This document shows, piece by piece, positions 1 to 64,000 of a stretch of DNA of 64,000 nt. The stretch covers positions 1,313,001 through 1,377,000 of the forward strand of contig NZ_CP040710.1 in the NCBI RefSeq assembly GCF_005943945.1. Direction: 5' to 3'. This DNA is from Aggregatimonas sangjinii. Lineage in GTDB: Bacteria; Bacteroidota; Bacteroidia; Flavobacteriales; Flavobacteriaceae. A program made the position numbers and the translations under genes. The notes beneath the pieces were generated by a model that did no database searches, had not been told where the DNA came from, and worked only from the letters and a program-made list of their open reading frames with translations. Within the stretch, counting starts at the first letter, position 1; every line of letters starts with the position of its first letter.

Positions 1-2614
1 GCAACTCATTTCAGATGATGAAAATGTAATGCAAACGGCTTATGAAATTCGGGTGGCCGATTCCGAAAAAGAGCTGCAAAACGATAAGGCGCTGATTTGG
101 TCTACAGGAAAAGTAGAAAGCGACCGATCGGTCAATGTGGCATATGAAGGCCCCGCCCTTAAGTCAATGCAACGCGTGTATTGGCAAGTACGGGTGTGGG
201 ACAATACGAACAAGGTCTCTTCATGGAGTACGCCTGCCTTTTGGGAAATGGGTCTTCTGGAGAACACGTTATGGAAGGCTTCCTACATCGCTATGAATGA
301 TATAACTACGGAGAAAGAATCACACCCCTCCCAGTATTTCAGAAAGGAATTTCAGGCGAAAAAGCCAATCCAATCCGCAAGGGTATATGTGACCTCATTG
401 GGCGTTTACGAACTCCTGCTCAACGGAAAGAAAGTAGGAAATGACCTGTTTACCCCTGGCTACACTAGTTACGATCACCGTCTACAATACCAAACCTACG
501 ATGTTACCGACATGCTACAGGAGAATAATGCCATTGGCGCTATCGTTGGCGATGGTTGGTATCGTGGTAATATCGGTTGGAAAGGCGATTATGCCTACTA
601 TGGAAAGCAACTGGCCCTACTGGCGCAGCTAAAAATCGATTACCAAGACGGTTCAAGTGAGACCATTGTAAGCGACGACGGTTGGAAAGCTTCCTATGGC
701 CCGATTTTGGAGTCCGATATGTACAATGGTGAAAAATACGATGCCCGTTTAGAAATGGATGGCTGGTCCAGTTTCGGATTTGATGAGAGTAAATGGACAC
801 AGGTTCAAATTCTTGATCACCCAACGGATATTTTGGTCGCACCTCAGGGTCTACCCGTTCGGGCAATCGAGGAAATCAAACCTAAAAAAATAATTACAAC
901 ACCGAAAGGAGAAATCGTTTTGGATCTCGGACAAAATATTGTCGGGTGGGCGCGCATGCGCGTACAAGGTGAAAAAGGGGATAAAGTTACCTTGAAATTT
1001 GCTGAGGTACTGGATAAGGATGGCAATTTTTATACCACCAACCTCCGCGCTGCGGAGGCAACGGATACCTACACCTTAAAGGGAGAGGGGGAAGAAATCT
1101 TTGAACCGCATTTTACCTCCCACGGGTTTCGTTTTATCCAGGTAATCGATTATCCCGGAACTTTGGATCTCGATGCGATTACAGGCATTGTCGTACATTC
1201 CGATATGGACCCGACAGGCTCGTTTACCACTTCCGACCCTATGATCAATCAACTGCAAAATAATATACGATGGAGCCAAAAGGATAATTTTCTGGATATT
1301 CCCACAGACTGCCCACAACGCGATGAGCGTGCCGGATGGACCGGCGATGCCCAAGTATTCAGTATGACAGCGGCATATAATTTCGATGTGGCCTCATTCT
1401 ACACCAAATGGCTCAAGGATCTGGCCGCGGACCAGCACGAAAACGGATTGGTCCCCAATGTAATCCCGGATATATTGAGCGAAAGTAAGGGTGCGGCTGC
1501 ACAAGGTGGTGCCACAGGTTGGGCAGATGCTGCGGTCATTATACCTTGGACGGTTTACCAAACCTATGGTGATGAGCGTATCCTGAAAGAACAATACGAT
1601 AGTATGAAGGGCTGGGTAGACTATATGGCGGAAGAATCCGGTGAGGATTATCTATGGAATAATAACAAGCATTGGCATTGGGGCGATTGGCTTGCTTATG
1701 ATGCCAACAATCCTGCGTATAATGGTTCTGTTACCGAAAAAGATTTGATTGCCACGGCCTACGCCTACTATTCTACAACCTTGATGGGTAAAATAGCAGG
1801 TATTCTTGAGAAGACAGAAGATGCTGTCAGCTATGACGCTTTGGCCGAAAACATCAAAAAAGCATTTATTAAAGAATATATAACCCCCAACGGTCGTTTG
1901 GTTTCACACACACAGACCGCCTATGCCTTAGCACTTTCATTTGGCCTCATTCCAGAGGAGCTGATCGAAAAATCGGCGGCCTTTTTTACTCAGGATGTGG
2001 AAAGGTTCGGACATTTGACCACCGGCTTTTTGGGTACTCCCTTGCTCTGTAGCACCCTTTCCGACATCGGGCGTGACGATTTGGCATTTATGCTATTGAA
2101 CCGTAAAGAATTCCCCTCTTGGCTGTATCCGGTTACGCAAGGCGCTACGACGATTTGGGAACGCTGGGACACCCAAAAACCCGACGGAACGATTATTGAA
2201 GGGATGAATAGCTTCAACCACTACGCATACGGTGCCATCGGGGAATGGCTCTATAACTATGTTGGTGGACTAAGTATAGATCCCGAAAATCCGGGCTATA
2301 AGCACATCCTTTTTCATCCCCATCCTGGTGGAGGATTGACTTCGGCCAGTGCGGAATTTCAATCCTTATACGGAAAAATTAAATCGAGTTGGGAGATCAA
2401 TGGCTCCGATTTTAGCTATGAAGTTGTAATCCCCGCGAATACGACGGCCACAGTTACGTTGCCGGAAGCTAAAACAAATACGGTTTTGGTAAATGGTCGA
2501 AAGCCGAAATCCGATTTGCAAAAAAAGTTGAAGCAAACGGCGGATGGCGTGCAATTAGAATTGGGGTCTGGAACATATCGATTTACCTATCCATCCGGAA
2601 AGCTAAAATCGTAA
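1..2614 (+). CDS. Alpha-L-rhamnosidase, GH78 (5' end cut by window edge)
   Basis: Family GH78 enzymes release terminal alpha-L-rhamnose with inversion of configuration, here presumably from desulfated oligosaccharides in the periplasm. The frame is open to the first base, and the codons before the ATG at 29 already read as the GH78 N-terminal beta-domain, so the true start and any signal peptide lie outside the window. Counting from that ATG, the catalytic-domain motif DCPQRDERxGWTGD begins near residue 427 with E433 as the expected general acid. TIWERW carries E711 as the expected base, and H731 sits in NHYA; the spacing matches characterised GH78 enzymes. A C-terminal beta-sandwich follows. 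The kelch gene starts about 55 bp downstream on the same strand. The family call is firm; the exact substrate is inferred from the neighbouring sulfatases and rhamnose operon. Confidence 0.93.
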   Translation, partial: QLISDDENVMQTAYEIRVADSEKELQNDKALIWSTGKVESDRSVNVAYEGPALKSMQRVYWQVRVWDNTNKVSSWSTPAFWEMGLLENTLWKASYIAMNDITTEKESHPSQYFRKEFQAKKPIQSARVYVTSLGVYELLLNGKKVGNDLFTPGYTSYDHRLQYQTYDVTDMLQENNAIGAIVGDGWYRGNIGWKGDYAYYGKQLALLAQLKIDYQDGSSETIVSDDGWKASYGPILESDMYNGEKYDARLEMDGWSSFGFDESKWTQVQILDHPTDILVAPQGLPVRAIEEIKPKKIITTPKGEIVLDLGQNIVGWARMRVQGEKGDKVTLKFAEVLDKDGNFYTTNLRAAEATDTYTLKGEGEEIFEPHFTSHGFRFIQVIDYPGTLDLDAITGIVVHSDMDPTGSFTTSDPMINQLQNNIRWSQKDNFLDIPTDCPQRDERAGWTGDAQVFSMTAAYNFDVASFYTKWLKDLAADQHENGLVPNVIPDILSESKGAAAQGGATGWADAAVIIPWTVYQTYGDERILKEQYDSMKGWVDYMAEESGEDYLWNNNKHWHWGDWLAYDANNPAYNGSVTEKDLIATAYAYYSTTLMGKIAGILEKTEDAVSYDALAENIKKAFIKEYITPNGRLVSHTQTAYALALSFGLIPEELIEKSAAFFTQDVERFGHLTTGFLGTPLLCSTLSDIGRDDLAFMLLNRKEFPSWLYPVTQGATTIWERWDTQKPDGTIIEGMNSFNHYAYGAIGEWLYNYVGGLSIDPENPGYKHILFHPHPGGGLTSASAEFQSLYGKIKSSWEINGSDFSYEVVIPANTTATVTLPEAKTNTVLVNGRKPKSDLQKKLKQTADGVQLELGSGTYRFTYPSGKLKS

Positions 2615-2668
2615 AAGTTGACCGAGCTGTTCCGCAAAGCATCTAAATAAAATGTAAAGGTAAAAGTG

Positions 2669-3670
2669 ATGAAGACAAAGAATTTCTTTTTCTTACTCCA
2701 TCTTCTGATTTTATTTCAATGCGTTCGTTCGCAGAAGACCAATGATTCAGGCCATTGGGAAACTATTTCATCCGAAACCGCGCCCATCGCAAGACACGAA
2801 TGCAGTTTTGTAGCGGTCGATAATAACTTTTATTTATTGGGAGGTCGCGGTATTAAGCCAGTCTCAATCTACAACACTGAAACGAATTCATGGACGGAGG
2901 GTAAAGCACCACCCATAGAAATCCATCATTTTCAGGCAGTATCCTACCATGGGAATATTTACGTTTTCGGGGCCATGAGTGGAAAGTATCCCTATGAGAA
3001 ACCCTTGAAAAACATCCTCATTTATAAACCCCAAGAAAATGTATGGGAAATCGGAGCTGAAATTCCGGAACATAGGCGACGTGGTTCCGCAGGTGTTGTA
3101 GTTCATAATGACGAGGCTTACATGATCAGCGGTATTGTGGATGGGCATAATAGTACACACGTGGCATGGGTAGACAGCTATGATTTCGAAACCATGGAAT
3201 GGAAAGAACTTGCCGATGCTCCCAGACCAAGAGACCATTTTCATGCGGTGCTCAATGATGGCGAGATATATGTGGCTGGGGGCAGGAATTCATCGTATGC
3301 GACAAAGCAAACGTTTGATCTTACCATTCCGGAAGTCGATGTGTATACGATTGCAACGAACAGCTGGCGAACGTTACCTGCCAAAAACAACCTGCCGACC
3401 ATGAGAGCGGGAACTTCCGCAATTTTTTTAGGGGATGATTTAATCGTGATCGGAGGCGAGAGTATGGCACAAAAAGAAGCACACGACACGATTGAAGCCT
3501 ATAATGTACCGTCTAAAACTTGGCGGAATTTGGAAAATTTGAATAGGGGTCGACATGGTTCACAGGCGATAATTTACAAGAACAAAATTTATATCGCGGC
3601 AGGAAGCGGTAATCGTGGGGGAAAACCCGAGCTCGATGATATGGAAGTTTTTCAGATTATCGAAAAATAA
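2669..3670 (+). CDS. Secreted kelch-repeat beta-propeller protein
   Basis: The ATG at 2669 begins a typical signal peptide (lysine-rich start, Phe/Leu core, cleavage near VRSQ). The GTG three bases earlier adds only one residue and is less likely. The mature part shows about six kelch blades, recognisable from [29 protein letters not shown] and AAGSGNRGG, each preceded by a hydrophobic strand (for example IYVFG, IYVAG). Kelch propellers bind ligands or proteins and some act as sialic acid mutarotases. No catalytic residues could be assigned here. It lies about 55 bp behind the rhamnosidase in the same direction and is probably co-transcribed, so a role in binding or epimerising sugars in the periplasm is possible but only inferred. 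Confidence 0.85.
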   Translation: MKTKNFFFLLHLLILFQCVRSQKTNDSGHWETISSETAPIARHECSFVAVDNNFYLLGGRGIKPVSIYNTETNSWTEGKAPPIEIHHFQAVSYHGNIYVFGAMSGKYPYEKPLKNILIYKPQENVWEIGAEIPEHRRRGSAGVVVHNDEAYMISGIVDGHNSTHVAWVDSYDFETMEWKELADAPRPRDHFHAVLNDGEIYVAGGRNSSYATKQTFDLTIPEVDVYTIATNSWRTLPAKNNLPTMRAGTSAIFLGDDLIVIGGESMAQKEAHDTIEAYNVPSKTWRNLENLNRGRHGSQAIIYKNKIYIAAGSGNRGGKPELDDMEVFQIIEK

Positions 3671-3764
3671 GCTTAAAGGATGGATTGAGATTGAATCCAT
3701 TTCAATGCTAAGTATGCTTTAATTGCTTTCAGCTCTTTATCGGTACCGTCCTTTCAAAACTCGA

Positions 3765-5516
3765 CTACATTTTTTGAACGACTTCACTGGGCTTAAATCC
3801 AATCCTATAGGCCTGCGCCACTAATTTCGTCCCTTCCGGTAACATAAAAGGTCCTTGATAGATTGACCACGCCTTTGGGACTTTTCCGTTTTTAGATACG
3901 ATCTTATATCCTATGGAAGCGCCTTTCGTATCGCAACTCAGTGTAATATTACCTTCGGAGGCCGTTACAGTAGGTTTTGAGGTTTCGGGTTGGGTTTGTT
4001 CACCATTCCACAATCGGGTGATCAATTCTCTTTCAGGCAGGTTGGGCTGGTCGTTGATCGCCGTAAGCCATCTGTCCATTTCGGTACGTAATTCTTCCAA
4101 TTTTCCCTTGTAATCGGTGTTTTCGACTAGATTGTTCAACTCATGTGGATCGGCCAAACAGTCGAATAATTCTTCGGAGTCTTTGTTTTCCCGGAACCAC
4201 TGTGATTGTATGGCGTTCAATTTGCCTTCATTTTGTAATTGCAACAATTCCTTCATCGTTGGTATTCTTTCTCGGTACTCGACGGGCAAATAGTATCTCT
4301 GTTCCGGTCTATAGTTACGAATATATTTGAAGCGTTTATCACGAACTGCACGGATGACATCTGTAATAGCATCAAACCGATCTGCGGCGGCATGAATATA
4401 TTTTCGCTCCTTTTCGGCCTTAAAATCCCCCAAGAAAGCCTTGCCTTGCATATAATCTGGAGGTGTTACTCCGATTAGGGAGAGCAGGGTAGGGGCAAAA
4501 TCGATAAAACTGATCAGTTCATCATCAATCGTCTCGGCGTGCAGCTTGTTGGGGAATCGAATGATCATTGGGGTATTCAGGCCCGAATCATAGATCAGAC
4601 GTTTCTGTCTGGGTAACGGTCCGCCGTGATCTCCATAGAAGAAAATTACAGTGTTCTCTAAAAGTCCATCCTCTTCTAACTGTTTTAGAACGGCTCCTAT
4701 TTGCTTATCCATTTCAGCAATATTATTATACATTTTCCACATATCCCGTCGCACTGTTTCGGTATCCTGGAGGTAGGGGGGTATGTCAAATTCGGTATCC
4801 TTGGGCAGGTGCACAGTTGTTTCCTGTTCGGTCATTCGCCCAGAACCAGGTTTGTATATGCTATCGCCTGCATGATAGTACCTTGTTTCCATCTTTCTGT
4901 GGCCATAGGGCTCGAAAAGTCCTGACTCATGAGTTTCACTAAAATTAAAGACCGAAAAAAATGGTTGGCCTTCGCTTCGGTTACGCCAGTGGGCAAAAGG
5001 GTTGCTTTCGTCCCATGCCGTTTCCGGCGCTTTAAATTGATAGTCCTCTTTATAGTTATTGGAACAGTAGTATCCGTTCCTTCGAAGTAACTCACTGACC
5101 ATACGTGTTTCCGGCGGCGGAACGGCACCATAAGAGGGTAGGCCCGTTACCTCGGTATAGGAAGTAGTACGCATATGATTGGCGCCGATACTAGACGGGT
5201 ACATGCCCGTAATAATAGCCGCTCTACTTGGGGCACAAACCCCGGAAGTTGAAAATAAATTGGGATAGCGAACGCCCTCGCGCGCCAATCGACTCAAATT
5301 AGGAGTAGTAATGATAGAATCTCCAAAAGGAGGGATATAGTCTCCCATATCCTCTGTTACGAACCATAGAATATTTGGGCGCTGGGGTAAATTTTCCTCC
5401 ACTGCCTTGTTCTTCTCAAGGCCAGAACTCTTGGTTTGGGTTTGACAGCTTAGCAGCACAAGGCAGCATATGCTGAAAATTGCGAGCTTTCTCAATATGA
5501 GGATCGAGTTGAACAT
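3765..5516 (-). CDS. Sulfatase, S1 family, lipoprotein (CAPSR motif)
   Basis: Formylglycine-dependent sulfatase, hydrolysing sulfate esters on sugars. The frame extends to 5552, but the ATG at 5516 puts the n-region directly before a hydrophobic core and a lipobox (LLSC, Cys24), so I prefer it. The N-terminal metal-site stretch NILWFVTEDMGD is followed by GVCAPSRAAIITG. Cys94 in CxPSR is the residue converted to formylglycine. A later FFYGDHGG segment supplies further metal ligands. After the sulfatase fold, the last 60 residues (ITLSCDTKGA onward) look like a chitobiase C-terminal/Fn3-associated beta-domain. It is the last gene of a long minus-strand operon and lies 58 bp behind its upstream neighbour. 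The specific S1 subfamily and sulfate position cannot be read from sequence alone. Confidence 0.93.
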   Translation of the reverse strand: MFNSILILRKLAIFSICCLVLLSCQTQTKSSGLEKNKAVEENLPQRPNILWFVTEDMGDYIPPFGDSIITTPNLSRLAREGVRYPNLFSTSGVCAPSRAAIITGMYPSSIGANHMRTTSYTEVTGLPSYGAVPPPETRMVSELLRRNGYYCSNNYKEDYQFKAPETAWDESNPFAHWRNRSEGQPFFSVFNFSETHESGLFEPYGHRKMETRYYHAGDSIYKPGSGRMTEQETTVHLPKDTEFDIPPYLQDTETVRRDMWKMYNNIAEMDKQIGAVLKQLEEDGLLENTVIFFYGDHGGPLPRQKRLIYDSGLNTPMIIRFPNKLHAETIDDELISFIDFAPTLLSLIGVTPPDYMQGKAFLGDFKAEKERKYIHAAADRFDAITDVIRAVRDKRFKYIRNYRPEQRYYLPVEYRERIPTMKELLQLQNEGKLNAIQSQWFRENKDSEELFDCLADPHELNNLVENTDYKGKLEELRTEMDRWLTAINDQPNLPERELITRLWNGEQTQPETSKPTVTASEGNITLSCDTKGASIGYKIVSKNGKVPKAWSIYQGPFMLPEGTKLVAQAYRIGFKPSEVVQKM

Positions 5517-5573
5517 AGTATAAGGATTAAACCTTGAATCGGACGCTCTCATTCTTAACTTATTTTATGTGAA

Positions 5574-7586
5574 CTATTTGGCTTCGATATAGTTTAACAA
5601 TATTTCTTTTACATCGGCAACCGTTCCTTGCGTAAGACCCCCGTTCGTAGCACCGGTAATCCAATAGAGTACCATACCGGCATCCGAACAATCCCATTTT
5701 CCTTTTTGAAAGGATACCACATCATCGTTTTCCGCTATTTTTCCTTGAATCCATATCCATTGAACACGCGGATCCGGATGATTTTTGGCCCAATCCCATT
5801 CCGCAAGACCCACTTTTAAGTGCACGTTTTGATCCGGGATACGAACCTCTTCAACCCCAAAATCCATAATCTGTTGCCAGGTATAAAAATCACCGGCATC
5901 ATCGTTCGCAGGATGGTGCGTAACCACCTTTACAAATTTATGTTTTGATTTTTTAGAAGCATTCAATGCGAGCCCTATGATATCCGGTTCACCGGCTTCG
6001 ATGATCCATAACGGATTTTCTGCTGTTGAGGCATTTATGGCGGCGGCCAAATCCCGAACGGTTTCATCCTGTTGCCATTTCGCATCGAAGAAAGTTAAAT
6101 TTTCAAACCCGCCCCACCGCCTTGCGGTCACATCACAGGCTGCCTGCATCAAAGCATGCCTTTCTTTTTCCGCCGCTTCCGAAATGCGTTCCACACGTTC
6201 CAAATCGCAACTATGCGAATAGTGCACCAAGCGATCTTCCAGTCCAGTAGCCCGCAATAGTGCGATCGAAACCGCTGTGGCGCCAAGGTCATCCGGGTCA
6301 GGGGAATTACCGTCGGCAACAATCGCGATGCGGCCGGCAGGCGGATTGATAGTGGGCAATTCTGTCCGCTCAGACATTGAATTATCATTTAAGGCAACAT
6401 TTTTAACCATTCTACCTTTACCGACAGGAGTAAAAATGAGTCCGGCCCAGCGAGCCCTGGCCCATTCCTTGCCATCGGTACTTCCAATTTCGGCGGTAAC
6501 TTTGATACTATCTCCTTTATTCAACGTAACGTTCTCCCAAAGCGCATTGAATTTAGGTCCTTCATCGAACATTTTTTGAGTGAGTGCTGGGGAAAAAGCA
6601 CCAAGCTCCTTATCGTTGATGGTGACGCCAAATTTGGATTGCCCATCGTTTTCACCAATACCTACGAAAACGACATCGTACCCACCGCTTTTAAAATTGA
6701 AGGTCGTGGTGGTCATGGCTTTCTTTTGTTGGTTTGGATTAATGGCAAGCCATCTTCTTCCGGCATCGCGGTAGAATCCTGTTCCCTCTATAGGAAAATC
6801 ATCAACGGGTAGGGTTTTGTTCTCGATAAGAGAAGTGCCGATTTGCTGAAAGTACGAAGGCTCGCTCCATTTCATGACCACCCGTGGTCCATTATCTTTA
6901 GGGACATAATTCTTATACTTCGTCAATATAAATTTGTCAAATTCGAATCCGTCTTCGCGCATACTGAACTGAATTTCGTGAACACCGCTTTCTGGGATGT
7001 CTAAATAAATCTCCTGTGGCACTCCACAGTGCACTTCCTTTGTTCGCTGCTTGCTTTCCCATCTCCATTCGTTTTTCCCTTGGCACCATTGCATTCTTTG
7101 GCCATGAACTGGCCAATCCCCATTCAGTCCAACATGTATTCCGTTATCCTCACCACCGGTGCTGAACGCCCTGACCCAAACATAATAGCGACCCGGGTCG
7201 TTAATCTTTAGCTTGTACTGGAGAATGGCCATTTTTCCAGGATCATTGGAGAAATTTTTACCATGAATCAAGGAATCGTCATGCGTAACCCGGGTGTCCG
7301 GTAGTATTTCCAGATAGGTATTATTGCTAGCACTGCTTGCATGGTTTTCATCCTCATCACGCCCGATAATCGGTGTTTCGTGACTAGTAGTCCTATACCA
7401 TTGGCGTATTTCGGTTTTACTTTGTTTAAAATAATATTCCGCCTCTACCGCAACTTGGCCATTCTTTTCTTCAAAGATTACGTTTTGGCCAATAATAGGT
7501 TCCGTTAATTTAGGGTGCTGTGCCTTTGAACTCATGACGGATGCCATTAAGACCACTAGCAATAAGATTACTGATTTGAATTTCAT
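5574..7586 (-). CDS. Secreted beta-sandwich / nucleoside-hydrolase-like protein
   Basis: A signal peptide ends near SSKAQ. Residues about 30-240 resemble the beta-sandwich domain found at the C-terminus of GH115 enzymes (VEAEYYF, YYVWVRAFSTGG, GVHEIQFSMREDGFEFDKFILT). A second beta-sandwich covers about 250-400. From about 415 the sequence becomes alpha/beta and begins RIAIVADGNSPDPDDLGA, a pattern of clustered aspartates like the Ca-binding start of nucleoside hydrolases (and DUF1593 proteins). The role in the locus is unknown: it could bind carbohydrate through the sandwiches and cleave an N- or O-ribosyl-like or other glycosidic bond. It sits between a DUF1961-like gene and a sulfatase in the same operon. 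The domain reading is by eye, and the enzymatic activity is not established. Confidence 0.75.
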   Translation of the reverse strand: MKFKSVILLLVVLMASVMSSKAQHPKLTEPIIGQNVIFEEKNGQVAVEAEYYFKQSKTEIRQWYRTTSHETPIIGRDEDENHASSASNNTYLEILPDTRVTHDDSLIHGKNFSNDPGKMAILQYKLKINDPGRYYVWVRAFSTGGEDNGIHVGLNGDWPVHGQRMQWCQGKNEWRWESKQRTKEVHCGVPQEIYLDIPESGVHEIQFSMREDGFEFDKFILTKYKNYVPKDNGPRVVMKWSEPSYFQQIGTSLIENKTLPVDDFPIEGTGFYRDAGRRWLAINPNQQKKAMTTTTFNFKSGGYDVVFVGIGENDGQSKFGVTINDKELGAFSPALTQKMFDEGPKFNALWENVTLNKGDSIKVTAEIGSTDGKEWARARWAGLIFTPVGKGRMVKNVALNDNSMSERTELPTINPPAGRIAIVADGNSPDPDDLGATAVSIALLRATGLEDRLVHYSHSCDLERVERISEAAEKERHALMQAACDVTARRWGGFENLTFFDAKWQQDETVRDLAAAINASTAENPLWIIEAGEPDIIGLALNASKKSKHKFVKVVTHHPANDDAGDFYTWQQIMDFGVEEVRIPDQNVHLKVGLAEWDWAKNHPDPRVQWIWIQGKIAENDDVVSFQKGKWDCSDAGMVLYWITGATNGGLTQGTVADVKEILLNYIEAK

Positions 7587-7656
7587 TTTTTTGGGTATTT
7601 CGTTTGTCCTAAAAATGCACCCCGGAAAATCGTACGGACAAGTCCAATTTTCGAAA

Positions 7657-8475
7657 TCAATCCTGACTACGAAGATCCGAAGTGGTATAAATCTTTACGT
7701 TTTTATACAGCGCACAGCGTGCGAACATATTTCTAAAACCAATTCGGCCCTCGCCTATCTTTTTTTCGTGGGAAATATTCCATGAAAAAATTTTAGCTCT
7801 CCCGTCACCATCCACTTTAAAGAAAAGATGATCTTTTGTTTTTATAGCGGTAATGCTATAGGTGACACCATCCTTAATAGTACCCACTTCATTATCGTAT
7901 GAAGGGGTTATCATGGTTTCCTTAAAAGTTCGCTGTGCCGTAACCGGATATCTTCTGGCCCTAACATACTGACGCCTTTCTTCTTTCGAAAATGCGGCGT
8001 AGCTGATATGGAAGGCGTTCATATACCTAAAGTAGCTACTCATCTTTGGTACGGCCCGTAGTACTCTCCAGTCAAAGATATCCTTGGTAAAGGGATCATT
8101 CTCAATGCCTGTTGCCTGTATGTAGAGTATGTTCACGTATTGGTCCAATGTATCGGTTTTGGTATATTCATACGTGATTTTAACATCTCCCTCAAAGGAT
8201 TTTTTCGTCCATAAAACGGCGTGGTGTGCATCATTACCTTTCTCTGGGCCCGCTTGCAAATGCATTCCGTCTTCGGTGGTATCGACGGTAGCTATCTCCC
8301 CGTCGAGAAACCAATGTTTCTGCCAATCTTCCGTTCCGGTATCTTCAAGTTGCGCCACCCAATTGTCATCGGTATTATTCACTTGAAATTTTTCTTCTAA
8401 CGGTTCAACATCCTGCCCCTGAATAAAGAAGGGCAGTACAGCTAGTAGACTTAGTTGTAAAAAAAGTTTCTTCAT
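7657..8475 (-). CDS. Secreted DUF1961-like (YesU-type) protein
   Basis: A 272-residue protein with a clear signal peptide ([12 protein letters not shown]). The body is predicted all-beta. The features [31 protein letters not shown] and an FFKVDGDG strand are those of the concanavalin-like DUF1961 family, whose Bacillus member YesU sits in a rhamnogalacturonan cluster. The family has no settled activity; by fold it could be a carbohydrate-binding protein, a lyase or a hydrolase. Its ATG overlaps the stop of the upstream sulfatase by four bases (ATGA), which indicates translational coupling and a role in the same degradation pathway. I am sure of the gene and moderately sure of the family. Confidence 0.78.
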
Positions 8476-9902
8476 GGCTTTAAAAAATCCTTACCCCATT
8501 TTTCACGCAATTCCTGCGCCAATTGGGCTACCTTTTCTTGGTACGCTTTTTTTTCGGCAAGGTTGTCTAACTCCAAGGGGTCTTTGGAGTGATCGAACAG
8601 CATCCTTTCGTACGCCTCTCCGTTATCATCTGTCCATTCCGTGTAGAACAGATTTCCCTTGATCAATGTCACGGCGTCTTTAAATTTACTTACCGCCCAA
8701 TCCTTTTCACTTTGCTTGCCATCTAAAATGGAAACTAAACTCACACCCTCGACCGTTTCAGGTATTGCAATACCGGCAAGTTCGGTTAAGGTCGGATAGA
8801 TATCGATATATTCCGTAATGGCATTGGTCTTTTGTCCGTTTGTCTTTCCGGGAACTTTGATGACCAATGGTGTTCTAAGTGCCGTTTCGAAAGTTACATG
8901 TTTACACCAAAGTTTGTGGTCCCCTAAATTCCAGCCGTGATCGCCCCACAGGATTACGATGGTATCTTCTGCCAAATTCAATTGTTCAAGCTCGTTCAGT
9001 ACCAAGCCGATTTGCGCGTCAACATAACTCACACAAGCATAATAGCCATGAATGAGCTCTTTGGCCAAATCTACGGGTATATCGCCCTCTTTCGGAATAT
9101 GCTCATAATTTCGTAGTTCGCCATAATTATGAAACGCCTTTTCTGGCGTAGATTTAGGCTGTACGTAGCTTTCGGGTAATTCAATCTTTTTCCTATCATA
9201 AAGATCCCAATACTTTTTTGGGGCACAAAAAGGAAGATGTGGTTTGGAAACGCCCATAGTGAGAAAAAATGGCTTACCGGAGCTTTTGAGTTCTCTCAGG
9301 TCTTTGATGACTTTTAAAGCCAATTTGCCGTCCCTATAAACAGAATCATGCACTTCAGCTGCTTCCATAGGCAGGCCGCGGAGGGTATTTCTACGTATCT
9401 CTTGGTTTTCTGGTAGGGCATAACCCCATAGTCCGTCGGCTTGCCAGATTTCGTCCCATGCCTTGGCGTCATCTTCTTTGTGGTGATAGATTTTTCCATT
9501 GGAAATTGTTCTGTACCCGTTCTGCTTTAGCAGCATCGGAAGTGAAACGGCATCCGGGTAGTCCTGGTCTTTTTTTGTTCTTGCATTTAGAAAACGATGT
9601 CTAGTTGGCCTTGCACCGGTAAGTATGCTGGCTCTTGAAGCACCACAAACGGGAACATTGCAGTAGGCGCGATCAAAAACTAAACTCTGTTTTGCCAGTT
9701 TATCCAGGTTCGGGGATTGGATATGGCTTGCCCCATAAAAATTTAACTCTGGACGCAAATCATCTACCGCGATGAATAAAATATTTGGCTTCCGCTGCTT
9801 TAAGGTCCTCTCATCCTCTACTTTCACTGATGAAAATAGCAAAATGGCCATCACATATAATCCGCCTCGAACAACTGTTTTAAAATAAAGAGAAAACCTC
9901 AT
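8472..9902 (-). CDS. Sulfatase, iduronate-2-sulfatase-like (CGASR motif)
   Basis: An exported S1 sulfatase. The frame opens at 9920, but MRFSLYFK at 9902 gives the more natural signal-peptide start (core [13 protein letters not shown]). The metal site [13 protein letters not shown] and [18 protein letters not shown] are typical of the iduronate-2-sulfatase-like branch (S1_7 in SulfAtlas terms, from memory). Cys86 in CxASR is the formylglycine precursor. The later stretch [22 protein letters not shown] carries the conserved Asp/His and Lys ligands. The stop overlaps the start of the DUF1961-like gene, and the DUF5060 gene lies 44 bp upstream, so it belongs to the same operon. The substrate is likely a sulfated rhamnose or uronic acid unit; this is inference. 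Confidence 0.93.
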
Positions 9903-9945
9903 TTCGTAATTTGAAATCATAAAGCTGATGGGTCGGTAAATTCTA

Positions 9946-11811
9946 TTAGTCCGATTTTCTTAACAGCACCACCCAATCCTTGTCGTTATCGGTGGGTGCA
10001 ACCCCGAGGGATACCGCTCCGTTTGCCTGTACCTCTTTGATGGAACCACTTTGCATAGCGCCACCGTTTCGAGGATCGTACCAATTTATGGTAAACACAT
10101 TCCCACTATCGCCCAAATCAATGGAGGCTGTTTTTAATCCCATAGGAAGGAATACGGCATAGATTTCATCTTTTTTCGCAAAACAATACACATCGGGATT
10201 GTTTCCAACGACGCGTTCATCCATTGGCTCCATTTCCCAAAAGGGGATATGTTCTTTGAAGAAATTCAAAGCATACCTGTTTTGGTCCCAAAATAGGTCC
10301 CGACTTCTAAAATCCTCACAAGTAAGGTCGGAATGCGGGCTGTCATACCCGAAGTACCATTCTACCCCAAATCCTCCTGCCATCAATGTGCCCCACATGG
10401 CCCTGGAACGTGCCAAGTTATGCTCTGGGTCCTCGTCATCAGGAAGGAGTGCAATGTTTGCCTTGCCCGGTTCGTCGACCGACAGCGCCCATTTTTTGCC
10501 ACTGGCATTCGATTTTTCGCGCCATTTGAGTACTCTAGGGTGTACATCCGAAAATTCCGCATCACTCAGTTGCAGGGATGCCCCTGTTAATGGAGATCGG
10601 TCGCCGATAAAATCTTCATAACGGCCATCCTTATTGGGAAAGGTATGCATGACCAAATGGTGGTCATAAGGGTCTAGTCGTTGTATATAATTTGCTACCT
10701 TCAATACTTCCTCTGTAGGTTGATCGTTTTCTTCCCCTACATTCCAATTTAAGGCAAGGTGGTGGCCAAAACGCGCGATAAGCTCTCGATAGTATAATTT
10801 CCCCTCCGGCCCGAAAACACCTTTGTCCATTAGATGATCGGTTTCCGTTTCATGCGTTTTAAAATGAAGGAACATCCCTAGCGATTCGGCATATTCGAAA
10901 ATGCGTTCCCATTGGTCCAATTTGGATACATCCAATCTGGTTTTGTGAAAAAAGGTTTCCCAAGCTTCTTTGTTCTTTTTATCACTGGCATAGGTTTCAT
11001 AGGCGGCAACGGGTTCTTTTAGGAGATAGGGAAAAATATTGCGATCGTCGCCATCTACATTGAAGGTCAAAAAGGAAAAAACGTTCAGTTCTTCAGAAGC
11101 CAAGTAATTTATGGCGCCCAACAAGTTTTTACCTTTGTTTTCTTGCCAAACAAAGGATTGTGCATCTTCATTAAAATCTTTGGCATGTGGTTCCCATTCT
11201 TTTAAAAAGCCTAAGGCATTGGTCGCTCCATCAAAATCGGCATAACCCAAAAGATTTTCAGGTGCATCTACCCCAAGTTTTATAAAATAGTCTTCGGTTT
11301 CCTCGAACTGAAGGTATGATTTCCCTACATAGTTCAAACGGCCTTTAGCCCTATTGTCCCTTCCAGATTTATCTGAATCGGCAATGCTGAAAACTCCCGA
11401 GTGGCCATCCATAAAACCAGCGGAAGCACTTTGCATGATATTTTCGGCAATGGCTACGGATGTTCCTTTTTTAAAAGATGCACTGTACGTCCACTCTCCA
11501 ATGGCGTCAGGGGTGAACCGCACCTGCCATATATTGCCGGTCGTAGCACTAGATTCTGCGGCATTGCCATCGGCTGCATAGAATCCCGGTACCACATAGG
11601 ATTTCCCGCCATTGCTAAAAGTAACGTCTAAACGGTAATCCATAAACGGATTTTCTGCCGCAAGTTCATCGGTCTCGGGACCTTCAAATGACAAGGTAAC
11701 GCGATGCCATTTTTTCAGTTCGCCGTCAATGCTGACCTCGGCGGTTTTTTGGTTACACCCTGTAAGAATTGAGAATAGTACAGCTAAAAATAGGATGTTT
11801 TTTGTTTTCAT
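9946..11811 (-). CDS. DUF5060-type putative glycoside hydrolase, lipoprotein
   Basis: The lipobox LTGC (Cys19) predicts a lipoprotein. Residues about 25-120 match the N-terminal beta-domain called DUF5060 ([25 protein letters not shown]). The central part (about 150-520) looks like a TIM barrel; [13 protein letters not shown] contains a Glu placed like the acid/base of clan GH-A hydrolases, and WALSVDEPG may supply a second acid. The last 85 residues ([12 protein letters not shown] onward) resemble the putative collagen-binding C-terminal domain often attached to such enzymes. The combination is common in polysaccharide loci but has no fixed family number that I can assign. It lies between a Tat-exported Gfo/Idh/MocA gene and a sulfatase. 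A glycosidase active on a desulfated intermediate is a reasonable inference. Confidence 0.8.
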
Positions 11812-11929
11812 ATGGCTACATTAAAGTGTACTCGAAAGCTTATATAACTACCTGTTCAAGATTTAGATTGGGTATCGGGCAAGCCTTTGAAATTTCATGG
11901 TTTTTGCTTCTGAAGGGGTTGATTGCATA

Positions 11930-13267
11930 TCACAAACTTACTTCCCAACCCTTGGCGTATTCCCTGCCCCATAACTCCATCGCTTTGGGATCCAACATTT
12001 TTCCGGATTGTGCATCTACATCAAAACCATTGCCGATACGATAAGCAACATTTCCATAGTGTACCAATGCCATACTGACCGATGCATCATCGATAGGGGC
12101 CTGAAGAGTTTCTTTGCCCCGAATGGTATTGAAGAAATTTTCTACATGCACCGTGGTCATACCACCGCCTCCACCTAGTACAACACCACCTTCTTTGTGT
12201 TTGGCGTTAACGGTTTTTACCAGATTACCGTCTCTATCATAAAGTTTATACAGGTTTCGGTCCACGAATACGCTTCCTTCGCTTCCGTAAATGATGGTGC
12301 CCCTTCCTGCTCCGTAGGTTGAGTAGCCATTTCTACTCTTACCGTCCCACTGTATGGTCTTATCGTTATCGAATTTAAAGGTGGCGAGCATCGTATCGTA
12401 CATTTCCCATCCATCGTTCACAAAGGCGGTTTTTGAGCCATCTACTTCCACATGATTGGGGAAACCTACGTCTAAGGCCCATCGCGCGACATCCAATTCG
12501 TGTGTTCCGTTATTGCCTAATTCGGCCGTACCGTAGTTCCACCCATACCAGTGCCAGTTGTAATTCCAGGTTTCGGAAGTGTAGTCCCTTCGCGTCGCGG
12601 GACCTTGAAATAAATCCCAATCCAAACCGGTTGGTATTGCCGCAGGTTTCTGTAATGGCACTTCTCCACGTTTGTTACTAAAGAAGGCTACCGCTTTGTA
12701 GGGGGTTCCGATAACGCCATTGTGAATTTCCTTTATTATGGCGATTGTATGATCCGCCGAACGCTGTTGATTGCCCATTTGTACCACCCGACCGTATTTT
12801 TTTTGTGCCGCCACCAGGAGCTCATTTTCCGCCATATTATGGCTACAGGGCTTTTCAACATATACGTGTTTCCCCTCTTTTAGGGCCATGATAGAACCGG
12901 GAGCGTGCCAATGATCTGGCGTCAGGTTGAATAAGGCATCCACCTTTTTATCTTCGAGTACTTTGCGGATGTCGTTTTCAAGTTTAGGGGTGTAATTCAA
13001 CCGCGTTGACAAATTTTCAGCCGCTTTTACCCTTTGACTTTCCATGACATCGCAAAGGTAAACGAGCTCTACATTGTTTCGTTCTAGCGCAATTGGCGTA
13101 TACATACCGTTTACGCGTCGACCCAGGCCAGCGATGGCTAGTTGTATTCTATCGTTGGCGCCTATGACTTTCCGATAGCTTTTTGCCGATAATTTGGTGC
13201 CTCCCAACATAAAACCCGCTGTGCCGATTGCTGTTGTTCGAATAAAATTTCTTCTTGAATTTTTCAT
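11930..13267 (-). CDS. Tat-exported Gfo/Idh/MocA-family protein
   Basis: Starts with a twin-arginine signal (RRNFIRTTAIGTAGFMLGG), so it is exported folded, probably with NAD(P) bound. A Rossmann-like region follows (IQLAIAGLGRRVNG) and then the family hallmark EKPCSHN. At 445 residues it is longer than cytosolic dehydrogenases and similar in length to exported members such as GH109 NAD-dependent glycosidases. It could therefore be an oxidoreductase or an NAD-dependent glycoside hydrolase acting on the polysaccharide. It is separated from the sulfatase-rhamnosidase by 124 bp and from the DUF5060 gene by 118 bp, same strand. The fold and export are clear; the reaction is not. Confidence 0.88.
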   Translation of the reverse strand: MKNSRRNFIRTTAIGTAGFMLGGTKLSAKSYRKVIGANDRIQLAIAGLGRRVNGMYTPIALERNNVELVYLCDVMESQRVKAAENLSTRLNYTPKLENDIRKVLEDKKVDALFNLTPDHWHAPGSIMALKEGKHVYVEKPCSHNMAENELLVAAQKKYGRVVQMGNQQRSADHTIAIIKEIHNGVIGTPYKAVAFFSNKRGEVPLQKPAAIPTGLDWDLFQGPATRRDYTSETWNYNWHWYGWNYGTAELGNNGTHELDVARWALDVGFPNHVEVDGSKTAFVNDGWEMYDTMLATFKFDNDKTIQWDGKSRNGYSTYGAGRGTIIYGSEGSVFVDRNLYKLYDRDGNLVKTVNAKHKEGGVVLGGGGGMTTVHVENFFNTIRGKETLQAPIDDASVSMALVHYGNVAYRIGNGFDVDAQSGKMLDPKAMELWGREYAKGWEVSL

Positions 13268-13391
13268 TGGTATAGTTTTTTATCTTTCTAGAATTCTTAT
13301 AGAATAGCAAGGGATTGCAGAATTTTTTAAAAGTATTATTCTTATTTTTACTTTTTATGCCGTCCGAGCTTAAGGTCGAATGTACAGCCTG

Positions 13392-16300
13392 CTAAAATGA
13401 ATTAATGACGAGTTTAATTTCGTGTTTCCCCGGATTCAAGCGCACCGAACCAAATGCAGCTGCTACCTTTTCACCATTATGCATCAGTTCCTTTCCTGGG
13501 GCCGGAGCAATTTCAAGTTCGGCGACCATATTGGCTGGAATCTCGATATGGAATACCTGCAATCTTTTATTTTTAGATTCATACTCCCCCTTAATGCTCC
13601 CCTTTATCGTAGGTACTTCGATACTACTGTGTTTCAAATCACCCATTTGCGGTTTGATTGTAGCAACGCCGAACCCAGGTGTTTTGGGTTGAATGCCCCA
13701 AAGGCCACGGGGAATTATATTGGCGGGTACTGCTCCCCAGGCATGGTTCCAGTCCAAATTATTCTTGTATTTCAAGTCCCATGCTTCCAAAGTAATGGTA
13801 GAGCCAATACGTATCATATTAAACCAACTTCGGTCACTGGTATCCGTCAGTAGCGAAAGCGCGTAATCTTCAGCGCCGGCGTTGTACAATCCGTCCATTA
13901 AATATTGTGAACCATAAACACTACAAGCCATTCCCCGTGATTTTATATGTTCGACTACGGAAGCAATATGCTCTTCGGGTACCATATTGAACGCTAAGGG
14001 TAGCATGTTGGCATGTAGCGCGGCATGGTCGGTACCTATCCCATCAACGTAGATTCCCCTCTCCGAATCGAACATTTGCTCATTGACCGCTTTCTTGGCC
14101 TTTAGGGCGCGGAGCTCAAAATCCATAGCTTCTTTGGTCTTGCCCAGCACTTCGGCAAATTCAGCCATAATCTTCATATTTTGATAGTAAAATGAATTGA
14201 CCACCGTATTATAATCTTTAAAGACGTAGCCATCACGTTCTCCTTTGTTGGATGGATCTCCGCCCCATCCCGCCGATGGCCAGTCTACGATGTCCCGAAA
14301 GGTCTCCTTCATCGTTTTTGGAAAGCCAAGGTTGGCCATCAGTTCGGGAGTCATTTTTGTAGAGGTAATCAAACCATCTTCGTTCGCCAGCTCATACAGC
14401 GTTTTATATTTTAATTGCTCATAATACTTCTCGATAAGTTCGGTATTGCCCGTGTACATATAATCGGCATAGAACATGAGCGCCACGTGCTGCTGCCATT
14501 CCGTCGGCCATGTAGGATGTTCCATAAAATATTCAATGGTCTGTCTCGCTATGGCATACTCGCGATCGGTGGTGTAGTGACTCAATTGGTTCAAATAGGC
14601 ATCGGCTTCATAGGGTATACGTTCCCGATCGCCATCAACATACAAGCCATTGAAGGTAGTTGCCTTGATGGAATATTTACACAAGTCCCATACTTGGTTC
14701 AGAATGTCATCGGAGCTTTCAAAACTACTGGTATTGTCGTCCCAGTAGCTAAAGTGGGCTACTTGTCTGAAATTATCTGCAGTAACGGGCGCTTGAGCAC
14801 CTTCTAGCTCTGCATATCTAAAGGGCATCAGCACAGGAAAGCCTTTGGGTAGTGGTAACGCCTTGCCAGGCAAGGTGTTGCGTTTGTCCACTTTAACGGG
14901 AAGTTGATACTTGGTCCGTCCCGGTTTTACAGGAACTTGTATCTCCTGGTACCGGATATGACTCTTTTCAAAGGGGGTTCTATTGATATTTTCGCCATCC
15001 AATTGTTCCCCAATGCGAAAGGTTAGCGTATGCGGTGTTTTTGCTTCATAGGTGAAATCGATAGTTGCAAAGGCCGCTTTTCCAAAATCCATAAAATAAA
15101 AATCACCCCTATCTTCAAAGGAGGTCGGAGCTATGTGTTCAATTTGAAAGCTGTTTGCCGTGGTAATGGTTTGCTGCGCACTTCCCATGGTAAACGACTG
15201 CTTTTCGGAATATCTTGAGAGTCGATTGTCCACATCCCAAATACGGACTTTCCAATAATAAGTTGAACCGCTCTCCAACGGTGTACCGTCGTGTTCGATT
15301 TCGGATGAGCTGTTGGTACGAACTTGTCCACTATCCCAGATATCCCCGATATTTTTATCGATGTTTTCCTCGGAGGAAGCGACCAAGATTTGATAGGCTG
15401 ATTGTGAAACCGCCCCGTCTGGAACCACCCATCCGTATTCCGGTTTAGGGTCGATGATGGTTACTCCCTCCGTATCCCTGATCCATTCGACAATCAAATT
15501 TTTAGGGCCTTCCGAGAAGGCATCTGAATTTTTTAAAATAAGCGCGTCGGTCGCAGCCCGAAAAGCGTTTAGTTTTTCAGTGTATTTCGAATTTTTTGCA
15601 AGATTATTAATTTCTTTAGGGTCATCTTTCAAGTTGTAGAGCTCTTCGAACGATTGGTCATTTACGTACCTGAAATACTTCCAATCTTTAGTGCGAATAC
15701 CCTCACTTGGTGGAATGTGCTCAAACTCCCAAAGATGTTCAAGCAATACAGTATCGCGCTCAAGGTTCTTGGTTTTGTTCGATGCGATGGGCATTAGGCT
15801 TTTGCCCTGCCAAGTCTCTGGAGACGCAACTCCCGCCAAGTCAAGAATAGTTGAGGGCACGTCGATGTTCAAGGCCAAAGCATCGCTATCTTTCTGATTC
15901 TTTAAACGGGGGTCGAACACGATTAGGGGTACCCGAACGGAATTGTCATACAATAACCATTTTCCGGCCAATTGGCGTTCACCAAGAAAATAACCGTTAT
16001 CGCCCATAAGGATGATGACGGTGTTCTTATCCAAACCTTTTTTCTTGAGTTCGGCGCGGATTTTTTCAATCTCGCGGTCGATACCGGAAATCATCCGGTA
16101 ATACCCTTTTACACTGTGTTGGTATTTCTCAGGCGTATCATAGCGCCAGGTCCACCGCAATCGGTTAAAACCATCACGTACGAATTTCGGTTGCGCCTCA
16201 AAATAGCGATCTTCTCCCAAATCGGGTCCCGGCATATTGATATCCTGAAGCAGGACATCCGACTCGTTCTGCCAAAAATATTGGTCTTCCGCGCTGTCAT

Positions 16301-16913
16301 GGGCGTGGGGCGCACTAAAACTCAAGGATAGGCAAAACGGCTCATCCGTTTTTGCTTTGGCTATAAAGTCGATGGCTTTCTGGCCGGTATATCTGGTCAA
16401 GTGAACAGTGTCTTTGCCCAAGGTTTTGTAATAGTACCCGCGCCTATCATCGTAAGCGTTGTTGCGGTCGTAGGATTCGTATTCATCGAACTGCTTATCC
16501 AAATCATCGTAGCGTACGCCATACTTACCATAAAATCCCGTTTTATAGCCCTTTCCTTTTAAGATGGTGGGGTAGGAATGCGTCATATACGACTCCCGAA
16601 TATTCCCTGTCTGGAAGTTGAAGTTATGGGTACGTTCATACAGTCCGGTCAAGATACTCGCCCGACTCGCCGCACAAATGGGAGTGGTCACCATTGCGTT
16701 GGAAAAATACGTACCTTCTTTGGCCAACTTGTCCATTTCCGGCGTTGAAATAAGCGAATTTCCGGCATATCCCAACGCATCAAAGCGCTGGTCATCTGTT
16801 AGGATAAAGATAATATTGGGTTTATCGGATGGTGATTTCTTCACCGATTTTTGGGCCTTGAGCGGAAGTACAAAAACCCATAAAAGGGCACTTAACAAAA
16901 ATTTCATTTTCAT
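13392..16913 (-). CDS. Bimodular sulfatase / GH78 alpha-L-rhamnosidase fusion
   Basis: A 1173-residue exported protein (signal peptide ending PLKAQ). Residues about 30-465 are a complete S1 sulfatase: [16 protein letters not shown], then [12 protein letters not shown] with Cys80 as formylglycine precursor, and [19 protein letters not shown]. From about 490 a GH78 module begins with the usual beta-domain ([26 protein letters not shown]). In the (alpha/alpha)6 domain the general-acid region is [13 protein letters not shown] (E764, E769) and the base region is TLEAWD (E1043), followed by DWNHAWG. It is a divergent GH78 branch compared with the DCPQRDER enzyme at the window start. The coupling suggests removal of sulfate and rhamnose from the same chain end. 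It is the first gene of the minus-strand operon and has a promoter about 80 bp upstream. Confidence 0.93.
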
Positions 16914-16995
16914 GGTCCTAACTGTTTTCTATTTTGATTTCGGTTGGTTAAAAGTTATGATAAATAAGAAGACGATTTACATATCACGTCTTGTT

Positions 16996-17040
16996 CAAAC
17001 CTATGTTTTTAAAGGTTATTAACCATCCTGTGCTGTCCTG
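16996..17040 (-). promoter_or_regulatory. Promoter and operator of the sulfatase-GH78 operon
   Basis: On the minus strand the -7 element is TAGGTTTG (16996-17003), matching Bacteroidota TAnnTTTG. Exactly 20 nt upstream ends CAGGACAGCACAGGATG (17024-17040), the motif shared with the susC and rhamnose-operon promoters. The motif occupies the place of the usual -33 element. The predicted leader is about 75 nt. An activator or repressor binding here is inferred, most likely the GntR-type protein encoded at 34.2 kb. Confidence 0.6.
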
Positions 17041-17180
17041 AAAGGGCTATACTGTGAAGGCCGGTTTTGCAAGTGGCAATACAAGGAAAAAACCTTTAAT
17101 TTTTTTTGGATACGGAACCGATTTTAAAAATTAAGGAATGGTTTCCGAGAACAGATAGAAAGTACGTGAATATCGCGCTT

Positions 17181-17756
17181 TCAAGTTTTGTGCTTTTCGT
17201 CAAGCAATGTTTTTATGATTTCGGACGGAAGCATCCTTTCAGTATAATTTGCCTCTACATGGGCCGTTGTAATTATTCGCTGCCTATTGATGATAAAGGT
17301 AGCCGGAACAGGTAAGGTTTTGGAGCCATCCGCATTCAAGAGGGTTAAATCACGTCTTTTATGGTACCCTATCCCGGGATCGAACTGAAGACGATAATCC
17401 TTTATGACTTGCTGGTCCGCATCACTCAGGACCTCAAAATCAAGATGATTCTTTTCCGTTAGGGTCAGTGCATCATCAGGTTTTTGGGGACTAATGGCCA
17501 ATACTACCGCGCCCAAGGCTTTAATTTGCGGTAGGGATGCTTGTATGGCCCTTAAATCCAGGTTACAGATAGGGCACCATTCACCTCGGTAGAATTTCAG
17601 AATAACATGGCTCGATTTTACTACCTCTGAAAGCGAAATCATTTTGCCGAAAGCGTTTGGCAAAGTGAAGTCGGGGGCTACATCCCCAGCTTTCAATCCT
17701 TTTACATGGGAAGCATTTGCGATAACCAACTTTTGAAAATCCTGTAGTTTACCCAT
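17181..17756 (-). CDS. Peroxiredoxin-like (AhpC/TSA) protein
   Basis: A 191-residue cytosolic thioredoxin-fold protein without a signal peptide. KAGDVAPDFTLPNAFGK and FYRGEWCPICNLDL are characteristic of the AhpC/TSA peroxiredoxin-like family. Cys61 is in the peroxidatic position and Cys64 makes a CxxC pair, as in the peroxiredoxin-like group rather than classical 2-Cys peroxiredoxins. LPVPATFIINRQRII follows, as expected. It would reduce peroxides or thiol substrates. It follows the sulfatase gene by about 110 bp on the same strand and is not obviously part of glycan breakdown. It may simply be a housekeeping gene within the locus. Confidence 0.88.
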   Translation of the reverse strand: MGKLQDFQKLVIANASHVKGLKAGDVAPDFTLPNAFGKMISLSEVVKSSHVILKFYRGEWCPICNLDLRAIQASLPQIKALGAVVLAISPQKPDDALTLTEKNHLDFEVLSDADQQVIKDYRLQFDPGIGYHKRRDLTLLNADGSKTLPVPATFIINRQRIITTAHVEANYTERMLPSEIIKTLLDEKHKT

Positions 17757-17823
17757 AACTGTTGTTTTGAATCGATATAAATTTTATAGTGAAAATAACA
17801 TTTTGATTATGAAGTTTTTATCC

Positions 17824-17838
17824 ATCGAAAATTTCGAT
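17824..17838. promoter_or_regulatory. Palindrome ATCGAAAATTTCGAT upstream of peroxiredoxin gene
   Basis: A perfect inverted repeat (7-bp arms around one base) about 70 bp before the peroxiredoxin start and 28 bp after the preceding sulfatase stop. It has no T-run on either side, so an operator is more likely than a terminator. The binding protein is unknown. Confidence 0.3.
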
Positions 17839-17865
17839 AGTTTCCTGAAGGTTCGTCTGCTGTAT

Positions 17866-19326
17866 CTATCGCTTAGCGTTATTTTTTTCCGAGGCACCAT
17901 AAGATAAATGTCCTGTTGAACCTTCGCCTAATATCCTGTATCGGTTTTGGGGTATTTGCGCTCGGTGTTTTTGAATAATGACCCCGTAGTCCGGGTTATC
18001 AATTTCATTGTTCCATTCATTGGGGTCGCTACGATGGTCGTAAAATTCTTCAGATCCGTCGTTATATTGAATAAATCGATACTGTTCCGAAATTATGGCA
18101 TAATTACCCGGACCAAAATTCGTTCTTGCATAATACGGCCAGTTGTTGTTGGGATTTTGTAACAACGAGACCAAGGAGTTGCCTTCATGTTTGGTATCTG
18201 CGCTTAGATTGCTCAATTCTAAAAGGGTGGGATAGAGGTCCAGTAATTGAACAGGTTTCGTACAGACCTTTCCTTTTTTAATACCCGGGCCTGCGATTAT
18301 GAAAGGGACCCGAGTGCCATCTTCCCATAAACTACGCTTGGCGTGCCGTTCTTTTTCCCCGATGTGAAATCCGTGATCACTAAAAAACACAATGTAGGTG
18401 TTCTCGCCATAATCCCCATTATCCAGGGCCTCGAGCACCCTGCCTACTTGTTCGTCTACAAAACTAACGCAGGCCAAATACGACTGTACAAGGGCTTTCC
18501 ACTCTTTATTTTCAACTACCCATTCATGGGAGGGTGATACGTGCCTTAATCTCGTAACGTCTTTACCATAAGATGGAATATCGTTGAGGTCTCCCTCAAT
18601 TATTCTTGGCAATTGTAGCGTTTCAAGCGGATACATATCAAACCATTTTTGAGGGACGAATTGGGGTACATGCGGACGGTAGAATCCGACGCCCATCCAG
18701 AAAGGTTGTTCTCGTTCTTTCATCAACTCTTTTTCTGCCCAGCTTGCTATTTTATAATCGGGCATCAGTTCATCGCGCTCAGGATATACACCCCAATCCC
18801 AAAGTGGATGCCCGGGATAATCACTTATCTTCTGCTCTGGAACGGGACCAAAGCCTCCGAATTGTCCGGCGTAGTTGGGAACATGTCTTTCATTCAAACC
18901 TTTCGCATTATGAAATAGTTTTCCTGCCCCGAAAACTTGGTATCCCTCTTGCTGGTACCTCTTTGGCATTACAGTGGTTTGACTTGCTACAGGCGACTCG
19001 CTAATATCGGGATTCAAGAAATAGATACCGGACGTGCTTGGGTATAGCGATGTCATCAGGCTGGCCCGACTAGGATTACAGACAGGCGCTTGACAATGCG
19101 CATTGCTAAAAAGCATTCCCCTACTAGCCAACTGATCGATATTTGGTGTCTGCGCTTGCGGGTGACCTCCTAAGACCCCTACCCAATCGTTGAGGTCGTC
19201 TACAGCAATGAGGAGTATGTTCGGTTTAGTCTTTTCGGTCGACGCTTCATCTTTTTTACTAAAATTGCAGCCGCAAAGCAACAATAGCGCCAATATAAGG
19301 GAGATACTTTCGCTTTTTCCCATCAT
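17866..19326 (-). CDS. Sulfatase, S1 family, lipoprotein (CNPSR motif)
   Basis: The signal peptide ends in a lipobox (LLLCGC), predicting a lipid-anchored sulfatase. AVDDLNDWVGVLGG gives the metal-site aspartates. APVCNPSRASLMTS holds the CxPSR cysteine that becomes formylglycine, near residue 82. FFSDHGFHIGEKERHAKRSLWEDGTRVPF completes the signature, with ligands typical of the iduronate-2-sulfatase/choline-sulfatase-like groups. Two adjacent ATGs (19326 and 19323) are equally possible starts. The gene stands apart from its upstream neighbour by 342 bp and precedes the peroxiredoxin gene. A minus-strand near-match to the -7 consensus (CAAGTTTG, 19387-19394) could be its promoter. The substrate is unknown. 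Confidence 0.92.
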   Translation of the reverse strand: MMGKSESISLILALLLLCGCNFSKKDEASTEKTKPNILLIAVDDLNDWVGVLGGHPQAQTPNIDQLASRGMLFSNAHCQAPVCNPSRASLMTSLYPSTSGIYFLNPDISESPVASQTTVMPKRYQQEGYQVFGAGKLFHNAKGLNERHVPNYAGQFGGFGPVPEQKISDYPGHPLWDWGVYPERDELMPDYKIASWAEKELMKEREQPFWMGVGFYRPHVPQFVPQKWFDMYPLETLQLPRIIEGDLNDIPSYGKDVTRLRHVSPSHEWVVENKEWKALVQSYLACVSFVDEQVGRVLEALDNGDYGENTYIVFFSDHGFHIGEKERHAKRSLWEDGTRVPFIIAGPGIKKGKVCTKPVQLLDLYPTLLELSNLSADTKHEGNSLVSLLQNPNNNWPYYARTNFGPGNYAIISEQYRFIQYNDGSEEFYDHRSDPNEWNNEIDNPDYGVIIQKHRAQIPQNRYRILGEGSTGHLSYGASEKNNAKR

Positions 19327-19497
19327 ATGTTCAAATGATTTATAACCAACTTGTGTGGAGGATTAAACTCATACTATCCTAAAATACAAACTTGCAGCTA
19401 AGAGATTTAAAGATTGACGTTATAAATCTTCCGTTGTGAATTATACGAAGATTTTTTTGAAAATAATTAAAGTGTTTTGTTCGGTTTTTAGAATCGA

Positions 19498-19515
19498 GCA
19501 GGGTAGTGCAGGACA
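19498..19515 (+). promoter_or_regulatory. Degenerate copy of the shared operator motif
   Basis: GCAGGGTAGTGCAGGACA on the + strand resembles the (A/G)GTACAGGAT(A/G) motif of three other promoters in this window. Its orientation points toward the terminator hairpin at 19.6 kb, away from the sulfatase gene. Twenty nt downstream lies TAATATTA, which keeps only part of the -7 consensus. Regulation by the same protein is uncertain. Confidence 0.3.
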
Positions 19516-19567
19516 CTTTTATTATCAATTAGTAGTAATATTAACTAAGAAGAGTAGTTAACTTCTT

Positions 19568-19587
19568 TTGAGTTAGTTTGAGTTAGT
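19568..19587. repeat. Tandem repeat, two copies of TTGAGTTAGT
   Basis: Two perfect adjacent 10-bp copies, one helical turn apart, just before the terminator hairpin. They could be a protein-binding site or the 5' part of a short transcript; nothing more can be said. Confidence 0.5.
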
Positions 19588-19590
19588 ATT

Positions 19591-19625
19591 AAAGGGATGA
19601 AAAGTTCAATTTTCATCCCTTTTTT
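19591..19625 (+). terminator. Intrinsic terminator hairpin
   Basis: A perfect 13-bp stem (AAAGGGATGAAAA, 19591-19603, paired with 19610-19622) around the 6-nt loop GTTCAA. On the + strand the T-run is six long (19620-19625). On the minus strand it ends in only three T's, yet that side would terminate the isomerase/dehydrogenase operon ending at 19669. It may work in both directions. Confidence 0.7.
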
Positions 19626-19668
19626 CGTTTCTAAATACTGATTTTGCAAACTAACCATCTTCTCCTAT

Positions 19669-20814
19669 CTAGTCCACGTTTTTCCAACTTCTACTATTTG
19701 CCGATGCAATTACAGCCTCACACACTTTTTGCGTTTCATAGGCATCTTCGAAAGTCGGAGCGCATGGGGCTTCCGATTCCAAACTCTTGAGAAAGTCGGC
19801 CACCTGATGTACAAAGGAATGCTCGTACCCGATACTCAAACCTGGAACCCACCATTTGTCCATAAATGGTTGGTCACCATCCGTTACATGTATGGATCGC
19901 CAGCCGCGCACTATAGATTCATCCCTATGGTCAAAATATTCCAGCCTATTTAAATCGTGTAAGTCCCATCTGATGGAAGCATGCTCCCCATTTATTTCGA
20001 AGGTATACAGGGCCTTGTGGCCTCTGGCATAACGCGTCGATTCAAAAAGACCCAAAGATCCGTTTTCAAAATGACAATGAAAGATACAAGCATCATCAAT
20101 ATCGACTTTTTGCACCTTTCCGGTTGCTTGATGCACGCGCTCTTTGATAAAGGTTTCGGTCATGGCCGAAACATCTTTTATAGTACCATTGAGCCAAATC
20201 GCGGTATCTATACAATGCGCCAATAAATCGCCCGTAACGCCGGAACCGGCAGCGTCTGCATCGAGCCGCCATAGGCCTTCCCCGCCTTGCGGTAATTCTG
20301 GACTAATGGTCCAATCCTGTAAAAAATTGGCGCGATAATGAAATATCCTACCTAATTTTCCAGAGTCTATCAGTTGTTTTGCCAAAGTAACGGCAGGAAT
20401 ACGGCGGTAATTGTACCAAACCGTGTTTTTAATCCCAGCCTTTGCAACGGCTTCCACCATTTTTTCGCCTTCTTCAAGAGTACGCGATAAGGGTTTTTCG
20501 CATAATATCATTTTACCAGCCTCAGCAGCTGCGATTGCGATTTCGGCATGCATATCATTAGGGGTACATATATCTACCGCGTCGATATCGTCGCGGGCAA
20601 TTAGTGCTTTCCAATCGGTTTCCCAGGATTCGTAACCCCATTGTGTGGCAAAAGCCTTGACCTTGTTTTCGGTTCTGGAACAGGCTGCTTTTAAAACGGG
20701 ACGATATTCCAAATCGGGAAAAAAATTGGAAACCCGATTGTATCCGTTCGAATGGGTTCTTCCCATAAAGCCGCATCCTATCAATCCTATTCTAAGTTCT
20801 TTCTTGTTTGCCAT
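19669..20814 (-). CDS. Cytosolic Gfo/Idh/MocA-family sugar dehydrogenase
   Basis: A 381-residue NAD(P)-dependent oxidoreductase without a signal peptide. The Rossmann motif [19 protein letters not shown] is at the N-terminus, [32 protein letters not shown] contains the family EKP lysine, and [21 protein letters not shown] supplies the His/Asp active-site segment. It probably oxidises or reduces a sugar, perhaps at C3, as in the 3-keto-sugar dehydrogenases and inositol dehydrogenases of this family. It is the last gene of a tightly packed set with two TIM-barrel isomerases, a cupin, a DUF4432 protein and a DUF1080 lipoprotein, which suggests that it handles an imported keto- or anhydro-sugar. 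The exact substrate is unknown. Confidence 0.9.
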
Positions 20815-20877
20815 AATCTATTAAAGTTTTGTTTCGTTAGAAATCATATAAAGTACAGATACGAATGCTTCGAACTC

Positions 20878-21906
20878 TTAATTCCAACCATGTAGTTCAC
20901 GAACCTTTATCAGGGTTGTCAAAATATCATTCCACGTCTGCTGTTTTGTAAGTACTGCGTTATCGAACATGCAACCATCCCAGCAAATGTGTTCGAAGGC
21001 TTTGGTCAGTGTTCCATTTTCATTACGAAGCCAGAAACCGGCATCGTTCGCTACATCAAGTTTACCATTCGGGTCCGTGGCCAAACAATGGCGACCGGTT
21101 TTATCATGTGATCCGGTCCCGTGCACAGTACCGTCATTTTGGGCTACATGAAAATCTATGGTCCAAGGACGGAGAGCATCCGTAACTTTTTTCAATGCCT
21201 CGGTCAATGTTTGGCGGTCATTCCAATCGAAATCTTGAGGGAGTATGCGATGTTCAGGAGCGTTATAGCCTAGCAAGTAGAGTAAAGTGTGGGACATATC
21301 GGCTTGAAAACCGATATTTGGTCGGTCTACCGCCTCTAAGGTATCTACCATGGATTTCCAACTGTGCATCCCACCCCAGCATATTTCGCCCTCTGCTGCC
21401 AGTTTTTCATCGTAATCGGCAGCCACGTCGCATGCTTCCCTGAACGTTTTCGCTACCAATTTGGTGTTGCCAACGGGATCCTTCGCCCATTCTTCGGGGC
21501 TGGAAGCGGAATCGATACGAATTACACCGTATGATCGTACGCCATGTGCCCTTAGGACTTTCCCGAAATGGCATGATTTGCGAACCATTTCTACAAAAGT
21601 CTTACGGTCATCATCACTACCTAGTGTAGGACCACCCCAAATCGGGGCTACCAAGCTTCCGACCTTTAGGCCGTGACTGGCAATCTTATCCGCTATTCTC
21701 TTTATTTCGTCATCGGAACTGTCGATATTAATATGGGGGTCCAAAAGGCCTAAATCCACACCGTCGAACTTTATACCGTCTACTTCGGCTGCAGCGGTCA
21801 TTTCCAACATCGTGTCAAAGGATATGGGTGGTTCAGAGTCAGGACCTTTGCCAACTATCCCAGGCCATGTCGCGTTGTGTAACTTTGGAAAACTATTATT
21901 TTGCAT
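20878..21906 (-). CDS. Sugar phosphate isomerase/epimerase-like TIM barrel
   Basis: A 342-residue cytosolic protein of the xylose-isomerase-like AP-endonuclease 2 superfamily. [15 protein letters not shown] starts the barrel, [18 protein letters not shown] and [19 protein letters not shown] bring probable metal ligands (Glu, Asp, His), and [26 protein letters not shown] adds the C-terminal His cluster. Members isomerise or epimerise sugars and inosose-type keto compounds. It lies 63 bp upstream of the dehydrogenase gene and 29 bp downstream of the cupin gene. A second, distinct isomerase is encoded at 24.2 kb in the same operon. The fold call is good; the reaction is unknown. Confidence 0.85.
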
Positions 21907-21935
21907 ACTTCTGTTTTTAAATTAAAAAATCTTGA

Positions 21936-23144
21936 CTACAACTTCAAATCCGGATTTTCGGGGCCAAAATGTTTTAGCATGACGATGGGGTCCGTACTGC
22001 TATGGTTGACAATGGTAACCCCTTCTTTTGCAGCTTGCTCGGTCACAAAATATTCGTCATGTGTCAATTGTCCATACCGTATCAAAGTGGGAGTTTCTAT
22101 ATCCCAAACCCCCATCTTGCCATGCCCTTGCATCATGATCATTCCATAACACGCATTGTCCTTTACGGTTACCGTCTCTCCCGGTAGCACCGTTAGTTCT
22201 TTGGCGCTAAAGGCATCGGAGCGGTAACAGACCCATTTGTCAACATAACCTTGCGCTTCCATTTCTTCCATTGGCGCTACGGGTATCGGGTTCATAAATC
22301 TGGTTTCCAGCATATTGGGGTCGGTATTCAATTCCCAGTCGATTACCTCCATCAGTTGGTCAAAGTCACCTATGCGATCTTTCGGCGTACCATTCCACAA
22401 CAATTCCTCCGGGATTATGGCCTCGTTTACCAAAGACTGGTACATGGCGAATACATCGGAAGCTTTTTGCGGTTCGTAGGTACACATACTGCCAGGCGCA
22501 TGTAGCATTCCCGGGGGTACATCCCAACCCGTTCCAGGCTCTAGCCGGAAAGCGGATGAGAAATTGGTGATTTTGTTGTCGCCTTTAGTAAAATTGACCA
22601 AACACTCACGAATCTGTTCTTTGGTGGTGCCTGGGCTTATGCCAAAAAAGGTATAAGGGAAATCACCTCCGTGGTTATTTACCTGTGGCGGAAAGTAATA
22701 CGCCTCGGGCTTTCCCTTTTGCCCGATTTTCGCCGCATGTTCGTCATTATGATGTATATGGTGGGGGAGTGGCCCCATATTATCGAAAAACTTGGAGTAC
22801 ATGGGCCAGCTTTCATATGCGTTCCATAAACGGTCGCCGATGATTTTTCCTTTTAATTCATCGATAACGTCTTTTAATAGAATTTGAACTTCTTTACCGT
22901 CGTCCTCTACAACAACAGGACTTAAGCCTTCATTTTTCCCGGTCAAGGGGCCGTTCTCAGTGGGTGTTGTCGAAGAGAACCAACGCTCGTCTATACCTCC
23001 TCGTGCGCCACCCAAAACATAGTAATCGTCTGGATGCAATTTGATTCTTCTACCTGGTACGCAAAAAGACCGTGGGACCCATGTGGGTGCCAACCGTAAA
23101 ATTCCCTTACCTTGTTCCAAGGCTTTTTCTGCCAGTGTTGCCAT
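21936..23144 (-). CDS. Cupin protein, phosphomannose-isomerase-like
   Basis: A 402-residue cytosolic protein. MGPLPHHIHHNDEHA supplies a His-rich metal site, GKPEAYYFPPQ the Glu, and DVPPGMLHAPGSMCTYEPQ the following His of a type I mannose-6-phosphate-isomerase-like cupin. A second, weaker beta-barrel follows (LTVLPGETVTVKDNACYGMIMMQGHG). It might isomerise an aldose/ketose pair or another sugar intermediate. No phosphate-binding signature was found, so the true substrate need not be mannose 6-phosphate. It is packed with the DUF4432 gene (20 bp) and the isomerase (29 bp), which places it in the same pathway. Confidence 0.75.
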   Translation of the reverse strand: MATLAEKALEQGKGILRLAPTWVPRSFCVPGRRIKLHPDDYYVLGGARGGIDERWFSSTTPTENGPLTGKNEGLSPVVVEDDGKEVQILLKDVIDELKGKIIGDRLWNAYESWPMYSKFFDNMGPLPHHIHHNDEHAAKIGQKGKPEAYYFPPQVNNHGGDFPYTFFGISPGTTKEQIRECLVNFTKGDNKITNFSSAFRLEPGTGWDVPPGMLHAPGSMCTYEPQKASDVFAMYQSLVNEAIIPEELLWNGTPKDRIGDFDQLMEVIDWELNTDPNMLETRFMNPIPVAPMEEMEAQGYVDKWVCYRSDAFSAKELTVLPGETVTVKDNACYGMIMMQGHGKMGVWDIETPTLIRYGQLTHDEYFVTEQAAKEGVTIVNHSSTDPIVMLKHFGPENPDLKL

Positions 23145-23164
23145 AGTATGTTTTATAATTTATT

Positions 23165-24232
23165 TTAAAATTCGGTTCTAAATGCTTCTATTTTTTCGGG
23201 TGAAATCACTTCTATATCCAAGGAATAGCTTCTCCTTTCCCCGGGCTCCAGAAAAATAAGGTTGCCCTCTTTTCGCGCTTTCTTCTGGCCGATTGGCGGA
23301 TTCGTTGCGGGTTCGAGCGCCGTGACGTATTCATTTTTGCCCCAATGCTGCCAATTGATCAACCAGGGTAACTGCTTCTTGGGAAAGCGAACGGCTACGG
23401 CAAGATTCAGTTTCTTGTTGTATAGGCCACAGTTAGACTGCCCATTCCCATCGGCATCGACATCGATAAATGCCACGTCTTCGCCCGAACCCGAATGCGA
23501 TTCCATCGGTGGAGGGCAAACGCGATAGCTACTACCTTCCTTAAAAATCTTTTGATCGGAATCGGGAGTAGGTGAACGCCATGATCCTTTCCATAGGATT
23601 TCCGTTCCTTCGTCAACTAGTGGCCAACCAAAATTGACATGATACAGCAGCATATGCGGTACTTCTTCGTTACCGCGGTTAACTACTTCATCCTGAACAC
23701 TTATTTTAGGTTCCCCCAATTTCCCGGAAATCGTTCGTTTAAGTTCTAAAACAGGACCGAACACCTGTGCTTCCCGTACTATTCCTGTAACGCTCATCTC
23801 CATTTTACCTGCAATGGGATCTGGCTGTACTATCGAAACAATTTCTGCAGGGGTGTTGCTGATACGCCCGTGTAGGCCGCGCGTTCCATATTCATCGTCT
23901 TCCGGTCCGCCTACATGCGACAGTCCGCAAGTGGTAAGCAATCCACCGCCGAAATTGCGTATCCACCCCATACCCGTATCGGAAAAACGCTCCGGTGGGG
24001 TTGTTCCTGTATGACTTAACCATGCCAAACTGTGCTGGTTGTGGAAAGCTTCTCCAATATCCATCGCCCGATCTAGAATTACTTTGTAGCGTAGACCGGT
24101 TCCAGTATTAATCCAAGCGATACGCGTACCACGGCCAAGACCATTATCCAATATAGAAGTCTCTATACCGCCAATTTGTGCTACATTAGAGATTTTATCT
24201 TTACCGGTATGTATGAAATCCGTATTCGACAT
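23165..24232 (-). CDS. DUF4432 family protein (aldose-epimerase-like fold)
   Basis: A 355-residue cytosolic protein. GRGTRIAWINTGTGLRYKVILDRAMDIGEAFHNQHSLAWLSHTG and FGGGLLTTCGLSHVGGP fit the DUF4432 family. Its fold is that of galactose mutarotase, and it usually sits with sugar-acid or keto-sugar catabolic genes. LLYHVNFGWPLVDEGTEILW and NWQHWGKNEYVTALEPATNPP are the later conserved blocks. It may act as a mutarotase or an epimerase on the sugar handled by the neighbouring dehydrogenase. Only 6 bp separate it from the upstream isomerase gene. The family is recognised from pattern; no activity can be assigned. Confidence 0.82.
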   Translation of the reverse strand: MSNTDFIHTGKDKISNVAQIGGIETSILDNGLGRGTRIAWINTGTGLRYKVILDRAMDIGEAFHNQHSLAWLSHTGTTPPERFSDTGMGWIRNFGGGLLTTCGLSHVGGPEDDEYGTRGLHGRISNTPAEIVSIVQPDPIAGKMEMSVTGIVREAQVFGPVLELKRTISGKLGEPKISVQDEVVNRGNEEVPHMLLYHVNFGWPLVDEGTEILWKGSWRSPTPDSDQKIFKEGSSYRVCPPPMESHSGSGEDVAFIDVDADGNGQSNCGLYNKKLNLAVAVRFPKKQLPWLINWQHWGKNEYVTALEPATNPPIGQKKARKEGNLIFLEPGERRSYSLDIEVISPEKIEAFRTEF

Positions 24233-24238
24233 CAGCGT

Positions 24239-25090
24239 TTAAACGGCATGTTTTTGAATCATTTCTTGAATAAATTTAAATCCCTTCTCTGCCATATCCC
24301 AGGGATGGGCGAACTCGCGCCATACATTGATCGAATTTGCAAAATCAACATCGTTCCTGGTAAAACCTTCAATGGTATACCAGCCGTCATATTTGCTTTT
24401 CGCTAAGGTCGAAAAGACTTCATCCCAAGGAATGTGCCCTGTGCCCGGAGTACCACGATCGTTCTCACTAATATGTACATGTGCCAGATATGGTGCAATC
24501 GTATGAATGGCTTCGTCTAATTTTTTTTCCTCAATATTCGCATGATGGGTATCGAACATTCCTTTTACGTTCGGATGATTTACTTTTTGCAACAGGTGTT
24601 TTAGTTGCTCCATGCTATTGCACAAATAGCATTCGAATCTATTCAATGCCTCAGGAGTTATGATAAGGTTCGTCTGTGCCGCATAATCTCCAGCTTTACG
24701 CAACACTTCCGCGCTCCAATCGTACTCACTTTCCTGTGGGGCTTGTTGCGCAAAAGTGGCAAAGGCGGAATGCGTAGGACCGGCCAGTACTTCGGCATTC
24801 AGATCATGACACCGATCGATGATCCATTTGAGACGTTCAACAGCCTTGGCTCGAACCGTCGGTGAAGGGTCTATGGGGTTTTCCTCGGGACCGACCACCG
24901 TTACCGCGGTTACTTCCAAGTCAATATCTTTGGCGTGTTGCCCAAGTCGCTTGTAATCCGAAACGTCCGGGGCTCCTATAAAAAATTCTACACCATCATA
25001 GCCGATATTCTTCAAACGATCCATAATCGGCAAGAGGTCTTCCGAAACCCCCGCCGACCATGCCAAAACGTCAAAGCCTATCTTGCTCAT
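24239..25090 (-). CDS. Sugar phosphate isomerase/epimerase, TIM barrel
   Basis: A 283-residue xylose-isomerase-like barrel. YDGVEFFIGAPD, GMFDTHHANIEEKKLDEAI (Asp/His metal ligands), AHVHISENDRGTPGTGHIPW (His, Glu) and YDGWYTIEGF (Glu) follow in the order seen in D-tagatose/D-psicose 3-epimerases and inosose isomerases. A C3-epimerase or keto-sugar isomerase is therefore the best guess. It is cytosolic. It starts 4 bp after the DUF1080 gene and ends 6 bp before DUF4432, so the three are almost certainly co-translated from one mRNA. That linkage with a 3-keto-glycoside hydrolase family member favours a keto-sugar substrate; this is inference. Confidence 0.88.
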   Translation of the reverse strand: MSKIGFDVLAWSAGVSEDLLPIMDRLKNIGYDGVEFFIGAPDVSDYKRLGQHAKDIDLEVTAVTVVGPEENPIDPSPTVRAKAVERLKWIIDRCHDLNAEVLAGPTHSAFATFAQQAPQESEYDWSAEVLRKAGDYAAQTNLIITPEALNRFECYLCNSMEQLKHLLQKVNHPNVKGMFDTHHANIEEKKLDEAIHTIAPYLAHVHISENDRGTPGTGHIPWDEVFSTLAKSKYDGWYTIEGFTRNDVDFANSINVWREFAHPWDMAEKGFKFIQEMIQKHAV

Positions 25091-25094
25091 GGGA

Positions 25095-25898
25095 TTATAG
25101 GTTTTTTATTCGGATATTGCGGTACGCTATTTTCATCGGGGGACCAACATGCACTTGCACCCCTAAATATCCTTTCATTTTTCTATTTATAATGTCTTCA
25201 TCCGTTATATCGCTCATCAAAACCCCGTTCACATAATGTTGCAACCGATTGCCGTTGACGATCAGGTGCATCTCATTCCAATCTTCACTCTTGATTTTGG
25301 TTTTTAGCGAATCCGATTCCCCTAAGGTGTCTAGTACCTCCCTACTTTGCCAGCAGTTCTTCTTAACATTGGCCCTCAAGGAACCCGGTTCATCAGGGTT
25401 ATCTTGGGTAGTAATTCGAACTTTTTCACCGCGATAGGCCAAAGTAGCCCTTTTTTTCTCCTCATAGTTCTGGCCTGTATATCGAATTTTTCCATCAATG
25501 TCGGCCTGATAACCGCGTAGGGCATTAGGGATGGTATCAATGAGTTCGCTTCTATAGTTGATACCGCTGTTGCCGGACTCGGCGATTTTGAACTCTAACT
25601 TTAGTTCAAAGTTATCGGGCTGACCTCCTTGCCAAATGATGAAGGTATTGCTTTTCAAAAGCGTTTCCGGTGTTACTTCGCCAACCAGATTACCGTCTTC
25701 TACGCGCCAATAATTTAAATCGCCTTTCCAATCGGTTAAGGTTTTGCCGTCGAAAATGCTTACGAATCCATCATCGTCCACATCTGTTTGGGCAATATCC
25801 GGCACTGCACTATCCTCTTTTTTTTCTTTGCAAGAATGGAAACCTGTTATGAATAGAAGCGAAATAGCCATTGGAAAAAGAATACGTTTGAACTTCAT
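25095..25898 (-). CDS. DUF1080 (3-keto-disaccharide hydrolase family) lipoprotein
   Basis: A signal peptide with a lipobox-like FHSC followed by a charged linker predicts a periplasmic lipoprotein. The domain starts at GFVSIFDGKTLTDWKGDLNYWRVEDGNLVGE. It continues with FELKLEFKIAESGNSGINYRSE and YQADIDGKIRYTGQNYEEKK and ends with GYLGVQVHVGPPMKIAYRNIRIKNL, the hallmarks of DUF1080. Proteins of this family have been shown to hydrolyse 3-keto-glycosides. Here it heads a block with two isomerases, a mutarotase-like protein and a Gfo/Idh/MocA dehydrogenase, and lies behind a cytochrome c/propeller protein that could accept electrons from sugar oxidation. The role is inferred. Confidence 0.88.
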   Translation of the reverse strand: MKFKRILFPMAISLLFITGFHSCKEKKEDSAVPDIAQTDVDDDGFVSIFDGKTLTDWKGDLNYWRVEDGNLVGEVTPETLLKSNTFIIWQGGQPDNFELKLEFKIAESGNSGINYRSELIDTIPNALRGYQADIDGKIRYTGQNYEEKKRATLAYRGEKVRITTQDNPDEPGSLRANVKKNCWQSREVLDTLGESDSLKTKIKSEDWNEMHLIVNGNRLQHYVNGVLMSDITDEDIINRKMKGYLGVQVHVGPPMKIAYRNIRIKNL

Positions 25899-26222
25899 AT
25901 TTCTTTAGTTGGAATTAATAGTTAGGCAACATACAAGCCGTATGAATCGGCTACTGGGATACTTTTTTGACCTAAGAAATTCATATGGATTTTGATAGAA
26001 AATTCCGATTTCTTTTCCGATTCCCAATCCCTATTGTAAATTACTTGTTCATTGAAAGTGATGACCTTTTACTTATGAAGATGAAAGTCGATTACATTTT
26101 TCACTCCTCTACCTAGTAGTTCACCAATCAATTTTTACTCTAGGATGACAATTTATAAAAAACGAATTCATCTTTGCAATTCTTTCAACGCCCCACAATT
26201 AGAATTGGATTATCAATTTCAA
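25899..26222. other. Non-coding gap between the SusCD series and the DUF1080 block
   Basis: No gene and no full -7 element was found. A direct repeat TTCCGATT occurs at 26003-26010 and 26015-26022, 12 bp apart, and could be a regulator site. The DUF1080 operon may be read through from susC or have its own promoter here. Confidence 0.4.
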
Positions 26223-28931
26223 TTACTTTCCGGTATCATCTATAGCGGTTTTGTAAATTGAATTTTCGGGATTACCTCCTGCAATCAAATAAGCCAATAA
26301 ATCTTTGACTTCCTCATCATTTAATCGGTTGATCGTACCCGGCGGCATCAATGATACCGTTGACATTTTTGTACTTGCAACATCACTTTTAGGAATGCTT
26401 CTGATGACATCCGGCGCGTACGGATTTTGGGAAATTTTATAGGTATCACCCTCTTCGCTGATTAATCTACCTACAATCGAACTGCCATCATGCAATGAAA
26501 ATACAGTAGAATTGTATTGATCGGAAATTACCTCATTCGGATTTATTATCGACTTGAGCATATCTTCAGGAGAGAAGCGCGTACCGATTTGTGTGAGTTC
26601 CGGACCAATATTCTGTCCCTCTCCTCTCATGGCATGACAGGTAACACAGTTTGTCGCCAAGTACATATTCCTACCTTGTTCGAAGTCTCTAACTCCTAAT
26701 CCTTCAGCAAGTAAGGGTTCAATATCTTCTTCCGTCCAATTCTTTCTAGGACCTTTGGGCTGAATGGCATTGCCGACGAGCTCGTTTCCCGAACTGCTCA
26801 ATAAAGAATCCCCGGACATTTGATTGTATAACTCAAACTGATTCTCTGATATCTTGGCTAGAGCGTTTTTTCGGGCATTATCGACAAAACCGATATAACT
26901 TCTTCCCGCCTTGTAGGAGAACGCCTTATGGAACCATTTAAAGTATTTCTCGCGGAGTTCGGGTGTCCATCCGTTTTTGGCATCACTCAGTACATTCCCA
27001 TAATAGGTGCTTTGGGCCGGTGGCATATTTTTCAATGTTTCGGCAATCGCCATTCCGTATTGAGGATTCCTTAAAATAAGGTCCGCCGCCTCAGTGGCCG
27101 TATTGGCCATGACGTCTGCATTTTCACCAAGAGGTTTTTCCAATAGCGCAATGGTTTTGGAAATTACGGAAGGTTCTCCGACATAAACCAATGTTTTACT
27201 CAACAGCTGGTTCAATACATCGGTCTTAGCAGGATAGTGTGATGCCAAGTAGTTACCGATTTTTTGTTCAATGTTCGGTCTAGCTTTTCCCATTCGGGAA
27301 AGGACCAATTCGATGGCGCGTACTAAGTCTACCTGTTTTGCTGTACTTAAGCTAGCAAAATCAATTTCGGTCAAAGTATTTATTAGTTTTTCTTGCTGAC
27401 CCGAATCGCCTTGTCGTGCCAAAGCAACGGCAGCGTGAATTTTCTTGGCGGCTTCTTTTTCTTCATATACCCGATTCTCCCATATAGCTGTGGGTTGATG
27501 CTCAATAGCGATACGGGCAGCATATTGTATAAAGCGGTCATCACTATCAAGAAAAGGCCACGCTGCTTCGACCGCGCCTTCCTTGGCACCGGAATGGTAG
27601 CTTTCCAATTCTTTTCTAATTTTATTGGTTTCCGTTTGTTCTAGAGCGATATGTTCGGTGGGAATTTCCTCTTTATCGCCATCGAAATACACTCGGTAGA
27701 GGTCGGAGTCGATACGTCGCCCCCCTGTCATAAAATACATAGCGCCATCAGGCCCTATAACACCATCGGTAAGAGGTAGTGGAAGTCCAGAAAGAAATTC
27801 TTCCTTGGTACCGGAATATGAAGACCCTTTTGTTTCCAATTCCATGGCGTATATAATTCCAAAACTCCAATCAAAAGCGAAAATACTCCGACGGTATTTC
27901 TCAGGAAATTTTGCATTCATCCCATAGATAACGTTGGTCGGGGAACCTTGCCCAATATTCATAACAGGAGGTAGGTTGTCCGGGTAAGCCGGAGACCATT
28001 TACCATTCCCGGTACGCCAGCCAAATTCCGAGCCGCTCGTAACGTGACAGATTCGGGTGGGACGGTACCAAGGCATCCCCAAATCCCATTCCATGTCAGA
28101 GTCGTAGACGAACATATCTCCCAATTCGTTAAAGGCCAAGTCGAAAGGATTGCGAAAGCCTGCCGATACCAATTCCCAGTTTTTTCCTTCCGGGTCTATA
28201 TTGGCGACCCAACCGCCTGGAGCACCTCGGTCATTGGCGTGGCCTCGCGGATCTTTTATCTTGTACAGAAGATTGTCATCTTCCCAATTCTGGGGTAGTC
28301 GATAGCTGTCCATCTCAGGTAAATCCGTGTGATTTCCCGCAATAACGTACAATGACTTTTCGTCAGGTGACAAAACTATGCTGTGCGGCCCGTGCTCCCC
28401 TGCGCCATCAAGCGATTTTAATAGCGTAACCGTATCGTACTCGTCATCATTGTCTGTATCCTGCAAACGGTACAGGCCACTGGTTTTCTCAAACTCCTCG
28501 TTGCCCCTATGGTTCACCATCACATACAGACTGTTGAAGGCATATAACAGCCCCTGTGCATAACCCATTTGAATAATGGAATCGGCCACCGGCTCGGCGG
28601 TTTGAATCTTAAGCTTCTCCAACTTGGAAATACTCTCGCCAGATCCTACGGGTGGAATTTCCATACGGTATAGCGCACCGTATTGATCTGATGTGATCAA
28701 TCTATTCTTATCATCGAAAGTCATGGCTACCCAGGACCCTTGGTCATTTTCAGAAGGACTGTAAAGATGTTCTGCCTTGAAATCGGACTGTAGCTTAAGC
28801 TTTGCTAATTTGGGGGGCAATTGTTCCGCGACATCAGTTGTGCCTTCCTCGACACAAGAAATCAATACCATCATCGATAAGGCCGTCAGTACATATGAAC
28901 TACATCTTCCCGTAAAAGTCTTTCTACTCAT
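26223..28931 (-). CDS. Beta-propeller / HEAT-like / cytochrome c lipoprotein
   Basis: A 902-residue lipoprotein (lipobox LISC). Residues about 50-400 read as a propeller of the PQQ-dehydrogenase-like or membrane-bound dehydrogenase N-terminal type (NRLITSDQYGALYRME, DKSLYVIAGNHTD, GFRNPFDLAFNELGDMFVYDSDMEWD, GPDGAMYFMTGGR). An alpha-helical HEAT-like region follows (about 420-700). A C-terminal cytochrome c domain contains CVTCH near residue 760, GPELTQIGTRFSPEDMLKSIINP and a late MPPG. Such proteins, common in Planctomycetes and Bacteroidota, are thought to pass electrons from sugar oxidation to the respiratory chain. The stop of SusD lies 13 bp upstream, so it belongs to the SusCD mRNA. The actual substrate is unknown. 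Confidence 0.88.
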   Translation of the reverse strand: MSRKTFTGRCSSYVLTALSMMVLISCVEEGTTDVAEQLPPKLAKLKLQSDFKAEHLYSPSENDQGSWVAMTFDDKNRLITSDQYGALYRMEIPPVGSGESISKLEKLKIQTAEPVADSIIQMGYAQGLLYAFNSLYVMVNHRGNEEFEKTSGLYRLQDTDNDDEYDTVTLLKSLDGAGEHGPHSIVLSPDEKSLYVIAGNHTDLPEMDSYRLPQNWEDDNLLYKIKDPRGHANDRGAPGGWVANIDPEGKNWELVSAGFRNPFDLAFNELGDMFVYDSDMEWDLGMPWYRPTRICHVTSGSEFGWRTGNGKWSPAYPDNLPPVMNIGQGSPTNVIYGMNAKFPEKYRRSIFAFDWSFGIIYAMELETKGSSYSGTKEEFLSGLPLPLTDGVIGPDGAMYFMTGGRRIDSDLYRVYFDGDKEEIPTEHIALEQTETNKIRKELESYHSGAKEGAVEAAWPFLDSDDRFIQYAARIAIEHQPTAIWENRVYEEKEAAKKIHAAVALARQGDSGQQEKLINTLTEIDFASLSTAKQVDLVRAIELVLSRMGKARPNIEQKIGNYLASHYPAKTDVLNQLLSKTLVYVGEPSVISKTIALLEKPLGENADVMANTATEAADLILRNPQYGMAIAETLKNMPPAQSTYYGNVLSDAKNGWTPELREKYFKWFHKAFSYKAGRSYIGFVDNARKNALAKISENQFELYNQMSGDSLLSSSGNELVGNAIQPKGPRKNWTEEDIEPLLAEGLGVRDFEQGRNMYLATNCVTCHAMRGEGQNIGPELTQIGTRFSPEDMLKSIINPNEVISDQYNSTVFSLHDGSSIVGRLISEEGDTYKISQNPYAPDVIRSIPKSDVASTKMSTVSLMPPGTINRLNDEEVKDLLAYLIAGGNPENSIYKTAIDDTGK

Positions 28932-28944
28932 AAAGTAAAGTTTT

Positions 28945-30438
28945 TTAAAAATTAGGATTTAATTCCGATTCGGAAGAAGGTAATGCATAACGTTCCCTAA
29001 TATTGGTAAAGGCGTTTCCAGCTGCCGGCACCCCTTCAGGAAGGTAATAATCGTTAGGATTGTTTATCACCCTGTTGCCAAACTCCGTCATTACCTGAAT
29101 AGCAATGCCTTTTCTCAATAAATCGAACCAGCGTTTATTCTCAAAGGCCAATTCTACGCGACGTTCCCTGAAAATGGCATCGCCCAAGTCTCCGGTATGG
29201 GCTCCCAAGCCAGCTCGAGTACGAACCTGATTCAAATAGGTTATCGCTTCACCATCCTTACCCTGCTCTTCCAAAGCCTCCGCCAAAAACAATAAGACTT
29301 CGGCATAACGGTATACGGGAAAGTTCATACCGTGATTGTTATGTAAAGCATGAGGCTCTACATATTTTTTAATAATGGGATAGATGCCATCGTTCCAGAA
29401 ACTTTCTCTGGTTTCGATATACATGATGGAACCATCCTCTCTTAAATCGCCATCCTCGTAGGCTGCGATAATATCCGGTGTGGGAATATTGTTTCCTTGT
29501 CCGTTTATGGGTTGTGGATCGGCCGTACCGAATAATGCTCCAACCTCATCCGCTTCAATGGGCCGAGGGAGAAAATTGTACATAAAGTTACCTTGAACCC
29601 CTTCGGCTCCCTCTCTATACTGTATCTCGAAAACCGACTCCATGTTGTTCTTGTTGTCGCTATTCCCTGAGAATGCATCTTCGTAATCAGGCATAAGCAT
29701 ATATTCACCGCTATTGACCACTGCCTTTAAAAGTGTTTCCGCTGCGGCCCACTCCTGTAATACAATATAAACATTGGCCAAAAGCGTTTGTGCAGCCCCC
29801 GAAGTAACACGACCTGGTTCTTGTACCGATTTAGGAGGTAGCAGTGGAATCGCAGCTTGGGCATCTGCAATGATTTGAGGATATATTACATCTGGCGAAG
29901 ATAGTGGTAACGCTGCGCCTTCGCGATCCAGTACCGGTTCAAGATGAAGCGGTACCGATCCATAAAACTGTACCAAGTCAAAATAGGCAAAGGCTCTTAA
30001 GAATAGGGCTTGGCCTTTAACATTATCCTTTACGGCTTGGTCTATTTCAGCATCGTCTACGGTTACTAAAATCTGATTGGCGCGAGCTACTATCGCGTAT
30101 AATTGTCGATACTGGTTTTGAACATTGGAATTGGGTGTAATACCGTCATCGGTAATCATCGAGTGATCGGCGATGTCTTGGTTATTTTCCGTTGCCCCAA
30201 AAGCGGTATTTCTCGCAAAATATGTATTATCAGAGCTCATTTCGGCCATGAAAGGTTTTGTTTGATTGTACATCGTTCGTAAGGGAGCATATGTTCCATT
30301 CACGGCTTGTACAAAATCGTCTTCTGTTTGGAAGAAGGTCGGTACACTTAGAGAATCTTCGGGAAAGACATTTAACTCGTCTTCACAACTTATTGCAATA
30401 AAGCAGATAAGACCAAGGAATATGATTATTTTTTTCAT
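28945..30438 (-). CDS. SusD/RagB-type glycan-binding lipoprotein
   Basis: A 497-residue surface lipoprotein (IAISC lipobox) that caps the SusC channel and captures oligosaccharides. NVFPEDSLSVPTFFQTEDDFVQAVNGTYAPLR is the classic N-terminal segment. ALFLRAFAYFDLVQFYGSVPLHLEP matches the TPR-like helix, and FAYRYAEVLLFLAEALEEQG-type helices with RRVELAFENKRWFDLLRKG form the C-terminal SusD domain. It follows susC by 53 bp and precedes the cytochrome lipoprotein by 13 bp. Its ligand should be the rhamnose-containing sulfated glycan degraded by the surrounding enzymes, which is inferred from the gene neighbourhood. Confidence 0.97.
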   Translation of the reverse strand: MKKIIIFLGLICFIAISCEDELNVFPEDSLSVPTFFQTEDDFVQAVNGTYAPLRTMYNQTKPFMAEMSSDNTYFARNTAFGATENNQDIADHSMITDDGITPNSNVQNQYRQLYAIVARANQILVTVDDAEIDQAVKDNVKGQALFLRAFAYFDLVQFYGSVPLHLEPVLDREGAALPLSSPDVIYPQIIADAQAAIPLLPPKSVQEPGRVTSGAAQTLLANVYIVLQEWAAAETLLKAVVNSGEYMLMPDYEDAFSGNSDNKNNMESVFEIQYREGAEGVQGNFMYNFLPRPIEADEVGALFGTADPQPINGQGNNIPTPDIIAAYEDGDLREDGSIMYIETRESFWNDGIYPIIKKYVEPHALHNNHGMNFPVYRYAEVLLFLAEALEEQGKDGEAITYLNQVRTRAGLGAHTGDLGDAIFRERRVELAFENKRWFDLLRKGIAIQVMTEFGNRVINNPNDYYLPEGVPAAGNAFTNIRERYALPSSESELNPNF

Positions 30439-30491
30439 TTTTATAATTTTTATTTATCGAACTGAGTGATTATCTAAAGTTATGCTTTTAC

Positions 30492-33400
30492 TTAGAAATT
30501 GAGGCTTACACCAATATTTACTATTCGTGGTATCGGATATCCTGAGATATCTACCCCAGGAGCTAGATTTCCGCCATCGCCTTGTCCGTTGTTTTGAACG
30601 CTGATTTCGGGGTTTGGTCCGCCCCAATATTTTGTAAATATGTGCACGTTCTGAATAGATCCATAGATACGGGCCGATTTAAAGTATTCTTCCAGTCCTG
30701 GAATCGTATACCCTAAAGTAATGTTTCTAATATTGAAAAAAGAGGCATTTGCCACGAAACGATCGTTGATCCAATCCCTTTCAATACCTGTTACCCTGCC
30801 GCCACCGACAGTGGTACCATAAAAACCATCACCAGGATTATCAACTGATCTGAAGCGGTTTTCTACATCTTTTAAAAGGTTGAATACTCCATCTAAGTTT
30901 GTTGTACTGAATAGGTGCCGCACTAATACCTCATTACCCTGAGATCCTGTACCTATGATCGAAAAATCCCAATTACCGTACGTTATTCTATTGGTGATAC
31001 CATAGGTGAAGTCTGGAAACGGATTTCCGGTGATAGCTCGGTCATCGTTGAGTCCTCCTCTTGTTATGACCCCATCGCCATTGACATCAATTAGTTTGAT
31101 ACTACCAACGGTGGATCGGCCAGGTACCTGCGGTGAACTATCCAAATCGGCTTGATTTAAATATACTCCGTCGGATAAATGCCCATAGAATTGCGCAAAC
31201 GGTTGTCCTACTTGGGTGATGTGCCAGCCACCCGGGCCAAAGACTTGATCGATACCATCGGCCAAGGCTACAACTTCATTTCTGTTAAATGAAATGTTGG
31301 CATTGGTGGTCCATTTGAATTTTCCCGTAGTATTTACTGTGTTTAAAGCAAATTCATGTCCCCAGAATTTGATTTCACCAATATTATCACTGAAATTGGA
31401 GAAGCCCGACTCCCTAGGCACTTGAATATTGAACAGTAGATTGGTGGTATTTTTTGTGTAGTAATCATAAATAAAAGAAACCCTGTCGTTAAAAAGGCTC
31501 AAATCAAGTCCAATGTCAAACTGCTCCGTTGTTTCCCACCCCAGATTTGGATTGGATAAGGAATTCACGGCGGCGCCCGGCGCAAACGTATCACCGAAAA
31601 CCGCGGGAACATTGTTGTCTATTAAAGCATATTGCGTGTAGTTACCAATATTAAAGTTACCGGTAACGCCCCAGCTTCCTCTCAATTTCAGTAATGATAT
31701 CGTATTCGAATCTTCTAAAAAAGATTCGTCGGAAGCAATCCAACCGGCCGAAACGGAGGGAAAGGTACCCCATCTGTTGTCAGAACCAAATCTAGAAGAA
31801 CCGTCGCTACGTATTGCAGCCGTTAATAAATACTTACCCTTATAATTATAGGTCAACCGTGAAAGTGCGGACACCAGAGTGCTTTCTTGAATTTCGTCAA
31901 AAGTCTGGTTTCCTCGCCTATCTATATTCACCGCTGTTTGAATAAAAGGTAGACGGTCATCTGGGAAATCGGTAGCACGTATTCGGCTTCTATCCGTTCT
32001 AAATTTTTGATACATAAAACCTCCTAAAATAGAGAAATTATGATCTCCAATTGAATTGGTATAGGTAATCGTATTCTCATTAACCCAATTAAATCGATCT
32101 CTATTGTCCCAAATACCTACATTGTTCGTGGGTATGGGCCGGTTTATTGCATTAGTAGCATTTGTTGGACTAAAGAACGTGGAATTCCTTTGGTAGAACT
32201 CGGCATTTAAGCTAGATTTTATACTCAGCCCACTAATAGGTTTAAACTCTATATAGGCATTGGAGAGTATGTTAAGGTCCCTATCTTCATTTTTTATACG
32301 CTCCGCCGAATTTAACCAGTTGGCGTAAGCGAATATGTTTCCGGTATCTGCCGGGAACCTGTTGAATTCGGTTCTAGTACCATCAGGATTGTAGATAGGC
32401 ATTATTGGCCAAGTGTGCAGGGCGTTGAAAAGGATACCCGTACCCCTTGTACCATCAGTTGCCGGGTCATTTCGAATTACCCAGCTAGGGGCAACATTTA
32501 CCCCTATTTCGACTTTGTCGGACGGATTATAGGCCATATTAGCCCTCAAAGTAACTTGTTGAAAGTCACTGCCTAAAACGACACCGTCTTGTTTTGTTAA
32601 GCCGGCAACAAGTGAAGAACGAAATTTTTCCGAACCACCGGAAACTTGTAAATTATAGATGGATATTGGTGCCGTACGTAGCATGGCATCGTACCAATCA
32701 TTGGTCTGTCCTTCATATTGCGAAGGATCTTGAAAAATATCAGGTACAGGATCACCCTGATCTTCGTAGTACTCTTTTTTGAACTGGGCAAATTCAACCG
32801 CATTCATCATTTCTAACCTACCGCGCTGCGGTACGCTTTGGAGACCTGTAGATATATTCAAACTAACATTGGTCTTACCTACCTTACCTTGTTTGGTAGT
32901 AATCAATACAACGCCATTGGCCGCCCTTGAACCATATAAAGAGGTCGATGCCGCATCTTTTAAGACAGTAATATTTTCAATTTCTGCTGGATTTATATTA
33001 TTTAGGTTACCCGCAATCGGAAATCCATCTACTACATATAACGGGTCGCTACCTCCTGAAATCGATAATTGTCCTCTTATACGAACGTTCATACCCTCAC
33101 CAGGGACGCCTGTGGTCTGATTAATTTGAACACCGGCTAGTTGTCCTTGTAGTTTTTGGGCAACCTGTGTTACTGGAATATCGGCCAGTTCGGTTAAGTC
33201 TACTGTCTGAACCGAGCCTGTAACCTCTCTTTTAATTTGTGTACCGTACCCTACCAGTACTACTTCGTCTAAGGCGGTAGCATCTTCGGACATTACCACA
33301 TCAATGGTATTTCTACCATTTACGGGTACTTCCTGGGTTGTGAAGCCAATGTATGAGAACACCAGTGTACTGTTCGCATCGGGCGCTACAATACTGTAAT

Positions 33401-33596
33401 TACCATCAAAATCGGTAACCGATCCTGTCGTTGTGCCCTTTACCAAAACGTTTACTCCGGGCAATGGCCCAACGCCATCTCCTGAGGTGACAGTACCGGA
33501 AACAGTTATACTTTGAGCATGTAGCGAAATACCGAAAAGCAGAACAAAAGCAAAGAGAAAACTTCTCCCCGAACTTCTAATTGATGTTTTTTTCAT
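30492..33596 (-). CDS. SusC/RagA-type TonB-dependent outer-membrane transporter
   Basis: An outer-membrane oligosaccharide importer. The frame opens at 33665, but the -7 promoter element lies at 33663-33670, so the start must be downstream. The ATG at 33596 (or 33602) gives a normal signal peptide ending SLHAQ. After it comes the carboxypeptidase-regulatory-like beta-domain (GVNVLVKGTTTGSVTDFDGNYSI). The plug follows (EVVLVGYGTQIKREVTGSVQTV, ASTSLYGSRAANGVVLITTKQGK), and then a long beta-barrel ending IVNIGVSLNF with terminal aromatic residue. It is the first gene of the SusCD operon and is preceded by a promoter with the shared operator motif. Confidence 0.97.
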   Translation of the reverse strand: MKKTSIRSSGRSFLFAFVLLFGISLHAQSITVSGTVTSGDGVGPLPGVNVLVKGTTTGSVTDFDGNYSIVAPDANSTLVFSYIGFTTQEVPVNGRNTIDVVMSEDATALDEVVLVGYGTQIKREVTGSVQTVDLTELADIPVTQVAQKLQGQLAGVQINQTTGVPGEGMNVRIRGQLSISGGSDPLYVVDGFPIAGNLNNINPAEIENITVLKDAASTSLYGSRAANGVVLITTKQGKVGKTNVSLNISTGLQSVPQRGRLEMMNAVEFAQFKKEYYEDQGDPVPDIFQDPSQYEGQTNDWYDAMLRTAPISIYNLQVSGGSEKFRSSLVAGLTKQDGVVLGSDFQQVTLRANMAYNPSDKVEIGVNVAPSWVIRNDPATDGTRGTGILFNALHTWPIMPIYNPDGTRTEFNRFPADTGNIFAYANWLNSAERIKNEDRDLNILSNAYIEFKPISGLSIKSSLNAEFYQRNSTFFSPTNATNAINRPIPTNNVGIWDNRDRFNWVNENTITYTNSIGDHNFSILGGFMYQKFRTDRSRIRATDFPDDRLPFIQTAVNIDRRGNQTFDEIQESTLVSALSRLTYNYKGKYLLTAAIRSDGSSRFGSDNRWGTFPSVSAGWIASDESFLEDSNTISLLKLRGSWGVTGNFNIGNYTQYALIDNNVPAVFGDTFAPGAAVNSLSNPNLGWETTEQFDIGLDLSLFNDRVSFIYDYYTKNTTNLLFNIQVPRESGFSNFSDNIGEIKFWGHEFALNTVNTTGKFKWTTNANISFNRNEVVALADGIDQVFGPGGWHITQVGQPFAQFYGHLSDGVYLNQADLDSSPQVPGRSTVGSIKLIDVNGDGVITRGGLNDDRAITGNPFPDFTYGITNRITYGNWDFSIIGTGSQGNEVLVRHLFSTTNLDGVFNLLKDVENRFRSVDNPGDGFYGTTVGGGRVTGIERDWINDRFVANASFFNIRNITLGYTIPGLEEYFKSARIYGSIQNVHIFTKYWGGPNPEISVQNNGQGDGGNLAPGVDISGYPIPRIVNIGVSLNF

Positions 33597-33662
33597 AATC
33601 ATGTTTTTAGGTTGTAAGTTATTTAGGTTCCCAACGAAAGAAACTCTAACGTTGTAGTTACT

Positions 33663-33727
33663 CAAATATACTTGGCTATTTTCATACTGCCATCCTGTAC
33701 AATGCTGTACTATACCGCACTGTCCTG
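33663..33727 (-). promoter_or_regulatory. Promoter and operator of susC
   Basis: On the minus strand TATATTTG (33663-33670) is a perfect TAnnTTTG -7 element. Exactly 20 nt upstream lies GTACAGGATG (33691-33700, read on the minus strand), followed further upstream by AGTACAGCA and CAGGACAGTGCGGTA (to 33727). So the site has two or three half-repeats, more than at the other two promoters. The predicted start of transcription near 33655 gives a leader of about 60 nt. Confidence 0.65.
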
Positions 33728-34171
33728 AAAAAGTTAATTAGATAATCTAAACTGTTTGGTAAACAATAAGTTACATTTGTCAAAGTAACTACAGCCTTGT
33801 TTTTTTGCTAGTTTGGGACTCTGAGGAGATGCAATCACCTAAGCGATGGATATTGATAGGAAGCATTATTCAGTGACATGTTTTCCTCATGCTTGGATTG
33901 ATATCCTGAATTATGTCCTCCCCTTCTGATAGTGTTGGCAGATCAATAGTTTGTCACTGCAAGGATAATATAAGTCTATGTTAATGATTAGAAATATCGC
34001 AAAGCGAATACAATAGCTAAAACATGAAAATTTATGCTTAGCGATTAGTATAAACCAAAGAATGATTTAGTTATCGCCACTAAATCGCTAGAATCCTACC
34101 AATAAGAAGAATTTGAAGTGGTGGAGCTGGCAAAGATGCAGCAACTAATTTAGGAAATAAGCCCCTGTAAT
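33728..34171. other. Non-coding stretch between susC promoter and GntR gene
   Basis: About 440 bp with no supportable gene, RNA or strong hairpin. It is AT-rich and contains stop codons in all frames at short intervals; it may hold further upstream regulatory sites for susC. Confidence 0.4.
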
Positions 34172-35218
34172 CTAAAGCGAATTTCGATCTATAAAATTGA
34201 AAGGGTTTTTGACTTTTCCTTTCTTTTTATCCATAATCATATGGGCCGCGGTTTCACCCATCGCCCTAAAGTCGGTAGAAATACAAGTTATGCCCAAGAG
34301 TTGTTTCAGGGGGGTATCATTATAGGAAATAACACCGATATCCTCTCCCAAAGTAAATTCCTGATTACGGATTTGGTTGACAAGGTTTACCAAGTCTGAT
34401 TCCCCGATCGTAATAAAAAGATCACCTTTCCTCAGTACGATATCATCAAAGATTTCTTCCAATACCTCAAAGTCGATGGAATGCTCGATACAGAATTTGC
34501 GAAACCCGTGCAATATTCTTTTCGGATAGGGGTAGACCGAATTTTCTGGGTAGGCGATAATCAATTTTTCATATTTCGAAATCTTCGTCAACCCTGCTTG
34601 TAAAGCATTATAAATATCGTTCTCAAAATCCTGATAAATTTCAATAAAGGCCCCCTTTATCTTGGAAATAGGGTTATCCATAATAATCAGCTTGTTTTTT
34701 GGAATCCCATCAATGGCCTTGATGACTTCGGGGGTAAAGCTTACGTGCTTCAATTCATCGGTCTTAAAGTGCGGCATAATGACGTAAAAATCATAAGCGC
34801 CTCTATTTTTCTCTAAAAGGTTTAGGAAAAGGTCTTCCTCACAATGATAAATGTGCAAATCGGTATGCGCCTTGCCGCTGATACTATTCACGAACGAATT
34901 GTAGATACGCAACTTATAGGAACTCAATTTATTGATCAAAAAGAGAATATTGACTTTGGAAATTAATTTTGTACGAGTTATGTAATATCCTTTTCCCCTT
35001 ATGGATAAAATTACTTTGCGTTCCTTTAGTATGTTATAGGCCTTTTCGACCGTATCTCTTGACAGGAGATATTCTTCGCTAAAAAGGTTTATCGAGGGAA
35101 TCTTATCATCCATCTTTAAGTTCCCTGCGGAAATATTATCGATGATCGCATCTACTATCTGCTTGTATTTGGGTACCCTTGAATCCTCTTTAATTTTGAT
35201 GTAGTTGAAAATATCCAT
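34172..35218 (-). CDS. GntR-family regulator with LacI-like sensor domain
   Basis: The winged-helix GntR DNA-binding domain is at the N-terminus (VPKYKQIVDAIIDNISAG, KIPSINLFSEEYLLSRDTVEKAYNILKERKVI, GKGYYI). A periplasmic-binding-protein-like domain, about 230 residues, follows with KVNILFLINKLSSYKLRIYNSF and GVISYNDTPLKQLLGITCISTDFRAMGETAAHMI, as in LacI family C-termini. It would bind a sugar or sugar phosphate, probably from L-rhamnose. The ATG at 35218 is preferred over that at 35278, because the longer form adds 20 residues before the HTH and a near-consensus minus-strand -7 element (CATCTTTG, 35276-35283) lies inside it. It is divergent from the rhamnose operon, and the shared operator lies between the two. 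Confidence 0.9.
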   Translation of the reverse strand: MDIFNYIKIKEDSRVPKYKQIVDAIIDNISAGNLKMDDKIPSINLFSEEYLLSRDTVEKAYNILKERKVILSIRGKGYYITRTKLISKVNILFLINKLSSYKLRIYNSFVNSISGKAHTDLHIYHCEEDLFLNLLEKNRGAYDFYVIMPHFKTDELKHVSFTPEVIKAIDGIPKNKLIIMDNPISKIKGAFIEIYQDFENDIYNALQAGLTKISKYEKLIIAYPENSVYPYPKRILHGFRKFCIEHSIDFEVLEEIFDDIVLRKGDLFITIGESDLVNLVNQIRNQEFTLGEDIGVISYNDTPLKQLLGITCISTDFRAMGETAAHMIMDKKKGKVKNPFNFIDRNSL

Positions 35219-35328
35219 TGGCTGAGGTCGCTTAGTATTTAAATTTATCGAATTGTACATAATTTGGGGTAGTGCCAAAGATGTAAATCCCTATTCCTTA
35301 AAAGTAAACAATTTTATTTTTGAAGCAA

Positions 35329-35374
35329 GCGGTACAGTACAGGATAGAATACCACGCTGTATATTTTATTTTCG
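35329..35374 (+). promoter_or_regulatory. Operator and promoter of the rhamnose operon
   Basis: GCGGTACAGTACAGGATA (35329-35346) matches the operator motif of the susC and sulfatase-GH78 promoters. Exactly 20 nt downstream is TATTTTCG (35367-35374), one mismatch from TAnnTTTG. The predicted leader is about 20 nt. The site lies between the divergent regulator and catabolic genes, so autoregulation is also possible. Confidence 0.6.
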
Positions 35375-35400
35375 TTGACCAACACCAATACTACGAATAG

Positions 35401-37506
35401 ATGAAAAGTACTACACAGCGATTCAAGTACGTCGACCACCTTTGGGACGATAAGAAGGCCGCCGCGCTCGGCGACGACCAAGTGGCATTGTTCCTCTACC
35501 GCTCCAACATCCTTGGGGCCGACCTGAGGATAACCAACTACGGCGGGGGCAATACCAGCTGCAAGACCATCGAAAAGGACCCGCTCACCGATGCCGATGT
35601 CGAGGTGATGTGGATCAAGGGCTCCGGGGGCGACATAGGCACCTTGACCAAGGCGGGTATCGCCGGGCTGTACACCGATAGGCTGCGGGACCTGAAGAAC
35701 GTCTACGGCGGCCTGGCCGACGAGGACCGCATGGTAGGGCTCTTCAACCACTGCATCTACGACCTCGACAGCAAGGCCCCCTCGATAGACACGCCCCTGC
35801 ACGGGCTGCTGCCCTTCAAGCACATCGACCACCTGCACCCCGACGCGCTGATCGCGGTGGCCGCCGCCAAGGACAGCGAGAAGGTGACCAGGGAGATCTG
35901 GGGCGATACCATGGGCTGGGTGCCCTGGCAACGGCCCGGTTTCGACCTGGGGCTACAGCTGGAGAAGTGCCTGAACGAGAACCCCGGCATCCGCGGGATC
36001 GTGCTGGGCAGCCACGGGCTCTTCACCTGGGGCGACACCTCGCACGAATGTTACATGAACAGCCTGGAGGTCATAGAGATGGCCTCGGAGTTCATCGAAA
36101 AAAAGATAAAGGAGAACGGGAGCGTTTTCGGCGGACAGAAAATAGAGAGCCTGCCCAAGGAGGAGCGCCTGGAGAAAGCGGCCCAGCTCATGCCCATGCT
36201 GCGGGGCCTGTGCTCTTCCGAAAACAGGATGATCGGCCATTTTACCGATAGCGACGTGGTGCTCGAGTACATCAACAGCAACGACCTGGAGCGACTCGCG
36301 CCCATGGGCACCTCCTGCCCCGACCATTTCCTCAGGACCAAGATACAGCCCTTGGTACTCCGGTTGGATGCCAAGGAGGACCTCTCCGATACCGGGGCCG
36401 TCCTGGCCAAGCTCCGTCCGGCCTTCGAGGAGTACCGGCAAGGATACCAGGACTATTACGATTCCCATAAGCGGGAGAACAGCCCGGCGGTGCGCGATGC
36501 CAACCCGGTGATCATCATATACCCCGGCGTGGGCATGTTCAGCTTCGCCAAGAACAAACAGACCACCCGTGTCGCCAACGAGTTCTACGTGAACGCCATC
36601 AACGTGATGCGGGGCGCGGAGGCCATTACCGAATACACCTCGCTGCCTCGGCAGGAGGCCTTCGATATCGAGTACTGGCTCCTGGAGGAGGCGAAACTAC
36701 AGCGCATGCCCAAGGAAAAACCATTATCCAGAAAAGTGGCTCTGGTCACGGGCGCCGGCGGCGGGATCGGCAAGGCCATCGCCGACAAACTGGCCGAGGA
36801 GGGCGCCAACGTGGTACTGACCGATATCGCGGAGGACAGGCTCAAGGAAGGTGTTTCCACCTACGGGAGGGATACCGCCAGCTATACCGTCTGCGACGTG
36901 ACCGAGGGCGCATCGATAGCGGCGGCCTACGGGAAGGCCTGTCTGGAGTTCGGGGGCGTCGACATCGTCGTGCACAGCGCAGGGCTAGCGATCTCGAAGC
37001 CCATCGAGGACACGACCGAAAAGGACTGGGACCTGCTGCAGGACGTACTGGTCAAGGGGCAGTTCCAGCTCGCCAAGCAGGCCGTCGCGATCATGCGCAA
37101 GCAGGGGCTGGGCGGCGACTTCATCAGCATCGCGAGCAAGAACGGGCTGGTGTCCGGGCCGAACAACGTGGGCTACGGCACCTCGAAGGCCGCCCAACAG
37201 CACATGGCGCGCCTGTTGGCGGCCGAGCTGGGCGGCGACAAGATACGCGTGAACACGGTCAACCCCGACGGGGTGATCGTGGGGAGCAAGATATGGGAGG
37301 GCGACTGGGCCGAGGGCCGGGCGAAGGCCTACGGCATCACCGTCGATGAGCTGCCCGCCCACTACGCCAAGCGCAACCTGCTCAACGAGATCATCTATCC
37401 CGAGGACATCGCCAACGGCGTATTCGCATGCGTGGGCATATTGGACAAGACCACCGGGAACATCATCAACGTCGACGGCGGCATGGCCAACGCTTTTGTA
37501 AGATAG
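35401..37506 (+). CDS. Bifunctional rhamnulose-1-P aldolase / lactaldehyde dehydrogenase
   Basis: A 701-residue fusion. The N-terminal class II aldolase/adducin domain (about 1-410) has GGGNTSCKT, HLHPDALIAVAAAKD and GIVLGSHGLFTWGDTSHECY, with zinc-binding histidines. It would cleave L-rhamnulose 1-phosphate to DHAP and L-lactaldehyde. The C-terminal SDR domain starts near 443 (VALVTGAGGGIGKAIA) and has the catalytic YGTSK (near 591) and NTVNPDGVIVGSKIW; it oxidises lactaldehyde to lactate. This architecture is known as RhaDA/RhaEW. The gene is 55-68% GC in the lines I counted, against about 40% around it, with the shift starting about 30 bp after the ATG and ending at the stop codon. This suggests transfer or replacement of the coding sequence under a native promoter. 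Confidence 0.93.
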   Translation: MKSTTQRFKYVDHLWDDKKAAALGDDQVALFLYRSNILGADLRITNYGGGNTSCKTIEKDPLTDADVEVMWIKGSGGDIGTLTKAGIAGLYTDRLRDLKNVYGGLADEDRMVGLFNHCIYDLDSKAPSIDTPLHGLLPFKHIDHLHPDALIAVAAAKDSEKVTREIWGDTMGWVPWQRPGFDLGLQLEKCLNENPGIRGIVLGSHGLFTWGDTSHECYMNSLEVIEMASEFIEKKIKENGSVFGGQKIESLPKEERLEKAAQLMPMLRGLCSSENRMIGHFTDSDVVLEYINSNDLERLAPMGTSCPDHFLRTKIQPLVLRLDAKEDLSDTGAVLAKLRPAFEEYRQGYQDYYDSHKRENSPAVRDANPVIIIYPGVGMFSFAKNKQTTRVANEFYVNAINVMRGAEAITEYTSLPRQEAFDIEYWLLEEAKLQRMPKEKPLSRKVALVTGAGGGIGKAIADKLAEEGANVVLTDIAEDRLKEGVSTYGRDTASYTVCDVTEGASIAAAYGKACLEFGGVDIVVHSAGLAISKPIEDTTEKDWDLLQDVLVKGQFQLAKQAVAIMRKQGLGGDFISIASKNGLVSGPNNVGYGTSKAAQQHMARLLAAELGGDKIRVNTVNPDGVIVGSKIWEGDWAEGRAKAYGITVDELPAHYAKRNLLNEIIYPEDIANGVFACVGILDKTTGNIINVDGGMANAFVR

Positions 37507-37590
37507 GCGCAATTTCATTACATTTCTAACCCCCAAATGGACATTTGCGCCGTCTGGGAAGTATTTTACCAGTAGTAAACACGACCTAGT

Positions 37591-38871
37591 ATGAGAATAG
37601 ATGAGAATCGACTTGAGGATGCCAATAAAAAGAGCATTGCCAGGCATAACGAGCATTTCGATTTCTTGGCCGGCATCATGACGAATGACGGACACGATAT
37701 TAACGCGATTTTACAAAAACTTCAAGACTTTCAGGTTGCGATTCCTAGTTGGGCACTTGGTGCCGGAGGAACCCGATTCGGACGTTTCGGATTTCAGGGC
37801 GAACCTGCTAATCTCGAGCAAAAAATAGATGATATCGGAATACTGCATAAGCTAACGCAGACCGCTGGGGCCGTATCATTACACATTCCGTGGGATGTTC
37901 CCAGCGATTACGATGCCATCAAAGATTTGGCCAAGTCGCATGATATCGTCTTCGATGCCGTTAACTCCAATACTTTCCAAGATCAAAAAAACGCCAAAGA
38001 AAGCTATAAGTACGGGTCATTGAGCAATACCAATAGTGCCGTTCGCGAACAAGCCATTGCGCACAATGTCGACGTAATCAAAATCGGTGATAGGCTCGGT
38101 TCTAAAAGCTTGACCGTCTGGTTGGCCGACGGTACCAACTTTCCCGGACAAGGCAATTTTCAGAAAGCACTTAGCCATACCGAGGATAGTTTGAAGGAAA
38201 TTTACAAGACTCTTCCCAATGATTGGAAGCTGTTTATAGAATATAAGCCGTACGAGCCTAATTTTTACAGTACGGTAATACAGGATTGGGGTACTTCTTT
38301 TATGCTCGCCAATGCCTGTGGGGATAAGGCCTACACCTTGGTCGATCTTGGCCACCATCTTCCCAATACCAATATCGAACAGATTGTTTCGACCTTGATG
38401 TTAAAGGGAAAATTAGGGGGTTTTCACTTTAACGATAGCAAATATGGTGATGACGACCTAACGGTCGGTAGCGTAAAACCCTATGCCTTATTTTTGATTT
38501 TCAATGCGCTGGTATACGGGATGGAAAATAATCCGCAGAATCCCTATCCGGCATGGATGATAGATGCAAGTCATAATGTAAAAGACCCTTTGGAAGATTT
38601 GATCCAATCATTGGAAGCCATTCAAGAGGCGTATGCCAAGGCCTTATTGGTCGATCAAAAAGCGCTCACCTTGGCGCAACAAAATCACGATGTCGTAAAA
38701 TGTCAGGAAATACTTCAAGACGCCTATCGAACAGATGTTAGACCCTTACTGGAAAAAGCCAGGTTGAATCGAAACGGCGCTATAAACCCTATTGAGACGT
38801 ATCGCACTTTAAAAATCAGGGAAAATCTAATTAAGGAAAGAGGAGCCGACTCCGTGGCATCTGGACTATAA
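37591..38871 (+). CDS. rhaI: L-rhamnose isomerase (RhaI, Pseudomonas type)
   Basis: A 426-residue TIM-barrel isomerase that converts L-rhamnose to L-rhamnulose in the cytosol. The metal ligands of this type are visible in order: LFIEYKPYEPNFYST (Glu), TLVDLGHHLPNTN (Asp), GGFHFNDSKYGDDDLTVGS (His, Asp cluster). GTRFGRFGFQGEP near the N-terminus and PAWMIDASHNVKDPLEDLI near the end also fit. It is the Pseudomonas stutzeri kind, not the larger RhaA of enterobacteria. It lies 84 bp behind the aldolase-dehydrogenase gene and 10 bp before the kinase, with normal base composition, unlike its GC-rich upstream neighbour. Confidence 0.92.
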   Translation: MRIDENRLEDANKKSIARHNEHFDFLAGIMTNDGHDINAILQKLQDFQVAIPSWALGAGGTRFGRFGFQGEPANLEQKIDDIGILHKLTQTAGAVSLHIPWDVPSDYDAIKDLAKSHDIVFDAVNSNTFQDQKNAKESYKYGSLSNTNSAVREQAIAHNVDVIKIGDRLGSKSLTVWLADGTNFPGQGNFQKALSHTEDSLKEIYKTLPNDWKLFIEYKPYEPNFYSTVIQDWGTSFMLANACGDKAYTLVDLGHHLPNTNIEQIVSTLMLKGKLGGFHFNDSKYGDDDLTVGSVKPYALFLIFNALVYGMENNPQNPYPAWMIDASHNVKDPLEDLIQSLEAIQEAYAKALLVDQKALTLAQQNHDVVKCQEILQDAYRTDVRPLLEKARLNRNGAINPIETYRTLKIRENLIKERGADSVASGL

Positions 38872-38881
38872 GAAAATTACA

Positions 38882-40255
38882 ATGAGCATTAAAGTTACTG
38901 CGGTATTCGATATCGGTAGAACCAACAAAAAGTTTTTTCTTTTTGATTCGGATTTTCAAGAAGTGTATCGTGAATATAGCCGTTTCGATGAGATTACAGA
39001 CGAGGATGGGTATCCCACCGAAAATTTGAACGCTCTTGAAAACTGGGCAAAAGCCGTATTCGACAAGATGCTGAACAATCCTGAATTTGAAATAATAGCC
39101 TTGAATTTTTCATGCTACGGGGCGAGTTTGGTGCATCTTGACGAAAACGGAAACGTACTTGCACCCCTTTATAATTACATGAAGCCCTTAAAAGATGAAA
39201 TTTATGATTCTTTTTACGATACCTATGGCCCTGAAAGTGAACTTTCCAGGGTAACAGGTTCACCGAAATTGGGAATGCTGAATACTGGTATGCACCTGTA
39301 CTGGATGAAGCATACCAAACCAGCTGTTTACGATAAAATTAAATATTCGCTTCACCTTCCCCAATACCTCAGTTATTTGTTTACAGGAGTTCCAGTAAGT
39401 GAATTTACTAGTATTGGCTGTCACACCTTACTCTGGGATTTTGAAAAAAAAGACTACCATGCTTGGGTGTATCAAGAAGGGATAAATGAAAAATTACCCC
39501 CCATTGCTTCTTCAAGAAAAACGATACCGGTTACGTATAATGGAAAATCCATTCAAATGGGTGCTGGCATTCATGATAGTTCTTCCGCGCTGTTACCCTA
39601 TATCAGAAGTATTTCGAAACCATTTGTTCTGGTCTCTACGGGAACCTGGAGCATTTCGATCAATCCGTTCAACAAGGGTATGCTTAGCGCAGAGGACATT
39701 GAAAACGATAGTCTCTTCAATATGCGAATCGATGGGAGTCCTGTACGCGTTTCAAGACTGTTCCTTGGAAACGAGTATAAGCTTCAAGTGAAAGCACTAT
39801 CTAAATATTTTAAGGTACCAGAGGACTCCCATAAGAAGGTAAAGTTTAATCAGGACACCTTTTTTGAGGTCAACAAAGACTTTGTTCCGATGTTCAAATG
39901 GTCTAGTATTGCCTCTGAAACTATGCCCGAAAAGACTAAAATTACGTATACCAAATTCGAGCACGCCTATCATCAACTTATGTTGGAATTGGTCTTGCTG
40001 CAAGAAAAAAGCATACGGTCGGCCATTGGAAATGAAAAAATCGAGCGATTGTACGTTGATGGCGGGTTTAGCGATAACGAGGTGTATATTCAAATGCTAT
40101 CGCACTATTTGAGAAATATGAAGCTCAGCACCACGGACTCTTCCTTGGGATCTGCCTTGGGGGCCGCTATAGTTATTTCGGACGTAACTTTGGAGCCTAA
40201 ATTTTTAAGGAAAAACTACTCACTCAAAAAGCACCGTCCCCTAACATTAAAATAA
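38882..40255 (+). CDS. rhaB: Rhamnulokinase-type FGGY carbohydrate kinase
   Basis: A 457-residue FGGY-family kinase, expected to phosphorylate L-rhamnulose at C1. AVFDIGRTNKKFFLFD is the phosphate-1 motif of the first domain. GAGIHDSSSALLPYI and VLVSTGTWSISINPF are the connect and phosphate-2 regions. LYVDGGFSDNEVYIQMLSHYL with SSLGSALGAAI marks the adenosine site. Some kinases of this sequence type act on L-fuculose, so substrate assignment rests on the neighbouring rhamnose isomerase and aldolase. It is separated by 10 bp from the isomerase and by 9 bp from the lactate dehydrogenase, giving one operon. Confidence 0.9.
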   Translation: MSIKVTAVFDIGRTNKKFFLFDSDFQEVYREYSRFDEITDEDGYPTENLNALENWAKAVFDKMLNNPEFEIIALNFSCYGASLVHLDENGNVLAPLYNYMKPLKDEIYDSFYDTYGPESELSRVTGSPKLGMLNTGMHLYWMKHTKPAVYDKIKYSLHLPQYLSYLFTGVPVSEFTSIGCHTLLWDFEKKDYHAWVYQEGINEKLPPIASSRKTIPVTYNGKSIQMGAGIHDSSSALLPYIRSISKPFVLVSTGTWSISINPFNKGMLSAEDIENDSLFNMRIDGSPVRVSRLFLGNEYKLQVKALSKYFKVPEDSHKKVKFNQDTFFEVNKDFVPMFKWSSIASETMPEKTKITYTKFEHAYHQLMLELVLLQEKSIRSAIGNEKIERLYVDGGFSDNEVYIQMLSHYLRNMKLSTTDSSLGSALGAAIVISDVTLEPKFLRKNYSLKKHRPLTLK

Positions 40256-40264
40256 ACCATTTTT

Positions 40265-41416
40265 ATGGCCCAGGAATTCAACCCCGACTACCCGTCAATG
40301 GACGATTTGAGAAGCAAGGCCAAGCGCCGTATACCCAAATTCGCATTTGAATATTTAGATGGTGGCTGCAATGAAGATGTTAGTATTTCCAGAAATACCG
40401 CCGAGATACGTGAAGTGCAATTACAGCCCAGATATTTGAGAAACAGAGGTGTTAGTTCAACTAAGACTTCCGTATTGGGCATGGAATTCGATGCACCTTT
40501 CGGAATTGCGCCTGTCGGTCTTCAAGGTCTGATGTGGCCCAATTCTCCGGAGATTTTGGCCAAGTCGGCGTTTAAAAACAACATTCCCTTTATTCTGAGT
40601 ACCGTAACTACGATGAGCATAGAACAGGCAAGCGAATTGACCGAGGGAAACGCTTGGTTTCAGTTGTACAATCCTGCCGAGGATGCGTTAAGAGACGATA
40701 TCATTGAACGCGCGGCAGCGGCGGGATGTCCTGTGCTGGTTTTGCTTTGCGATGTACCGACCTTCGGGTATCGGCCTAGGGATATCCGAAACGGACTCGC
40801 CTTACCGCCAAAAATGTCGATTACCAATATCATGCAGATAATGGGTAAACCTACTTGGGCATTTAACACCTTAAAATATGGTCAGCCAACATTTGAAACC
40901 CTGAAGCCCTATACCCCTGAAGGATTAAATCTGAAGCAGTTGGGGCAGTTTATGGATAAGACTTTTTCCGGACGTTTGAACGAGGAGCGTATAAAACCTA
41001 TACGCGATAAATGGAAAGGAAAATTAGTGCTCAAAGGCGTAGCTTCCGAACAGGATACCCAAGATGCCATACGACTGGGTTTCGACGGTATCATCGTTTC
41101 GAATCATGGCGGTAGGCAGTTGGATGCCGCCCAATCAACGATAAATTCCCTCTCGGAAATCACGGCCAAGTACAGTAATGAAATAGAAGTCATGATGGAT
41201 AGCGGACTTAGGTCGGGACCGGATATCGCCAGGGCAATGGCAACTGGCGCCAAATTCACTTTTATGGGTAGGTCTTTTCTATATGGTTGCGGCGCTTTGG
41301 GAAATAGGGGGGGAGACCACACCATATCGATGTTGAAGACACAATTTAAGCAGGTAATGGACCAGTTGTGCTGCGAACGTGTGGAAGACTTACCAAAACA
41401 CCTAATAACCAACTAA
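40265..41416 (+). CDS. lldD: FMN-dependent L-lactate dehydrogenase (LldD type)
   Basis: A 383-residue alpha-hydroxy-acid-oxidising enzyme, converting L-lactate to pyruvate with FMN and passing electrons to the quinone pool. PRYLRNRGVSSTKTSVLGMEFDAPFGIAPVG and FILSTVTTMSIEQASE are the early FMN-contact blocks. AWFQLYNPAEDALRDDIIERAAAAGCPVLVL follows, and IVSNHGGRQLDAAQST contains the catalytic His and substrate-binding Arg. MDSGLRSGPDIARAMATGAKFTFMGRSFLYG is the phosphate-binding end. Its place after the lactaldehyde dehydrogenase fusion completes rhamnose breakdown to pyruvate and DHAP. Confidence 0.93.
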   Translation: MAQEFNPDYPSMDDLRSKAKRRIPKFAFEYLDGGCNEDVSISRNTAEIREVQLQPRYLRNRGVSSTKTSVLGMEFDAPFGIAPVGLQGLMWPNSPEILAKSAFKNNIPFILSTVTTMSIEQASELTEGNAWFQLYNPAEDALRDDIIERAAAAGCPVLVLLCDVPTFGYRPRDIRNGLALPPKMSITNIMQIMGKPTWAFNTLKYGQPTFETLKPYTPEGLNLKQLGQFMDKTFSGRLNEERIKPIRDKWKGKLVLKGVASEQDTQDAIRLGFDGIIVSNHGGRQLDAAQSTINSLSEITAKYSNEIEVMMDSGLRSGPDIARAMATGAKFTFMGRSFLYGCGALGNRGGDHTISMLKTQFKQVMDQLCCERVEDLPKHLITN

Positions 41417-41428
41417 AACCAAATAGTA

Positions 41429-42844
41429 ATGACCCAGTACAATATAGACGAGGAAATCGAGGAAATCGCCGGTGGCGAATTCGAGAGGGAACCCGTACCA
41501 CCATCGAAATGGAAAAGTTGGAAAAGCTTTTTGGGAATGTATGCAGGCGAGCATGCGGCAGGCACCGAATTCATGATCGGCCCTTTGTTTTTAACAGCTG
41601 GCGTAAGTGCTTTCGATTTGATCGTTGGTTTATTGATAGGAAATCTCTTGGCCGTTTTGAGCTGGCGCTTTCTTACGGCTAAGATTGCTGTCGAAAATCG
41701 GTTAACACTCTACTATCAATTGGAAAAAATCTGTGGAAAGAAATTGGTCATCGGCTATAATCTGGCCAATGGAATACTCTTTTGTTTTCTTGCCGGGGCC
41801 ATGATTACGGTCTCTGCCACGGCAGTTGGAATCCCGTTCGATATGGAAATGCCGAAACTGACCGACACCACGCCCAATGGAGCCACATGGGTCATCATAG
41901 TGGTGCTCATTGGCGCGGTCATCTCATTAATCGCCTCCAAAGGGTACGATACGGTCTCGAAGGCTGCGAACTGGATGTCTCCGGTAATTGTTCTTGCATT
42001 TATTGCCTGTGGTATTGTGGCCCTTAATCAACTGGGAGTAAAGAGCTTTTCAGATTTTTGGAATATTTGGGGCGAAGGTTCGGAACCTTTTCCAGGTCAA
42101 TTGAAATACACCTTTTGGCATGTCGTCATTTGGTCTTGGTTCGCGAATGCGGCCATGCACGTAGGTATGTCCGATCTTTCGGTTTTTAGATTTGCAAAAA
42201 AAGCCGATTCGGGCTGGACTACCGCAGCGGGAATGTATGTAGGGCACTATATGGCCTGGATAGCGGCAGCTTTGCTCTATGCGGTTTATCTCAAATCACC
42301 AGAGGCACAAGCATTTTTGGCCAATGGAGAGGCACCACCGGTGGCGCCTGGTCCGTTGGCAAACAACGCCATTGGCATTTTTGGCATTATCGCTGTGGTT
42401 TTGGCGGGTTGGACTACGGCCAACCCCACGATTTATAGGGCAGGACTGGCATTTCAGGCCATCATGCCCAAGGTCTCCACTTTTTGGGTAACTATTATTG
42501 CCGGTACCGTAGCGACAGTGGCCGGACTTTTTCCAGCTTTTGCGATGAAGTTACTGGGGTTCGTGGCCTTATACGGTTTTATCCTAGCGCCTTTTGGGGC
42601 CATTATCGTCTTTGAACATTTCTTTCACAAAGAAGCAGGAGTCGTTAAGAATTATGCCGAAGTGGCGAATATTCAATTTAACAAGTCAGTCTTTTTGGCT
42701 TGGGCGATAAGCTTTGGCCTATTCTATTTTATCTCCTTGCAGTTTGATGTGTTCCTATCTTTTGTAACACTACCGGCCTGGTTGTTATGCGGAGTTTTGT
42801 TTCTGGTATTCAGTAAGCTATGGCAAAAAAAGAATTTGGTATAA
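41429..42844 (+). CDS. NCS1-like membrane transporter (candidate rhamnose/lactate permease)
   Basis: A 471-residue polytopic membrane protein with about twelve hydrophobic segments. An acidic cytosolic N-terminus and GMYAGEHAAGTEFMIGPLFLTAG resemble the first helix of nucleobase:cation symporter-1 proteins. VLAGWTTANPTIYRAGLAFQAIMP recalls the sixth-to-eighth helix motifs of that family. It starts 12 bp after the lactate dehydrogenase gene in the rhamnose operon, where one would expect the sugar permease. No RhaT- or FucP-type permease is encoded elsewhere in the window. Transport of rhamnose, lactate or another intermediate is inferred from position; classical NCS1 substrates (purines, cytosine, allantoin, hydantoin) do not fit this operon. 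Confidence 0.8.
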   Translation: MTQYNIDEEIEEIAGGEFEREPVPPSKWKSWKSFLGMYAGEHAAGTEFMIGPLFLTAGVSAFDLIVGLLIGNLLAVLSWRFLTAKIAVENRLTLYYQLEKICGKKLVIGYNLANGILFCFLAGAMITVSATAVGIPFDMEMPKLTDTTPNGATWVIIVVLIGAVISLIASKGYDTVSKAANWMSPVIVLAFIACGIVALNQLGVKSFSDFWNIWGEGSEPFPGQLKYTFWHVVIWSWFANAAMHVGMSDLSVFRFAKKADSGWTTAAGMYVGHYMAWIAAALLYAVYLKSPEAQAFLANGEAPPVAPGPLANNAIGIFGIIAVVLAGWTTANPTIYRAGLAFQAIMPKVSTFWVTIIAGTVATVAGLFPAFAMKLLGFVALYGFILAPFGAIIVFEHFFHKEAGVVKNYAEVANIQFNKSVFLAWAISFGLFYFISLQFDVFLSFVTLPAWLLCGVLFLVFSKLWQKKNLV

Positions 42845-42962
42845 GAATAAGATTCTTAATGAAACACTTACCTCCAAAAACGAAATAATCGTATTAAGAT
42901 TAGCTGACGGAAGGCAATGGCACTGCGCGACTTTCTTTTACTCTAAAGAATAACAATAAAGA

Positions 42963-43406
42963 CTAAGAATCGCTTAATTTTCGATGGTCTTCCAATAATT
43001 TTTTGGTAGCCTTCCAGAAATGTATCGAGGTCGGATTTAGGCCGTAGCTCGAGTCTGCATCGTCGATAAAACTACTTACGAGTAACTTCAAATAATGCAG
43101 TTGGCAGTTGTTGCCAAAAAGGTTTTCATAGGCCATATCCCAACTGCCGAACTCGCGCTCCTCGATTTGTGTCGATGAAAGCAGGGTAATATCAAAGTGT
43201 CTGTCATCCTGTTGAATACGGTCATAAAGTGTCATGACTTTATGCTGTTCTCCTTCGAGATATTGAATAAAATGTTCATTGTAAAAAAGCAAACAGCCGG
43301 TAATATCTTTCTGCTTGTTGTTTCTGCGGGCTTTTTCGAGAATTTCAGCTATTTGACTTCCTCCAAGATTCGGATTGGCCTTTGACCGATACATTAGACA
43401 AAACAT
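42963..43406 (-). CDS. BLUF-domain blue-light photoreceptor
   Basis: A 147-residue protein made almost entirely of a BLUF domain. The ATG at 43406 starts MFCLMYRS directly, as in other short BLUF proteins, so I prefer it to the one at 43436. Tyr6, Asn30 and Gln48 have exactly the spacing of the flavin-contacting triad in AppA (24 and 42 residues). ITGCLLFYNEHFIQYLEG and FGSWDMAYE are the other conserved blocks. It binds FAD and changes state in blue light. There is no output domain, so it would act by protein contact. It stands convergent to the transporter gene at the end of the rhamnose operon and its partner is unknown. Confidence 0.93.
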   Translation of the reverse strand: MFCLMYRSKANPNLGGSQIAEILEKARRNNKQKDITGCLLFYNEHFIQYLEGEQHKVMTLYDRIQQDDRHFDITLLSSTQIEEREFGSWDMAYENLFGNNCQLHYLKLLVSSFIDDADSSYGLNPTSIHFWKATKKLLEDHRKLSDS

Positions 43407-43700
43407 ATTTGGGAAGTGTTTTGGTCGGTAGTGCATACAATAAAAGTAGTAAATATTCAGGAGTAATGGGCGAAAATTTACTATTTCTTTGATGGAGAAA
43501 TGTATCTAAAAGTCGATGATTCTCTTTGTAAAACTATTTGATTTCTGAAGCTTTGAGGTATTGTTGATATGGGTATGTAGAAGTAGTGCGACTTATGCCT
43601 TTACTTTCCAATTTATAACTAACTTAAAATCTACGAAAATTGCCCTCGATGAAGCACTTCAACCGCTATGTTGTAAGAAACGCGTAGGAAACAGTTACTT

Positions 43701-45188
43701 CTATTCCGTTTTAAATTTGAGACCTTCAATCTGTCGGAAACAATCAGAGTTTGGTTCCTGCCTGGGCTTATTGAAAAAATCATTTGCCGATTCCATTGCA
43801 CATCGGTTGCTCCAATTAGTTGTTGGTGTATGTTTCCAACCTTTAAAAATAAGATGAAAGCTATTCGTGAAATTGTGAGTCATCGACTTTGCCCATTTCG
43901 CTGGTGTCTTATTATCATATTCTCCGCTTATAAATAGAACAGGAATATCGCTTTGGACTGCATAATTTTCAATTTCCGCAGCTTTTTTGACGGCCCATAT
44001 TTCGCATATCTCATTGTCAAAAACAGCAGGTGACAGTCCTTTCACTTCTGGATATTTGTTTGTTTCACTTTCTATTTTGTCAATAGGATTAAAAGGATTT
44101 TCTTCTGAACACCATACAGAAAGACGCATTCCAACTCCCGCACCGCCACTCGGCTCTTGAAAGAGATATGCCAGTCTTTCTTTTACGGAACTCATATCAT
44201 CATTCAATAATTTGGCAATTTCAGATGGAATGTTAGGAACACTTCCGGTCGAAGCTGAAGTGAACACCGTAATTAAATCGCTGCCACTTAAGTAAAATGA
44301 CTCCAAATTACCAGTTTTTGGGTTCTCGACTTCAACTTTTAACGGATCAATTGTCTTTTCCTTTAAATACTCAAAAAATCGATTTTTAATGTTTGGATAA
44401 GCAGTGTTGCAGTCTTTGTCGTTTTTACAATCGGAAAGCAATGACGTGATAGACTCCATTAGATTCTGAACGCTTTCTGCATCGTAATTCACTTCCAAAG
44501 GAAGCGGCGAATCCATTACAACACTTCTAATTTTATCTGGATAATCACGCATTAAGACTTGAGCGATTTTAGTGCTGTACGACATTGTAAGTAGATTGTA
44601 TTCGTCAATTCCTAGGGTGTTGACCAAATCATTGATGTCAGCTGCTATTTCGTTGGTATTGTATCCATTTAAGTCAATACCTTTTTGTTCCAGCCGTTCT
44701 TTGCAAGATTTCGCTGCTTTCGCAAATAACTCATCGTATTTGGCTGAATCAAAATTGGGTTGATTTGATTCATAGATTGCCTGTGCCCATTCCGGGCAAT
44801 TTAAATGTGGTCGCGCATAATAATTTCCACGTTGCTCTACGAGAATAAAATCCCTGTCATCAAGATATGTGTAGTAATTCATGTATTGCGCAGATGGCAT
44901 TGTAGTTGACCCTGGGCCACCTACCGTATAGATGATGGGGTCTTTTTTTGGGTTTTTGCTTCTACTTTTGAAAATATAGACCGGAAACTTTATTGATTTT
45001 CCAGTCGTATTGTTTCTGTTTTCAAGAACCTCTAAATACCCAAATGTGTAGTCTTGTCCGTCAGGAATTTTATGCGTTGTTTTTTTAGAAACCGAAAAAG
45101 TTGGAACAAATTCTTTTGCTGTCTTTTGTGTCGATTTGCAGCTCAAAAAAATACAAATAACCGCGATGAAGTATAGGTTGGTTTTCAT
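43701..45188 (-). CDS. Alpha/beta-hydrolase lipoprotein, S33 peptidase-like
   Basis: A 495-residue lipoprotein (FLSCK lipobox). YTVGGPGSTTMPSAQYM is the oxyanion region, and YLDDRDFILVEQRGNYYARP is typical of prolyl-iminopeptidase/tripeptidyl-aminopeptidase-like enzymes. The nucleophile loop reads LTMSYST rather than the usual GxSxG, so Ser is present but both glycines are replaced. PVLFISGEYDNKTP gives the Asp and FKGWKHTP the His, in a C-terminal TAP-like domain. It may cleave N-terminal residues from peptides or act as an esterase. The gene belongs to an AT-rich stretch unlike the flanking sugar genes and is not obviously linked to polysaccharide use. Confidence 0.88.
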   Translation of the reverse strand: MKTNLYFIAVICIFLSCKSTQKTAKEFVPTFSVSKKTTHKIPDGQDYTFGYLEVLENRNNTTGKSIKFPVYIFKSRSKNPKKDPIIYTVGGPGSTTMPSAQYMNYYTYLDDRDFILVEQRGNYYARPHLNCPEWAQAIYESNQPNFDSAKYDELFAKAAKSCKERLEQKGIDLNGYNTNEIAADINDLVNTLGIDEYNLLTMSYSTKIAQVLMRDYPDKIRSVVMDSPLPLEVNYDAESVQNLMESITSLLSDCKNDKDCNTAYPNIKNRFFEYLKEKTIDPLKVEVENPKTGNLESFYLSGSDLITVFTSASTGSVPNIPSEIAKLLNDDMSSVKERLAYLFQEPSGGAGVGMRLSVWCSEENPFNPIDKIESETNKYPEVKGLSPAVFDNEICEIWAVKKAAEIENYAVQSDIPVLFISGEYDNKTPAKWAKSMTHNFTNSFHLIFKGWKHTPTTNWSNRCAMESANDFFNKPRQEPNSDCFRQIEGLKFKTE

Positions 45189-45291
45189 AGACTTTAATTA
45201 CTTTTTGTTACCATCCAAAACGCTGAGAAATTCTTATCTGTAGCTTGTGTTCTATCTTCTAATATCTCACTTTTATGGTAAAATATAGTAT

Positions 45292-45552
45292 TTAAATACC
45301 TGAGTCGTAATTTGATACAAAAGCACCATAACTAATTCCTGATTGCGTGTTGATTGGTGCATTTCTAGTTTTTACAACTTGGCGATAAAACTCACTTTTG
45401 GAGATGTTGGCCTCATTTTTCGTGCTGTTTTTCATAGCAAAATTTGAATCTGTTTTATCCTGTGGAGTTATATCGCGTTTCCATCTAACAACTAGAACCG
45501 AAAAGGCCATATCTGTAGATAGCGCTCTCAAATTACTAAGAATTGACAGCAA
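45292..45552 (-). CDS. Doubtful small hypothetical ORF
   Basis: An 86-codon frame without a signal peptide, membrane segment or recognised motif; the second half (SKSEFYRQVVKTRNAPINTQ) is hydrophilic. It fills part of a 515-bp gap between the hydrolase and the AraC-type regulator. It could be a remnant or chance ORF. No promoter was seen. Confidence 0.22.
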   Translation of the reverse strand: MLSILSNLRALSTDMAFSVLVVRWKRDITPQDKTDSNFAMKNSTKNEANISKSEFYRQVVKTRNAPINTQSGISYGAFVSNYDSGI

Positions 45553-45703
45553 TAAACTCTATAACAATACATAAATTATTGTCATATTAAGCGGTTTTTA
45601 ATTTGGCACAAACCTATACTATTGATATTGGAAAACAGTTTCAAATGGCAAATTGAAACCTATTTAGTTGCATTAAAACAGTGTCATTATCAGAGTTGAC
45701 ACC

Positions 45704-46834
45704 TTACCTTTTAGTCTTTAACTCGCTTGGCAAAATACCAAGTTGCTTTTTAACTGCACGGTTAAATGAAGACTTTGAATTAAAACCTGCATCCATAGCG
45801 ATGCTGAGCAAAGTATATTTTGAACTATTGGAATTTTGCAAAAGTAATTGCACTTCTTTTACTCTGTATTCATTTACAAAGTCATTAAATCGTTTATTAT
45901 AAATCTCATTTAGACTTTTTGAAATGAGATACGGTTTAATCTTCAACCGTTCTGAAACACTACGCAGTGAAAGTTCTTGGTCTTTAAATAACTTATCGTT
46001 TTCCATTGCATTTTCAAGCTGTCTAGATATATCCTTAAGTCGTTCGAATTCGTCAGGATGTATTCTAGTCTTGATAGTGAGCTTCGGGTCATTTCGTCTA
46101 GAAAAACCTTCTAATCCTATCCAATATGTTATAATAGCTATCCCTATAAAAAAAGGATAGTAATAAAATCGAGTAAAATAAAAATAAGAACCATTATTCA
46201 AAGATTTATAAATCACTAAATCAACCAAAAGAACAATCAAGACCAATGAAAAATAGACCAAAAATGATGTTATGATACGTTTTATCCAGGCGGGATCAGT
46301 TCTTTTGATTTCAATCTTTTCATTTACTGAATTCACTAGTTTTAGGGATTTGTAGGCATATCCGATTATTAAAATACTGGCCACTATATAAATGGTTGAA
46401 TTGTTCATCCATACTACGTAACCATAATATCCCAACCACGATAAGCTTTCTTTTGTACCGTCCCAATATATATTTTGAAGCCTTACAAAAACACTACAGC
46501 ATATTTGAACAATAACCGGAAGAAAATGTATCCAATCTTTCTTTTTAAACTTAAAATTAGGCTGTGTCCGTGCTTTTGTGTAAAAGTATATAAGTGCACC
46601 ATAGATCCAACTTATGTCTATCATCACGTAATACCAACTATCATAATACCCTAAACCAAACAACCTCATTATTTGAATAGAAAGACGATAAGACAGTAAA
46701 AGTAGAATCGTTGCTAATATTCTATTGGCCAACTTATTATGTTTAGTCGATTTAAGGAGGATAAATCCATAAATCATTCCTTGAATAGAGCCAATAGCGA
46801 GTAGAAGTATGATTACGATTGTTCCTATGTCCAT
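45704..46834 (-). CDS. Membrane-anchored AraC-family regulator
   Basis: A 376-residue protein. The first 240 residues carry about seven hydrophobic helices (for example IGTIVIILLLAIGSIQGMIYGFILL and VYFSLVLIVLLVDLVIY). After a linker, an AraC/XylS double helix-turn-helix occupies about 275-376 (LSLRSVSERLKIKPYLISKSLNE, FNDFVNEYRVKEVQLLL, TLLSIAMDAGFNSKSSFNRAVKKQLGILPSEL). This 7TM-like AraC architecture is common in Flavobacteria. It probably senses a membrane or periplasmic signal. The gene is very AT-rich (one 60-base line is only 22% GC). Its target is unknown; the hydrolase lipoprotein gene downstream is a candidate. Confidence 0.9.
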   Translation of the reverse strand: MDIGTIVIILLLAIGSIQGMIYGFILLKSTKHNKLANRILATILLLLSYRLSIQIMRLFGLGYYDSWYYVMIDISWIYGALIYFYTKARTQPNFKFKKKDWIHFLPVIVQICCSVFVRLQNIYWDGTKESLSWLGYYGYVVWMNNSTIYIVASILIIGYAYKSLKLVNSVNEKIEIKRTDPAWIKRIITSFLVYFSLVLIVLLVDLVIYKSLNNGSYFYFTRFYYYPFFIGIAIITYWIGLEGFSRRNDPKLTIKTRIHPDEFERLKDISRQLENAMENDKLFKDQELSLRSVSERLKIKPYLISKSLNEIYNKRFNDFVNEYRVKEVQLLLQNSNSSKYTLLSIAMDAGFNSKSSFNRAVKKQLGILPSELKTKR

Positions 46835-46920
46835 AATCCTTGAAATACTGAGTATTTTGTCCTTTTAAAAATGCCTATACGATTGTTTAGGTCTAATTAC
46901 CTACAATACCTACCATAAAT

Positions 46921-48366
46921 TTAGCCCTGTTGTAATTTATTTTGCAGTTCTTGCTTGAGTTTTTCCACCAGTTCGGGGTGTTTGTCAGCAACATTTTTGG
47001 TTTCTCTATCCTTAGTCGTATGGTCGTACAGTTCTACAAAGCCATCTTTATGAAGTGTCAAGCGATGTGTTGCCGTTCGTATGGTAGAGACGTCTTTATA
47101 ATAAGCTATGGCGGGATGCCCTTTCTTAGTCGGATTGTTCAATATATTTTTTAAAGATTCTCCCTGTGCGAACTTAGGAATCTCGACTCCCGTTAAATCG
47201 CAAAGCGTAGGAAAGATATCGAGTGTCTCGACCATGGCATCGGTTTTAGTGTCTTTTTGGTCCATTCCGGGATAACTGATGATCATTGGGGAATGTAGCG
47301 ACTCCTCGAATAGACTATGCTTTCCCCAAATGGCATGTTCCCCAAGATGCCATCCGTGATCGCCCCAAAGTACGACAATAGTGTTTTTGTCGGCTCCTGT
47401 GCGAGCCAACTCCGCCAAGATTTTTCCGACCTGAGCATCGGCGTAACTGATTGCGGCAGCATAATGGCGGCGTACCTCCTCGGCAAAGCTTTTATCCTCG
47501 TTAGGATCATTTCCCCAGCGGTTATACTGCTTAAATTCTCCTGAACCGTGCCAGGTCGTTCTTCCTTCCGGCTTTTGCGGATGTGGTATTGGCGGAAGTT
47601 CGACTCCTTCATACTGGTCAAAATACGATTTTGGCGCGCCGAAAGGCAAATGTGGTCTTATGATGCCAACGGCCAGAAAGAACGGTTTTTTATCGTTCAT
47701 GGAAAGTGCTCCCAGTTGAGCGACCGCCTCATTTGCAATCGCCCCGTCAGGGTAGATGGTATCATCTCCCTCAGTGGTCTGATAAACGTCCATCTCGCTG
47801 CTCTTGATTCGTGTTTCGCCATTTGCCAGACCATGCATTGCACCACGCGGATGCTCCCATTCCGAAACGGGCATCAAATGCTTATCCCATGCATTGGGCA
47901 TCTCTACAATAGAGCTGTCATTCCAATTTTCACCACCTCTTCCCCCTGGATGATGGGATACTTTTCCAACGGATACCGTTGTGTAGCCGTACGCTTTAAA
48001 CCACTCCGGCATGCTTGGGTCGATTTTTTCAGTGCCCTTCGCCAGTTCGTTCGCTCTCAGAAAAAGGGCATTGTTGCCGGCCGGTCCGTATTTGCCAGTC
48101 AACAATGTATAGCGCGATGGGCCGCAACTCGGCGCATTGACGAAATGTTTCTGGAAAGAGACCCCATTTTGGGCCAATTGATCAATATTCGAGGAACTTA
48201 TATAGGATGCGCCAAAACTTTTCAGCTCAGGGCGCAGGTCATCCACACAAATAAGCAGCACATTTGGCTTTTGTGCGGTTTCCGTCATTTCTTTTTTATT
48301 TTCTTTACAAGAAATGAAACTCCCGAATGCTAGTGCTATCAGCAATAGTAGTATTCCCTTTTTCAT
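46921..48366 (-). CDS. Sulfatase, iduronate-2-sulfatase-like lipoprotein (CGPSR motif)
   Basis: The frame opens at 48390, but the ATG at 48366 directly precedes [19 protein letters not shown], a lipoprotein signal, and is preferred. [22 protein letters not shown] provides the metal-site Asp pair. [18 protein letters not shown] carries the CxPSR cysteine for formylglycine. [24 protein letters not shown] resembles the sulfatase at 8.5 kb closely, so both belong to the same iduronate-2-sulfatase-like group. It stands alone, with an AT-rich regulator gene on one side and a MITE-like element on the other. Its link to the rhamnose locus is by function only. Confidence 0.93.
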
Positions 48367-48474
48367 ACGTGCTGTCTTCTTGGTTTCCATATCTTTTCCT
48401 TTTTCACGTCACTTGCGCCATCTCCTCAACTAATAATCATTTTGTGACTCGAGGTAAAATAGTACTTCAAAATC

Positions 48475-48639
48475 TAGAGACTGTTTGGAAATATGTCGTT
48501 AGAATTGTTATGATCTATTTTTGATGCATTATGAGGCAAAATTTTTGAGCATAGCAGCGCTACGGTCAAAAATTTTAACGAAATAAGGCGCAAAAAGAGG
48601 CTTTAAGAAAATAAGCGAGATATTTCCAAACAGTCTCTA
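48475..48639. mobile_element. MITE-like element with 20-bp perfect terminal inverted repeats
   Basis: TAGAGACTGTTTGGAAATAT at 48475-48494 is repeated inverted at 48620-48639. The outermost TA on each side could be a target duplication around ends GAGACTG/CAGTCTC, as in Tc1/IS630-type insertions. Inside, AAAATTTTTGA and TCAAAAATTTT form a second inverted pair around a short loop, so the 165 bp can fold into one long hairpin. There is no coding capacity; a transposase in trans would be needed. It lies between a sulfatase and a thioesterase gene. Confidence 0.6.
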
Positions 48640-49001
48640 AGTTACTTTTATTTTGTAAGCACGACATATTTAAAGGGCATTGAATTATCGATTGCGCATC
48701 GAATTAGTACGCGTGTATCCGCTGAAGCGGACGACTAGCAGCGGTATACGGATGGATATTGATCTTTGTTTCTCCAATCTTTCCTTTCAATTTGCATTAA
48801 GACAACGTCATTCTTGGTGATATATAGAATAAGTTAACTAGGATAGTAACTAGAAAAGTAAACGAATTTCGTGGGATGCGTTCCGTGAGCCTACAGTACT
48901 CTGGTAGATTTACATAAAGTCTAGGACTGGGCTCCATACTTTTTTTGTTCTGTATAGAAGCTGTACTTTTAATTCTTGATAGATCGACTAAAAGACTTGA
49001 A
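48640..49001. other. Non-coding stretch before the thioesterase gene
   Basis: About 360 bp without a gene. A CCGCTG...CAGCGG inverted pair near 48.72-48.75 kb may fold. No clear -7 element was found for the thioesterase. Confidence 0.35.
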
Positions 49002-49865
49002 ATGCATGTACTAGAAGATTTGATAGCCTTGTTGACCCTCAAGAAAGTGGACGATACCATTTATGAGGGAGAAAACTATCAGGCTCCTTGGGGTAGGGTT
49101 TTTGGAGGTCAGGTATTGGGGCAATCGCTGCACGCCGCTTACCAGACCGTTCCAGATGATCGTGTCGTACATTCCCTTCATGGCTATTTTATTCTGGGTG
49201 GGGATTTAAGATATCCGATACGTTATGAAGTAGATACCATTCGAAATGGAGGAAGTTTTACCACCAGACGTGTCGTGGCGAAGCAAAACGGAAAGGCCAT
49301 CTTCAATATGGCGGCATCCTTTCAGGTCAGGGCGGAAGGCGTGGATCATCAGATTCCCATGCCGAATCTGATTCCTCCGGAGAAGTTGACCACCAGCCTT
49401 GAACAGCTAGAGGAAATCAAAGAAACATTCCCCAGTGCATACCATCGCTTAAGAGCGATCCAACCCAAAGTATTCGATTTTAAACCGGTTGAAAAGTTTA
49501 CCGCGCAATTGGCGAAAAATGGGTCTCCTTTTTTCAATATTTGGCTTCGTACGGCAGAAAAGGCGCCGATAGATTTAAGGATGCAACATCAGTTGATGGC
49601 CTATGCCTCCGACTATAATTTGCTCACTACGGCAACCTTACCGCATCGCGAGAAGCTCAACAAGGGAAATACATTTTACGCCAGTCTGGACCATGCGATT
49701 TGGTTTCATCGGGATTTTGATATTCAAAACTGGTTGTTATATAGTATGGATAGTCCGAGCGCTTCGAATTCAAGGGGTTTCGCGAGAGGAAGTATTTTTG
49801 ATAGAAAAGGAATTTTGGTTGCTTCGGTAGCCCAAGAGGGGTTGATGCGGGAACAGGTCATTTAG
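49002..49865 (+). CDS. tesB: Acyl-CoA thioesterase II (TesB type)
   Basis: A double hot-dog thioesterase that hydrolyses acyl-CoA to free acid and CoA in the cytosol. The frame starts at 48945, but the ATG at 49002 gives the family's normal N-terminus (MHVLEDLIALLTLKKVDDTIYEGEN). GRVFGGQVLGQSLHAAYQTVPDDRVVHSLHGYFILGGD is the first hot-dog. FSAS-type strand blocks appear as FNMAASFQVRAEG, and YASDYNLLTTATLPH plus ASLDHAIWFHRDFDIQNWLLY gives the second hot-dog, with the catalytic Asp. The last residues SIFDRKGILVASVAQEGLMR are also typical. About 285 residues is the usual size. It is not linked to the sugar genes. Confidence 0.94.
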   Translation: MHVLEDLIALLTLKKVDDTIYEGENYQAPWGRVFGGQVLGQSLHAAYQTVPDDRVVHSLHGYFILGGDLRYPIRYEVDTIRNGGSFTTRRVVAKQNGKAIFNMAASFQVRAEGVDHQIPMPNLIPPEKLTTSLEQLEEIKETFPSAYHRLRAIQPKVFDFKPVEKFTAQLAKNGSPFFNIWLRTAEKAPIDLRMQHQLMAYASDYNLLTTATLPHREKLNKGNTFYASLDHAIWFHRDFDIQNWLLYSMDSPSASNSRGFARGSIFDRKGILVASVAQEGLMREQVI

Positions 49866-49898
49866 GAGATTGGTTACACTTTTGACACCGGAGTTGCC

Positions 49899-50936
49899 TT
49901 AGTCCTCTTCAGTACATTCGATAAGTATATGAATGACATCCTTGGCATTTTTATCATTACGTAGCTGAAATGCCTCTGCCACTCGCTCTAAAGGAAAAAC
50001 GTGCGTTATCATCTCCGATGTATTCAGTAAACCGTCTACAAACAATTCCATGCCTTTTTGAAAATAGTTCCGCATATCTATATCGCTACGGGGCTCTGTT
50101 GAATATATTTCCAATCGCTTCCGATGTACTTTGAAGAAGTCGACCGGTTTGTTGCAGATACCAATACAACCATACATCACTATCTTCCCCCCAAAGGCCG
50201 CAGCATCAATCGCATCGACCATTCCATCTCCGTCCAATAGACAAGGAATTACCACGTCAAAACCATCCGGAAACTCCTTCCGCAATACATCCATGGTGGG
50301 GGTATCCTCAGCCGGAATTTTATACACATGGGTAGCCCCATACTTTTTTGCCAACACCAAGTTTTTTTCATGCAGATCCGTAACCACTAAATTTTTGGGA
50401 CTGTAGAGCTTTATAATTTGGGTCATTACGAGACCGCTTACGCCCTGTCCGGTAATCAAAACATTGGTATTCGGTGATATGGACGATAAATCGGCGGCAT
50501 GAAGAATTCCTGGAAGTACTTCTAGCGTACTTATTTCCTTCATTGGAAACCATTTGGGGAGTACCTTGATGTTAAAGGGTTTACAGACGATATATTCGGC
50601 AAATGCTCCCCAAACATACCTACACGCCACTTTGTCCCCTTTTCTTATTCCAGTGACATTCGCTCCTGTTTTTTCGACAACACCGGCTACCTCATGTCCT
50701 AAACGCGTAGGCATTGACAAATATTCCGGTTTTCGGAGACCTCTGTATGTTTCAACATCCGACCCGCATATACCCACGAACGTTATTTTAATGAGCACCT
50801 CGTCATTCATAGGCTCCGGTATTTCGGCGTAGGCCATACCGATTTCATAGGGCGCGTGGAGTACGGCCACTCTTTGGGAATTGGGCGATTGTTGGGAAAC
50901 TAATTTAAGATTCGCTAATTGCATCTGACTGGCCAT
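49899..50936 (-). CDS. Zinc-dependent MDR alcohol/polyol dehydrogenase
   Basis: A 345-residue medium-chain dehydrogenase. GICGSD (Cys57) and GHE (His81, Glu82) bind the catalytic zinc. The Rossmann site appears as VLITGQGVSGLVMTQIIKLY. The usual four-cysteine structural-zinc loop is absent: after DKVACRYVWGAFAEY there is no CxxCxxC. Sorbitol- or threonine-dehydrogenase-like substrates are possible, but the missing loop places it in a less common subgroup. It is transcribed from a minus-strand promoter at 51.0 kb. Substrate unknown. Confidence 0.9.
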   Translation of the reverse strand: MASQMQLANLKLVSQQSPNSQRVAVLHAPYEIGMAYAEIPEPMNDEVLIKITFVGICGSDVETYRGLRKPEYLSMPTRLGHEVAGVVEKTGANVTGIRKGDKVACRYVWGAFAEYIVCKPFNIKVLPKWFPMKEISTLEVLPGILHAADLSSISPNTNVLITGQGVSGLVMTQIIKLYSPKNLVVTDLHEKNLVLAKKYGATHVYKIPAEDTPTMDVLRKEFPDGFDVVIPCLLDGDGMVDAIDAAAFGGKIVMYGCIGICNKPVDFFKVHRKRLEIYSTEPRSDIDMRNYFQKGMELFVDGLLNTSEMITHVFPLERVAEAFQLRNDKNAKDVIHILIECTEED

Positions 50937-51001
50937 AATTTGCTCATTTGATGACGACCATTTCTTTCATGTGATGGTCAATTATCTTTATTTAGGTAAA
51001 T

Positions 51002-51009
51002 CAAATATA
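51002..51009 (-). promoter_or_regulatory. -7 promoter element of the alcohol dehydrogenase gene
   Basis: TATATTTG on the minus strand, a perfect match to TAnnTTTG, giving a leader of about 60 nt. No clear -33 TTTG was found. Confidence 0.5.
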
Positions 51010-51291
51010 ACCATCTTGGGCCATATCGTTTACCGTACGAGGCGGCTAAAAAGAGTGGCTTGAATATTTCCCGCATCCTTGAGGCAAAAGCTTCGAAAGC
51101 CGGGGAAATGCGTTGAAGAAATAAAATTGAGATGTTCCCGTAGGGAAAGAAAAACGAGGTCTTACCTTATACGACATCATATTAAAATAGCCGTCGAGAC
51201 CCTAACATTTGTACTATTGTTTATTTCGTAATTCAAAAGAAAACAATCATGGTCTTTAGGAGACAATCCAAAATGCCCCATTCTTGCCATT

Positions 51292-51303
51292 TAGACCGGT
51301 CTA
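51292..51303. promoter_or_regulatory. 12-bp perfect palindrome upstream of the TonB receptor
   Basis: TAGACCGGTCTA lies about 75 bp upstream of the receptor's -7 element, between the divergent dehydrogenase and receptor genes. A dimeric regulator could bind it; the protein is unknown. Confidence 0.35.
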
Positions 51304-51376
51304 TCGGTTATAATCAAACAACTATTTCTATTAAAACATTAATATGTGTGAAGGGTGCGAATCAAAATAACCTACC

Positions 51377-51384
51377 TATATTTG
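51377..51384 (+). promoter_or_regulatory. -7 promoter element of the TonB-dependent receptor gene
   Basis: TATATTTG matches TAnnTTTG exactly. Transcription would start near 51391, so the GTG at 51355 cannot be the start codon and the ATG at 51406 is used, with a leader of about 15 nt. Confidence 0.55.
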
Positions 51385-51405
51385 CCTCCCCTAAAAATCT
51401 TATAT

Positions 51406-54222
51406 ATGCGAAATAATCTTGTCTTTCAAATTTTGGTTTTTTTTACAGCAGGTGTTACTTCTATCTTTTCTCAAATTACCCTGAGCGGTGAAGTGATCGA
51501 TTCAAATGGGGTTCCGCTTTCTGGAGCTCATATTGGTCTTGAACCCTCATCAAAGTTTGGTATTTCTGATATGGAAGGTCAATTTCAGATCGAAGGAGTC
51601 CCAGCCGGAGACTACATTTTAACCGTTTCCTATGTGGGTGTAAAAACCTATTCCGAAAGTGTAACCGTAGCAACGGAAGCCCTATCTTTTTCGATTAGCC
51701 TGGAAGATGACCCCCTAAATTTGCAAAATGTGGTTGTCACAGGGTCTTTCGATCCGCGCGAACAGTTGACATCGAGTACTTCGATAACGACCTTGAACTC
51801 CGAAAGAATACAAAAGTCATTTCCACGTGGTGCCGCCGATTTATTGCAGGCCATTCCAGGGACGTTTACAGACCCCTCCGCTGGGGAAGTCTTTACCAAA
51901 GTATATGCCCGCGGAATCTCCGCCTCTGCCGAAGATGACATGGGTTGGTACTATGTTTCGCTGCAGGAAGATGGTCTTCCGGTCAGTCTTGTTCAGCATT
52001 CATACTACAGTCCTGACATATTTCATCGAGTGGATATTACGACCGAAAAAGTAGAAGCGATTCGTGGTGGTAGCGCGGCAATTACCGCCTTGAACGGGCC
52101 TGGCGGTATTTATAATTTTATTTCAAAAGGACCTAGGGATAGTTTTGGTGGGGAAATTCAATTACAAGGTGGAGTGCAGGGAGAGGGCAACCCGATGTTT
52201 CGAGTTGACGGAACGGTCGGCGGTACGTTCGGGAACAATTGGTTTTATAACCTGGGCGGACATTACCGTAACGATGACGGTGCCCGAAACACCGATTTCA
52301 CCTTTAGCAAGGGCGGACAGCTCAAATTCAATCTCATGAAAAGACATGATAAGGGCTATGTCAAATTCTATGGCAAAATCCTTGATGATTTCACAAACCG
52401 ATATACGGGCGTTGCCGCTACCGATTGGAGCGACCCAAAGGCGGCGTTCGGCCAAGATTTTAATAGCACCGCCTTGATGATGCCGGCTTTTTCGGCCAAC
52501 GTACCTGATGGAAGACGGTTGGCCCAGGGAGCAACGAATAATTTCGACCCGTCCCAAGGTGTGCATGCCCAGGACCGTGCTTTCGGAATCGATGTCCTGC
52601 AGGAGCTGGGGGCCAATTGGTTGTTGCGTTTTAATCTCAAGCATTCCGACAAGAGTGCCAATTGGCAAACTGCGATTAGCAATGCCTTCGTCTCATTGAA
52701 CGATCCTTTGGCCTATTTCATCAGTGGGGCCCAATTTCCTATCGGGCAAGTGGTTTTTCGGGAGGCAGGATCAGGAACGGAAGTGGCACGATTGGACAAC
52801 AGTGGAATTTTGGCAGGGGAATCTTTTCAATACCTGAATGACGGTTCTTTACCCAACGACGCTATTATGGGAACGGCCTCGTGGTTAAAACAAAATCGGT
52901 CGGGTGAGTGGATGAATCAAATAACCTTACGTAAGACCTCTGCAAATCATGATTTGACCTTTGGATATTCTTCGGGATTTTCGGACACCTCTTTGTATAC
53001 CCAAGGGAGTTTTGGATACATAACTTATGAGCCCAATCCTCGAATGCTTCAAGTTACCCTTGAGAATCCAGATCAACCAGTCATCGCCTTATCGGATGCC
53101 AATGGATTAAGTAATTATGGAGGATTGTTTTTTGATAATTCCCGGGCGGAAGTAAGTCAGATAGCTTTCTTCGCCAATGATAGATGGAAGATACAAGACG
53201 AACTTCACCTCGATGTGGGATTGCGATATGAGACCATAGGACACCAAGGGAGCAAGGACCAAGCCGCTCCGTTCACGGGAGATGGCGGATTCGATGGTGA
53301 TCCAACCACTGCCTATGACAACGGTATTTTAGCACCGACAGGCGAGGTAGACGAGTTCGATTTCAATTACAATTACCTTTCCTATTCCGCGGCACTGAAT
53401 TATAAGTTTGCCGAGGAATCTGCGGTATTCGTTCGTTTCTCGTCAGGAAATAAGGCGCCGGAACTGAATTATTACTTTAATAACTTCTCAAACGTTCCGA
53501 TCAATCAAAAAGGGGAGGTACAACGAATAACTCAGGCAGAGCTCGGCTTAAAATACGGAAGCGCTGTGTTTTCCGCTACGGCAACCGCCTTTTGGAGTCG
53601 ACTAAAGAATATAGGAGTGGCCGACTTTGCATTTGATACCGAGAATGGAAATGTGTTCTATACCCCGGTACAATTGAATAACTCAAGGACCATAGGATTG
53701 GAATGGGAGACTGCCTATTCTCCTATCTCCAATCTGTCTTTTACGTTCAATGGTGTGCTGCAGAATCCCATCGCTACAACTTGGACGGTATATGACGCTG
53801 CGGGCTCTGTCGACACTGCCGACGACTCCACCGTTGACTATTCTGACAATACGTTACCATTCAACCCTAAACTAATGTTCAATCTAGGCATTGAATATGA
53901 AAAGGATAAACTGAACGGATTTGTCAGATGGCAATTTATGGGCGAGCGGGAAGGCAATGTAGCCAATGCATTTCAACTCCCGGCCTATGGTATTTTCAAT
54001 GCAGGAATCGGGTATGAGATTACGCGACATATTTCGGCGGACCTACTGGTAACTAATCTTTTCAATTCGGAAGGATTGGCGAATTTCTTCGGGGCTAATA
54101 CTTTCGGTGCAAGTGCCAATGGCGTTACTTCTGAATTCATTCAAACAAATCCCGATGCCAGTTTCGTAGTTGTCCCGGTCTTGCCTAGGGGAAGTCTGTT
54201 ACGATTAAGCTACACCTTTTAA
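51406..54222 (+). CDS. TonB-dependent receptor with carboxypeptidase-regulatory-like domain
   Basis: A 938-residue outer-membrane receptor with signal peptide (FFTAGVTSIFSQ). The first domain is the beta-sandwich ITLSGEVIDSNGVPLSGAHIGLEPSSKFGISDMEGQFQIEG. The plug follows (NVVVTGSFDPREQLTSSTSITTLN, AIRGGSAAITALNGPGGIYNFISKG), and then a barrel ending LPRGSLLRLSYTF. There is no SusD partner beside it, and the plug differs from SusC, so it is not a typical glycan importer. Ferric siderophore, cobalamin-like or other ligands are possible. It is divergent from the alcohol dehydrogenase, with the palindrome TAGACCGGTCTA between the two genes. Confidence 0.94.
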   Translation: MRNNLVFQILVFFTAGVTSIFSQITLSGEVIDSNGVPLSGAHIGLEPSSKFGISDMEGQFQIEGVPAGDYILTVSYVGVKTYSESVTVATEALSFSISLEDDPLNLQNVVVTGSFDPREQLTSSTSITTLNSERIQKSFPRGAADLLQAIPGTFTDPSAGEVFTKVYARGISASAEDDMGWYYVSLQEDGLPVSLVQHSYYSPDIFHRVDITTEKVEAIRGGSAAITALNGPGGIYNFISKGPRDSFGGEIQLQGGVQGEGNPMFRVDGTVGGTFGNNWFYNLGGHYRNDDGARNTDFTFSKGGQLKFNLMKRHDKGYVKFYGKILDDFTNRYTGVAATDWSDPKAAFGQDFNSTALMMPAFSANVPDGRRLAQGATNNFDPSQGVHAQDRAFGIDVLQELGANWLLRFNLKHSDKSANWQTAISNAFVSLNDPLAYFISGAQFPIGQVVFREAGSGTEVARLDNSGILAGESFQYLNDGSLPNDAIMGTASWLKQNRSGEWMNQITLRKTSANHDLTFGYSSGFSDTSLYTQGSFGYITYEPNPRMLQVTLENPDQPVIALSDANGLSNYGGLFFDNSRAEVSQIAFFANDRWKIQDELHLDVGLRYETIGHQGSKDQAAPFTGDGGFDGDPTTAYDNGILAPTGEVDEFDFNYNYLSYSAALNYKFAEESAVFVRFSSGNKAPELNYYFNNFSNVPINQKGEVQRITQAELGLKYGSAVFSATATAFWSRLKNIGVADFAFDTENGNVFYTPVQLNNSRTIGLEWETAYSPISNLSFTFNGVLQNPIATTWTVYDAAGSVDTADDSTVDYSDNTLPFNPKLMFNLGIEYEKDKLNGFVRWQFMGEREGNVANAFQLPAYGIFNAGIGYEITRHISADLLVTNLFNSEGLANFFGANTFGASANGVTSEFIQTNPDASFVVVPVLPRGSLLRLSYTF

Positions 54223-54276
54223 GTATAGTTTAAATCGAAGTATGAACAAATTTGTGATTTTAAGGACTTTTACCTT

Positions 54277-54774
54277 TTAGTCGACAACATCAAATTCATC
54301 GATAACAAAGAAATTCTTACTCGCCGCATCAATGGCGTAAACGCCACTTTCTACAGCATAGTCGATAAGATTTCCATCTACCTCGATTTGAAAACCTTTT
54401 TCGGTGGGCACCAATTCAAAGGTATCGGCCAATCGTTTCTTATAGCGTAGAATAATGCGCTTATTCAATGTACTATCGATTTCGCTGTTGATGGTAATCA
54501 TTTTCGAAACCAGAGCAGGCGATTCCATACGCTCGAAATTTTCTTTATTCTCTTTGCTTTGCTTGAACGTAGCCGAATAAATTCTGTTTTCCTGAGTAGT
54601 AATCGTATAGGGGATTTTCGTTCCATTACGGTCAAAATTCAGCGTTTGTACCGTAGTCGTGCTGAGAACTCCACCAACTTGTTCCTCTTGCGAAAATCCA
54701 ATTCCAATACCTAAAACCAAAAAGGTCGTTATAATAAAATTTGTAATCGTACTTTTATAAAGACTTGTTTTCAT
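54277..54774 (-). CDS. Secreted protein of unknown function
   Basis: The frame extends to 54903, but the ATG at 54774 starts MKTSLYKSTITNFIITTFLVLGIGIGFSQ, a good signal peptide, giving 165 residues. The mature part is predicted mostly beta (TTTVQTLNFDRNGTKIPYTITTQENRIYSATFKQ) and contains a Lys/Glu-rich stretch. No family is recognised. It is convergent with the TonB receptor and divergent from the HExxH protein. Confidence 0.78.
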   Translation of the reverse strand: MKTSLYKSTITNFIITTFLVLGIGIGFSQEEQVGGVLSTTTVQTLNFDRNGTKIPYTITTQENRIYSATFKQSKENKENFERMESPALVSKMITINSEIDSTLNKRIILRYKKRLADTFELVPTEKGFQIEVDGNLIDYAVESGVYAIDAASKNFFVIDEFDVVD

Positions 54775-54982
54775 ACTGTTTTTTTTAGTTAAGCGTTTGC
54801 TTTTGCAATACGTAATCATAAAATTAATCTGAAGTAGGATGTTTATTTTGCTCATTCCCGAATCATATTGACCCAATCTCTTTAGGAATTTGTTTGTTGA
54901 CACTTCCTACACTATATTAATCTTTATTTTCGATAACTTCAACGCATGATTGAAGGTCAACACCAATTTGCTTCATATCATA

Positions 54983-55609
54983 ATGGTCTCTTGGACAGCT
55001 AATCACTTCAAAATAGTTCTAATCGTAATTTTTTCCATGAAAATAACCACTGCGAATGCACAACATAAATATCCCGTGTCCATAGCCGAAGAAGCCAAAG
55101 TAGCCCTTTCTTATTATCCTGAACTCGATACGATTCCGATTACCTTCAAGTTCAAAAAGAAAATCAAGAAATCTACGATGCAGGCGCAACCTACCTTCGG
55201 TAGTTTTTTCAAGTCTAGAAAGAACAGGAGTTACGTTATTTTGATGAGCGAACGGTTTAAAATATCCGACACCGTTTATAAGACAGTGGATATGCCTAAA
55301 AATATTATGATCGGTTGGCTCGGTCATGAACTGGGGCATGTTATGGATTATCAGAACCGTACCAAGAGCAACCTTATCGGTTTCGGTCTCCAATATTTGT
55401 TTTCTGAAAAATACATCAAAGAAGCCGAGCGCTGTGCCGATACTTTTGCGGTTGCACACGGAATGGAAAAGTACATCTTGGAAACCAAGAATTTTATTTT
55501 AAATAATGCCAAGCTGTCGGAGAAATACAAATCCCGAATCAAGAAATACTACCTTTCCCCGGAGGAAATAATGCAGTTGGTTGAGGAACGGGATGCTGCT
55601 GTAAAATAG
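54983..55609 (+). CDS. Small exported protein with HELGH zinc-peptidase motif
   Basis: The ATG at 54983 is chosen because it starts a hydrophobic signal sequence (HFKIVLIVIFSMKITTANAQ); the upstream TTG at 54950 only adds polar residues. The 208-residue protein has GWLGHELGHVMDY, a HExxH zinc site (His115, Glu116, His119). About 30 residues later KEAERCADTFAVAHG supplies the likely third acidic ligand in the Ex2AD pattern of M48-like or minigluzincin peptidases. Whether it cleaves peptides is not known; several such proteins act on cell-wall or membrane substrates. It lies alone between unrelated genes. Confidence 0.83.
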   Translation: MVSWTANHFKIVLIVIFSMKITTANAQHKYPVSIAEEAKVALSYYPELDTIPITFKFKKKIKKSTMQAQPTFGSFFKSRKNRSYVILMSERFKISDTVYKTVDMPKNIMIGWLGHELGHVMDYQNRTKSNLIGFGLQYLFSEKYIKEAERCADTFAVAHGMEKYILETKNFILNNAKLSEKYKSRIKKYYLSPEEIMQLVEERDAAVK

Positions 55610-55671
55610 AAAAGTGGCGAGTAGCATCAGACGAACGCCTCCTTTGTTTACAGGAATTTGTATTCGGAATG

Positions 55672-57195
55672 TTATTTTTGCGCTCCTACAAACGCTTCCC
55701 ATTCGGCAAATTTATCTTCGCCCATTACGCGCTCCATTTTTACCTGTCCGCCTTTTTTCTTGTTTTTGGCATTCCATTCGTAAAAAATATCCGGATCGAT
55801 TCGTTTTACTTTGACTCCCTGTAACGCCTTGCTGCGGGCAACCTTATAATTTTTATTGGCAGATTGTAAAAATTCATCCAAGGCTTCCACCAAGGAATCT
55901 TCCTCCGCACTCCCTTCGGCACCCAAGTACCAACTGTGATAGAAACCATCATCGAACCGCTTCGCACAGAGCGTATATTCCGAAATCTTCATATCGAATT
56001 TCTCCTCAATATGACGAACGGCCTTGTCCAGCTTGTTTACAGAAAGCTGGGAACCTACCGTGTTCAGAAAAAACTTGGTGCGGCCGGTAATTTTAATTTC
56101 AGCCCTCTCTACATCCGTAAATTCGATGGTATCACCGATCAAATAGCGCCAAGCACCAGATACCGTACTCATAATAAGCACATAATCCTGTCCTTCCTTT
56201 ACTTCCGCCAGAGATAAGGCCGGTGCATCTGCTACTAGCGAACCGTCTTGTTGAATATAGTCAGGATCAAAGGGCACGAATTCAAAATAAATACCATTGT
56301 CCGTAATGAGTTGCATGGCGTCGGTTTCCGGGCGACTTTGAAAAGCGATAAAACCTTCCGAAGCCAAATAGGTATCGATAACGGTAATCGGATGTTTCAA
56401 AAGGGCATTAAAACTTTTCTCATAGGGGCCAAAGGCAACACCTCCAGAAGTATAGACCTGAAGATTGGGCCAAATTTCATGTATGTTTTCCAAATTGTGG
56501 TGATTGATGACTTTCTCTAACATGAGCTCGATCCATGAGGGAATGCCGCTTATCGCGCCAATATCCCATTCCTTGGCCCGCTCCGCGATTAATTGCACTC
56601 GCTCGTCCCAATCATCAATAGCGGCAATATCTTTTCCCGGTTTGTAGAAACCACTGAACCATGAAGGAATGTTACTGGCGCTAATACCACTGATTTCCCC
56701 CTCTAAATGATCGTCCTTTTCAATAAGATCTGTAGAGCTTCCCAACATCAAGATGCCCGTTTCAAAGAAATCCGGTGGCATATCAAAATTGCTCAAGGCG
56801 AATACTTGTTGTATCCCAGCCTTTCTTATGGCATTGATCATTTCCTGTGTGACCGGAATACGTTTGCTTGTTTTGCCAGTGGTGCCCGAACTCAAGGCGT
56901 AGTAATCAGGAATTCCCGGCCAGGTCACATTCTCTTTGCCCTCGTGCAATTGCGACCACCAACGTTCATTTATGCTGTTGTAGTCGAAGTAGGGAACATC
57001 GGTTGCAAATGCCTCGGCCGGATCATTGACTTTAAGTATTTTTTCAAAATTATAATGATCTCCGAACTTTGTGTTTTTGGCTCTTTCCAGCAAATCCCTT
57101 AGAACTACCTTTTGTTCGTCGATAGGATTTCGCTCGGTCTTGATGACATCACGCGCCTCGATGATGCCTTTTATTATATGCCCTAGTACTGCCAT
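55672..57195 (-). CDS. GH3-family acyl-acid amido synthetase-like protein
   Basis: A 507-residue member of the GH3 auxin-responsive promoter family, part of the ANL adenylating superfamily. YYALSSGTTGKTSKRIPVTQEMI is the ATP-binding P-loop, YTSGGVAFGPYEKSF and VIDTYLASEGFIAFQ give the second motif, and YVLIMSTVSGAWRYLIGDTIEFT the third. In plants these enzymes join amino acids to hormones; in Bacteroidota the substrate is unknown, perhaps a carboxylic acid and an amine. Length is near the family's normal 500 residues. A minus-strand promoter at 57.26 kb supports the start at MAVLGHIIKG. It is not functionally linked with the sugar genes. Confidence 0.92.
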   Translation of the reverse strand: MAVLGHIIKGIIEARDVIKTERNPIDEQKVVLRDLLERAKNTKFGDHYNFEKILKVNDPAEAFATDVPYFDYNSINERWWSQLHEGKENVTWPGIPDYYALSSGTTGKTSKRIPVTQEMINAIRKAGIQQVFALSNFDMPPDFFETGILMLGSSTDLIEKDDHLEGEISGISASNIPSWFSGFYKPGKDIAAIDDWDERVQLIAERAKEWDIGAISGIPSWIELMLEKVINHHNLENIHEIWPNLQVYTSGGVAFGPYEKSFNALLKHPITVIDTYLASEGFIAFQSRPETDAMQLITDNGIYFEFVPFDPDYIQQDGSLVADAPALSLAEVKEGQDYVLIMSTVSGAWRYLIGDTIEFTDVERAEIKITGRTKFFLNTVGSQLSVNKLDKAVRHIEEKFDMKISEYTLCAKRFDDGFYHSWYLGAEGSAEEDSLVEALDEFLQSANKNYKVARSKALQGVKVKRIDPDIFYEWNAKNKKKGGQVKMERVMGEDKFAEWEAFVGAQK

Positions 57196-57258
57196 AAATT
57201 ATGTATCCGTTGTTATGTGTTTTGTAACCGATTCCGTGAAGTAAATCTTATACTTTTT

Positions 57259-57266
57259 CAAAAATA
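57259..57266 (-). promoter_or_regulatory. -7 promoter element of the GH3-family gene
   Basis: TATTTTTG on the minus strand matches TAnnTTTG. The predicted leader is about 55 nt. Confidence 0.45.
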
Positions 57267-57569
57267 GGAAACACCCAGATTTCTTCCCGTCGTTTTCGAT
57301 GTAAGTATTAGCCCGTATCCAAAATTACTTGGTCCATAAAATAATAGCCGCAAAGGCTTTGCCTCCAAAATATCGGTAAAACCCGCGTTTGAGGAGCACA
57401 ATAAACCATCGCCATCGGATTTTCGTTGCAGGTCGATGTCGAAAGAAGAGGTGTCTCTCAAGCCTTTCAGCTAGTAGGGCAGAAGTCCCAGCGGTTGTCA
57501 TTTCGAATGTATTTCTCTATCTTAACCTACATAATATATCAAGAACACCTCTAACGTAAAGATGATATA
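57267..57569. other. Non-coding gap before the Gfo/Idh/MocA gene
   Basis: About 300 bp with no gene. GCAAAGGCTTTGC (57350-57362) is a perfect short palindrome. No clear promoter for the + strand cluster was found. Confidence 0.35.
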
Positions 57570-58919
57570 ATGAAAAGCCCGATAACCAAAACAATACCTT
57601 TCACTAAAGATAAAAAGTCAAGAAGGGATTTTGTAAAAAACACCGCCCTGTTTACAGGTGGCGCGATGCTATTGCCAAACCTACAAATGAATGCGATGGT
57701 AAATGTTTTTAACGATAAAAAACTAAGTATCGCTTTGGTGGGTTGCGGTGGTCGTGGCACAGGTGCGGCGATTCAAGCCCTAAAAGCCGATGAAAATGTA
57801 CAATTGGTAGCAATGGCCGATGCCTTTGAAGACCGTTTGGAGAGCAGCCTTATCAATATCAACAAAGAGATGGGCGAGTCAAAAAAAGTGAAGGTAAAGA
57901 AGAAACATAAATTTGTGGGTTTTGATGCTGCCCAGAAGGCCATGGATTTGGCCGATGTGGTCATTTTAGCGACTCCTCCCGGTTTCCGTCCCCAACATTT
58001 TGAATATGCCATCGAGAACGGAAAACATGTGTTTATGGAAAAGCCGGTCGCAACCGATATGCCGGGCGTACGAAAAGTGCTGGCCGCCGCGGAAAAGGCC
58101 AAAGCGAATAAACTAAACGTGGTGGTGGGGCTACAACGACATTATCAGGATAGCTACTTAGCCGCCATGGAACAACTAAAGCAAGATAAAATAGGGAAAA
58201 TCGTTTCAGGTCAAGTGTATTGGAACAGTGGTGGAGTCTGGGTACGTGAACGCAAGCCGGGTCAATCAGAACTTGAATATCAAATGCGTAATTGGTACTA
58301 TTTCAATTGGTTATGTGGAGACCATATTTTGGAACAACACATTCATAATATCGATGTGGCGAACTGGTTTATCGGGGAGTATCCGATTTCTGCACAGGGA
58401 ATGGGAGGTCGGCAGGTGCGCAATGGAAAAGACCATGGGGAGATTTTCGACCATCACTTCGTAGAATTTACCTATCCTAGTGGTGCGGTAATCTCGAGTC
58501 AATGTCGCCACCAACCCGATACGATGAACAGGGTTTCCGAATTCTTTCAAGGTACGAAGGGAACTGTTTCTACCGCGGGAGACAAGGCCACTTTGACCGA
58601 TTGGATGGGAAATACCATTTTTGAGCATCGGGGCAAGGATGACCCCAATCCTTATCAGGTCGAGCATATCAAATTGTTCGAGTCCATTCGAAATGGTGGC
58701 GTACTGGCCGATGCCGAGAACGGGGCCAAAAGTACCATGAGCGCCATCATCGGAAGAATGGCTACCTATTCAGGTAAAGTCGTCACTTGGGACGAAGCCA
58801 TGAAATCGGAACTTTCATTGGTTCCTGACAATCTTTCTTGGGATGCTCCCGCGCCCGTACAACCCAATGCGGAGGGCGAATATGACATTCCTACCCCGGG
58901 CAAAACCGTGGTGCTTTAA
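57570..58919 (+). CDS. Tat-exported Gfo/Idh/MocA-family protein
   Basis: A 449-residue exported oxidoreductase-fold protein. KKSRRDFVKNTALFTGGAMLLPNLQ is a Tat signal. The Rossmann motif LSIALVGCGGRGTGAAIQAL follows, then HVFMEKPVATDMPG with the family EKP, and WLCGDHILEQHIHNIDVANWFIGEYP with conserved Asp/His residues. As with the 12-kb paralogue, it may be a periplasmic dehydrogenase or an NAD-dependent glycosidase of the GH109 kind. It starts a + strand cluster and is 9 bp from the sulfatase gene, so it should act on the same sulfated glycan. The reaction is unknown. Confidence 0.9.
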   Translation: MKSPITKTIPFTKDKKSRRDFVKNTALFTGGAMLLPNLQMNAMVNVFNDKKLSIALVGCGGRGTGAAIQALKADENVQLVAMADAFEDRLESSLININKEMGESKKVKVKKKHKFVGFDAAQKAMDLADVVILATPPGFRPQHFEYAIENGKHVFMEKPVATDMPGVRKVLAAAEKAKANKLNVVVGLQRHYQDSYLAAMEQLKQDKIGKIVSGQVYWNSGGVWVRERKPGQSELEYQMRNWYYFNWLCGDHILEQHIHNIDVANWFIGEYPISAQGMGGRQVRNGKDHGEIFDHHFVEFTYPSGAVISSQCRHQPDTMNRVSEFFQGTKGTVSTAGDKATLTDWMGNTIFEHRGKDDPNPYQVEHIKLFESIRNGGVLADAENGAKSTMSAIIGRMATYSGKVVTWDEAMKSELSLVPDNLSWDAPAPVQPNAEGEYDIPTPGKTVVL

Positions 58920-58928
58920 TTCCGAAAT

Positions 58929-60515
58929 ATGAACATAACTAAATATACGGTGTCGCTGCTATTGCTTGGGACTTTCATTTATCCACTTGAGGGATTTACC
59001 CAAACTTCGGATGCCGCCGATCAACCTTTGAGGCCCAATATCATCTACATTCTAGCGGATGACCTGGGCTACGCCGAGGTAGGCGCATATGGGCAGGAGA
59101 AAATAGAAACCCCGAATATTGATGCCTTGGCGAAATCCGGAATGCTATTTACGCAACACTACACCAGTGCTCCGGTTTGTGCTCCCGCACGCTATATGTT
59201 CCTGACGGGTAAACATGCAGGCCATGCGTATATACGCAGTAACTCGGAATGGAAAGAGCGCGGCGATGTATGGAACTATCGTGCCATGGCAAAAGATTCT
59301 ACCTTGGAAGGACAAGGCCCGATACCCCCGTCGACCGTTACTTTGGCCGATAAATTAAAGGAGTCGGGCTACACTACGGGCCTAATTGGTAAGTGGGGCT
59401 TGGGCGCGCCGCACACGCAGTCGATTCCGAACGAGATGGGTTTCGATTTTTTCTATGGTTATAACTGTCAGCGACAAGCTCATACCTATTATCCCTTGCA
59501 TTTATACAAAAACAGGAATCGGGTACATTTGGCCAACGATACCATTGCCCCTAGCACTCCTCTAGCCGAAGGGAAAGATCCGTACGACGAGGCGAGTTAC
59601 GCTGATTATAATTTAACGGACTACAGTCCGGATTTGATGTTCAACGAAATTACGGGATTTGTTTCCGCTAATAAGGATGAACCTTTTTTATTATACTGGG
59701 CAACCCCCATACCCCACGTAGCGCTCCAAGCTCCGAAACGGTGGGTCGATCATTATGTGGATAAATTTGGCGAAGAGCAACCTTATTTGGCCGGCAAGAC
59801 ACGCGGAGCGGGATATTTTCCCCATAAGAATCCCCATGCCGCTTATGCCGCCATGGTTTCCTACCTAGACGAGAATATCGGCAAATTGGTGCAACAGTTA
59901 AAAGATGAGGGAATATACGAGAACACCCTGATTGTTTTCACTTCGGATAATGGGCCTTCGTATGCCGGTGGGGCAGATCCTGAATTTTTTGAAAGTGCCA
60001 AGCCGTTTCGAGGAGAATACGGTCGGGGAAAAGGATTTCTGTATGAAGGCGGTATACGTGTCCCGATGATCGCCTCCTGGCCTGGAAAGATAGAAGCGGA
60101 GAGCAAGAGCGATCATATTTCGGCGCATTACGATATGATGGCTACTTTCGCCGAAGTCGCAGGTTATGAAGTACCAGATATCAATGATGGCATCAGCATG
60201 CTGCCCACTTTACTTTCCAAAGGACAACAGGAAGACCATGACTTTCTATATTGGGAGTTTCCCAGTTATGGGGGTCAGGTGGCCATCCGCATGGGGGACT
60301 TCAAAATCGTTCGCCAGAATCTGCGCAATGCCGAAGCACCTACGTTAGAACTATATCATTTAGAGAAAGACCCTTTGGAAAGCAACAACATTGCCATGGC
60401 GCATCCGGAAATCATGAAAAAGGCAGCTGATATCTTCAAAGTACAACGCGAGACACCGGAACTGGAACATTTTAGAATCCCCATTCTTGATAAGGGTTTG
60501 TTAAACGAAAAATAA
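58929..60515 (+). CDS. Arylsulfatase-like S1 sulfatase (CAPAR motif)
   Basis: A 528-residue exported sulfatase (signal peptide LLLLGTFIYPLEGFTQ). NIIYILADDLGYAEVGAYGQ is the metal site and APVCAPARYMFLTGKHAGHAYIRSN the maturation site. Here the usual Ser of CxPSR is Ala (CxPAR), which still fits the minimal CxPxR recognised by formylglycine-generating enzymes. VFTSDNGPSYAGG and GRGKGFLYEGGIRVPMIASWPG are typical of the arylsulfatase A/S1 group with Lys in the active site. It lies 9 bp behind a Gfo/Idh/MocA gene and 30 bp before a formylglycine-generating enzyme gene, so maturation and substrate use appear co-regulated. Confidence 0.93.
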   Translation: MNITKYTVSLLLLGTFIYPLEGFTQTSDAADQPLRPNIIYILADDLGYAEVGAYGQEKIETPNIDALAKSGMLFTQHYTSAPVCAPARYMFLTGKHAGHAYIRSNSEWKERGDVWNYRAMAKDSTLEGQGPIPPSTVTLADKLKESGYTTGLIGKWGLGAPHTQSIPNEMGFDFFYGYNCQRQAHTYYPLHLYKNRNRVHLANDTIAPSTPLAEGKDPYDEASYADYNLTDYSPDLMFNEITGFVSANKDEPFLLYWATPIPHVALQAPKRWVDHYVDKFGEEQPYLAGKTRGAGYFPHKNPHAAYAAMVSYLDENIGKLVQQLKDEGIYENTLIVFTSDNGPSYAGGADPEFFESAKPFRGEYGRGKGFLYEGGIRVPMIASWPGKIEAESKSDHISAHYDMMATFAEVAGYEVPDINDGISMLPTLLSKGQQEDHDFLYWEFPSYGGQVAIRMGDFKIVRQNLRNAEAPTLELYHLEKDPLESNNIAMAHPEIMKKAADIFKVQRETPELEHFRIPILDKGLLNEK

Positions 60516-60545
60516 AAGTACCTTAGCCCTTCAAATTTTCAACCT

Positions 60546-61688
60546 ATGCGCACTTTTATCTTTGGCCTTACCCTTTTCTGCTGTTGTATAATGCTCTTTA
60601 ACTGTCGGGAGGAACAGCAAAAAAAGGAAGTTGTCGATACATCAAAAACTACAGGAAAAACGGACGAGGCCAAGAGTATTGACGTACTTACCGAAAAACC
60701 GGATACCTTGGCAGTTCCCGATGGTATGGTTTGGGTTCCGGGTGCGGTTTTTATGAAAGGAGCGGTCACGCAGGATAAAATGGCTATGGGCCATGAAGGG
60801 CCGGCACATCAGGTTGCCGTAGATGGATTTTTCATTGATGCCACCGAAGTTACCAATGCCCAATTCAAAAAGTTTGTCGATGCCACTGATTATATTACGG
60901 TTGCGGAACGGAAAATCGATTGGGAAGAAATGAAAAAACAGCTTCCGGAGGGCACACCTAAACCACATGATAGCATCATGCAGCCAGGGTCGTTGACCTT
61001 TAAAAAGACAAAATCAACAGTTCAGAACCTGTATGATTTCTCCCAATGGTGGCAATGGACCATCGGTGCCAACTGGAAAAATCCGAAAGGACCGGGAAGC
61101 AACCTCAAAGGAAAGGAAGATCATCCTGTCGTTCACGTCTCCTACGAAGATGCGCAAGCATATTGTGATTGGGCTGGTCGGCGATTGCCTACGGAGGCCG
61201 AGTGGGAACTTGCAGCTCGGGGCACCACCCGAAATACCGTATTTTTCTGGGGAGACGATGCTACAAAACTTCCACAAATGGTCAATTCCTGGGAGGGGGA
61301 ATTTCCAGTAAAAAATACATTGGTCGACGGATTTGAAGGTACAGCTCCCGTAAAATCCTATCAACAGAATTCGGTGGGGCTATACGATATGGCAGGGAAT
61401 GTTTGGGAATGGACAAATGATTGGTACAACAGTGGTTATTATAAGGATATGGCAGGAGAAGGCGAGGTGGCGTTGAACCCTACCGGCCCAGGTACCGCTT
61501 TTAACGAGCGGGACCCTTATGCAAAGGAAAAAGTTATAAAAGGAGGATCTTTTTTATGCAGTGATAGCTATTGCGCCAGTTACCGGGTTTCCGCGAGAAT
61601 GGCCACTAGTTTAGATTCCGCCCAGGAACATCTTGGCTTCAGGACGGTAGCCACAGCGGAAATGATTCGGGACGAACAAAGTAAATAA
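60546..61688 (+). CDS. Formylglycine-generating enzyme, lipoprotein
   Basis: A 380-residue copper-dependent FGE/SUMF1-type enzyme that converts the sulfatase cysteine to formylglycine. The lipobox FNC after a hydrophobic stretch predicts a periplasmic lipoprotein, meaning it would act on sulfatases after export. MVWVPGAVFMKGA, VDGFFIDATEVTNAQFKKFVDATDY, HPVVHVSYEDAQAYCDWAGRRLPTEAEWELAARG and GLYDMAGNVWEWTNDWY are family blocks. Cys338 and Cys343 in GGSFLCSDSYC are the redox-active pair with the correct four-residue spacing. It is the only maturase in the window and may serve all six sulfatases. It is followed by galactokinase at 9 bp. Confidence 0.95.
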   Translation: MRTFIFGLTLFCCCIMLFNCREEQQKKEVVDTSKTTGKTDEAKSIDVLTEKPDTLAVPDGMVWVPGAVFMKGAVTQDKMAMGHEGPAHQVAVDGFFIDATEVTNAQFKKFVDATDYITVAERKIDWEEMKKQLPEGTPKPHDSIMQPGSLTFKKTKSTVQNLYDFSQWWQWTIGANWKNPKGPGSNLKGKEDHPVVHVSYEDAQAYCDWAGRRLPTEAEWELAARGTTRNTVFFWGDDATKLPQMVNSWEGEFPVKNTLVDGFEGTAPVKSYQQNSVGLYDMAGNVWEWTNDWYNSGYYKDMAGEGEVALNPTGPGTAFNERDPYAKEKVIKGGSFLCSDSYCASYRVSARMATSLDSAQEHLGFRTVATAEMIRDEQSK

Positions 61689-61697
61689 GGATAAATA

Positions 61698-62831
61698 ATG
61701 CAGTTTTTAGAGAATTTTAAACCGGAACTCCTGGTCGAATCCCCTGGGAGAATCAATCTCATCGGTGAGCATACGGATTATAATATGGGTTTCGTTTTAC
61801 CCACCGCGATAGCGAAAAAGATCATTTTCAAGTTTCGAAAGAACGATACGGCCACAAGCTGCAATGTGTATACATTGGGGTACGATCAGGGTTTTCAAAT
61901 CGATTTAAAAAATATCTCCAAGAGTGAAGTAGAATGGCAGAATTATATTTTAGGGGTGCTCAATGAGATTTTAAAACGTACCGATAAGCTTAGGGGTTTT
62001 GATTGTACCATTGAAAGTAATCTTCCTACAGGTTCCGGTTTAAGCTCATCGGCTGCACTTGAATGTGGTCTGGCTTTTGGTCTAAATGAACTATTTGATT
62101 TGGGTCTCTCCAAAATCGAAATGGTACAACTTTCCCAAACTGCCGAGCATACCTATGTCGGGACGCAGTGCGGTATTATGGATCAGTACGCTTCAGTGAT
62201 GAGTGAGGAAGGTCATGTGATTTTACTCGATTGTAGATCGCTGGAAAGTGAGATGATTCCGATAGACTTACATCCATATAAAATCATATTATTAAATACC
62301 AAAGTGTCCCATAATTTGGCAACTAGCGAATATAATGTGCGCAAAGCCGAGTGCGAGGAGGGTATATCGATTATTCAAAAAAAATATCCGGAGGTGCGGT
62401 CGCTACGCGATGTTGACGTAGATATGCTCTCGATAAGTAAGGCGGAAATGAGGGAAATCATTTTCAAGAGGTGTTCTTTTATAATCGCTGAAAACGAAAG
62501 GGTGCTACAGATGGCCAAAGCGCTTCAATCGAATAAGCTACAGCAAGTAGGGGAATTGCTCTACGAGGCACATGAGGGCATCAGTAAGGACTATGAAGTA
62601 AGTTGCAAGGAGTCCGATTTTTTGGTCGATTTTTCCAAAAATAACCCGCAGGTGCTAGGTGCCCGACAGACGGGTGGCGGTTTTGGGGGCTGTACGTTGA
62701 ATATCGTGGCGGAAGAGGCGGTAGCGGACTTTGTAAAAGAGGGCGCAGCGGCTTATAAGAAAGCGTTTGATATCGATTTGGAGTGGTTCGAAGTTCTACC
62801 AAGTCAAGGTACCCTTGCTCGATGGCTTTAA
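61698..62831 (+). CDS. galK: Galactokinase
   Basis: A 377-residue GHMP-family kinase that phosphorylates alpha-D-galactose at C1 in the Leloir pathway. SPGRINLIGEHTDYNMGFVLP is the galactokinase signature. LPTGSGLSSSAALE is the ATP-binding loop and VGTQCGIMDQYASVM carries the catalytic Asp. ARQTGGGFGGCTLNIV is the third GHMP motif. It lies 9 bp behind the FGE gene in what looks like one operon, which implies that the glycan handled by the 57.6-62.8 kb cluster releases galactose. No galT, galE or galM is seen beside it. Confidence 0.95.
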   Translation: MQFLENFKPELLVESPGRINLIGEHTDYNMGFVLPTAIAKKIIFKFRKNDTATSCNVYTLGYDQGFQIDLKNISKSEVEWQNYILGVLNEILKRTDKLRGFDCTIESNLPTGSGLSSSAALECGLAFGLNELFDLGLSKIEMVQLSQTAEHTYVGTQCGIMDQYASVMSEEGHVILLDCRSLESEMIPIDLHPYKIILLNTKVSHNLATSEYNVRKAECEEGISIIQKKYPEVRSLRDVDVDMLSISKAEMREIIFKRCSFIIAENERVLQMAKALQSNKLQQVGELLYEAHEGISKDYEVSCKESDFLVDFSKNNPQVLGARQTGGGFGGCTLNIVAEEAVADFVKEGAAAYKKAFDIDLEWFEVLPSQGTLARWL

Positions 62832-62848
62832 ATTTGTTCGAAAGATGG

Positions 62849-63550
62849 TTACATTTCGGAAAGGGCCCTCTCCAAGCTTTCTTTTTTAAGACGGCTTAAG
62901 GGAATTCGCTGACCATCGACTTCAACACTAGTGCTGTTGAAACGATCGATACGTTCTATGTTAATGGTATACGATTTGTGAATACGCACAAATTTTTCGG
63001 TGGGTAAACGCTCGATAAAAGCTTTCATGGTAGACAATACGAGTATAGAACCATCGTCCGTGACCAATTTCACATAATCGCCCAGGGCCTCAATCCATTT
63101 GATTTGACCAATGATAACTTTTCTTTTTTGTAAGTTACTGTTTACGAAAATATAGTCTTGTGCACCTTGTTCCGATTCCATATTCGCATGATTGACGAGC
63201 GCCCGTTGAATGGCCGTATTGAATCGATCGATACTAATAGGTTTGTGAAGGTAATCGGTAACGTCATAATCGAAGGCTCTTAAAGCGTAATCGGTTTTCC
63301 CGGAGATTATGATGACTTGCGGCCGTTTTTCCATGGCATCTAGAAAATCGAAGCCACTAATAACCGGCATTTCAATATCGAGGAGGATGAGATCTACTGT
63401 ATTTCCCTTTATGCCCTTACGGGCAACCATTCCATTTTCATAAGTAGCTTCAAGGGAGAGATTGGAGTGGCTATTCACTAATTTGGATATGACTTTGGTT
63501 TGCATACCCGAATCATCGATAATTACCGTTTTCAGAACTTTATTCGTCAT
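62849..63550 (-). CDS. LytTR-family two-component response regulator
   Basis: A 233-residue cytosolic regulator. The receiver domain spans about 1-120, with acidic IIDDSG and the phospho-acceptor Asp58 in LILLDIEMP. A conserved Lys is present in DYLHKPIS. The LytTR DNA-binding domain follows from about 135 (KVIIGQIKWIEALGDYVKLVTDDGSILVLSTMKAFIERLP, FVRIHKSYTINIERI). Partner histidine kinases in Bacteroidota are usually LytS/YehU types, but none is in the window. It is convergent with galK and divergent from trxB. Confidence 0.94.
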   Translation of the reverse strand: MTNKVLKTVIIDDSGMQTKVISKLVNSHSNLSLEATYENGMVARKGIKGNTVDLILLDIEMPVISGFDFLDAMEKRPQVIIISGKTDYALRAFDYDVTDYLHKPISIDRFNTAIQRALVNHANMESEQGAQDYIFVNSNLQKRKVIIGQIKWIEALGDYVKLVTDDGSILVLSTMKAFIERLPTEKFVRIHKSYTINIERIDRFNSTSVEVDGQRIPLSRLKKESLERALSEM

Positions 63551-63581
63551 GGTTGATTAGATTGATTCCGATCCTTGTTTT

Positions 63582-63589
63582 CAAAAATA
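63582..63589 (-). promoter_or_regulatory. -7 promoter element of the LytTR regulator gene
   Basis: TATTTTTG on the minus strand fits TAnnTTTG; it predicts a leader of about 25 nt before the ATG at 63550. Confidence 0.45.
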
Positions 63590-63813
63590 CCCAGTAAAAT
63601 CGAATAAAAAACGCTTCACATTGAATTTTAACTTTAAATTATTCACAATCCGATGCTTATGACTGTAATAAATTACTGATTTGAAAAGAACGATACTATT
63701 TTCAACCCGTATTAATACAGTGTACACTATATTTTTTCTTTATTACCAATTCTTAAAGCCATTGGTTATCATAACTTTTAATAACTAAAAAGTAAGGTTT
63801 TTTGCAAAAATCC

Positions 63814-63821
63814 TACTTTTG
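63814..63821 (+). promoter_or_regulatory. -7 promoter element of trxB
   Basis: TACTTTTG matches TAnnTTTG, with a T-rich stretch upstream. Transcription would start near 63828, about 52 nt before the trxB ATG. The rest of the 329-bp gap is AT-rich and holds no gene. Confidence 0.5.
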
Positions 63822-63867
63822 TTTTATTGAGGAATGTAGAATCGGGTTCATATCTTTGAGCCCCTGA

Positions 63868-64000
<133 letters not shown>

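Follow-up and report, generated by a model that had tools for sequence, protein, structure and literature searches.

The window, the whole stretch of 64,000 nucleotides that was analysed, carries the rha genes of Aggregatimonas sangjinii, a susC-susD pair, a sulfatase-rhamnosidase fusion, a further GH78 gene, and four strong copies of a promoter motif, a fifth copy lying just outside its left edge (Table 1). The start of the GntR-LacI-type gene was placed at the ATG at 35218, since the orthologues align from there.

Table 1. Genes and operator sites in and beside the window, in order of position.
Feature	Positions	Strand	Details
Site left of the window	C1:1312764-1312808		belongs to GH78 gene 29..2614 (+); 26.1 bits
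GH78 alpha-L-rhamnosidase	29..2614	+	own site just left of the window
Sulfatase-alpha-L-rhamnosidase fusion behind site A	13392..16913	-	PF00884, PF17389
Site A	16996..17040	-	before the sulfatase-GH78 gene 13392-16913; 33.8 bits; operator 17023-17040, units CAGGACAG + CAGGATGG; -7 box TAGGTTTG, 16996-17003
Site D	19499..19543	+	units CAGGGTAG + CAGGACAC, with TAATATTA at the -7 place; 27.6 bits
susD-like protein	28945..30438	-	PF07980
susC-like receptor behind site B	30492..33602	-	Plug and CarboxypepD_reg domains
Site B	33663..33727	-	before susC; 30.2 bits; four 10-bp units 33690-33727: CAGGACAG, CGGTATAG, CAGCATTG, CAGGATGG; -7 box TATATTTG, 33663-33670
GntR-LacI-type protein (proposed operator reader, RhaR-GntR)	34172..35218	-	348 aa; PF00392 + PF13377
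Site C	35330..35374	+	before rhaEW; 33.7 bits; operator 35330-35347, units CGGTACAG + CAGGATAG; -7 box TATTTTCG, 35367-35374
rhaEW, bifunctional rhamnulose-1-phosphate aldolase / dehydrogenase	35401..37506	+	TIGR02632 953.7 bits, NF006191 1364.8 bits, both above cut-off
L-rhamnose isomerase	37591..38871	+	TIGR02629 match, below cut-off
FGGY kinase, probably rhamnulokinase	38882..40255	+	
FMN-dependent (lactate-type) dehydrogenase	40265..41416	+	PF01070
Last rha-unit gene, probably a sugar transporter	41429..42844	+	no family match
AraC gene	45704-46834		

Sites A, B, and C had been picked out in an earlier note. Each lies where it was described, and in each CAGGAT(A/G) and the downstream octamer are separated by exactly 20 nt. 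Sites A and B fit ACAGGATR-N20-TANNTTTG without mismatch, and site C has one mismatch, in the -7 box. The note had also claimed that the upstream halves match. The identity of TTTCAGGACAG (17033-17043 and 33720-33730) and of GCGGTAYAGTACAG (33705-33718 and 35329-35342) is exact, but the halves share no common register. They belong to a tandem repeat with a 10-bp period, and, counted from the promoter, CAGGACAG forms unit two at site A and unit four at site B, while CGGTAYAG forms unit two at site C and unit three at site B.

In the window, a matrix that combines the operator with the -7 box, and whose training regions take in the window itself, recovers four sites of 27.6-33.8 bits, followed by matches of 15.8 bits (within the site B array) and 11.4 bits, and the reversed matrix gives no match of 10 bits or more. 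The fourth site, D, was absent from the earlier list. Under the ORF rule used for the site-to-ORF distances given below, the 15.9 kb that follow it contain no ORF on the + strand.

Architecture of the Operator

The operator is built from an 8-bp unit, CAGGAYAG, repeated head to tail with a period of 10 bp, which places the units on one face of the helix. The arrays hold two units, at times four, and rarely six (sites with identical context being counted once); the longer arrays include orthologous susC promoters from related genera, and their number is not one of independent events. The TAnnTTTG -7 box begins 19 nt after the last unit, and the proximal unit occupies the position of the -33 element, in agreement with the earlier suggestion that the motif replaces it.

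Scanning with the operator matrix without the -7 box, and again counting identical contexts once, recovered 191 sites of at least 13 bits in 1.006 Mb, against 10 with the reversed matrix. Of 190 sites, 125 have a -7 box with at least five of six letters at a downstream distance of exactly 19 nt, a count that is not wholly independent, because the 24 sites that seeded the matrix were found with the help of this box. At the other offsets the box occurs in 1.0% of these sites on average and in 5.8% at most, with 2/190 at 18 nt and 4/190 at 20 nt. The remaining 65 of the 190 sites lack a five-of-six box at 19 nt, which was counted against the best explanation. The matrix scans alone test this spacing; the pattern counts for the GntR loci and the helix variants presuppose it.

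The same picture is given by loci without sizeable sequence in common with the training set. There were originally 80 named loci, of which L172, L175, and L182 overlap this set in part and L224 wholly, and the scan was rerun without these four. Among the 76 that were left, 74 have a site, with 184 sites in all against 13 for the control, and the -7 box lies at 19 nt in 104/184. The position of the sites relative to genes is equally regular: 105 of 122 are followed by an ORF on the same strand at a distance of no more than 250 bp, compared with 7.6% for random positions.

A palindromic operator was rejected, given that the direct unit is present in 70.5% and 98.4% of the 190 sites and the inverted unit in 0-0.5% (five in-phase offsets). 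A unit-like match 5 bp into the site is also found in 36.8% of cases; this is not expected of a simple 10-bp repeat, and it was counted against the best explanation.

Distribution in the Genome and in the Family

Random occurrence through the genome had been named as grounds for abandoning the idea. In the 4.72 Mb of A. sangjinii, the short pattern has 20 matches, against 3 for the control, and 16 of the 20 fall within two rhamnose-gene regions; this control and the reversed-matrix counts reject a chance origin. Twelve one-mismatch places lie outside the two regions, of which 11 score below 13 bits with the extended matrix and the twelfth, at 3542207, reaches 34.4 bits. The genome has about 20 sites, followed by susC, GH78 and GH106 rhamnosidase, sulfatase, transporter, uronate, and rha genes. 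The proposal of one shared regulator of uptake, desulfation, and catabolism finds support well beyond the original three sites.

A close GntR orthologue (at least 58% identity) is encoded by 28 of 149 genomes of the family, and the motif is present in all 28 (239 matches, against 9 for the control), whereas the other 121 genomes remain at the control level (19 matches against 17). Co-occurrence alone cannot separate the regulator from the pathway, because rhaEW is always accompanied by a GntR homologue (33/33 genomes). Sixty-one of 169 GntR loci, which include close relatives and perhaps one species under two labels, have no site with two or fewer mismatches within 900 bp, and some GntR genes are not beside a target. 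Flavobacterium johnsoniae, in contrast, has an orthologue that is accompanied by a site (L206). The repeat was found near none of 10 loci with GntR paralogues (36-41% identical), whose “galactose” label is a guess from a neighbouring transporter-like reading frame.

The Candidate Regulator

The protein that adjoins site C combines an N-terminal GntR winged helix (PF00392, 41 bits, cut-off 27) with a C-terminal LacI / periplasmic-binding fold (PF13377, 31.8 bits, cut-off 26.5), and has no NCBIfam match above cut-off. The structures closest to its predicted model (best pLDDT 81, pTM 0.62) are LacI-family regulators.

Among the diverged orthologues, the recognition helix and the operator letters vary together, with few exceptions. 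Helices of the VEKAY/IEKAY type accompany CAGGA in 117/117 sites, [VI]V[KR]AY accompanies CAGAA in 8/8, and AEKGY accompanies CATGA or CATAA in 4/5. A proximal CAGAA unit, when three mismatches are allowed, breaks the strict code at L143 and L144 (both VEKAY) and at L251 (VERAY). This covariation is based on few evolutionary changes.

Given this covariation and the co-occurrence across genomes, the GntR-LacI-type protein is the best candidate for the reader of the operator, as the earlier note had proposed. It is quite improbable that the GntR gene merely adjoins sites read by another DNA-binding protein, even though AraC-type, hybrid two-component, and DeoR-type regulators typically use direct repeats (PMC3870299, PMC3878776) and only some of the regulator genes of the genome were compared with the motif. 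The same two lines of evidence oppose such a reader, and two other regulator genes were rejected: the AraC gene of the window has a homologue (E 1e-30) in 2 of the 28 motif genomes, and the LacI gene 44 kb to the left of the window (L031:5983-7005) in 8 of 28 (E 1e-90), the genome itself being included both times.

The constant distance between the two blocks would also suit an alternative sigma factor that recognises them as its -35 and -10 elements. This is hardly credible, however, given that TAnnTTTG, the downstream box, is the usual sigma-A element (PMC9723704), and that the upstream block repeats every 10 bp, sometimes with four or six units, and varies with the GntR helix.

Proposed Mechanism

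In many Bacteroidota, the repeat, at its single fixed distance from the promoter, marks genes for the use of rhamnose-rich polysaccharides. These patterns point to one sugar-sensing GntR-type protein that reads the repeat and probably turns the genes on jointly. The motif would be the operator of RhaR-GntR, whose ligand-bound dimer would activate promoters that lack a -33 element, inducing these loci, a reading to which a probability of roughly 70% is assigned from the sequence comparisons. One dimer would occupy two head-to-tail units, of which the proximal one would cover roughly -39 to -32, in the place of the -33 element, and the LacI-type domain would take up a rhamnose-derived ligand, which can be guessed to be a rhamnose intermediate. 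The liganded protein would then hold RNA polymerase at the promoter. A single cytoplasmic signal would in this way reach scattered rhamnan- or ulvan-type loci (uptake, desulfation, GH78, GH106), together with some uronate catabolism and the rha operon. Class II activation is suggested by the exact spacing and the missing -33 element: the sites lie over the -35/-33 region at a fixed distance, both in the full scan and in the non-training loci.

Comparison with Known Systems

The AraR protein of Bacillus subtilis has the same architecture as RhaR-GntR, a GntR winged helix joined to a LacI-type sugar domain, and the solved structures of relatives include the DNA-binding domain of AraR. AraR is labelled a repressor in the PDB. 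Its operator sites are palindromic, whereas those described here are direct repeats with a 10-bp period, placed at an exact distance from the -7 box. Most of the named sugar regulators of the GntR-LacI and GntR types are repressors, NanR among them (PMC8012715), and RhaR-GntR may likewise repress, from the same operator, promoters that need only the -7 box, until released by the sugar. This alternative is rather unlikely, given that a repressor requires neither the exact spacing to the -7 box nor a position in place of the -33 element.

Palindromic operators are described as usual in GntR families (PMC4494728), but NanR of Escherichia coli, FarR, and NagQ bind direct repeats, as proposed here (PMC8012715, PMC4494728); three NanR dimers, for example, are described on (GGTATA)3 (PMC8012715). 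NanR belongs to the FadR subfamily, and its sensor domain, unit, and period differ from those of RhaR-GntR. The MocR-type activators (GabR, TauR, and PdxR) resemble the proposed regulator in their GntR domain, direct repeats, and activation (PMC5320631). They differ in their PLP-requiring aminotransferase-like domain, in the place of which RhaR-GntR has the PF13377 match, and in repeats two or three helical turns apart.

Known RhaR regulators control rha genes, as proposed here, and operators lie before these genes both in the window (site C) and beside rhaEW in relatives. Those proteins belong, however, to the AraC, DeoR, and LacI families, whereas the candidate has a GntR DNA-binding domain. 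The DeoR-type RhaR sites are described as imperfect direct repeats of 10-11 bp in PMC3870299, the main text of which does not contain the word GntR, and the AraC-type RhaR of Bacteroides thetaiotaomicron is described with a single target operon (PMC3878776). SusR and the hybrid two-component systems of Bacteroides also control SusCD and glycoside hydrolase loci through direct-repeat sites, but the repeats are about 21 bp apart in the hybrid systems and 67 or 77 bp in SusR (PMC3878776), rather than 10 bp, and the system proposed here would use one soluble regulator for many loci. No such GntR regulator of rhamnose or ulvan genes was found in the open-access papers that the search covered.

Implications

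It seems somewhat more probable than the contrary that GntR-LacI activators of this kind form a class found in four or more Bacteroidota families, in which stacked dimers on 10-bp head-to-tail repeats (two, four, or six units) would replace the -33 element of the Bacteroidota sigma-A promoter. One cytoplasmic rhamnose signal would then drive whole rhamnan/ulvan networks, the largest with 20 or more promoters, and the code linking amino acids to bases would be readable in part (VEKAY-CAGGA, VVKAY-CAGAA, AEKGY-CATRA).

If true, this would identify, for many flavobacteria of sea and soil at once, the regulator, the sites, and the targets involved in using polysaccharides rich in rhamnose (ulvan- or rhamnan-like), and the scattered loci of these bacteria would be joined through one monosaccharide-derived signal. 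The system would also serve as a model for how the unusual Bacteroidota promoter is activated with its -33 element replaced, and for how a GntR winged helix reads direct, rather than inverted, repeats, with natural variants available for specificity swaps.

Structure of the operator

The three sites of the earlier note (A, before the sulfatase-GH78 gene; B, before susC; and C, before rhaEW, the gene of a bifunctional rhamnulose-1-phosphate aldolase/dehydrogenase) are present letter for letter in the window, which spans C1:1313001-1377000. A matrix of the operator alone, excluding the -7 box (TAnnTTTG), was iterated on 1,006,310 bases from two A. sangjinii regions, gene regions of four relatives (G132, G145, G002, and G044), and GntR loci from further genomes. 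Its consensus, CAGKAYAGTACAGGATAG, is the unit CAGGAYAG repeated twice, head to tail, with a period of 10 bp, and sites of at least 13 bits numbered 191, versus 10 with the reversed matrix. Among 190 sites, the unit is found at 0 in 70.5% and at +10 in 98.4%, a unit-like match also begins at +5 in 36.8%, and the inverted unit was found in 0–0.5% at each of five in-phase offsets.

The -7 box, called at five or more of its six letters, lies exactly 19 nt past the operator in 125 of the 190 matrix sites (37 of them perfect), against a mean of 1.0% and a maximum of 5.8% at other offsets. Given that the octamer is placed at -12 to -5 (PMC9723704), the operator lies at about -49 to -32, and the base profile of the sites contains no separate -33 element.

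Outside the training set, a site of at least 15 bits was found in 78 of 80 named loci, and, once four loci sharing sequence with that set were dropped, in 74 of 76, with 184 sites versus 13 in the control. The -7 box follows at 19 nt in 104 of these 184, the next largest count being 11, at 39 nt. Longer arrays account for the further peaks, at 29 and 39 nt, in the 80 loci: of 250 operators followed by a -7 box matching in 4/6 letters or more, 235 have two units, 4 have three, 10 have four, and 1 has six (off-phase control for the third unit, 4/1000). In each of the ten named loci where the array is longer, a SusC homologue, 68–86% identical to that of the window, starts 110–151 bp downstream of the array's first base, and four units precede the window's own susC. 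The matching “upstream halves” of the earlier note, TTTCAGGACAG and GCGGTAYAGTACAG, do occur at pairs of sites, although they share no common register, being units of such repeats read in different registers. The longest array encountered, six 10-bp units, precedes a susC homologue of a Maribacter sp. MAG (L181, position 2818). A second four-unit array of A. sangjinii, at C1:1307757-1307812 (L033), precedes another susC and adjoins the divergent site of the GMC oxidoreductase-GH106-GH3 unit.

The regulon in the genome

In the 4.72 Mb, single-contig genome, the extended pattern (up to two mismatches) was recovered at 20 places, versus 3 in the control, so that the motif is not randomly scattered. 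Sixteen of these places fall within 1.268–1.349 and 3.594–3.615 Mb, with the other four at 3542207, 4373240, 2290190, and 4352147, and the matrix added 3589185 and 3594541. Across six regions, intergenic DNA makes up 6–9% of the sequence yet contains 113 of 124 sites. With mechanical ORFs of at least 100 aa, a same-strand ORF begins no more than 250 bp downstream of 105 of 122 sites, versus 7.6% of random positions.

Operator sites of A. sangjinii and the genes behind them
Site (C1 position unless stated)	Genes behind	Remark
1267657; 1274065; 1307767; B	susC-like gene	
1274143	PSCyt/DUF1549 protein	
1279984	Sulfatase	
1307615	GMC oxidoreductase, then GH106 and GH3	
1312764; 3594541	GH78	3594541 falls within the mechanical ORF; the gene must therefore start further downstream
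A	Sulfatase-GH78	
D, window 19499-19543 (+)	No ORF of at least 100 aa (mechanical)	27.6 bits
C; 3614546	rhaEW	3614546: second copy
3542207	PF05426 lyase and two sulfatases	
3589185	DUF5722-CBM3 protein	
3594474	GH78-like gene and two sulfatases	
3597578	Probable susC-like gene across locus border, then susD- and GH78-like genes	
3605244	MFS transporter and sulfatase	
3614178	Two genes and sulfatase	
4373240	SDR, UxuA, KduI, SDR, DUF4861, DctP	Pattern match only

Site D is a strong orphan operator between two minus-strand genes; it may be a relic, or may drive a small RNA. The operator and rhaEW are duplicated, window 35330-37512 being 98.6% identical over 2183 bp to C1:3614546-3616728 (L035:14547-16729), and the duplicated stretch runs from the operator's first base to 6 nt past the rhaEW stop, which looks like a recent transfer of the gene together with its switch. 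Behind susCD, at window 19669-28931, genes for a Gfo/Idh/MocA oxidoreductase, a sugar isomerase-like protein, DUF4432, a 3-keto-disaccharide hydrolase, and cytochrome c look like a 3-keto-glycoside route within the rhamnose locus.

The probable reader of the operator

The product of 34172..35218 (-), the proposed reader, combines a GntR winged helix with a LacI-type domain, and shares 81–85% identity with proteins from several Zobellia species, from Maribacter antarcticus, and from Kriegella sp. Its best AlphaFold2 model (20 sequences; pLDDT 81, pTM 0.62; the other four, pLDDT 50–70) resembles LacI-family regulators, several of them sugar-bound.

An orthologue of at least 58% identity is found in 28 of 149 family genomes, the next best reaching at most 43%. 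The operator plus -7 pattern (up to one mismatch) occurs in all 28 (239 matches versus 9 backwards), and in 15 of the remaining 121 (19 matches versus 17 in the control), six of these 19 being in G020, G064, and G108, three genomes with rhaEW and a diverged GntR; the association gives a Fisher p of ~1e-19 with relatedness ignored. The rhaEW gene is found in 33 genomes, namely the same 28 and five others, in which a 41–43% identical GntR homologue lies within 13 kb of it. As rhaEW is found only in genomes with a GntR homologue, co-occurrence with the regulator is inseparable from co-occurrence with rhamnose use. In genome G132, about 20 pattern matches extend over 200 kb of one contig (C7:162495-364661), and C7:160001-370000 has 31 matrix sites of at least 15 bits.

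Covariation between helix and operator is the better argument for the GntR protein as the reader. In other families the units are CATAAC, CATGAY, or CAGAAY, both halves often changing together, and the G108 sites before rhaEW and susC are CTTAACAGTACAGAACAC and CAGAACAGTACAGAACGG, with the spacing unchanged. Across 169 loci, 108 of which have a site of up to two mismatches under a pattern permitting all observed unit letters, the helix stretch after SRDT tracks the proximal unit. The proximal unit is CAGGA with VEKAY or IEKAY (117/117 sites), CAGAA with VVKAY, IVKAY, IVRAY, or VVRAY (8/8), and CATGA or CATAA with AEKGY (4/5), a table underlain by few evolutionary changes. Counter to a strict code, CAGAA is proximal at L143 and L144 (VEKAY) and L251 (VERAY), with three mismatches, and several rhamnose-linked GntR loci have no site (e.g., L141, L142, L233, L234, L236, and L238). 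A second GntR group (L073-L082; 36–41% identical) has promoters of its own in which, by eye, ACYRGTACCYACYRGT-like repeats recur, likewise at 10 bp, and may represent a further regulon of the same protein type.

Proposed mechanism and relation to known systems

Beyond the repeat, its period, the spacing, the targets, and the covariation, which are established, a GntR dimer would occupy the two units in head-to-tail order and promote transcription by class II activation. Action by repression, from the same operator, is rather improbable. The activating protein would respond to a rhamnose-type inducer, a rhamnose-derived ligand being the simplest guess.

The main text of a survey of rhamnose regulons names AraC, DeoR, and LacI regulators, and the term “GntR” is absent from it (PMC3870299), while RhaR of B. 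thetaiotaomicron is described as an AraC-type regulator with a single target operon (PMC3878776). The motifs in a GntR survey that includes one Bacteroidetes factor are palindromes, with exceptions of the FarR, NagQ, NanR, and MocR types (PMC4494728); the target of NanR is (GGTATA)3 (PMC8012715), and the GntR domains of MocR factors can activate from direct repeats (PMC5320631). The domains and principles are thus already known, and no description of this combination of them, or of the regulon, was found in the open-access literature searched. Judging by its combination of rhamnosidases, sulfatases, and uronate genes, this regulon may serve a ulvan- or rhamnan-like substrate.
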